A DNA stretch of 46,931 nucleotides from Utricularia gibba (Eukaryota > Streptophyta > Magnoliopsida > Lamiales > Lentibulariaceae). The notes below the pieces were generated by a model, which was not told the origin of the DNA, made no database searches, and was given only the letters and a program-made list of their open reading frames with translations. Below are positions 1-46,931 of this stretch, piece after piece. Location: the NCBI GenBank assembly GCA_002189035.1, contig NEEC01000125.1, positions 1 to 46,931 on the forward strand, in the 5' to 3' direction. The position numbers and the translations under genes were made by a program. Every line of letters begins with the position of its first letter. The first letter of the stretch is position 1.

Positions 1-49
1 GAATCATGGGGGTTTCTGTGCTGTCAGTAACATTTTATCTCGTCTGCAG

Positions 50-1487
50 CTCACGTATTTCTTCCCAAGGTATCACCATTGGTGATTCTCTATCCAACAA
101 TGTTGATGGAGATGAATCAACCTCTTCTAGTCCAGTCAGTCATCTTCCAGTGTCCCTCTCAATCTCATCAGTATCGGATGGCTCTATTTCACATTTTTCA
201 AGATTGAAAGATAGAATTTCTAGTTTGTGGTGGTATGCAATACGAAGATGGCACACAGTATGTACTTGCTGACTACTATTTGCATTGGGGGAAATTAGGA
301 AGTACAGAATAATGGATGAGTTTGGTTTTTAAGTTTTTCCTGTCCTCAATTGCATTTGGATGAGTTTCATCTCTTACAATGTAAAACAGTTGCTACCATT
401 GACCCGGGAAATGCTCATGTTGGCTCTCCGCACAAACCTCATGTTCTTCTATTTTGAAGGTCATCGGATCAGATACTTCTTTTCAGAGAAAGCATTATAT
501 GTTTTTGCTTACTCATCTATGTTTCATCCATATTTTGTTGGTCTCTTGCAGGCCTCTATTATCATATATCAAAAAGAGCTGCTGGGATACGTTATGTTTA
601 TGTAGGCAAACCTACAGATCAGAGGCCAAGGTTTTCTTAAACGTTAAGCCTTCAACATGGAAAAAAAACTTGTTTGCAGGCTTTTGATGAGTTGAATTTT
701 CCTATCAACACAATTTGCTCACTTGTGTAATATGTGCAATTTTATGAAGGTATCAAATCTTGGGCGTTTTTCTACTAGCTCAGCTTTGCATCATTGGTGC
801 TGAGTGGTTAAGGAGAAGCAATTTGTCCTCTGTCGCTGCTTCACTTCAGCAAACATCTACTGGAGCTTATCCACCTTCAGCAGGCTAGTGCTTTTTTTTA
901 ATAGAAATTCATCTGTGTTGACATGCTTTCCGCATCCCTTTCTGTTAGATGCAATGCCTTTTCACTCCTTTCTGTGTGATATTTGCTGTTACATTAGCAA
1001 TGACACACGGCTTTCAAATCACCATTGGCAGTTAGGGGCATTCCTGTTCTAACGAGGAGGGAAATCTCGTTGCTGAAGACTCTATAAAATCTGTGGGGAA
1101 TTCAGAATCCACCTCTACTTCCAGTGTATGGCGCCTTCCATCTCTTAATCCATGGCTTTGAATCACTCCACTACCAAATCAGTTCATGACAGTGATTCTA
1201 TTTCCCAGGCCCCCATCATCAGAACAAGCAAATGCACCCTCTGCTTGAGTAATCGTCAGCAGCCAACAGCCACTCCTGCGCCATGTATTTTGCTGGTATC
1301 ATCAGCAGCACTCTTTCTCTGTGTTGTATTCTTCCGCGTTTGTGATGGTTGATTGTGCTCTCTCTGGTTTGGTTGCTTCCGCAGGAACTGCATAATGGAA
1401 TGGTGTAACGAGAAGCCGGAATGCCCACTGTGTCGCTCTCCGGTGACGCATCCTTCTCTCGTTTGTCTCCATCACTCCGATTTCTGA
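50..1487 (+). CDS. PEX10: PEX10, peroxisomal RING-type E3 ubiquitin ligase (3' part)
   Basis: PEX10 is a peroxisomal membrane E3 ligase that acts with PEX2 and PEX12 to ubiquitinate the import receptor PEX5. The 5' end lies outside the window. Exons read from splice sites and family resemblance: 50-257, 390-459, 552-630, 750-883, 1032-1125, 1209-1295, 1385-1487. Exons 2-4 encode the membrane region (LMFFYFEG, YYHISKRAAGIRYVYVGKP, ILGVFLLAQLCIIGAEWL). Exon 6 starts the C3HC4 RING (SKCTLCLSNRQQPTATP) and the last exon completes it (NCIMEWCNEKPECPLC), ending HHSDF. Two frame breaks: one base missing near 1051, and two missing near 1280-1283 where the family has CGHVFCW. Each fits contraction of a short run, so I treat them as likely sequence errors. 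The intron after 883 has a GC donor. Identity is firm; whether the gene is intact is less certain. Confidence 0.88.
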
Positions 1488-1703
1488 GGGCGGTTCCCTC
1501 TGTTGTTTACACAGTTTCCCATTAGGGCTCGTTCTAATGATAAATATAATTTTTAAAATGAAATATATATTAAACCCTTTTTTGGAATAAATAATTAAAA
1601 GGCGCGTATTATTATTAAAAAAAGAGAGATAGCGTTTGGTTGGCGGAAAACAACATGACGCAGCTTATCTTCTCGACGCGGGATGAAAGCAGGGATAGAA
1701 CAA

Positions 1704-2622
1704 ATGGCAGTTGCCTCCGCCGCCGTCGCTTGGAGCAGCGTCTCCGTTCAGAACAGTCTGATCAGACTTCACTACTGCGTTTCGGATATTTCGTATCGGC
1801 GTCGCGGAACTCTGAAATTGAGGAATTCCGGTGACGATGGCGTCGCGGCCGTTGAATCGGAGTCTAATTTGCCGGAGGAAGTTCCGAAAATCACCCGCCC
1901 GTCGTTGATTTCCGCAATCAACGTGGAAAAGCCTTGCGCCGCATCGGTATTCTCGAAATTTTGATCCGGTTTCTAATTCGCTCCTGCAATCGATGGTTCA
2001 CGCAGTAGAATTGCAGCAATTACGGATGCCGATCACTACGGGAGGCTCGATCTTCGCAGCGGATGCGCAACCGATGAGGTCGTAGTTTCTAATTTTACTC
2101 CCATTTTTTTTCAAAATTCCACCAACTGATGCCTGTATTCAGGTTGAGGTTGCCTACCGGAACAAAGTAATGGAGGCAATGAACAGAGGCTTAGAGGAAG
2201 AAGATCTCAACAAGGAGCTCGATCTGTTGAAGGTTTTGTCAATTCCCTAATCGGCAAAGCAAATTTCATAGATAGACATAAGATTTGAAGTCTTTAGGAA
2301 TCGTATACCATTTTGTCGACGGCGGAAGAGAGGAGACTCTACGATTGGAGTTTGGCTCGGAACATGAATGCAGATAGATATGTTTGGCCTTTTGAGCTTG
2401 ATTCGACTCCGACCTCCTCCGGCGACCCTCCTCCTGAGGTACCACCCCGGTCATGTCATGGATTAATGTTTCAATCAGATTGCCCCTCCACGAGCGCCGT
2501 ATCACTACCATCGAGTTCCTTTTCAGGAGCCGGAGGACGAAGCGCCGACAAGGATCGTCGGATACATTCTTCTAGGTTGGGTGTTACTCTCGTTTGCTCT
2601 CTTGATCGCTTTCGACATTTAG
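1704..2622 (+). CDS. NDHU: NDHU, chloroplast NDH complex subunit U
   Basis: NdhU is a nuclear-encoded subunit of the ferredoxin-binding part of the chloroplast NADH dehydrogenase-like complex, which runs cyclic electron flow at the thylakoid. Exons: 1704-1946, 2017-2078, 2143-2232, 2298-2438, 2527-2622, all bounded by GT-AG. The first 45-60 residues are Ser/Ala/Arg-rich and look like a plastid transit peptide. The J-like core follows (AITDADHYGRL, then AYRNKVMEAMNRGLEEEDL), then ERRLYDWSLARN and DRYVWPFELD. One transmembrane helix (IVGYILLGWVLLSFALLIAF) ends the protein. Exon 1 lacks one base near 1930 (a G in VEKALRRI); adding it gives 210 residues. The second ATG (1704) is preferred because MAVAS starts a typical transit peptide; the ATG at 1683 is in the same frame. 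The gene follows PEX10 after only 216 bases. Confidence 0.88.
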
Positions 2623-2719
2623 GCCAATCCTCCTCTCCTCCAAGCAGCATGTGACTTTTTCTTTGACAAGATGAAAAATATAGCCGTTGTTATTTGTACG
2701 CGGAATCGATGGCCCAGAT

Positions 2720-2770
2720 ATCCCACATCGGCTACGCAAATAGTTCATTGGGAATTTCAGCCACTATAAA
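2720..2770 (+). promoter_or_regulatory. U5 snRNA promoter: USE and TATA box
   Basis: The plant snRNA upstream sequence element (consensus RTCCCACATCG) is matched exactly at 2720-2730 as ATCCCACATCG. A TATA box (TATAAA) lies at 2765-2770. The gap of 34 bases is the spacing known for RNA polymerase II plant snRNA genes; polymerase III types such as U6 use about 10 bases less. Transcription should start about 30 bases after the TATA box, at about 2800. Confidence 0.85.
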
Positions 2771-2800
2771 ATCCCCAATTGCATCCCCACTTACACATAA

Positions 2801-2916
2801 CAGCTGCGAGATAAGCACAAAGCGAACTATTCTTTCGCCTTTTACTAAAGAATACCGTGTGCTTGTCTCACCACGCAGCATACCCCAATTTTTGGAGGGC
2901 TTTTCACAAAGGCCCT
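2801..2916 (+). ncRNA. U5: U5 spliceosomal snRNA
   Basis: U5 snRNA holds the two exons in place during splicing within the U5 and U4/U6.U5 snRNPs. The invariant loop 1 (CGCCTTTTACT) is at 2836-2846, flanked by a perfect stem (ATTCTTT / AAAGAAT) and by AAGCACA / TGTGCTT further out. A basal stem pairs CTGCG near 2804 with CGCAG near 2875. The Sm-binding site AATTTTTGG is at 2887-2895, followed by a terminal hairpin (AGGGC 2896-2900 with GCCCT 2912-2916). Promoter elements lie upstream and a 3' box lies just downstream, so this looks like a functional gene and not a retro-copy. Exact ends are inferred. Confidence 0.92.
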
Positions 2917-2923
2917 GTAATTC

Positions 2924-2930
2924 AGTTCAA
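2924..2930 (+). terminator. snRNA 3' box
   Basis: AGTTCAA matches the core AGTNNAA of the plant snRNA 3' processing box. It starts eight bases after the terminal hairpin of U5, with a CA dinucleotide at 2923-2924. It would direct 3'-end formation of the U5 transcript. Confidence 0.65.
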
Positions 2931-3691
2931 CAAGTTTTTCCATTCATGATGGGAATTGTGACCAATGAGAGACAATTTAAACTTATCCTTCAACAACCAA
3001 ATGACGAGGTAGGTCCGTGTGGGTTTGTCGGTTTAGCTTCTTGGGTGTGAAGTGGAATCCAGTTGATAATACTTTTTTTTTCTGAGAGGTTTCGCAAAAC
3101 GCAGCAGCGGCATGTGTGTGCGAGGCTTGTCGCGCAGGCGGCAGAGTTTTCAGAGCAGCTTTTTTCCACATAACTTCGAAAAGGTCTTCGTCTGTGTTGG
3201 CAGGCACTCACATGTGCGGTCGGCCCCGACGACGTCGTTTTCACACTTTGTAATCATCATTCTCATTCCCTGCTTGGCTGGTTTTTATCTATCTTTCTTA
3301 TTATTGTTTTATCTTTCGTTTGTATTACAGGAAAGCACTACTTCACCACACCACCACCGATGCTAACGAGACACTGGGTGTTGCCGTACGCAACACCACG
3401 GTGAACCCCTCAACTAATCAGGTAATTAGACCAAGATCATTATCATTGGTGCAAGAAAAGAGTATCATCACATCTTTGTGCTTCTTCTGTACGTGGGATT
3501 TGATCCATAGCTCTGACTAAACATGAGTTTTTCCTCATTTCTAAGGTGGTCATCGCTTTGAGTTCTAATATAACAACACCGAGTGCTCCACATTTGGATA
3601 CTGTCCCATCTCGATAATAATATGAATAAGTTTGCTGCAAGATCCATGAGTATGGGGAACTCGGGTTTCTGGGTTCTCAAGCATTGTTCTT
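2931..3691. other. Intergenic, no gene recognised
   Basis: This stretch lies between U5 and the 3' end of the trihelix-like gene. It holds an exon-like piece at about 3331-3420 bounded by ACAG and GTAATT, but no frame matched a family I know. An ACGACGTCGTTT-type promoter word is at about 3226-3238. The last part (about 3500-3691) is probably the 3' untranslated region of the minus-strand gene. Confidence 0.4.
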
Positions 3692-4794
3692 TTATGTAGA
3701 GGAGAAGTTGAATTTGTGGCCGGTTAATTTCTCCAGGTAAGAAACAATGGCAGCTTCTCTGTTATCAGCTAGTCTCTTCTCTCGAGCTCTTGCCTTGGCT
3801 TCCTTCTCGAACCTCGCCATTTCTTGAACTCGCCACTCCTCTTCCCTCGCGCGTCTCTCTTCATCCAGTCTCTCGATCATCTCCGTGAACTTGTTGTTCA
3901 GAATCTCCTGATGACTCATCATCTGCTTCACTAGCTTACCGAAAAACTCAGCCATCGGAGGGATCACTTCTCTGTACTCACTCCTCCTCTTTCTCCTCTT
4001 CTTCTTCCTCGCGTTCGAGCCTTCTTCTAAGTCCTCCTCTTCGTTCTCTCCAGCCGTGGCATCGGAGCCTTGATCCGGCTGGGCCGCGTTTGCCGATGGG
4101 AGGCTTTTGTATATGGCTTCCAACTCCCCGAACTGTACTCTGCCCGTGGCATGGCTTTGTGCCTGTGCGCCGACTGCTTCACTGTCTTCATTGGATGCGT
4201 CTGCTGCAAGAGGCTCCCTAAAAGCAATGCAACGGGGCAATTCAGATTAGGGAGTTTGTCTCTTTGTTGTGTACAAAAACCAAATCTAATCAACGTGATC
4301 CTTTTTGTCCTAAGCGATTCCTTCATGGATTCTCCAACCCAAAAGAAGCAAGCATAATCATCATATATTCTCATACACTATGCATTATGCAGAAGAGAAC
4401 AATTACCAAAAGGGTTGGTGTAGTTTAATCCCGAATTGAAAGTCCCAAAGGAGGGTCTCGTCTCCGCAACTCCACTCTCTTTAAGCTCGTTGGGAGAACA
4501 AAATTCGTTCAACCCAAGCCTGAAGTTGACGGCGGGGAAATAAGGCGCCGCCGTGCCGGCAGCGGTGGCGCTTCCGGATCCTCCAGCGACGAAGTTCTGC
4601 GGGAGGAAATGGTGGTGGTTCTGGAAGAGGTGATGGTGGGTTGTGGGCTGCATTGAGTGGATCTGGTGAACAATGTGTGTCTGGTTCATCCACACGACGA
4701 CCGGTGCTGATGATTCGGGTGGGTTCTGCGGCTCCTCAGGCTCGAAACCGGGTTGGGTCGTGGATCTTTCCATACCGTAGCGATAATTCCTCAT
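3692..4794 (-). CDS. Trihelix/GT-2-like protein lacking the DNA-binding domain
   Basis: Two exons on the minus strand, 4794-4407 and 4203-3692, joined by a 203-base intron (donor G|GTAATT, acceptor CTTGCAG|CA) that keeps frame and gives 299 residues. The acceptor 13 bases upstream would break the frame. The second exon resembles the C-terminal half of trihelix factors: ELEAIY as at the end of a trihelix domain, an acidic stretch, a basic KKKRRKRR signal, then AEFFGKLVKQMMSHQE and a long charged coiled coil ending ADNREAAIVSYLEKLTG. The N-terminal half is His/Gln/Ala-rich. The Myb-like trihelix domain (about 85 residues) expected before ELEAIY is absent, and the intron is too short to hide it. 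The start is the first in-frame ATG; a longer open frame upstream has none. It could be an internally deleted member or a family I do not know. Confidence 0.6.
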
Positions 4795-5426
4795 CGCAGC
4801 AGCAGCACCAGAAGAGGAGGGAAGAAGAAGCTGAAGAGATTGGGGATTTTGAAGAGCTCTTCCTCCCACACACTGCGGTGGCGCCTTTCTTTCTTCCCTG
4901 TTGTTGTGATGGTGTCACCTTCCGAGAAGATAAAAAAGCAATAACCCCGTGGGTGTGTGTGTAGGCAGTCGTCAGTCAGGTTCCATATATTTTTCTACTT
5001 CAGAGGACATGTTATTTTGTACTTCAAAAACAATTAAAATAATCACAACTTGCATCTATCCATTTTATGCGTCTCAGAACAATCAAGAATTTCATCCCAT
5101 TTCCCCAACAACACACACTAACTATCAAGAAGACGTAAAACTGGGTAAGCTGTGAGTAAAGCGGAAAATGGCGTCATCGTGTTGGGTACGAAGACGATGA
5201 AAAAGCCAAGGGTTTCGTGGAGGGGTGGAAGGGAAGAAGGACAAGGGGCACGTGTGCGAATGCGGGTGATAAGAAGGTAAACATTAAACCCTCGTTACCC
5301 AAAAGAATTGAATGTAAATGGTGGCGCACGTGAATGGATGGATGGGGAGCCCCGTCCCTTTCACCCCATTCATTCTTATTTCCCTAAATGCCCTAAAAAT
5401 CTCTAATGGTTATGTACTCTTTTTTA
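4795..5426. promoter_or_regulatory. Upstream region of the trihelix-like gene
   Basis: This is 5' sequence of the minus-strand trihelix-like gene. It holds a short GT-rich run (about 4949-4962) and ordinary mixed-composition DNA. No TATA box or coding exon could be fixed with confidence. Confidence 0.35.
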
Positions 5427-5840
5427 GGTAGTGTTTAGTTGGGGTATAAGGGGGATTAATTAATGGGTATTAGATATTAATGTGTTTATTTGTGGTTTAT
5501 ATATCCTGGATTATACGTAAATTTGATAAATTTTTGTTGGTGGGATTATATAAAATAACCACACCCCATTACTTTACTTAATCCCATGATATGATTTTAT
5601 CAAATTAACTTTATCTTACACCTATATTTATTTTTAAAAAAAAAATTCAATTCAAAAAGTATTTTAGTAATTATCTTTTTTAATCTCATATATTTTAACG
5701 TCATCAACAACATAGTATAACATAATCTCATATTAACTAACCAAACACAATAAAAAATGATATTTTATCCTATTCTACTTCATTAATCCTCATTAATATA
5801 AAATCACTCATCATATTACTGTCAATTAAACACACCCTTA
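5427..5840. mobile_element. MITE-like foldback element
   Basis: The left end (GTGTTTAGTTGGGG) and the right end (AATTAAACACACCCTTA) form an imperfect terminal inverted repeat of the GTGTTTRGTT type common in plant MITEs. Inner parts also fold back, for example AATTTGATAAA near 5521 with TTTATCAAATT near 5596. A target-site duplication could not be fixed, so the borders are approximate. Confidence 0.4.
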
Positions 5841-8800
5841 CTATTTTATCATTTGATAAGTCCTAACCGGATAAAAAACTAATTTGACTTAAAATTGGGT
5901 ATTAAACAAACAATCTGACATTGAAAAATGAAAGTAAAATAATTTAATATATGCAATTTTTCAAATTATTATTATTAATTGAATTAATTTGTTAATGTGA
6001 TCTATATTTTTTGTATATTTGAATTTTACTTATGTTTATTTAATTAATCGAATTCTTAATTTCAAAATTTTATCACCATCATCCTTGGCAATGTGATGCG
6101 TGAGGATGCACCGGCGAGCGACAATAGATAGTGATCGATGGAGGATGGCAATGGGTGGGTGGTAATTTGAATATAAATTAAGATTGATAATGAATACCAA
6201 TTTTACCAAATAATAAAACAATATAAATTGATATTGTTTGGTTTTTTAAATTTAATTATGCCAACCAAATGGTGTAAACTGCATATGCAATTCTCCCAAC
6301 TCTTTCCAGGGCCCGTGGGCGAAACTTCAACTAAGAAAAGCCCATTTTGGAATATTGGGCCAGCCCATTTTCAATGGATAAACTCAAGTACGACTATTCA
6401 TCCTCTAGTACAAAAGTCGTACGTTGCTCGTATACATTTGTCAACGAAATTCTAACCTTGCTCATTTTTTTGTTTATTTTCTCAGAAAAAAAACCCACAT
6501 TTGTTTTTGTTGGCCGTAATAGTGTTTTCATTTTTCTATAAGTGATATAATAATTTTTATTTTTCATAATACAAAGTAAATGGTGTTTGGTAACAATAAA
6601 AAAAATATATTACATACACTTTTTAAATTAAGGGATAACGTGTGTGTGTGTAGAAGATAATATAATAAACAATGACTATAGATCATATGACAACAAAACT
6701 TTAATATGTGTGAATAATGCATGTAATGCTTGGAATCAGTACGTTATACTTTAGCCGAATGAAGAATGTAGAAATTTTATTGGAATCACTTAGAGTGATG
6801 ATCTAACGATATTTTATTCTTAATGAAATCAAATGGAGAATCAAGAATGGTTATACAAAGAGTGTTAATGAAAATCAAAATGGAATGTTTGAAATCAGTT
6901 CATTATGCTATAATTGAACATAAAAAGGTAGAATTTTGTTGGAATTTTATTGGAAGGATGATATAATGATATGTTATGATCTTAATGAAGTCAACATAAT
7001 AATGGAGATTATTCATACACTATTACACAAATGGATTGTTTGATAGCAAAGTATTAGCATGCTTAAGAATATAATTTTAAGCATATGAATGATATACATC
7101 TAACTAAGACTCCTCTTTATTTATATATATTACTCATATATCAAAAAATGAGTATGTCAATATATAATTATATAAAGTTAATATATGTATTAATCAATCA
7201 AATAATGATGTATGTGTAAATTTAGGTATATATTTTATATTCACTTATTAAATAACCCGAGAAAATACCACCGAAAATCAAAACAATTATAAAAGTTATC
7301 CCGTAGATGAGTTATTTAGAATCGGAAAAAAAATGAATATTTATCATTATAACTATTAAAAGAAATTATAATTTATGAAGCACTAATGAATACAAATATA
7401 AGAAACAAATATATTTGATGAGATAAGCTGGTATAATTGAATAATTAATTTACTAAATATTTTAAGAAATTATATAAATTAAATCTCATTTTAAATTTAT
7501 AATTACAATTAATTATACCTGGTGATTTTATCATTAAAAAAAAAAAATATTTATTAATAGAAAAATGCATACTTCTTAATTTTTTTTGTTTTGAAAGGAA
7601 TGAAAAATAAGGGTTCAATTTTTTGAATTTCATATTCTCCTATGAAACATGATGAATATCGAATATCCGAGAAATGATGATAATCCGGATGAAAGACAAT
7701 TCCTTAAATGCCCTTCCCAGCCGGCTCCCTGAAGCTTGACCCCCGGTCTATAAAAATGAACTAATGGGAAGTCCAAGGTCAACCCTGGTTAATAATTTAA
7801 ATCTTGGAGTAGGACCCACATAATTAGAATAGAGTATTCAATTTATAAGATTCTAATGGATATGGATCCACAAAATCGATATTTGATGATAAGTATCATT
7901 TAAATTTTAATATTGATAATTAAATATTTATAACTTTTTTACTATCAAAAAAATAAAAAATTGCAATGAATATGCACTTTTATTATTGGAAAACAAAATT
8001 TTACAAAAAAAATTGTAAATAAAATGAAGAAAAGAGAAATTATTTAAATTTAGCAGATAGGTAAAATTGTAATCGATTAAACCAAAACTCTGGTTTCAGT
8101 TCAAAATTGTATTTTTCATATGATCCCATTATGAAAAAAACTGTCAAAAAACATTATTTTTACTAACATCCATATATTGTAAGTGCCTAGAAAAAAGTTG
8201 ATATTTTTGAGAATGTTTTAATATACTCATAATAATTTTTATGAACCTTGAAGAAATTTAAAAAAAACATTGTGCTTCTAAAACATACACAATGGCTAAT
8301 GTGGGTGAGTGGAATAGAAATTTGAATCAAATTTGATATCAAATCGTGATTTATGAAAATGTTTTGGAAGGCATCACAACACTAGAGGTGGGTTTATTTT
8401 TTGTATATTTCAAGTTTTTAATATATTCACGAAAATGTAGCTCTGAAGCGCTGTTCTTCAGAGTTCGTTTCGAATGAGATGGGCCATGTTTTGATCAGGG
8501 GAGCAGACGATGTCGTTTTGGCATTTTCTAATTTTTTGTTTTTTTTTGCTTTTCTTTTTCTGAGATGCGGAAGAAGAGATTGGATATTAAAAAAGTAAAA
8601 AGAGAAACAAAAAGGGCCGAGGGATAAAAAAAAAAAAAAAAGCTCGTCTGCAGCGGCTCGTTTCCTGGAAGAATTCTTGAAGAAAGTCAAGGTCACTACT
8701 CTTGGGATCTGGTTCATTTTTTCTGTGAAGAGGGCGCACTGATTCCGCCGATCTGATTCAGTTCGGCCGCAAAAAGTGTGTTTTTATACGTGGAAATTGT

Positions 8801-8927
8801 CTGGGTAATTGCTGGTTTTTCGCTGTTCAGTTTCTTGGAATCCCGAAGGGTAATGCAAATCTGCGATTTTTTTTTTTTCAGTTACTCGTAGTGCTGGGAA
8901 GTAGTCCGTGGTTTCTTCTCCGTGTGT
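5841..8927. other. AT-rich intergenic region and SLOMO upstream region
   Basis: Mostly AT-rich DNA with no gene. A cluster of GGCCC/TGGGCC words stands out at about 6308-6368, like the site II elements of plant promoters, but nothing coding follows. From about 8430 composition becomes balanced; this is probably the promoter and 5' untranslated region of the F-box/LRR gene. Confidence 0.45.
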
Positions 8928-11900
8928 ATGAGGATTAGGTGCTTACTATTTTCCTGCTTTGGGGGCAGAGGAGAAAATTTATTTTCTTTTATCATTGGTT
9001 ATTTGCGTCGTTACCACCTTGCTGGTAAGCGGAACGGGTTGAAGGAGAGGGTAGTTTTGGGTGATGAATGTGAGGACATGGATGAAAATTCTGGATTCCG
9101 TCTTCGGGTGGTGATGCCGAGGGGTTGATCTGAATGAAGGGCTTTTTCTGATCCGGAAATGAGTCTTGCCGATGGGGATTTCAGCAATTGGATAATTCAG
9201 TTGCAATCTAGGCAGGGTGTTGTTGATGGGGTGAGGGAGGAAAGAAGATGCTAGCGTCAATGTGGGTTTGAGTGATGAGTCATCATCTTCCTTGGCGACA
9301 GCAATTACAATGGGAACAGAGCATTGTGAGCGTGATAACAAACGGAGTAAAACTCATTCTTTATCACTGTAAGACACCCGATTTCGCTTTCCATTTTATC
9401 AAACTCAGATTTTATCATCTTCGCATAATTAGGAAAAAAAAGATCAAATTATACTGTGTTGTTTCTATTGTTTCCCATATTCTTTTCCCGAGAAATGAAC
9501 ATAAGTTGTTGCACAACCTGATTTTCGTCTCTCTTGTTCACCATGAGCAATACTCAGTCATATTTTTTTCACAGGGAATGGGGCGAAAGGATTTGTAGTG
9601 CATCCATTACCCCTGTTTAGTGAATGCGATAACTGAGGTGGATACTAATTTGGGTGATCATGTTATTCCCATGGATAACAGTGGGATTAATGGAGATCCC
9701 ATGTTCCAGGATGATTCAGATGTTAGGATGGACCTTACTGATGACTTGCTGCATATGGTTGGTGTAACCCGTCCAACTCTCTACTCATTATCCTATTGTC
9801 TTGGGCTAACTATCCTGCTTATCTGTGAACTTATACAGGTATTCAGTTTCTTGAACCACAGTGACCTTTGCCGTGCGGCAATTGTTTGCAGGCAGTGGCG
9901 GGATGCTAGTACCCATGAGGATTTATGGCGTTACTTAAATTTTGAGGGTCGATCCATATCTGTACCGCAGTGTGAGTGTTGCATGATTTCTCTTTAATTT
10001 TTCCTAAATAAATTAAGTAAGCGAACCTGAATTCTTATTTAACTAAATTCGTTATCTTATAGAATTGATCAGGTGCAAGATGCATGACACTGATATTGAT
10101 ATGGATGTTTGAGTGCCAATATATAGTTTCTTATTTTTCCTCATCCAAAAAGTTTGTTAATTATTTTGTTTATGTTGGAGCTATTTATTGCCCAAGACAT
10201 GTGTCGAATATAGTTCATTTGTTCCTAAGCTTTGATTTTTTTTTTTTCTGAAATTCTGTTCAAGAACTAATCTTTTTAGTGGCTTTGATGTATAGTTGAA
10301 GTGATTTGTCGAAGGTACCCCAAGGCTTCTGCTGTTAATGTCTATGGCGTGCCTAATATGTATAACTTGTTGATGGAAGCTGCCGCCTCATTGAGGTATT
10401 TTTTACCGTAGAATGGATAGTTTATGTTGATTTACGAATTCCAAGGCATTTATGCCTTTTTTTTGTTCTCAGAAACCTTGAGGTTCTAACTCTTGGGAAG
10501 GGCCAGATAGATGAACCCTTTTTCCAAGTCTTGTGTGAATGCCAGGCGTTGAGATGTTTAATAATCAATGACGCTACTTTGGGTAATGGATTTCAAGAAA
10601 TTATGGTTTTCCATAGTCGATTACATGATCTTCAGATAGTGAAATGCCGCCTGTCACGGATCTCAATCAGGTTTCATTGAAATATTTCATTAGTTCCAAT
10701 GCTATCCCTTTCTAGAATAAAGATACATCTATCCTTGCAGGTGCCCCAAGCTTGAAACATTGTCCCTGAAACGCAGCTCTATGCCACAGGCCACTCTCAA
10801 TTGTCCTACTCTGCGCGAACTTGATTTGGCATCATGTCACAAGATGTCAGATGCTGCAATACGCTCTGCAGCAACTTCGTGCCCATTGTTGGAATCCTTA
10901 GATGTGTCCAACTGTTCATGTTTTAGTGATGAGACACTTCGTGATATTTCTGTTTCATGTGGAAGTCTTCATTCGCTCAATGCTTCATATTGCCCTAACA
11001 TATCTCTTGAAGTACGTTTTTATTTATTCAATCTCTATTTTTCTTTCAAGAAAACGAAGGATCATAATTTTCTCCAGTCAAATTACATCTTATTATTTAC
11101 TTTATCCTTTGAAGTCTGTGAGACTGCCAGTGCTGACCGTGCTAAAGCTTCATAGCTGCGAGGGTATAACATCAGCTTCAATGGCTGCTGTTGCGTATAG
11201 CTATATGCTCGAGGTTTGATTGCGCTGCTCAAGCATTTCTTTGTGCCTACTGTTTTTAATTTTTTCCAGAAGTTTAGCAAAATCTGATTTTTCTCATGTA
11301 ACATATCTTCTATAGGTCCTTGAGCTTGACAATTGCAATTTGTTGGTATCATTGTCATTGGATCTACCACGATTGAAGTGTATACGGCTCGTACATTGCC
11401 GCAAGTCTGTTCTAATTTTCATTGCTGGCCTTAAAAATTTACTCGCTGTTTGGATGAACTGAAACCTTTTTTTTATTCTTTCAGATTCGCTGATCTAAAT
11501 TTAAGAAGTAATATGCTGTCATCAGTTAATATTTCCAATTGTCCTTCCCTACTGAAAATAAGTATCACATCCCATGCACTGAAGGTAAACTTCATATTGT
11601 CACTCGCATATCCTCACACACACAAAATTGACATGTATCCATTCATTGAGGCAAATGTATTGAATTTATTTGCAGAGATTAGTCTTGCAAAAGCAAGAAA
11701 GTCTAAGAACCTTGATACTGCAATGCCGTTCCTTGGAAGAGGTTGACCTCACTGAGTGTGAATCTCTAACGAATTCCATCTGCGAGGTTTTCAGTACAGG
11801 AGGAGGTTGCCCTTTGTTAAAATCATTGCTTCTTGACAGCTGCGAGGTACATCACACGATTTCTATCCCAAATTTCAAAATTTCTTTCCATTAATTATTT

Positions 11901-13720
11901 TTAGAATGTGGCAGCTTCTTTTTGGTATATCTGAAGTCAAGTTCTTTTTCTTGCAGAGTTTGACATCAGTAAATTTCCAAAGTATGTCCTTAATTAACCT
12001 TTCACTTGGTGGTTGTCGTGGATTAACTTGTGTAAAACTCAACTGCCCATTACTTGAGAATGCTTCGTTGGATGGGTGCGATCATCTTGAGAAGGCATAC
12101 TTTTCTTCAGTAAGTCAGCAACATGTCATTGATGGGAGCTTGAATTTTCAAATGAAAATTTCGAAAGATCCTGACTCATTATATTTTTAATATCTATTGC
12201 AGGTTGGTCTTCGCTCCTTGAATTTAGGCATATGCCCAAAGTTAAACGTGCTCCACATTGAAGCACCACAGATGGTTTCACTTGAACTTAAAGGCTGTGG
12301 CGTACTGTCAGAAGCGTTTATATATTGCCCACTTCTTACATCATTAGATGCATCCTTCTGCAGGTATTTAGTAGTTGTCCCTCAATCTGAACTAGATCTT
12401 GATGAGTTTCTTTCCTTGTTATATTTTTTCACTTTACACTTGCAGCCAACTGAAGGATGACTGCTTATCGGCTACCGCATGTTCCTGCCCCCTCATCGAA
12501 GTCCTAGTTTGATGTCCTGCCCTTCCATTGGTTCTGGAGGACTGTCTTCCTTGCACTGCCTTTCCAAGTTGACTTACCTTGATTTATCCTATACATTTTT
12601 GGTTAACTTGCAGCCTGTTTATGACTCCTGCTTGTTCTTGAAGGTACTCCACTCTTCACGAAACAGAGAATCATCTGAAGTCTTCCAACTTTTTTTGAGC
12701 GCATTTGGTTACTTATAGGCAATTTAGCTAATCTTTCCATCCTGATTCTTCCACCTTTTACAGGTTCTTAAGTTGCAAGCTTGCAAGTATCTCTGCGACA
12801 TGGCTCTCGAACCCGTGTATAAGGGCAATGCTCTCCCAGCTCTTTGTGAACTGGACTTGTCCTATGGGTCACTCTCTCAGTCAGCAATAGAGGAACTGCT
12901 TGCTGGTTGTATGAACCTAACCCATGTCAGCTTAAACGGATGCGTGAATATGCATGACTTGGATTGGGGCGGCAGACTCTCTGAAGTAAACTCTTTTTAT
13001 GGGTCATTGGAGGAAAATGAGCTTTTTAGACGTGATCGGCTTCTGCAGAACCTGAACTGTGTTGGCTGTCCCAATATAAAAAAGGTGGCTATTCCTCATG
13101 CAGCACAATGTGTTCATCTATCGGCGCTCAATCTTTCACTGTCATCAAACTTGAAAGAAGTCAATTTATCATGTTCCAATTTAACCTTTCTTAACCTGAG
13201 GTATTCTGTTTCTGAACTCCTACACCATTCTCGATCCTTTTGATGCACAATATGTTTCTTATTGCTTCTTGAACCGTCCAGCAACTGCACCTCCTTGGAG
13301 ATTCTCAAGCTCGACTGCCCAAGATTGACCAGCCTTTTTCTTCAGGTACGCCGCATCAGTTTGCTCCCTCTTATCTTCAAAAGACTCCCTGGTGTGTGTT
13401 TTCAGCCCGCTTCTCTTTTGGTGATACATCACTTAGCTTCTTTTTGACCCGGTGATTCTTCTAGTCTTGTCATATTGATGAGGAAGCTGTTGAAACTGCC
13501 ATTATGCAATGCAACATGCTGGAGACTCTTGATGTGCGCTTCTGCCCCAAGGTTCACACAATGATACCTAACCACAACTTCTTATCCCTTTGGGTTGAAC
13601 ATGCTGCTAAGTATTGACATTTCTCTTGGCATGGCACAGATATTTCCACTAAACTTGAGCAGATTACGCGGGGCGTGCCCAAGTTTGAAGCGGATTTTTA
13701 GCAGTTTAGCTCTCCATTGA
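8928..13720 (+). CDS. SLOMO: F-box/LRR protein of the SLOMO (FBXL15) type
   Basis: The Arabidopsis counterpart SLOMO is an SCF-type F-box protein affecting auxin level and the rate of leaf initiation. Exons: 8928-9368, 9575-9757, 9839-9971, 10296-10395, 10473-10670, 10741-11011, 11115-11213, 11316-11404, 11485-11584, 11676-11846, 11957-12109, 12203-12363, 12446-12643, 12764-13200, 13282-13345, 13465-13551, 13640-13720. The start MRIRCLLFSCF matches the family's Cys-rich N-terminus. The F-box spans the end of exon 2 and exon 3 (DLTDDLLHM, then HSDLCRAAIVCRQWR). The rest is leucine-rich repeats, ending GACPSLKRIFSSL. Exon 13 breaks near 12510 (one T missing from a run). Exon 2 breaks before 9623 (probably a C in a C run). 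Exon 1 has several breaks, so its reading is tentative. From exon 3 on the call is strong. Confidence 0.88.
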
Positions 13721-14297
13721 GAACAAAAGAAAAGAGTAGTGAATTCCATCCCACAATGAGTATTATCAAAGAAACATTGTTTACAGTGGGTTGTGGTGTT
13801 TGGATGTCGCCTATGGGCTTCTATGGAATAATTTACTGTCGTGTGTTGTTGATGTATAGGAAACAAAAAAAAAAGCTCTAGAAACCTTGTATTTATGCCC
13901 GGATCCCTGTAGAAGCAGAGTCAAGTTCTTCTGATCCTCTACAATATGAAGAATCATGGCTCTGCAATTATCAGAGACTGCAACTCCGTCTATTAATTTA
14001 TAGCTATGGTGTTAGCAAGTTCTTTGCTCATTGGTAAGCACAATTGCCACTTGGTTAAATACATGAAGAAACAAATGGATTGATCTCTCCTGACCCACAG
14101 CAGTTTCATAAAAAACAATTCGAAATTGCATTGAATACGGAAAAAAGATGCCCCTGCATCCAAAAACCGTTGCGACAGTTGGTTTCTACAATCATCAACC
14201 ATGTATGTCACTTATCGCAGAAGCAAACTATCTGTCACAGAGTTCGAGCAAACCTTTCTGCAGCTCCCATACGTGTCTCAAATTGCACCACCTGGTC
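13721..14297. other. Convergent 3' region of SLOMO and YLMG1-like
   Basis: The two flanking genes point at each other here. The sequence holds their 3' untranslated regions and short spurious open frames. Nothing else was recognised. Confidence 0.5.
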
Positions 14298-15218
14298 TCA
14301 CTCTGTTCTCCCCGAAAGCCTTGTGATCCATTTCTTCTGAGATGATGTTAAATGAGTAACACTTTCCTGTGAATAACAGGGAGAGTTGTCTGTAGAAGGA
14401 GGAAGTTCAGCTGGCAATGCAGCTGCCGTGCTGGTGAAAGCATTCAAAACTAGGAATGCGAGAATGGGAGAAAGATCCAGTGTCCCACCAAGCGGTGGGA
14501 TAAGGCCTCTGAAGATGTTCAAATAGGGATCACATAATGTGCTGAAAAAGGCAGTGAAACAAACTCCATTTCAGAATTCTGCACTCAACTGAAATCATCT
14601 GGGTTTATTGTACAAACCAGTTAAATTGTTACCTAAGTGGACTGACGATTGCAGGAGGAGCGTTGGGGAACCAAGTCAAAACCAACCTCACAATAAGCAA
14701 TGTGTTGTAGATGCTCAAGAAGTTCAAAACCCCATTGGCTGCCACCATCCCTGCAACTGAATCGCCAGGTAAAATAGCAGCAAAATTCGAATTTTGCATC
14801 AGAACCCCGCTCTGGAACCCCTGGTGTCAGGAGATCGAACACTTGATGAGCATTCACAACACCGACACGAAATACAGCAACTTGAACAGAGGAAAATTAC
14901 ATGGAAATTGGAATCCAATCCGAGGATGAACACGAATGGACAATATCTTTTCCAGAAACCCATTTTGGGAGATGAACTCTTGCATCATTTGGAGGCATCT
15001 ACTGACATTGGATGAAAAATTTTTACCCAGATGTCGCAAAAAATCTCGGTTTTCTCCGTGAAGTTAGGACGGTGGCGTGGAGGTTGCCTGAAGCTCTGAA
15101 TGAGACCCAATTGAGACGAAATCAATGGCAAGAAAAATGAAGGCGAAGCAATTGTTCCAGAAACGAAATCTTTTTCATCTTTAAAACGGTAATCTGAAGA
15201 AGACGGGCAAGAATTCAT
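14298..15218 (-). CDS. YLMG1: YGGT-family protein, YLMG1-like, plastid
   Basis: YlmG/YGGT proteins are small membrane proteins; plant YLMG1 proteins act in chloroplasts, where they affect nucleoid distribution. On the minus strand the N-terminal part runs from 15218 to about 14985 (possible transit peptide), then continues in another frame (LRHLGKNFSSNVSRCLQMM) because one T is missing from the T run at 15038-15043. A further intron is likely between about 14930 and 14840; its borders are uncertain. The YGGT core is clear: ILPGDSVAGMVAANG, SIYNTLLIVRLVLTWFPNAP, then exon end 14633 and a new exon at 14541 with TLCDPYLNIFRGLIPPLGG and LSPILAFLVLNAFTS. These give two or three hydrophobic segments. 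The protein ends WITRLSGRTE at 14298. It shares its upstream region with the CID7-like gene. Confidence 0.85.
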
Positions 15219-15895
15219 TTTCTTAGGACAGAGGAAGGAGATGACGATGCGGTGGTAGAAGGTGAAAGCTTTGTCCAGTTGCCGACGCCGATCTACGTTC
15301 CTTCAGATACCTTATCCTCAACCTGGTGCACTCAGCACTGCACTGCATGGTTTTTATTTTATTTAACATATTATTATTTATCTAAAAATAAAAAATAAAT
15401 TAAATTAAATTAAAATTCTCTATTTTTAAAAATAATATAATATTTTTAAACTGTTGGGCCAACGAAAACGGTTGATCCAATGGGCCGATTCCGTACAACT
15501 AATTTAGTATATAACGACTTTTCATTGCACGCAACTGAATTTATACATCACGAAGTATTGAAGAGAAAACACTTAAAATTGATGGTTGGAATGGGGAAAC
15601 CAAGGTGGGGAGGAGAAAGCAAAAACCTATTTTTGTGGTCTTGAAGCCTAAGCAGACTGCTGGGATTGTACAACTCTCTGAAGAGGAAGTAGAGAGAGAA
15701 GGAAAGGGAGGTCGGAAACAGAGATAGAAAGATTGGAGAGAGAACTTCGAGTAGACACCGCTGCAAACAAAGGTGACCCAAAATCCAGCAACGAAAACTA
15801 GCACCCAAGGTAGCAATTATTGGATTTCACCGCCTCTGGTTTCACTTCTCTCCCACCCCAGCTCATTTTCCTTAGCCTCTCTGTTTCTGTGCAGT
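15219..15895. promoter_or_regulatory. Divergent promoter of YLMG1-like and CID7-like, with site II elements
   Basis: Two TGGGCC words (15455-15460 and 15481-15486) lie about midway between the divergent start regions. Such site II elements bind TCP factors and are common in plant promoters of housekeeping and plastid genes. The part from about 15600 is probably the 5' leader of the CID7-like gene. Confidence 0.5.
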
Positions 15896-18800
15896 AATGG
15901 ATCAACTGGGAGTCCTTTCTTTCGTTATGGATGTTCGTAAAGGTATGCCTGAGAGACCCACTTGTTTGGTTGTTTCTAATCTTGTTTTTGGGTTGAATTA
16001 CTGGAGATCTATTGTGATAAAGCTGTGGTTTTGTGGTTCAAGTTGTGGGCTCTCTTGTATGTGCATATTCTTTGCTGGATCTTCGACGTTTGTTTAGCTT
16101 CTTGTTGTTTGTTTTTGTTTTTTATTGATTTTTCTTTTTTGTTGCAGTGTGTTCAGAGTAGAATCAAGTTGTCACTGTAGTTGCATTTATTTACTTGGAT
16201 TTCGTGATAGTAATAGTTTTTTTTTAATATTACACATTTTACTTCTCATGTTGGCCTTCATTGGCTCGTTTACCTGTTTTTGCAACAACGGTGCTTGCTG
16301 AAAAAGTTTATTTGGTTTGAATTGATTCATTGCATAGTTGCTTTGGTTCACCAGGAGCTCACGAAATATATTCTGGTGTCTCTATTTGCAAGGTTTTCTA
16401 GAATTGCACTTCACTAAGTGTAGTAGTTTGGTGTGATTATTGGGCTTTTGACTTCAAGCAACTCACTCGTTTGCAGGGCTCGGGTGATTCGTTATTACTC
16501 TTGCACTCCTCATAATTTAAGAAGTATTTTTTTATGTGCCCCACGTTGTTTAGTTCATTTGGAGGATAACAAAAGAGTGAATTGGCAATAAGTGATATAA
16601 TGAACTTGTCTGTAAATGAAATCTCGCATGGTGACAAGAAGTTTAGTGCGATGAAGGCACCTTTGAATCCAAATGCCGCAGAGTTTGTTCCTCTGGCTCT
16701 CAGAACATCTGATGCAGGTTTAACCCATGTTAATGCATCATCTAAGTTTGCAGCTGCTACTGCAGCCACCCACGGAAAAGCAGTATTAGGCAGATCAGAG
16801 TCATCAGTTTCCAATAACTCTGATGATGAGGTTCAGCAATACTGGCGCTGTCAGCTCCCCGATGATATTACTCCTGACTTCAATTTAATGGGTATAGATG
16901 ATACTCAAGGGATAAAAAACTTACCCTTATCGAGCTTATCATTGAGTGAGACTGATGACGGGTCAAGTTTCATGTCTTCTGGCTTTATTTCTAAGGATCA
17001 AGGCTTACCTTCTCATTTACTTGATGGTCATCAAAACTGTGAACAACTAAGGCGTGAGTATCCCATGTTTCAACCTTCTGTTGGTAAGCCTTGGGACAGG
17101 CAAAATATCGGAAATGATCACCTCCACGTAAGAGGGAATCATTCATATAGTGAGAATTCACAAAACAGTTTCCCCTTGGACATTTCAAATGAGGCCTTGT
17201 TGGAAGAAAATGCGGCTGCAAGCCCCCTCAGGTTTTTAGCTTCAGAGTTTCCTGGTTTTGCAGTTGAAAGTCTCGCAGAGGTTTTCTTTGCTAATGGAGG
17301 TGACTTAAACCTGACCATTGATATGCTTACTCAGCTTGAGGTAAGCAACTTAAGCTTTTACATGCTTTGTACTTCTTTAGATTTATCACCTTTCTGACCT
17401 CATGCTTGAAATGTGCTGCTCTGTAATATGATGATTATGTAGATTTTGGTTACTTAATTGGTTTCCATGGCCTTTTCTTTTGCAGCTTCAGGTTGATGGA
17501 GGATTGAACCAGAGTTTTGAGTCTAAGACCTTATCTGCTCCGACACTTACTGCATTGGATTTTCCTGCTCTCACAGCTACTGATGGTCAAAATGGCTCAG
17601 CAAACTTTTCTAGCGATGCTCAGCATTTAAGTACTAGGCTTCATCATGCATCTGGAAAGGAGAACAGTTTGTTTTTCAGATCAAATTCATCAATTTCTTC
17701 CAGGGGTGCTGCAGATTTTGCTTCAGCTGTTCGGAAAATGGCACCTCGAGATGCAGGAATTTGGAATTATTCAAGAAATGGCTCTTTAGATGCAAACATT
17801 GGATCAAGTAGAATCTCACACAACTTGGGAAGTTCATATGATGGTGGCTTGGGTAAGGCAAGCCACATCGATAGGTTGTCATCTAGAGGATCAGCTCATG
17901 CATCTCCAGCTTGGCTTGAAACTGGGACCGCTGTTGGTAATGTTCTTCAATGATGTTTTTTATTATTCTACAGGACTTTGAAAGTAATATTTTCGGGATG
18001 GCAGCAAATATGTATTCTGAGATGAGAGAGGAGGCGCGTGATCATGCACGGGTGCGCAATGCATGCTTTGAGCAGGTACATGTTTTATACGACTGAATAA
18101 GAAAAGTGCTCAAATAGTGTTTGCGTTTCGTTTCACTCATATATGTAGATTTGGTAATGCATATTCCGTTTATCAGGCACGTCAGGCATATCTCAATGGG
18201 AACAAAGCTTTGGCCAGGGAGTTGAGCATCAAGGGGCATTTATATAACATGCAGATGAAGGCTGCTCATGGAAAAGCACAAGAATCCATTTACCGTCACA
18301 GGTTTGTTCTTTGCTCACTGACTTTACAAGATGAATGGTATATGATTTGAGTGTTATATGATGTGCGGCCTACACACATGCAAAACAAAACTTCGTCAAC
18401 AAAGGTGGCTCATCTGTCCAGCACTCGCACTTGTGTGCTTTTCATTAGGCATGTATATTGTTCTTTGACATGCAAATAAAGCTTAATGCTTCACCAAGAG
18501 TCAGCAGAATTGCACTACCACAAGATGATGAAGGTAGTACTTGTCACTTCGATGATCACTCACTAGCGATGGGAGGTCCTGAAATCAGCCAGGAACTTCC
18601 CATCTCTGCGTCTATCTTGCTATCTTTCACTACTGGGAAAATGTAGACTCACAAAACCTGTTTCAGGAATCCGGAGATGCACTCCAGTGGACAAGAGAGA
18701 TGATAGACCTGCATGGTTTACATGTGAGTGAAGCCATCCATGTCCTGAAGCGGGAGCTGGCGATGATGAGGAATGCAGCGCGTATGACGGACCAGCGGCT

Positions 18801-18954
18801 GCTTGTTGACATATGTGTGGGTACAGGTCATCACACAAGGGGTTCACGAACTCCAGCAAGACTCCCCATCGCTGTTCAGCGATACCTCCTGGAGGAGGAA
18901 GGCCTCGTCTTCTCAGAGCCCCAACCGGGGCTTCTACGTGTTGCTGTATACTGA
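15896..18954 (+). CDS. CID7: CID7-like PABP-interacting protein (PAM2, CUE, DUF1771, Smr)
   Basis: CTC-interacting-domain proteins bind poly(A)-binding protein through PAM2; members with a C-terminal Smr domain may act on nucleic acid. A leader exon at about 15896-15941 holds a short upstream frame. Coding exons: 16600-17340, 17486-17936, 18005-18075, 18177-18301, 18667-18954. PAM2 is at residues 22-31 (LNPNAAEFVP). The CUE-like domain is at about 207-247 (FLASEFPGFAVESLAEVFF). DUF1771 is at about 398-460 (ANMYSEMREEARDHARVRN, AHGKAQESIYR). Smr is at about 475-558 with DLHG and the loop GTGHHTRG. The 68-base intron 17937-18004 was chosen because it restores AVANMYSE. One A is missing near 18700, just before MIDLHGLHV; with it the protein is 558 residues, a normal length. 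The ATG at 16600 is the first in frame before PAM2. Confidence 0.88.
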
Positions 18955-20112
18955 ATGGAGCAGGGAAAGAAGAAAACAAAAAGAAAAATCAGGAAACAAG
19001 GGTGGGTCAGTGTGCAATCAATCTCTCTGTACATGGGACTGGAGGAAAGGAAGGTTAGTAAACTTTGAAGGTGTAAAAACATGAAAGAGACAAAAGAGAA
19101 GGAGGCCTTGCAGGCAGTTGAGGATGGATAGCTGTTGTAGGTTGCTGAATGACTTGGCCAGAATGATCAATCTGGTTTTTTGTCTTTTGTTTTGTATCGT
19201 CATCTTACTGCTGGCCTATATTTTTCTCCCTATCCTCTCTCTGCATGTGCTTTGCTTTCTGGGATCCCCTTCAAACCCAAAACCTCTTTGAAGAAAGCAA
19301 GTTGTGCATCATCCCACTACATTTAAATACCACTGCTACTTTTTATTTCTTGTATAGAAACAGAATGGTACTCGATGCAAAGTATGGTTTGAGAAGACCA
19401 GAGCTTGAGGACATAAAAATCCTCAACAGAATGGTACTCATTAGCAGAAACATCGGCTCCTCTTTGCCCTTTCTTGTGTCAGGGTTATTTAGCAATCCCC
19501 ATAGGAGGAAAAAGCAACGGTGACTTGAAAAGATGCAACATGCAGTCATTTAACAAAAGGGTTATTATGATTAGTACCCACTTTTCACTCCTAAAAGTTG
19601 AAAAATGACCATCTAAAAGTTTTTTGAAAAATAACCATTTTCATTTTAAATAGTGTTTTGATTAATTTTTATATTTTCAAATAAATTTGTTTAGTACAAT
19701 TGTAAAAATATTTTTAATAACTTGATTAAAAATTGTTTTATTTTTTTATATTTTTTTTATAAATTACATAATCTCATTTAACCATATTTTTAAATAATGC
19801 ATAATATTTAATCACTTTTATAAATGTGTGGAATTTGTTGGTGATATTTAAAATTACACTTAATGGATTTAGGGTGTATTTCAACTTTCTAAGTATCAAA
19901 ATTGCACCACATATACTTCAATTTACTGTTTTTAGTAAACAATTTATCTCCTAAACTTATAAAATTATATATATTTAACATTTCATGTTACCAAAATTAA
20001 TCCATTTTTAACTCTAACATCATCATAAATAGTATCTACAACTTTAATTCTTCCTTCTCTAATGATCTTATTGTTGCCAAATTCCAAAAATCATGAAACA
20101 TTAATGTTATAT
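18955..20112. other. 3' region of the CID7-like gene and AT-rich intergenic DNA
   Basis: The first 300-400 bases are probably the 3' untranslated region. From about 19560 the sequence is AT-rich with no gene recognised. Confidence 0.45.
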
Positions 20113-20542
20113 TGATGGGTATAAATCGGTCAAAGGTAATCGGTCTGCTGCCAATCGAAAGTAGTTCTAAGGAGATAGCACAATACAAGTACAAAAAACA
20201 AACGACACCTACATAAGTGAAGATTCGACCAAATCGACTTCTTCTATAAGTAAGATAAGTTCTGAAGAAAAAAAAGTTGGAACTCTAAACAAAAACTCCA
20301 AAAAAATTTGTATCATTTCTTCACCACCTCCATCTAGTAGAAATTTTCTCCGGCGAGCTCCAACAGTTCCATGGTTTTTCTGACTTACGATGGTTTCCAT
20401 GTAAAAAATCTCTGTCTATTTTCATTTTATCAGATCAAACCGAAAGAGTCACGGGAAGAAGCATAGAAAGAATTGACATTTCCGATCACATCCATAACCC
20501 GAAAATCGGCCCAACCTCGTATACCGATTTTCACCCATAACA
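20113..20542. mobile_element. Solo LTR (or TIR element) with TATAT target duplication
   Basis: The 430-base block starts TGATGGGT and ends CCCATAACA, so it has TG...CA ends. It is flanked on both sides by TATAT (20108-20112 and 20543-20547), a 5-base duplication as made by LTR integrases. The two ends also form an imperfect inverted repeat (ATGGGTATAAATCGGT against ATGGGTGAAAATCGGT), so a non-autonomous DNA element is an alternative. No coding sequence inside. Confidence 0.6.
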
Positions 20543-21112
20543 TATATAATACTAACAAGTGATTTTAATTCGTCAAACTTTATATGTAAATGCGAAAATT
20601 CTTAATATGAAATTTTGTAGACTATAAAACCAGAGGTACTTTTTTAATATTTTTAAAACTAATAATGTTTTTCAAATCCATTTTTACGAGAAGGTAGCCA
20701 CTCAACGACTGCCAGGTGGTAGAAGGAAAAACAGATGACGAGAGTTTTAGAATTTCATCAGCAGCTTGGGTTGCTTCCTAGTTCTTGTGTCACGTCTTGA
20801 ATCAGTCTCCTTTCTTCTTCTTCAGCATGTGGCCGGCCCGCAGCCAGCGAACACGAAATGGAATGGAAGTCAACTCTTTTTGAGTAATAAAGAAAATATT
20901 ATGTATTTCATTAAATGGAAAATGCAGGTTGGCTGAGAAGCAAGCGCTACTTAGATTTCTCCACTTCCTGGAAGCTTCAATGTGATAAATTATTATTCAT
21001 CAAGACGCGTCCAGTAAGCTTCCCATTTTATCTTTAAGAGAATCGTGGAGGAGCTCTCGTGGCAGAAACATATCTATCCTCTGGTCCTAAGGCAACCTCT
21101 CGTTGCAGAACG
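20543..21112. other. Upstream region of ankyrin gene A
   Basis: Part of this stretch (about 20880-20930, AAAGAAAATATTAT and what follows) resembles the region in front of copy C near 29320-29360, so the array homology starts upstream of the genes. The rest is unremarkable. Confidence 0.4.
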
Positions 21113-23997
21113 ATGGTTTCGAAATCTCCATGGAGAAGGTTTGAATCGGCTTCAGGCTCGGGGCTCGTTCATCCAACTGCAAGCGAGGATGGATCAGAAA
21201 CACTGGACGGTATGGGTTTCGCCGATCACACACTCAGGTGATATATCAGTTTTCAAGTGAGTGACCATTTTTTCTGATATTGTTGGTACCCAGACTTGAT
21301 CGAGAGAGGAGACTGGACGAGGGTCATGGAGATCGTTAAGGAATACCCGGAGAAGATCTTGAAGCCGATCACGCCCACCGGCGAAACTCTTCTTATGCTG
21401 GCGGTGAAGTCCCACCAAAATTCTTCGATCATTCAAGAACTGGTGGAGCTAACAGGTGTGAACGAGTTGACTAAAACCGACCGGTTGGGCAACACGGTGC
21501 TGCACATCGTGGCTGAATTTGGGACAGTAGAAGATGCAAATCTTTTGGTGAAAAAGAACCCTCGCTTGCTCACCAGACAAAACTACGCATCCTCTCTTCC
21601 AGTTCACTTGGCCTCCAGGAATCCAACAAACATATGACACCTGTTTTGCAGGAACGCATGGCTAAAGAAAATTCTCCCCAAAACTTGTCTTTAAAGGACG
21701 ACATGATATTAAAAAAGTGAATTCAGATCTAGAGGAAGGCTGCAATTGGCTGGAACTAGTAGAGTCGGTGAATCTAAGAAACTGGACCAAGGTCCTGAAA
21801 ATTGTGACAGAGCATCCCGTCGAGGCACTGAAATTGCGATTCGCACCCAACGACAGAACTCTCCTAATGGTGGCTGTGAAGTCGAATCAAACTCAGTCAA
21901 TTATTCAAGATCTGTTGCGGCTAATGTCCAGTAGTATGCTGATTTGGACAGACACGAGGGCTACACACCACTTCACATCGGGGCCAGTATGCTGATTTGG
22001 ACAGACAGCAAGGGCGACACACCACTTCACATCGCGGCCAAGTACGGGCGCATCGACAATGCTAAGCTTTTGGTGGAGAAGAACCCCCAGCCACTAAACA
22101 TGAAGAACAAAGAATCGCTGCTGCCGGTACACTTGGCCGCCAGGGAACTCCATAAAACCATGACAGTTTATTTCTTGAAAGAAATGAGAAGCAAGGATGA
22201 TCTGCTTGAGGGAGCAGGAGGTGTAGCAATTATGGAGTTGGCTCTCAACTACCAACTTTATGGTATACAGAATCGCACACTACCCAAATTTTTTATGTGT
22301 ATACCCATTTGAGGAAGGAATGTGTTTTGGTTCCCAGGTCTAGCTCTGTGGATTGTGGAGCGCCAACCAAGTCTTGCTATGAGCATGGAGACAATGTGCC
22401 CACCTTTGCATATGTTGGCAAGGACTTCCTCGGCCTTTCCAAGTGGGTGGAAATGGGGGTTTTGGCGAACACTTTTCTACTACTGTAAGCTTGCTTGCCT
22501 CCATCTTCCTGCTGTAGGAAAAGTAGGCCTTGAGCTTCTGTTGATGGTGCCATTTGATTGAAAATCCGTCGCAGGTATTCCAGAGACATATGGAGCTTCG
22601 GAGACGTTTCCACCACCATCAGTCATCTCCACGGCTACTGCAGACAGCAAGACAGCTCAGTCCTCTTTGATCGGAAAACTACTCAGTTCAGTTATCAAGC
22701 CTCTTACCGCAGTTCTTAAACTACTTGTGTTCTATATGCTGATGGGCTTGCAAGGTAACACTAGCGATGAAGCATGTGCTCCCCCCATGAAAATTTTGCG
22801 TCTTTTCAGAAAACACACAGCTTGTGTTCGAATCGTTGCAGGGATTTGGATTTTTCCGGCTAAAGTTGTCATTGATGCAAAAATCAATCATCGCTATGCA
22901 ATCCCGCTTGTGAAGAAGTTGTGTCAAGTCATAAATTCTCAAGCAGGAGAAGAGATAGCCACAAAATATCTCATGGATCCACTCTTTGTCGCCACACAGA
23001 ACGGGATAACTGAGATGGTGAATGAGATACTTGATTCACATCCGGATGCTATCAAATTCAGGACGAAGATGGCACCACTGCCATCAAACTATCGGTGACG
23101 CATCGCCAGATAAATATATTCAACATCCTACGACAACGGTACGTGCAAAGGGGCCACAATTTGTGGTACTGGTTTGATCGGGAGAAGGAGAACAACTTGC
23201 TGCATTTAGTGGCATGTAATCCGAAACGAAACTACCTTGATGCAAACCGCAGCACCTTCTTCGAGATGCAACGCGAGTTGCGATGGTTTCAGGCGATCGA
23301 GAGGATCGTGCATCCTTTTCAAAAGACGAGATTGAATGAAGACAAGGAGACACCCTGGACCGTGTTCATAGAAGAGCATCGTGAGCTCGCTGAAGGGGAA
23401 AGGAGTTGGATTCTTTCCATCGCCACTTCATGCTCCGTCGTGGCGACGCTAGTAGCCACAGTTGCATTCGCGGCCGTCATCACAGTCCCCGGCGGCAACA
23501 ATTCCGATGGGATCCCAAATTTTAAACACGGAAAGAATTTCAGCTTGTTTATATATTCCGATGCTCTCGCCCTTGCCGCCGCCGTCACCACCGTCCTGAC
23601 ATTCTTGACGGTATTCACCTCTCAGTTCAGGCCCATGGATTTCTTGAGCTCTTTACCAAGGAGAGTGGCCATAGGCCTCATCTCCCTTTCCATCTCAGTC
23701 ATCTGTTTGATGGTTGCCTTTATCTGCTGTATGCTTCTCATCGTCGCTCCCATAGCCAACCATCGGAGATGGCGATTGTTGCCACAGGGACTCTACCAAT
23801 ACTACTCTACAGCGCTATGCAGTGGAGATCTCTTTACCGCATACTCAAGTCTTCCTTCCATCGATCTCAGCTCCACTTTGATATGTAGAATCTTCTGCTG
23901 TTTGTGTAGGATGTTTTCATTTGAAACAGTTAATGCGTTGAGCTTTGTTCCTTTTGTGATCAAACTCGGTTTTATCATAACAAATTATATATTTTAA
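21113..23997 (+). CDS. Ankyrin-repeat PGG-domain membrane protein, copy A
   Basis: This is the family of ACD6/ITN1-like plant proteins: N-terminal ankyrin repeats and a C-terminal PGG domain with several membrane helices, often linked to immunity or stress. Exon 1 is 21113-21209. A first ankyrin exon starts at 21294 (TLLMLAVKSH, GNTVLHIVAEFG) and is followed by a second, similar one from about 21726 (TLLMVAVKSN, DTPLHIAAKYGRIDNAKLL). Later exons start near 22341, 22575 and 22851. The PGG part begins near 23400 (ERSWILSIATSCSVVATLV, VITVPGGNNSDG) with about four helices. Breaks: one base near 21627 and one near 23061; both could be run contractions. The first ankyrin exon runs into a stop at 21717, so only one of the two ankyrin exons may be used. 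Unlike B and C, there is no intron between WFQ and AIER (about 23290). Confidence 0.72.
21936..22043 (+). repeat. 54-base tandem repeat inside an ankyrin repeat
   Basis: Two adjacent units each contain ATGCTGATTTGGACAGACA and CACACCACTTCACATCG. The repeat duplicates part of one ankyrin unit in copy A. It may be a real slippage product or an assembly duplication. Confidence 0.7.
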
Positions 23998-24059
23998 TTT
24001 TTATCCATAAATTTTACTAGCTATAATTATAAAATTTGATAAACAATTCACCCTAAACC

Positions 24060-24330
24060 ATAAGACTATTTTTCAGTTTAGAACTTCATTGCACGATCGG
24101 TCTATGAAGTATGTGATACGTTTCATCTAAAAATATACTAATATATCATCAATAAAAACCATCATCCAATCTATGAATGTTACTGGTGCATTTGCGAATT
24201 CAAAAGGCATCACTACTAATTCGTGATGCCCACATCCAATCTGAAAGGTCATTGGATTAATTATCTATTTATACCAATTTAACTATTTAAAAACATTAAT
24301 TCCTCATACTCATATGCATTAGTAATTTGT
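24060..24330 (-). mobile_element. Ty3/gypsy reverse transcriptase relic (unit B)
   Basis: The minus strand reads HHELVVMPFEFANAPVTF at about 24245-24170 and then FIDDILVY near 24140. These are the degenerate VMPFGLTNAPATF and FIDDILVYS motifs of Ty3/gypsy reverse transcriptase. Stops and deletions leave no usable frame. A second copy lies in unit C. Confidence 0.65.
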
Positions 24331-25555
24331 CAAAAACGCTTGTTTCTTTCAATTTCAAATAGTTTAAAATAGATATGAACTTTATAACTATTTTTAAATT
24401 AGTTGATTAGAAAACATTGCTTGGACATAAAAAATCTATCCATTTTTTTTCCTAAAAAAACACATCATGTGCATTTAATAGCACACGGAAATTATTAAAC
24501 TGATGAACTGAAACCAACACCTCACCAAATACAATATACATCCACTATAAATTCTTTATTCAAATATTGGTGACGTGACAAGAAGGTGGCCGTTCCGCCG
24601 CCGGGAAGACGAAATAGGAGAGGATTACGCTTGACTTTCCTTTTTTTTAGCAATGAATTAAATATTATATATCTTATTAAATCGAAATTTGATATTTAAT
24701 ATTATGAATTAGATATTCAATTTTTTTTATCTAATTTAACATTTATGATGAAATATAAATGCATATATTAAGTGGATTTAATTAATTTTACTAATTTAAT
24801 GTAAAAAGTCGTATTAATGACTTGATAAATAATGAATTCTTAAATAAAAATTTCAATAGAACTATGAATCACTGATTCGACTTTTATATCATTTCTGGTG
24901 CATTGGGTGCCCAGATTAATTAATTAATTCATTTTAAATCTAATTTTTTTCTTCATTTATTTATTTTTTTATTTCTTAAATCTTACTAATTAATAATTCT
25001 AATCTAATAAGATTGAATCCGGTACGGGTGTTTATTGACTTCATATTTCTAATTTTATTTGATTTTTTATTTTTTAATTATTTTAAATGATATTTTAAGT
25101 TTCTTTAGTTTTTAGTAAAAATTAATTTATTTGAGTGTTTCAAAAAATAATTTAATATGTATTAAAATATTAAAATTAAAAATCGTAATTTTTTAAATCA
25201 CTAATCAATGTATTCAAATATGTGAATAGATAAATCCACAGTATCTATATATCCTAACCCCACCTAGAGAACATAATCATCATGTTGAAATCATTGATTT
25301 TTTTTTTATATACATTATCTCATTCTTATTTAATCAATTTTACAAAATACGAAATCTGAAAAGAAGCCAAGTCAGTATAGAAATTTGAAGACCGCGGCCG
25401 ATACAGCTTTCTGGATGATTGATTGTTTTGTGGTTTTGAATTAGTTGACTGTTTTGTGGGTTTAAATTGTGGATGATCCACCATGAACGTAGAACGGCGG
25501 CAGGAAGCACTTGGCAGAAATAAACGAAGGCTGGTTGTGCATTGAGGAGGAAGAA
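24331..25555. other. Upstream region of ankyrin gene B
   Basis: AT-rich DNA with a GC-richer island at about 24575-24630 that recurs before copy C (near 29230-29290). It probably contains the copy B promoter. No coding sequence was recognised. Confidence 0.4.
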
Positions 25556-27654
25556 ATGAGTTCAAGCTCGGCATCCACTTCTTTTCCACTTCGCTACTAT
25601 CCACAGTTGCATGAACCAGCGCTTGAAGGTGCCCCATCCTAAATGATGTTTGCTTTTATCTCTTGTCCTGATGTCTGATTTGCAAGATCATTGTTAACTG
25701 GATTCAGATCTACCGGATTACGTTTCGAACGGAGAATGGGGATTGTGATGAACTTTGCGAGACACCATCCCGACGCACTGTGGACGCCATTACCGCCCAA
25801 GAGTCAGAATCTCCTGATGGTCGCAGTGAAATCGAATCCAAAGCCTTGGATTATTAGACATTTGGTGGAGCTCATGCCCAGGGACAAGTTGAACTTGGGT
25901 GACGACCAGGGCAACACGCCGCTTCACATCGCGGCGGAGTACGGGCGCTTAGAGGATGCTAAGCTTCTGGTGGAGAAGAACAGCGTGCTGCTGGCGACTA
26001 GGAACAAGGAGTCGTTGCTGCCGGTGCACTTGGCCGCCGCGAAACTCCATAAAAGTATGACCTTTCTTTTCATGGAGAAAATGAAAACAAACATGGATGA
26101 TGTGCTTGAAGGACCAGGTGCGGTATCATTCATGGATTTCGCTCTTAGTTTCCAGCTTTACGGTATGCAATAAAAACTGCCCAAACATTGGTTTGAACGG
26201 ATGAAAATGATTCCCATTAGAGGAGTATGGCTCTTGTTTCCAGATCTCGCTCTGTGGATGGTGGAGAAAAAACGATATCTTGCTATGAGCAGGGAAACAA
26301 TGTGCGTCCCATTGAACATGCTGGCATGGAACTCCTCTGCCTTTCGAAGTGTGATGAAACTCGGGATCTTGAAATCCCTTTTTTACTACTGTAAGCCTGC
26401 TTGCCTGGAAAAATACATTTCGAGCTCTGGGTTTCTAGAACTAGTGAACAAATCTAATCTCGGTTTCTAGGTAGTCCAGAGACGGATATAATTTCGGAGA
26501 CGCCATCACCAGGTGGCACTACTATTATTGAAAGTTGGATTCGTACTTCAGGAATCACAAGTTTCAGAAATTGCAGGAAATCGGAATTGCCAAGCAGTCC
26601 CGCTTGTGAAAAAGCTGTGTGAAGTGATCAATGTGGAAGCCCACGGACGAGCTAAAGATTTTCTCATGGAACCGCTCTTCGTCGCTACGCAGAACGGGGT
26701 GATTGAGATTGTGAAAGAAATAGTTGATTCGCATCCGGATGCTGTCAACTTTAGCGACGACGACGGCACTACTGCGATCAAACTAGCCTTGATGCATCGC
26801 CGGAGAAAGATATTCGAGTTCCTACAAAAACGCTACGTGCAAGGGGAAACAACATGTGGCGGGTTTTATCGAGAAAGGAGCAATAATTTGCTGCATTTGG
26901 TGGCACGTAATCCGAAACAAAGCTACCATTATACTTACCGCGACACCATCTTCGAGATGCGGCGCGAGTTGCTATGGTTTCAGGTGATAATGGAATGAAA
27001 ACATGGAACTCGTCGAGCATCATTTTATCTCATCTGATTAAGTGACTGTATCGCTGTGCTCATTCAATCTTCTTGGCGTCCAGGCAATTGAGGATATAGT
27101 GCATCCTTTGCAAAAGATGGACTTGAATGAGGATAACAAGACTCCTTGGGCTGTGTTCCTCGAAGAGCATCGCGAGCTTGCGGACAAGGAAAAGAGCTGG
27201 ACTCTTTCCATCGCGACTTCATGCTCCATCGTGGCGTCACTGGTCGCCACGGTTGCATTCGCAGGGGTCATCACAGTTCCCGGCGGCGAAAATTCCGATG
27301 GGATGCCGAATTTCAAAGATAGGAGAGGGTTCCCCATTTCATCAATTGCAATTATGCCGCCCTGACCTCCGCCATCGGCACCATCCTAATATTCTTGAAC
27401 ATATTCACCTCTCAATTCAGGCCCATGGATTTCATGAGATTGTTGCCGATTAAAGTGATGTTTGTCCTCCTCTTCGTGGCCATTGCCTCGGCTCCTTGTT
27501 CACCGCCTTTAATATAAGTCTGATTCTCATCTTAGATCCCCTAAAAATTTGGACGGCGGCGCTTCGTATTCTTCTAGTGGTACTGCTAGTCCTGGTTTAT
27601 GCTGTGCTCGGTTTCCCAATTTATTATCTACATCCATGGAATCGAAGAAACTAA
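25556..27654 (+). CDS. Ankyrin-repeat PGG-domain membrane protein, copy B
   Basis: Likely exons: 25556-25628 (MSSSSASTSFPLRYYPQ), 25708-26162 (ankyrin repeats; TPLHIAAEYGRLEDAKLLVE), 26244-26390, 26471-26511, about 26573-26983 (PLVKKLCEVIN, then EPLFVATQNGVIEIVKEIVD), and 27084-27654 (PGG domain; VITVPGGENSDGMPNF, then membrane helices, ending YYLHPWNRRN). Breaks: at 25738-25741 copy B has four G where copy C has five and stays in frame. At 27337-27339 three T appear where four are needed. Near 26845 B lacks one G and then CG relative to C, a net loss of one codon. These look more like sequence errors than decay, but a young pseudogene cannot be excluded. B is the empty-site reference for both insertions in C. 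Confidence 0.72.
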
Positions 27655-28759
27655 TCATCGACATCGAATGATCCGGGGGGGGTGAAGACGACCATGCTGC
27701 TTCCATTACTACTACTGTGTTGTAACCTTGAATTTTCGAATAATAATTTAAAAAATGAAAAAAAAAACCCAGGAGTGTTCTTTATATTATTATCACTCTA
27801 ACCATTAGACAATTTTTAATAAGAAATGATCTTTAAATACCTATTTTATTTTTCTAAAATTCATTTATACATGAAAAGAAAAACGCAATAAACTCAAGAC
27901 CACTCGGTAATATTCTTGGCGTTTCACATGGTACCCGTATTTAAATATGGGTTATTCGAGAATATAACTAGATTATACTGTTTACAAAAATTTTAAAAAT
28001 TATTTTTACTATTTCAAAATTTCATATAATTAATCCTTATTATTCAAAATAATAATAAAACTGCGCTTCAATAATTTAGTACTTATTATTTATATAAACA
28101 GTTTGGTACAAATATTTTCTTTTATTTGAAATAATTGGCATTTTTTCCAATGGTTTAAAAATTTAATAAAATTAATCTCCAACTATGTTTAGCTTTTAAA
28201 CATAAGATATTAATTATACCAATTATTTGAAATAGTGGGAATTACTTGTAGGTAGTATGTCAAATTTTGTGAATTAATTATATCCGATATGTGAAACTTT
28301 TGAAACATATTTTGTTAATGAGGACAAAAAATATTAATGCCTTTTTAACATACTTTATTCAAATACATGCCAAAATACTAATATTATAACAAAAATGCCT
28401 GGTTCTTGTAATGATTATTTCAATAATTTGGTATTATTTTTCTCATAAAACATGAGTAATTTTTTCTCCCTAGTACATAATTTCCTTTCTATTGTGTTAG
28501 AAATAATTCTATTTTTCAAGAAGTAAAATCAATAGAAAGTAATTATTACCCAACATTCTTTGTCATGTTTTATAACGAGTTTCAAGCACAAAGCACATGT
28601 GATTTAAGTCCATAGCTTCATCATACTGTTTGGTTTTCAATTCTCAAATCCCGTTGGATATGCGGATGCCTTTAAGTCTCGCGACCGCTATTACCCTCTT
28701 TCCACTCGGAAATTTTTCTCCTGTGTGATGGTGGGGGTTGGTAGGATCAAAGAAGGACA
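27655..28759. other. 3' flank of ankyrin gene B, part of the duplication
   Basis: AT-rich DNA with no gene. It is repeated, with small indels, after copy C at 34609-35690. Confidence 0.5.
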
Positions 28760-28789
28760 GGGTTACCATCATATGCTAATGAGATAGGA

Positions 28790-29010
28790 TTGGAAGACAC
28801 GGTTAATCAAATCCATGAAGGTTGCTAGTGTGTTTGTGAGTTCAAAAGGCATCACTAATAACTCATGATGTTCATATCGAGTTTGAAAGACCATCGGATT
28901 AGTTATCTATTTATACTAATTTAAATATTTAAAAACATTAATTCCTTACATTCGTATCCATTGGCAACTTATCAAAAAGGCTTGTCATTATTTCAATTTC
29001 AAATAGTTTA
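28790..29010 (-). mobile_element. Ty3/gypsy reverse transcriptase relic (unit C)
   Basis: This is the counterpart of the relic at 24060-24330. The minus strand reads [18 protein letters not shown], again the degenerate gypsy reverse-transcriptase motif. Its presence in both units shows the fragment was there before the duplication. Confidence 0.6.
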
Positions 29011-29902
29011 AAATATGACATAGGAGATCAACTTTACAACTATTCTTACATTAGTTGATTAGAAAACACATACAACTGATTGCTTGGACATAAAAAATCT
29101 ATCAATTTTTTTCTAAAAAAACGCATCATGTGCATTTAATGGCACATGGAAACTATTAAACTGATGAACTGAAACCAACACCTCACCAAATACAATATAC
29201 ATCCACTAAAAATTTTTTATTCAATGATTGGTGACGTAACAAGGTGGCCGTTCCTCCGCCAGGGAAGACGAAATAGAAGAGGATTACGATTGACTGCTTC
29301 TTTTCTTTTTTTTTTGCGCAGTAAAGAAAATATTATATATCTTATTAAATCGAAATTGTAGGTTGTTGGGTACAAACTGGGATCTCATTTGATTGGACAT
29401 GTGAGATTATTTTAAGTTAAATATTGCTAAACATTGATATTTAATATTATGAATTAGATATTCAATTTTTTTTTTTATCTAATTTAACATTTATGATGAA
29501 ATTTTAAGACCCCGGCCAATACAGCTTCTGGATGATTGTTTTGTGGTTTAAAATTGTGGATGATCCACCATGAACGTAGAACGGCGGCAGCAAGCACTTG
29601 GCAGAAATAAGCGAAGGCTGGTTGCGCTTGAAGTGCAGTGAGAAGGAAGAAATGCGTTCAAGCTTGGCATCCACTTCTGATCCACAGTTGCGTGAACCAG
29701 CGCTTGAAGGTGCTCCATCCCTCCTCCAATCAAATGATGTTTGCTTCTATCTCTTGTCCTGATGTCTGATTTGCAAGATCATTGTTAACTGGATTCAGAT
29801 CTACGGGATTACGTTTCGAACGGAGTATGGGGGATTGTGATGAACTTTCAGACACAGCATCCCGAAGCACTGTGGACGCCATTACCGCCCAAGAGTCAGA
29901 AT

Positions 29903-30269
29903 TGTTGGAGTGATAGTTCAATCAAGGACTTAACTGACTCGCCCAATGCATCAGACACAGAAAAGAAAACTCCCGCTGAGAATCCGACTTCGGAGAAGAA
30001 TAAGACAGACACGTTGAAGCTTCGCGGTCTGATTGTTCTGGGCTCCAATATTTCCTCAAATGAATACATGAAGAAGCCCAGTCAGGCCCATGTGCCAGAG
30101 CCTGAAAGCCCACCGTAATCCTGCACTCGAAGACAAAACAACGGCTAGTTAGATGCAGCAACGGATACTTTCTTCACTATAAATTGAGCATTGTACCTGT
30201 TTACAAGATACAGCCCTCAAGTTTTATAAATGTTATTTCATATCATGCCCTGTCTCTAAAATTATTTCA
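29903..30269 (+). mobile_element. Solo LTR in the ankyrin exon of copy C
   Basis: The 367-base block begins TGTTGGAG and ends TTATTTCA, with TG...CA ends. It is flanked by AGAAT on both sides (29898-29902 and 30270-30274). Copy B has the uninterrupted sequence GTCAGAATCTCCTGATGG at the same place. A TATA-like CTATAAATTGAGC and an ATAAAT near the end fit LTR promoter and polyadenylation signals. The internal retrotransposon was presumably lost by LTR-LTR recombination. Confidence 0.85.
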
Positions 30270-30710
30270 AGAATCTCCTGATGTTCGCCTTGAAATCGAA
30301 TCCAAAGCCTTGGATTATTAGAGAGTTGGTGGACCTGATGCCCAGGGACAGGTTGACCTTGGTTGACAACGAGGGCAACATGCCGCTTCACATCGCGGCG
30401 GAGTACGGGCGCTTAGAGAATGCTAAGCTTCTGGTGGAGAAGAACAGCGTGCTGCTAGCGACCAGGAATAATGAGTCGTTGCTGCCGGTGCACATGGCTG
30501 CCGCGAAACTCCGTAAAAGTATGACCTTTCTTTTTATGGAAAAGATGAGAACAAACATGGATGATGTGCTTGAAGGACCAGGTGTGGTGTCGCTCATGGA
30601 TTTCGCTCTTAGTTTCCAACTTTACGGTATGCACTACAAACTGCCCAAACATTGGTTTGAACGGATGAAAATGATTCTCATTTGAGTACTCAAAGAGTAT
30701 GGCTCTTGTT

Positions 30711-31117
30711 TATAGGAATAATGGCGCTGCAATTGAGTTGAAGAGGACAAAAGACCTCACAACAGACTTCCAAGTCGAAGGAGGGCTCTTTATTAATGTA
30801 AAAGAGTACAAAAAACGTTCTGTAAACTAAGGGAATTTATAGAGTACAAAATCAGTTGTCGAGATCCTATAATTCCTCGATGCGGTTGCCTAGAATGATG
30901 CCTTTGACTCCCTCAAATAATGGAAAGTAGTTGATCTTGAAGAAGTAAACCTACTCCACTTCCTTTCATAAGCATATGATTTGACCGACTCATGTTCAAG
31001 TAGGGTGTACTAGGTTATCGAGTGACATTTTCCATCCTCATTAGGGGTCAGTCTCCTTATTACCCCTCACCTTATGGCTCCAACCCTTATTTCTCCACTG
31101 ACCCATGTCCTTCAACA
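30711..31117 (-). repeat. Copia 3' LTR
   Basis: On the minus strand the LTR begins TGTTGAAGGACATGG, directly after a purine-rich tract (GAGAGAGGG). It contains an AATAAAG polyadenylation-type signal near 30790. It ends at the target duplication with CCTATA instead of the usual CA. Confidence 0.7.
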
Positions 31118-32438
31118 CCCTCTCTCAAACTTAGCTGTGGTTGGAGGCTAAGTTTGATTCTGAAAAATAGAAGTCTTTGAAATGGCATTCTCTTGGTGAA
31201 GAGATCTGCGAGCTGGTGTTGAGAGGGGATGTGACGAGTCACCAAGTAACCTAGGGCCACTCTTTCTCGAACAAAATGGTAGTCAACTTCAATATGCTTA
31301 CTTCGAGAATGTAGAACCAGGTTTACAGTCAAGTGCAGGGCACTGAGGTTGTCACAATATAGTGTAGGTGTGGTTGCAAGTTTAACTTGAATGTCTCTCA
31401 GAATGAACTGTAACCAAGTTACTTTTGCTGCGGTATGGGCCATTGCTCGATACTCTACTTCTGTACTGGAGCGAGACACTGTGTGTTGCTTTTTGGAGCT
31501 CCAAGATATTGGGTTTTTGCCCAAGAGAACACAATAGCCAGTGGTAGACCGTCGAGTAAGTGGGCAACTTGCCCAATCTGCATCTGAATGCGCATCCAAG
31601 CACATGGAAGAAGACTTGTCGAAGGACAATCCAAGGTTCAGCGTGCTCTTTATATACTTCAGGACTCAGGTGGCCAATGTGAGATGGTAGTGAGTTAGCG
31701 ACTGCATAAATTGTGAAATGAAATTCACACTGTATGTGATGTCAGGCCTTGTAAACGTTAGATATTGCAAAGCTCCTACAAGGGCTCGAAAGGGAGTAGG
31801 ATCAACAAGACGTTCTCCAGGCTGTGCAAGCTTAAGTTTTGACACTTGTGGTGTAGTGGCTGGCTTGCAATCTCAAAAACCAAACCTGTCTAAGACACAG
31901 AGAGCATAGTGAGACTGAGTAAGTTGAAGGCTAGTTGCAGTTTGTAAGACTTGGACTCCAAGGAAGTGATGCAAGGGACCAAGATCCTTCATACCAAATT
32001 CTGTGGATAATTTTTTGATCAAATCATGTATCAGGTCTGGGCTTGTTCCTGTTACAACGATGTCATCTACATAGAGGAGTAGGATTAGTGTATCACTGTC
32101 AACATGAGTGACAAATAATGACGGATCAAGCAAAACTACAAAAGAAACCCAAACTTAAGAGAAAAGAGCTGAAACGATCAAACCAGGCCCTCGATGCCTG
32201 TTTGAGACCATACAACGCTTTATTCAATTTGTAGACATGTGTAGGGTATTGAGAACTACGCATACCTGGGGGTTGCTCCATATAGATATTCTCTGTGAGT
32301 TCACCATGAAGAAAGGCATTCTTCATATCCAACTGGCGAATGTCCCACTCATTGATAAGTGTAATAGCGATTATCAGTCGGATGGTAGTTGGTCTGATCA
32401 CAAGAGAGAACGTTTCTGTGTAGTCAACGCCATCTATC
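31118..32438 (-). pseudogene. Copia RNase H and partial reverse transcriptase, degenerate
   Basis: Minus-strand order is reverse transcriptase ([26 protein letters not shown] with the YVDD catalytic motif, KDLGPLHHFLGVQV), then a connection region (PTPFRALVGALQYL, TRPDITYSV), then RNase H (DADWASCPLTRRSTTGYCV, ELQKATHSVS-region frame neighbours, SALHLTVNLVLHSRSKHIEV) running to the LTR. In-frame stops lie near 31880 and 31670 and a frame change near 32140, so it is not functional. Confidence 0.8.
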
Positions 32439-33149
32439 ACAGGAGAGAACGTTTCTGTGCGTCACCCCGGGTGGAGCGCTGCGATGCATGAAGAATTAGA
32501 AGCACTCCACAAAAACAACACCTGGACTTTGGTTCCACGAAGTTCTTTGCAGCACTCCATTGACTGCAAATGGGTATTCAAGGCAAAACTTAAGCCTGAT
32601 GGATCACTCGATCGTCTCAAAGCCCGTCTCGTTGCAAAGGGCTTTAACCAGATAGATGGCGTTGACTACACAGAAACGTTCTCTCCTGTGATCAGACCAA
32701 CTCCATCCGACTGATAATCGCTATTGCACTTATCAATGAGTGGGACATTCGCCGGTTGGATGTGAAGAATGCCTTTTTTCATGGTGAACTCACAGAGAAT
32801 ATTTATATGGAGCAACCCCCAAGTATGCGTAGTTCTCAATACCCTACACATGTCTACAAATTGAATAAAGCGTTGTATGGTCTCAAATAGGCACCGAAGG
32901 CCTGGTTTGATCGTTTCAGCTCTTTTCTCTTAAGTTTGGGTTTCTTTTGTAGTTTGCTTGATCCGTCATTATTTGTCACTCATGTTGACAGTGATACACT
33001 AATCCTACTCCTCTATGTAGATGACATCGTTGTAACAGGAACAAGCCCAGACCTGATACATGATTTGATCAAAAAATTATCCATAGAATTTGGTATGAAG
33101 GATCTTGGTCCCTTGCATCACTTCCTTGGAGTCCAAGTCTTACAAACTG
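31938..33149. repeat. Long inverted repeat of copia reverse transcriptase (hairpin)
   Basis: The left arm (31938-32438, minus-sense) and the right arm (32651-33149, plus-sense) are reverse complements over about 500 bases, separated by a 212-base spacer. By eye they differ by only a few bases per hundred. For example, CAGTTTGTAAGACTTGGAC on the left is matched by GTCCAAGTCTTACAAACTG on the right. A transcript through the region would fold into a long double-stranded RNA. Confidence 0.9.
32460..33149 (+). pseudogene. Copia reverse transcriptase fragment, inverted copy
   Basis: The plus strand reads [34 protein letters not shown] and [19 protein letters not shown], the N-terminal part of copia reverse transcriptase, then NAFFHGELTENIYMEQPP and LYVDDIVVTGTSPD. 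A missing base near 32700 and a stop in place of Gln near 32887 break it. The portion before 32651 has no partner on the left side and forms the hairpin spacer. Confidence 0.8.
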
Positions 33150-34608
33150 CCTTCAACATTGTTTCCAGATCTCGCTCTGAGGATTGTGGAGAAAAAGCGA
33201 TATCTTGCTATGAGCAGGGAAACAATGTGCCTCCCATTGAACATGTTGGCATGGAACTCCTCTGCCTTTCGAAGTGTGATGAAACTCGGGATCCTGCAAT
33301 TCCTTTTTCACTACTGTAAGCTAGCTTGCCTGGAAAAATACATTTCGAGCTCCGGTTTCTAAAACCAGTGAACAAATCTAATCTCGCTTTCTAGGTATTC
33401 CAGAGACGAATATATTTTCGGACACGCCGTCACCAAGTAGCACTACTATTATTGAAAGTTGGATTCGTACTTCAGGAATCACAAGTTTCAGGAATTGCAG
33501 GAAATCGGAGTTGCCACGCAGTCCCGCTTGTGAATAAGCTGTGTGAAGTGATCAATGTGGAAGCCCACGGACGAGCTAAAGATTTTCTCATGGAACCGCT
33601 CTTCGTCGCAACGTAGAACGGGGTGATTGAGATTGTGAAAGAGATAGTTGATTCGCATCCGGATGCTATCAACTTTAGCGACGACGACGGCACTACTGCG
33701 ATCAAACTAGCCTCGATGCATCGCCGGAGAAAGATATTCGAGTTCCTACAAAAACGCTACGTGCAAGGGGGAAACAACATGTGGCGCGGGTTTTATCGAG
33801 AAAGGAGCAATAATTTGCTGCATTTGGTGGCACGTAATCCGAAACAAAGCTACCATTACTTACCGCGACACCATCTTCGAGATGCGGCGCGAGTTGCTAT
33901 GGTTTCAGGTGATAATGGAATGAAAACATGGAACTCGTCGACTGTATCGCTGTTCTCTTCATCTTGGATCATCCTTATGTCTGTTTTGACTGAGCGGCAA
34001 TACTGATTGTGCTCATTCAATCTTCTTTGTGTCCAGGCAATTGAGGATATAGTGCATCCTTTGCAAAAGATGGGCTTGAATGAAGATAAGAAAACTCCTT
34101 GGGCTGTGTTCCTAGAAGAGCATCGCGAGCTTGTGGAGAAGGAAAAGAACTGGATTCTTTCCATCGTGACTTCATGCTCCTTCGTGGCGTCACTGGTGGC
34201 CACGGTTGCATTCGCAGGAGTTATCACATTTCCCGGCGGCAACAGTCCCGATGGGATGCCGAATTTCAAAAATAGGAGCACGTTCACAGTTTTCATCGAT
34301 TCCAGTAATGCCGCCCTGATCTCCGCCATCGCCACCATCGCAATATTCGTGAACGTATTCACCTCTCCGTTGAGGCCCATGGATTTCATGAGATTGTTGC
34401 CGAATAAAGTGATGTTTGGCCTCATCTTCCTAGCCTTTGCCGTCACCTTCTTGTTGGCAGCCTTTTATGCAAGTCTGATTCTCATCTCAGATCCTCAAAA
34501 ATTCTGCCGGCGAAGCTTCGGATTCTTGTAGTGGTACTGGCAGTCCTGGTTTATGCGGTGATCTATTTCCCATTATATTATCTACATCCATGGAATCGAA
34601 GAAACTAA

Positions 34609-37049
34609 TCGTCGACATCGAATGATCTGGGAGGGGTGAAGACGACGATGCTGCTTCCATGCACTACTACCATGTTGTAACCTCGAATTTCCGAATAATA
34701 ATTTAAAAAATGAAAAAAATCATGGAGTGTTCTTATTCTAACCATTAGACAATATTTAAAAAGAAATGATCTTTGAATACTTACGTTATTTTTCTAAAAT
34801 TCAGAAAAATGCAATAAACTCAGACATTCGGTAATATAATTACTTTATACTGTTTATGAAAATTATAAAAATATTTTTTACTATTTCAAAATCTGATATA
34901 ATTAATCCCTATTATTTCAAATAAAAAAATTATTACTCATTATTTATATAAACAGTTTGGTACAATTATTTTCTTTTTTTTTGAAATAATTGGTATTAAT
35001 AGTTTCCAATCATTAAAAAATTTAATAAAATTAATTTCCAATTGTGTTTAGTTATTTAATAATACAGACTCATTATACAAATGATTTCAAATAGTGGGAA
35101 ACTAAAAATGTTTAACATATAAAATTTTGGGAATTAAGTGTATTTAATATGTCAAACTTTATGAATTAATTATATTCGATATGTGAAACTTTTGAGATAT
35201 ATTTTGTCAATGAGGATAAAATAAAAAATTTATATAAAATGATGAGACTTAGTTTTATCAAAATATTAATCATTAATATTTTTTGATTATTTACTCATTC
35301 AAATTCATGAATAATAGAGCATAAGGAAAATAAAAAACACATGCCAAAATACTAATATTATAACAAAAATGTCTGGTTCTTGTAATGATTATTTCAATAA
35401 TTTGGTAGTATTTTTCTCATAAAACATGATTAAATTTTTCTCCATAGTACATAATTTCCTATTCTATTGTGTTAGAAATAATTCTATTCTTCAAAAAATA
35501 AAATCAATAGAAAGTAATTATTACCGAACATTCTTTGTCATGTTTTATAACGAGTTTCAAGCATAGAGCACATGTGATTTAAGTCCATAGCTTCATGATT
35601 GTGTTTGGTTTTCAATTCTCAAATCCCGTTGGATATGCGGATGCCTTCAATCCCCGCGAGCGCTATTACCATCGGGTTGGTAGGATCAAAGAATGAGCTA
35701 GACTGGATTAAATTAATTTTTGAAAATCATTGAAATCAATTCTATTTATAATTAATTCTATTGGTTTTTTTATTTTTTAATGCATATCAAATTCTATTTT
35801 ACGAGAATTAATTTTTTAAAATCAGTAAATTTGTATAAAAAGCATGAAATGATAATTTTTTTATAATAATTGATTTTCAAGAAACAATTCTAAAATTAAA
35901 ATTATAGTTACATATTTTTTAATAAATAATAAATTGGTAATATGATAAATAATTTATTTATCTTGATTTTTAAAATTTAATTTTAATATAAATATATTTA
36001 AATTAAAATAATAACGTAAATTATAATTTAAAAATTATGAAAATTTTTTATAATATATATGATATATAAAAAATATTTTAAATTATAAATTTTTAAGATA
36101 TAATTATTAATAAATATGAATAAATATATGATTTATTTATTAAAATTAATTTTTATTTTTTATATTATAAACATGAAATAATTTTATAATTAATCATTTA
36201 AAAATATTTTCAAACATATATAAGTTATTATTATATCAGAACTTTCAATTTTCCAGAAATTAACTTTAGAGTAATGTTTTAAAATGTAACAAGTTTCCCA
36301 CAATCCCGAGGAGCAGCTCTCGTTGGGGAACGGTGGCTTGGAACTTCCTTTCAGCGAAGTAGCCCACAGGTGAAATCCGGTGAACTCCCACCTATACGAT
36401 TACTAACACTACTAGATTAAACATTATAAATTAGAAGATTAACTTTATAAATTATTGAATGTTTTGAATATATGTTTTAATGATTAAATAAAATATTAAT
36501 TGAAAAAATTATAATATTTATTGTTTCATTTATTCCAAAAATATTAAGTTATTCATAATTTAATATATTAAATATATAATATATATTTTTATTTTATTAA
36601 ATTTTATAATATAATTTAGATTATTCTAAAAAATAATTTTGAAATCTCAAATGGATTTTATTCACATAATATAAAACACAATTTCAAATTATAGAAATAT
36701 TCATAGATTCGAGAAATTCAATAATTTATAAAGTTAATTATAGAATCTTAAGTTTTGATTTTATTACATAACTATTAAAGATTAGAATTTTCAAAAATTA
36801 AATAGAATGAATTCAAAAAATTATGAAAACAAAATTGACTCTATAATCGTGTAATGTCTGATGTTTAAAAAACATTAATTTATTCAACATGAATAGTTTT
36901 TTATATTAATTGAATTAAATTCTATTAAATAACAGCTATCACAATTTATTGACTATATTTTTTACCATTTAAAATACTAATAAAGTTATTTGTATGTATA
37001 TATGCTGATTAATTAATTTTAAAAGAAAAAAAAGTGAAAATAGTTTTTT
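34609..37049. other. AT-rich intergenic region downstream of the ankyrin array
   Basis: Up to about 35690 this is the tail of duplication unit C. From there to 37049 it is very AT-rich with no gene. A short GC-richer patch at about 36297-36385 resembles the first-exon region of ankyrin copy A (GAGCAGCTCTCGTTG, GAACGGTGGCTTGGAA) and may be the remnant of a fourth copy. Confidence 0.45.
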
Positions 37050-37715
37050 AAAGGGGTTTGTTCTGTTGTCCACTTCTCAAGCTCACTCCCACCGAAGGGA
37101 GCGATCCGACATCTTCATTCTCTCTTTTCTGATGTTAGTGGGGAAGTAGCAAATTTCCATTTTGCCAACTTCTCTTTGTTCTTGGTTTGCAGCCCCTGTG
37201 ATTCTTTTTCTTGCATAGGGATTGGCATTAAAGGGGTTGTGGTTTTTCGTTTTCTTTTTTTTGCTGTTGATTCACTCTCTAGCCTTGGTTGCGACAATGA
37301 CAAGGGAAACTAGATTTAATGAAAGCGAAGTCCTTTATTAGCCATTGTAGCTTCTCTTACTTCTGAATCCGCTGCGTACAATTATGCAATCCGTTTTTAT
37401 TTCTTGAGCAGCGGGAAAAAAAAAAAAAACAAAGGAATGGGTGGAGACATTTATGAGATTGGCGACTGAGTCTGATGGGTAACTTGTTGGTTCCTTTTAG
37501 AAACCTGTAGTGTTCTTTGTGAATTTTTTTTTAGCTTATTTGTAATTTTTTATATGGTTTTTGTAGGTGTTACTTGCATGAATGGTGGAGCTATGTTGCT
37601 CTGAGAGGACTTGATTCATGTTCACTCATGCTTCCTTGTTCTTTATCTAATGAGCTGTTGAAGCCTACTGGCTGAAGGTTTCAAGCTGATAGATTTCATC
37701 CTTTTTGTTGACACG
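37050..37715 (+). promoter_or_regulatory. Probable promoter and 5' leader of RDR6
   Basis: Base composition changes from AT-rich to mixed at about 37060. A pyrimidine-rich leader follows and, further on, possible leader introns (GTTAG near 37135; TTTTTGTAG near 37562). No upstream coding exon was found; the ATG at 37716 starts the family N-terminus. Confidence 0.45.
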
Positions 37716-40700
37716 ATGGGATTTGAAACCCGAGATGATGACATGGTTGTCACCCAAATTAGTGTTGCTGGACTTGAAGACTATGTTACTGCCAAGATGC
37801 TCTTGGATTATTTTGAGGATAAAATCGGACTTGTATGGAGATGCAGATTGAAAACTTCCTCCACCCCTCCTGATGCATATCCAATTTATGACATTGAGAT
37901 TGGTAGTTCACAAAGAAATAATAACTATGAGAAGGCACAGCGTCATGCATTTCTACATTTTGCAGCTCCACATTCTACGAAAAATGCTCTAGAATCTGCT
38001 AAACGCGGTGAGCTTATTATTGGAGAGAAGCAACTGAAAGTTGGTTTGGGACCCCAAAATCCCCACCGCTTTCATGAAAGGAGAATAACTACTGAACCAT
38101 ATCGGCTGTCTGATGTTTCCCTTGAGATTGGAGTAATGAAGAACCAAGATGAGTTTGTTGTTGGTTGGAGAGGGCCAAACAATGAGGTTGATTTTGTTGT
38201 TGATCCTTACAATGGTTCCTGTAAACTACAATTCACGAAAGATACTGCTTTTTGTGTGAAGGATAAACCAAAAGCCAGACCTCTTGTAATAAGGTGTGAT
38301 TTCAAGGTGGAGTTTTCATCAAGAGAGATACTTGGGATAAAACAATACAGGGATTTTTCCTTTTTGATAATTGTGTTGCAGTTGGCTTCATCACCTTTGA
38401 TATACTACAGAACAGCTGATGATGACATTGAAGATACAGTTCCTTATGATTTGTTAGATGATGATGATCCCTGGATCCGGACAACAGATTTCACTTCAAA
38501 CAGAGTTATAGGTCGATGTAATACATATCGAATTTTTCTGAAGCCACGGAATGGTCCAAAACTCAAGAAAGCCTTGGAGTACCTTCGTCAGAGAAGAGTG
38601 GCTGTACATGATGAATTTCGAGGAAAACTCTTTCAAGTTTTGGATGAGCCTGACTTGCATAGTATGACTACGATCCCTTCTTTTGTTTTCAGCGTGTTGA
38701 AGGAATAGATTTCAAGATTATGTTCTTGGTGAATGCACTGATGCATAAAGGTATTGTCAATTACCATCAGATGCCTGAGGAGTTTTTTGATATGTTGAGA
38801 ACTCAGCCGAATGAGCTCGTTGTAGCTTCACTTACGCACTTGTCTCACTACAAGCATCCTGTTGATAATGCTTTCAAGGCTTTGAAAGCTGTTCAGAAAT
38901 GGCTATCAAGAAATCCTAAACTTCTTGAGAAACGTAATAAACTGGGGGAAAGTATTCATGTCAGGAGATTGATTATTACCCCCACCAGAGCTTATTGTCT
39001 TCCCCCTGAAATAGAACTTTCAAATAGAGTTCTAAGGAAGTATGCAGATGTTGCTGACCGATTCCTAAGAGTCACTTTTACAGATGAAGCAATGCAGACA
39101 CTCAACAAAAATCTTTTAACCCATTACGCTCATCCAATACTAAGAGATAAGACATCATATCCAGTCCCACAAAAGACGACCGTGTTTAATCGAATCAGGA
39201 GTATTACAAAGGATGGATTTTATTTATGTGGGCGGAAGTACTCATTCCTGGCATTTTCAGCAAATCAACTGCGTGACCAATCAGCCTGGTTTTTCGCTGA
39301 AGACAGGAACATTAGTGTGAAGAATATTATGAGCTGGATGGGAAATTTTCCAAATAAGAATGTTGCAAAATTTGCTGCTAGGATGGGCCAATGTTTCTCC
39401 TCCACATATGAAACTGTAGAAGTACCTCCATCAGAAGTTAATTCAGATCTTCGTGATGTAGAAAGAAATGGTTATACATTCTCTGATGGCATAGGCATGA
39501 TTTCAATTGATCTGGCCATGGAAGTTGCCAAGAAACTGCAGTTGGCTCCTGATTTACCCTCTGCTTACCAAATCAGGTATGCTGGTTACAAGGGCGTTGT
39601 TGCGTGCTGGCCTTCCATGGGTGATGGAAAACGCTTAAGCCTAAGGCCCAGCATGAAGAAATTTGAGTCGAAACACACAATGCTGAGATATGTTCATGGA
39701 CTAAATTCCTACCTGGCTTTCTGAATCGGCAAGTCATCACACTTCTCACAGCTTTGGATGTTCCAGGTGATGTATTCTGGGGAATGCAAGAAGGAATGGT
39801 TTCAAAGCTTGATCAAATGCTTGAGGATCCTGGTGTTGCTTTTGATGTCCTCACTGCTTCCTGTGGTGAGCAGGGAAATACAGCAGCACTAATGGTAAGT
39901 ACTGGATTTAAACCCCAAGCTGAAGCTCATCTACGAGGCATGCTGATAAGCATTAGAGCTGCTCAGCTTGGTGATCTTAGACAAAAATCTAGAATTTTCG
40001 TTTCTTCAGGGAGGTGGTTGATGGGTTGCCTAGACGAGCTTGGCATACTTGAGCAGGGTCAGTGCTTCATCCAAGTCTCAAATTCTTCTTTGGAAAAGTG
40101 TTTCATGAAGCATGGATCAACTTTTTCCGACATCAAAAAGAATCTTCTAGTGGTCAAGGGCCTTGTAGCAGTTGCAAAGAATCCATGTCTTCACCCCGGA
40201 GATGTGCGAATTTTGGAGGCAATTGATGTGCCTGGACTGCATCATCTTTATGACTGTCTTGTCTTTCCTCAGAAGGGAGATAGGCCTCATACAAATGAAG
40301 CTTCTGGGAGTGATCTGGATGGAGACGTATACTTTGTCACTTGGGATGAGAATCTCATTCCTCCAAGTAAGAGAAGCTCACCTCCCATGGAGTATACAAC
40401 CCCAAAAGTCGCGGAACTGCCTCGCAATGTCATTCATTCGGTAATCTATTCCGAGATTTCTTGAGATGAATTTTTTTACTCATCAAAGCTTCTTAGAAAC
40501 CTGACCTTGCTTTCTGCTGCATCTTCTTCTGTTGATCCTAAGTGAAGTCATTTGCTTCCTTTACAGGACATAATTGACTTCTTCTCAAGGAACATTGTGA
40601 ATGAGAACCTTGGTACCATCTGCAACGCCCATGTGGTTCATGCAGATCTTAGTGAGGATGGAGCGAAGGATGAGAAATGCCTCAAATTGGCAGAGCTTGC

Positions 40701-41438
40701 GTCCCTTGCAGTTGATTTCCCAAAAACCGGTAAAATCGTGAGCATGCCACCTGAACTGAGGCCAAAGTTGTATCCTGATTTCATGGGGAAAGAAGAATTC
40801 CAAACCTACCGTTCCAGCAAGATTTTAGGCAAGCTCTACCGCAGAATCAAGGAAGCTTATGATGATGAATCAGCACCCCAGAATCAGACCTCCCCTGATG
40901 CCATCACATGGGATCCAGACCTTGTGATTCCTGGTTCAGAAGCTTTCCTACACGATGCATGGCCCTGCAAATGCTCATACGACGGACAACTAATGGGTCT
41001 ACTCTCCCAATACAAAGTGAACCGCGAGGAGGAGGTCGTTACAGGACACATATGGTCGATGCCGAAAACCAGTAGCAAGAAACAAGGGGTCCTCAAGGAC
41101 AGGCTCAGACATGCTTACGATGCACTGAGAAAAGAGTTCAGAGGTGTGTTTGAGAGCATGGGGCCGGAGTTTGAACAACTCCCGGAGGAAGACAGGAGTA
41201 TTGCATACGAAAGAAAAGCATCCGCCTGGTACCAGGTAACGTACCAGGAAAGGTGGGTAATGAAAACAAGGGAGTCTCTGGGAATTGAGGATGCATCAGC
41301 AGCACCAGCAATGCTGAGCTTCCCGTGGATTGCTGCCGACTATCTTGCGCGATTAAGGTCCGAGTTCGAAAACAGCAAAACTCCATCTCCTCTGAGCCGT
41401 TCGATTCTCTTGCCAGGTATCTGGCTGATAAGATTTGA
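37716..41438 (+). CDS. RDR6: RDR6, RNA-dependent RNA polymerase 6
   Basis: RDR6 copies single-stranded RNA into double-stranded RNA together with SGS3, feeding DCL4 to make trans-acting and other secondary siRNAs. Exon 1 is 37716-40440 and exon 2 is 40567-41438; the intron sits just before DIIDFF, the position I recall for Arabidopsis. The N-terminal RRM-like region (KIGLVWRCRLKTS) covers residues about 10-115. The polymerase core includes LCGRKYSFLAFSANQLRD, TFSDGIGMISIDLA and the catalytic loop GSDLDGDVYFVTWD, with DLDGD at about residues 867-871. The C-terminus reads DYLARL and, after a shift, SLARYLADKI. Three breaks (near 38693, 39685 and 41391) each need one extra base. With them the protein is 1,199 residues, close to the known length. 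I call it a probably intact gene with sequence errors. Confidence 0.93.
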
Positions 41439-42719
41439 CTCACCTTCTCTCGCCATGCTCCATATCCACCTTCCTGTATATTTTGCTTTTACTAAAACAT
41501 TTGGGTTGTTTTTTTTTTCATAAATGTTTTTAAGAATTCGAAAATATCATCTAATTTTCCTTATATTCAGGGGAATATGTTTTAATTAGAATAATTATGA
41601 TTATCAAAAAATTCATTAAATATCATGATTTATTTTTGCTTTTTTATGTTAATTGGTATTTTGAGTGTGTCGTGATAATTGTCTCTCTTTTATTATAAAG
41701 AAAACAATTAAAAAATTCTAAATGAATAAAATATAATTTTTTATGTTAAAAAATTATTTTTTATGTAATAACAGCATTGAATTAATACCATCAATAATAT
41801 GGGTGATTGAAATCATTGATGTACAAGATAAATGGTTATTTTTAGTATTTATTAAATATTAAAATAAAAAATTAGTATTGAAAAAATAATAATAGAAGAT
41901 TAGAGTAATATTATGGAAAATTTTTAAATATTATTTTTACTTTTAAAAAAGTATAAATTAGAAGTATATTTTTTTGAAAAAGTAGAAACATAAATGGTAT
42001 TGACAAATTGGAATGGAGATCAGAAGTCAAAGGGTGAAAAATATTTTTAAAAATCTGATGGAAAAAAATAGAAATGATAATAAAATAGTTTTTTTATTAT
42101 TTTACTTATGATTCATTTGTAATTACACCTAAAAATTATTTTAATCAAAAATATAAAAAGTAAAATTATTTTTATAAAATTTTTAAAACAATTTTTACTT
42201 TTAAAAAGTAAAATAATTTTAATTTAGTACATCAAATTTTTAATTTAGTTCTATCAAAAAATATTTTAGTATTGCACTTTAAAAATAGTTTTGAAACAGT
42301 AGAGAAGAACTACTTTTATCTTATTTCTATTTTTTTTAATATGAATCCTTAAAAATTTTCACAATTTTCTACAATAATCTTTTTTTATTTTATTTTATAA
42401 ATTATTTTACTTCTATTTTTTACTTTTTCAAAAGTAAAAAGAGGTTTAAATTTTTCTAGAACAATTCCTAAGTATTTTATACAAAATTATTTTTGATAAA
42501 AACAGAAAAAAACATTCAAAATCTTCCAAAATACAATTCTAAACTATTTTAGTAAAAAAAATTAAAATGAATATAAAATAATATAATAATCCCCGTTTGT
42601 TTGCAGATAGATAGAGTAGGGCGTACATTTATGTGGGCCGAGCACATCTTATCATCGAGCCGGCCCATTACCATCCCGTTACGATCAATATACACGAGAC
42701 TTGGTGACGTATGTCATCA
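41439..42719. other. AT-rich intergenic DNA with foldback sequence
   Basis: No gene. Between about 41930 and 42450, runs such as TTTTTACTTTTAAAA and their complements repeat in opposite orientation, suggesting a degenerate MITE. Two GGCCC/GGGCC words (about 42636 and 42661) lie just beyond the end of the SHINE-like gene. Confidence 0.4.
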
Positions 42720-43457
42720 TCATATGCTGGAGTGGAGGTCTTCGCCATTTGTGAATGGAAGCTGCGCATCCTCCCAATCCAAGAGGAGCAGCTCCTCCAC
42801 CATCTGCGTTGCAAGTTTGCTCTCTTCGGTTGCTGCCACGTTGCTCGGCTGAGACGACGCGACGTCTGCGGCTCTCGTTCTTCTCTTGAGCTCCACCTTC
42901 ATCACCCACTGCGAACCCGACTGCCGGCCTGCCCTCTTCTGCCACACTCCTATGTTGGAATCGTCGTTGTCCAGCTTCAAACATGTCACTGATGGCGCTG
43001 GATTCTTGCAACTCTTCCTCAGTTTTTCTCCCAGAACCTCAGACAACCTGCACCCAGAATGGAATCAGGGTTGGGTTTGTAACAGGAATAGATCGTTTTG
43101 TGGGTTATACTATTCTGACCTCGTTACTGTGGATTCGGTCTCCTTCCCACCGCCACCGCCCACCGGGAAATTGGTCTTAGCATTCTGACCAATCATCAAC
43201 ACTGCGGCTTCGTCGTAGGCCCTCGCGGCAGCCTCCGCCGTCTCAAACGTCCCCAGCCATATCCTCTTCTTCCTACACCACCGCCAGTACAAAGCATCGG
43301 ATCACTTGGGAGCACTTGATCACACAATGCAACGCAAATGCAATAAATATCGAGAGCAAGGAAACGAAGGGAAATACAGTAAAGGATGGCGGATCTCAGC
43401 GACCCAAGAGCCCCACTGGCGCTGCCTGACACCTCTGAGCTTGGTCGAGTGTACCAT
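42720..43457 (-). CDS. SHN: AP2/ERF transcription factor, SHINE/WIN1 type
   Basis: SHINE factors are nuclear AP2/ERF activators of cuticular wax and cutin genes. Exons on the minus strand: 43457-43378, 43272-43120, 43047-42720, giving 186 residues. The AP2 domain spans residues about 6-63 ([20 protein letters not shown], then [20 protein letters not shown]) and is split by an intron after HPLL, as in known SHINE genes. The C-terminal SHINE motif is clear: [39 protein letters not shown], then [13 protein letters not shown] second, 72-base intron (43048-43119) is needed between the AP2 domain and this motif, because its sequence carries stops in frame. This is unusual for the clade, which normally has two exons. 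The domain has [10 protein letters not shown] where most members have SGRNAKTNFP. Confidence 0.87.
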
Positions 43458-43960
43458 AACTGTAAGCCTGACAATGGGGAAGAAAAAGTGATGCTCTGGA
43501 GACGCAATCACAGGAATGGGATTGGAATCGTAATGGGTTTTGAAGGAAGGCGTGTCAGCTGTAGAGCATGTGGTTGAAATTTATGATGATGGGGTGTAAT
43601 AAAAGCATTCACCTGTTACACAGAGAACCGTATGAGGTGAGGTGAGGTGATGCAGATCTTTTTTATTATTGCTGTTGCAGAAGAGAAGTCAATGGAACTA
43701 CCAAGCAGTAGAGGAGAAGTTGAGCCCCAAAGCTTTGTTTCGGGGAGACGAGACAGGACAGGGAGGCGAGGGCCATGCAGCTTCGTTGGAGTATTTATTG
43801 TGCTTTCTACTTTTCTTTTGTTTTTTCACCTAACACTTGACTTCATGGGTCACCCCTTCAATGAATTTCCCCAATTTCATCATACCAGGGGAAGGGATAG
43901 GGAACTCCAATCCCCCATTGGTTCAAACTGGATAGATGCTACACAACAAGACACCTAATC
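43458..43960 (-). promoter_or_regulatory. Upstream region of the SHINE-like gene
   Basis: This is 5' sequence of the minus-strand gene. An ATAAATAC word on the minus strand near 43793-43800 could serve as a TATA box, which would give a leader of about 300 bases. Nothing coding was recognised. Confidence 0.35.
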
Positions 43961-45880
43961 AAAAATTTTCATATTTCATAACAAAATTATTTTTCGGATA
44001 TATAATTTTTTCGAAAAAAATAACAATTTTAGTGAACCCTAAACTATACACCTTGCAAGAAAAAAATAATGACTTGGACTATAGAAACTAACGTGGTGGG
44101 TGTTTGATAGCTGAATTTGATTGATTTTAATATATCATATTTGATAATAGTGTTGTGATTGATTCCTAATCGATGGTTTATAAATCATGGTTCGATATCA
44201 AATTCGATTCCGATTTCAATCATAAATATTGAATCAAATTGAAATCGAAACCAAATTACATGGTTTCGTTAGAAAACAAAATCATAAATCTGGAATTGAA
44301 ACTAAACCCTATGATATCTTGAAATATCCTAAAAAATATCGACTTTTTTCCACAATAACTCATGTGGATAGTATGGTTCATGGGTTTTGATTTTGAATTG
44401 TTGATTCCAAAAAATAATGAACCATACGAAACGATGAATTAATTATCTAATTACTTTCAACTCATTTATAAATAATGTAGGTTTTTTTAGTGAACACCTA
44501 AAATACTAAAATATTTAGAAGAATAATATAATATTTTACTTTAGTTAAATGTTAAGCATCAACCACCATGGTACTTGAGGGGCAGGTGCATGTTATGTTT
44601 GTTCTTCATCTCATCTCATCTCACACTTGGACCAAATGGTTGGTGATTACCACAAGAATAATGTGCCATCATTGCAAGAGCATGATTTTACATAGCTTAG
44701 CTTAATCAAGCATTGGTGCTTCATTACCTAAAAAAGAAAAAAAAAATACAATTGAAAGAGATCCATATGTTTATTTTACAGATTTTTCATAACAATTTTT
44801 ATTTTTATTGAAACATTTTAAAATCAATTTTGTTAGAACTTCAAAAGGAAGATAAATTAAAAAGGGTTATCTTAAATTAAAATCTTTTATTTCCTCATTT
44901 GACGACATATAATTTCATATTTTGTTTTTTGTATATACAAACAAAATAAAGTATGAAATTCATTACTTAAGATGAATTCATTACAATATATTCTTACTTT
45001 TGAAACCCCAAAAAATTAAAATTTGAACTTAAAAAAAGTATATAAAATCGGTAGTAGTTAACCATTAAATTATTAAAAATCAGTTAACTGGTTCAACTTC
45101 GTAAGTTAATTGGTTGAATTGAAAACATACGTTACAACTATCAACAAAAATGACTATTTTGTAAATAAAAAGTAATTATTTTTTTTCAACTCGGCGATCC
45201 ATCTAAAGTATCCGGGTGACCCGGACCAATCAGCAAAACGAACGGCTCATTAGGTTATAGCATAAAATAGATGAATAACAGGATTTTTCTATTTTTTTAT
45301 AAATTATTTATTTTTAATATATTTAAATATCGTAATCTGTCTTCCTTTCTATCATAATTTTAATATTTTTAAAATTAAATTAGAAAATATTGGAATCCAA
45401 AAGTTATGTAAGACACTCTTGACGCTTTTGGTAATTTGTTCAAAATTCTAGTTATATGATTTAAAATAAAATAAAATTTATATTTTAAAATTTGAAAATA
45501 GATTAAATATGTTAGATTTATACATATAAGATATGCATATAATTTCCTTTAATATCAATAAACAGCGTAAGACATTGATAAATGATTTTGTATCCTATTT
45601 TTTCATCACTTTTTAAGATTTTTTTACCCTAAATAAATATTTAAAAATGATTTTGAAAGATTTATATACAAAAATTTAGTTAAAAAATCTTATTTAAGAT
45701 CATCATATATTTAAATTTTTCTACAATAAATTTTAAATTAAACTCTAAAATTAATTTAAATCTTACTACTAACATTTATACTAAGTAAAATACTTAAAGT
45801 TAATTTAAACATTATCTAAAACACTCCAAATCATATTAAAAAAGAAAGATTAGGGGTATTCATGTACTTTCTTCGGAACC
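43961..45880. other. AT-rich intergenic DNA
   Basis: No gene recognised. A patch at about 44180-44410 starts with ATGGTTCG and ends with GAACCAT and contains repeated GATTTCAAT-like words. It may be an old foldback element. Confidence 0.4.
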
Positions 45881-46296
45881 GCGTTTTGTTGCAGGGCCGG
45901 CCCACATCCTCCGATTGTACCCAAAAGGCGTAACGCCGGCGCTCTCCAGAGTCTCCCTTGTAGCCCTTACCTCTTCGATTCTCGTATTGCTTTGCAGACC
46001 CTTGCACTTCCCGTTGCAGTTGCACATCAATCGCCGTTTCATAATTGTTCGTTGATCAGATTGAATTTTCTGGTTTTTGTTTCATCGAGCTAGCAATGTT
46101 GCTTGTGTTTTTTGATGGATACTATTGACCACTCATTGTTTGGGTTTGCCGCAGATCTCTGTGGTTCCTCCGTCCGTAGGTATCTCGATCTGGGTTCGAT
46201 TGATTTCGCCTTCATGATTCTTGAATCTAGTGTCGTCTGTTAATGAAGAGTTGGTGCGGATCGGTTCATTCTTGGATTTCTCGCTTGATTATCTGC
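45881..46296 (+). promoter_or_regulatory. Probable promoter and leader of the DUF4050-like gene
   Basis: A GGGCCGGCCCA word at 45893-45903 is a double site II-like element. Balanced-composition sequence with no long frame follows and probably forms the untranslated leader. Possible leader introns include one ending near GCCGCAG at 46155. Confidence 0.45.
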
Positions 46297-46931
46297 ATGG
46301 GGTCAGTTTTTTTTTTTTTTTTTTTGCCTCTTTTATGTTTTGATTTGTCGATTTTAGTTGCGCAGTTGTGATTGCTAGGGTTATTCAGACAGAGTTCTGA
46401 CTTTTAGTGTGTTCTTTAATCCAAAAAGGGGAATCGACAACATGTCAGAATTGAGAGTATTAGCTTTTCCAAAGCTCTAAACTAACTTATGGAGACTTGG
46501 GATTGAAAATTTAAAAGTTGGAATCTTGCACTGTTTAGAATGTTGATGAATGGTTTCCGTATGCTGAATGGATCAGCACTTTTGTAAAATCTTTATGCAT
46601 GATGCTTTTGATCTGCATCATTCTCAAGTATCAGTTAATTATCTTCCGTAGCATGCTATCCTGGTTTGTATATTCTTGAATCTTGATAGCCATGCTTGTC
46701 GGCTTGAATTCGTAAGGGTTTGGTTTCATTTATCATGGGATGCTGCTGTAGCTTATGTCAAATTTTGACACACTAATCATCTGTTTGGTGAAAATCCTGT
46801 TTTGTAACAGAGCAGAAGTTGTTTTGGATGTTGTACGAAGACACCACATATAATATCTGTCGATGAACAATCCAGAGGACTCAAAAACAAACCCCAGTCT
46901 GTAAAGAAGCATACCGTTACCGAGGATTTTT
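46297..46931 (+). CDS. DUF4050-like protein, N-terminal part (cut by window end)
   Basis: The last exon of the window (from 46813 or 46811) reads RSCFGCCTKTPHIISVDEQS and then KHTVTEDF before the edge. This is the N-terminal signature of plant DUF4050 proteins (At1g15350 type), whose function is unknown. A start that fits is ATG at 46297, giving ATGGG joined to C AGA AGT across an intron 46302-46812 (MGRSCFGCC). The acceptor is one of two overlapping AGs, so the first residues are uncertain. The rest of the gene lies outside the window. Confidence 0.55.

Follow-up and report, generated by a model that had tools for sequence, protein, structure and literature searches.

Frame breaks in a redundant Utricularia gibba contig: very probably long-read consensus errors in a retained haplotig

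Assemblies of heterozygous genomes can retain haplotigs. Long-read errors, according to the accessible text of the Kastor paper (PMC12007338), yield frameshifts and early stops, leaving genes that resemble pseudogenes. For Utricularia gibba, "RDR6 (two copies)" is reported in the accessible text of one study (PMC8333044), and ndhF is placed in aquatic Utricularia species including this one in that of another (PMC5072713).

The stretch analysed here (the window, positions 1-46931) is all of a 46.9 kb contig, C230. It is near-colinear with C413:4,203,544-4,243,960 on the minus strand, at 98-99% identity in three blocks (Table 1), with a diverged middle. Both its ends fall within the matching C413 stretch, and the whole short contig is colinear at high identity with the longer one. 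The two differ structurally as alleles may: the window has an additional ankyrin copy and a Copia-like fragment, and C413 aligns with two ankyrin copies only. All this is as in retained haplotigs. The frame breaks of the window are like the errors in the accessible text of the Kastor paper (PMC12007338), with indel frameshifts and early stops mimicking pseudogenes, but were approached from the assembled sequence of a plant, by way of a duplicate contig kept in its assembly and of a motif conserved in proteins. Nineteen of 20 contigs sampled are shorter than 75 kb; three other short ones were compared (C20, C196, C296), and since all three proved to be tandem repeats and none a haplotig, C230 is untypical of short contigs.

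Sequence comparison shows the window to be redundant, a duplicate of part of a longer contig, which amends the account given by the sequence-only reading. Very probably it is a haplotig, an allelic duplicate of the C413 stretch kept in the assembly, and its frame breaks are residual long-read consensus errors. These would have arisen in two layers. Noise particular to the short contig, and locally to C413 too, may drop single bases, more often in longer runs; we infer low read depth on the duplicate as its cause. Assembly-wide undercalling of G/C runs, reaching megabase contigs, would be the second layer, and could remove the same base from the two copies, making each look broken at the same place.

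Table 1. Features of the window, with their state relative to C413
Feature	Position	Strand	Remarks
Colinear block	1-7072		98.2% identity to C413
Colinear block	7064-19472		98.1% identity to C413
Colinear block	33940-46931		99.0% identity to C413
Window-only loss sites	1051, 1280-1283, 9600, 12510, 15045, 18700, 23061, 27337, 41350		by C413 comparison
Sites alike in both contigs (4 of 13)	1930 (NDHU); 38693, 39685 (RDR6); 25738 (ankyrin B)		
PEX10-like gene	60..1487	+	six missing exon bases, no substitution vs C413 (769 bp, hand-drawn exons)
NDHU-like gene	1684..2622	+	break near 1930 also in C413
Trihelix-like gene	3760..4800	-	one window-only missing base, 4433
SLOMO-like LRR gene	9580..13350	+	window-only losses 9600, 11223, 11257, 12510; LRR matches weak
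YLMG1-like gene	14340..15320	-	window-only losses 14869, 15045
CID7-like gene	16600..18951	+	window loss 18700; C413 loss 18029
Ankyrin-PGG copy A	21278..23997	+	window-only loss 23061; PGG domain present
Ankyrin copy B	25679..27453	+	25738 break common to C413; 27337 break absent from C413's diverged copy
Ankyrin copy C (extra)	29504..34531	+	Copia-like fragment inserted
RDR6	37716..41445	+	common breaks 38693, 39685; window-only 41350; C413-only 41195

Gene names are partly presumptive: PEX10-like follows the sequence-only reading, and trihelix-like, YLMG1-like and NDHU-like are putative. The NDHU break at 1930 is putative too, being placed by comparison with the presumed NDHU protein. The last PEX10-like exon is weakly RING-like and the CID7-like Smr domain has E 2.7e-4, both under the Pfam cut-off. 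The first NDHU-like exon found no match in the PDB, and one NDHU-like exon scanned against Pfam matched no family. Reading frames were tabulated by program for RDR6, SLOMO and CID7; the remaining genes were judged by eye.

The sequence-only reading had listed 13 break sites (1280-1283 taken as one), which are present in the sequence. At nine of them C413 carries the base or bases that the window lacks, and four are common to both contigs. Three positions are refined, from "before 9623" to 9600, from 15038-15043 to 15045 and from 41391 to 41350; at 1280-1283 two bases are missing, after 1276 and after 1280. The case at 27337 is weaker, since its C413 partner is diverged there. The explanation offered for every break, the shortening of a run of 2-7 identical bases, does not hold for 9600 or 18700, both of which lost a base outside any run, and 15 of 70 one-base losses over 1-19475 are at run length 1. 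That every conserved gene is affected was likewise too broad a claim, NDHU being free of window-only loss. Further losses had escaped the list. The first exon of PEX10 lacks three more bases (after 134, 156 and 166), and in hand-drawn exons there are losses at SLOMO 11223 and 11257, trihelix-like 4433 and YLMG-like 14869. C413 is itself short of a base at RDR6 41195 and at CID7 18029, two places with an open frame in the window; it also lacks bases at 14888 and 14909 in the YLMG1-like gene, where exon status is uncertain.

Over 1-19475 the window has 70 one-base gaps and C413 has 17, a departure from an even split at p = 8e-9; no window excess is seen over 33159-46931 (20 vs 27, p = 0.38). Over 1-19475 the window's loss rate generally climbs with run length, as expected of long-read consensus error, if not smoothly. 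Per 1000 runs, single bases are lost at 1.9 (G/C) and 1.2 (A/T); five-base G/C runs are shortened in 2 of 9 cases (222 per 1000), six-base A/T runs in 5 of 31 (161 per 1000), and five-base A/T runs in 0 of 84. The ratio of frame-shifting window losses to substitutions is 15:25 in exons, drawn by hand for all these counts, vs 100:177 elsewhere (Fisher p = 0.86), so relative to substitutions the losses show no depletion in exons, as expected of consensus errors; a subset of G/C one-base losses, picked post hoc, gives 11:25 vs 26:177 (p = 0.011). Pooled exon substitutions are 2.33 per kb vs 8.19 elsewhere, and pooled exons thus lack the relaxed constraint of pseudogenes. Uncorrected long-read indels, which the sequence-only reading preferred to parallel gene death, are upheld on three counts: the missing bases held by C413 at nine of 13 sites; losses that depend on run length, occur in non-coding DNA too and are not purged from exons; and PEX10 exons with six bases missing and zero substitutions. 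Parallel gene decay was rejected on the first and last of these.

The four common breaks fall outside what contig-specific noise explains, being shared with C413. Undercalling of G/C runs, to which other contigs point, offers a candidate cause. A GRAS search gave 46 hand-grouped loci, 25 with one unbroken match and 21 others; five of the 21, located on contigs of 2.1-8.5 Mb, shift frame at the G/C-rich GGPP motif. At the motif, C runs reach 5-6 in three of these genes but do not exceed 4 in the 18 copies that are intact and readable; the breaks of the other two (C2, C244) are not at assembled runs over 4. A GRAS split at the same motif on C4 looks like an intron and was kept out of the five. 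Three of the broken genes are DELLA-like in sequence, a presumptive subfamily. G/C runs of at least 6 are depleted in 70 kb of long contigs (4 seen vs ~14 expected under a first-order Markov model). Long contigs often prove sound; C413 is an example, having elsewhere three GRAS matches without a break and seven FAE1_CUT1_RppA matches that are unbroken and near-full. A search for the latter family gave 56 matches, 13 of them unbroken and near full length, and was left out of the break count because introns are not separable from breaks; one for the Dicer_dimer domain gave three matches. In a second duplicate pair, C316 is short of 16 stretches (12 of one base) and C412 of none, with 4 substitutions in ~10 kb; in a trio (C422, the end of C414, the start of C416) gaps number 0, 6 and 1, over 1384 and 1001 aligned bases.

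A mixed case, in which the window-only breaks are errors and some common ones (RDR6, NDHU) are true frameshifts, survives best among the rivals, and is still quite unlikely. The agreement of the contigs at four of 13 sites favours it, as does RDR6. Here the RBD_RDR6, RDR6_2nd and RdRP domains follow in order over three reading frames: the first two in frame 0, with the RdRP profile split between frame 2 (positions 1-228) and frame 1 (231-476 and 479-582). These changes are evident from domain profiles alone; the first break presumably lies ~25 bases before 38693, judged by Arabidopsis RDR6. Between 37716 and 41100 the contigs are separated by 2 substitutions and no indels, so the consensus looks clean, and random noise does not explain the two common breaks. 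By eye, each reads as the loss of a G from a GG pair; runs this short are seldom undercalled, which counts against undercalling there. An RDR6_2nd profile search of the contigs found two loci only, in C230 and C413, both broken. Two other accounts of 38693 were dropped: a collapsed 10-base tandem repeat, because the frame-2 ORF begins upstream at 38663 and a one-base loss fits better; and an intron, by eye against the Arabidopsis protein.

Against true frameshifts, GRAS genes on long contigs are undercalled as well, the RDR6 domains are otherwise all present, and at 25738 both contigs have four G in ankyrin B where copy C has five. RDR6 substitutions are fewer than expected from the flanks (3 vs 13.9, P = 5e-4), a deficit that is smaller with the nearest, quieter flank alone. 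In the 658 bp of NDHU there are 3 substitutions, two of them amino-acid changing by visual reading; the gene thus shows no clear constraint, and its count is uninformative alone. The retention of ndhF in aquatic Utricularia, in the accessible text of PMC5072713, speaks against the mixed case, and a tie between NDHU loss and plastid ndh loss is not favoured, ndhF being present in U. gibba (same source). That the common RDR6 (and NDHU) breaks are real, the only RDR6 detected by an RDR6-specific model being lost with lesions in both alleles, is very unlikely; if true, RDR6-dependent small RNAs would be lost with it.

The window might also be a decaying haplotype with true null alleles of many genes. 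Its structural differences from C413 are real and there are 164 substitutions over 1-19475, but several unrelated genes are hit by one kind of one-base loss, dependent on run length, PEX10 has its six losses with no substitution, and C413 too lacks bases where the window is open; we regard this as highly improbable. A degenerating segmental duplication elsewhere in the genome would suit a separate, structurally different contig, but is scarcely credible with both ends inside the C413 match, leaving no sequence joining another place, and with exon substitutions below the non-coding rate.

If consensus errors in a haplotig are the cause, gene-loss and copy-number claims from this assembly are at risk both ways. 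Undercalled G/C runs break conserved genes, including the three DELLA-like ones; retained duplicate contigs inflate copy number, and the second U. gibba RDR6 would be a concrete case if from the same assembly. Like the accessible text of PMC8333044, the profile search gives two RDR6 loci; the two found here match almost perfectly over 3.8 kb and belong to colinear duplicates, so the published pair is probably one gene on two contigs, provided the assembly is, as we infer, the same. Other RdRP loci (C2, C416) are likewise in pieces.

Searched against its own genome (516 contigs totalling 100,091,633 bases), 900 bases taken from the window matched in two places: C230, the contig that the window makes up entirely, and C413, a contig of 5.67 Mb. 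Aligned with six adjoining pieces of C413, the window is colinear in three blocks (see table), and the C413 stretch encloses both window ends. The window looks like an allelic duplicate contig (haplotig). An ankyrin cluster takes up its middle (about 19.5-34 kb), with three copies by alignment, one of them split by a Copia-like fragment, vs. two in C413; over 19475-34000 this difference suggests that the tandem cluster is heterozygous or has undergone unequal exchange. Within the Copia-like stretch is a palindrome (31937-33150) with arms of about 450 bases, built from two inverted-repeat pairs; it may stem from a long read folded back on itself or from a genuine inverted insertion.

Coordinates in the window of blocks colinear with C413, of bases present in C413 and absent from the window, and of inverted repeats
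Feature	Window position	Remark
Colinear block	1-7072	98.2% identity to C413
Colinear block	7064-19472	98.1% identity to C413
Colinear block	33940-46931	99.0% identity to C413
Window-only loss, PEX10	1051	
Window-only loss, PEX10	1280	two bases
Window-only loss, SLOMO	9600	
Window-only loss, SLOMO	12510	
Window-only loss, YLMG	15045	
Window-only loss, CID7	18700	
Window-only loss, ankyrin A	23061	
Window-only loss, ankyrin B	27337	C413 partner diverged here
Window-only loss, RDR6	41350	
Inverted-repeat pair	31937-32134 with 32953-33150	99%
Inverted-repeat pair	32133-32385 with 32703-32955	96%

The sequence-only reading had listed frame breaks in genes across the window, taken here as 13 sites, and ascribed them to assembly indels rather than gene death. 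At nine of these the missing base or bases are present in C413; the other four (NDHU 1930, RDR6 38693 and 39685, ankyrin B 25738) are identical in both contigs. The reverse is also found: C413 lacks one base at RDR6 41195 and at CID7 18029, where the window frame is open, and lacks bases at two sites within the YLMG-like stretch that may or may not be exonic. Losses beyond the original list include those in the first exon of PEX10 (three), SLOMO (two), a trihelix-like gene (one), and the YLMG-like gene (one). Apart from RDR6 and ankyrin/PGG, the gene names are presumptive, in part carried over from that reading; Pfam support is weak for PEX10, CID7, and SLOMO, and the single NDHU exon scanned had no Pfam match.

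Relative to C413, window 1-19475 carries 164 substitutions; one-base gaps number 70 in the window against 17 in C413. For 33159-46931 the substitutions come to 77 and the one-base gaps to 20 and 27 respectively, so both contigs are imperfect there and the window is no worse than C413. Loss rates in 1-19475 are 1-2 per 1000 for single bases, about 13 per 1000 for G/C pairs and 6 for A/T pairs, 222 per 1000 (2/9) for five-base G/C runs, and 161 per 1000 (5/31) for six-base A/T runs, an uneven climb in that none of 84 five-base A/T runs was affected. The suggestion that every loss lies in a run of two to seven identical bases was overstated: 15 of the 70, including those at 9600 and 18700, are at single bases.

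Exons drawn by hand and eye (10.7 kb) were compared with the remaining 21.6 kb of the colinear part. Substitutions number 2.33 per kb in exons vs. 8.19 elsewhere, and the ratio of frame-shifting window losses to substitutions is 15:25 within exons and 100:177 beyond them (Fisher p = 0.86), so frameshifts have been purged no more strongly than substitutions; for one-base G/C losses, a subset picked post hoc, the ratios are 11:25 and 26:177 (p = 0.011). PEX10 has six bases missing and no substitutions in 769 bp. The exon ratios and the PEX10 pattern do not fit decaying genes; in NDHU by itself (658 bp, 3 substitutions) constraint is not clearly evident. With nine of 13 sites longer in C413, losses purged from exons no more than substitutions, and PEX10 free of substitutions, assembly indels were in the main the right explanation. 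To this the comparison adds that the window duplicates part of another contig, that C413 too lacks bases, and that undercalling of G/C runs probably extends to long contigs.

Among breaks common to both contigs, ankyrin B 25738 has four G on each and five in copy C of the window, which fits undercalling. The cause is less clear for NDHU and RDR6. Over RDR6 37716-41100 the contigs differ by 2 substitutions and no indels, so contig-specific noise is not the cause. RDR6 carries 3 substitutions where its flanks would predict 13.9 (P = 5e-4); the deficit argues for constraint on RDR6 since the copies parted, though the flanks take in an ankyrin junction rich in substitutions and the flank closest to the gene is quieter. 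That some of the common breaks are genuine seems very improbable.

The RdRP model matches C2, C416, C413, and C230; the second domain, specific to RDR6, is confined to C413 and C230, whose RDR6 regions are near-identical over 3.8 kb. One study gives Utricularia gibba “RDR6 (two copies), RDR1 and RDR2”, with RNA-seq mapped onto CoGe assembly gid 28800 (PMC8333044); a review table has U. gibba as HGAP, contig N50 3.4 Mb (PMC5793159). The published second RDR6 is probably the one gene again, on the duplicate contig, if the two genes counted are those we infer; listings of the open-licence literature yielded no such statement.

GRAS domains usually lack introns. The GRAS model gave 70 matches, hand-grouped into 46 loci with duplicates (e.g., C316/C412, C422/C414/C416) counted in: 25 are single unbroken matches and 21 split or partial. 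Some of the splits reflect an intron, the end of a contig, or a diverged copy (12 of the 21 were read in frames). In five of the split loci, which lie on contigs 2.1-8.5 Mb long, the reading frame changes at a common G/C-rich motif, GGPP-x-R[IL]TG, where the assembled C runs are 5-6 long in three and 4 in two. Of the 25 unbroken matches, 24 were sampled at this stretch: 18 were readable by script and six gave no readable match; the longest G/C run in the 18 (C316 and its partner C412 both counted) is 4. It is improbable that independent genes would all be inactivated at a single codon pair, and undercalled G/C runs would be the better explanation. A 70 kb sample of long contigs contains 4 G/C runs of at least six where a first-order Markov model predicts about 14, and 271 such A/T runs vs. 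about 223; the G/C scarcity is a sign of undercalling, weak alone as biology could also deplete these runs. Three unbroken GRAS and seven near-full unbroken FAE1_CUT1_RppA matches on C413 outside the duplicated stretch count against a general collapse in quality. As assembled, three GRAS genes of DELLA-like sequence (L007 on C142, L008 on C375, L009 on C2) each shift frame at the GGPP motif, and annotation could list them as broken.

Another pair of duplicates, C316 (38 kb) with C412, has 4 substitutions and 16 gaps over about 10 kb; all 16 gaps, 12 of them one-base, are in C316. The assembly contains one GRAS locus in triplicate, twice at contig ends and once on a short contig (L014, C414 end, 6 gaps; L025, C416 start, 1; L022, C422 of 59.5 kb, 0), and C422 may be a bridge joining C414 to C416. 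Three short contigs searched over bases 1-500 (L046 on C20, L053 on C196, L057 on C296) are arrays of tandem repeats, many near-identical copies of which lie on other short contigs, the repeats spaced at about 314 bases or multiples in C20 and C296 and at about 2,335 in C196.
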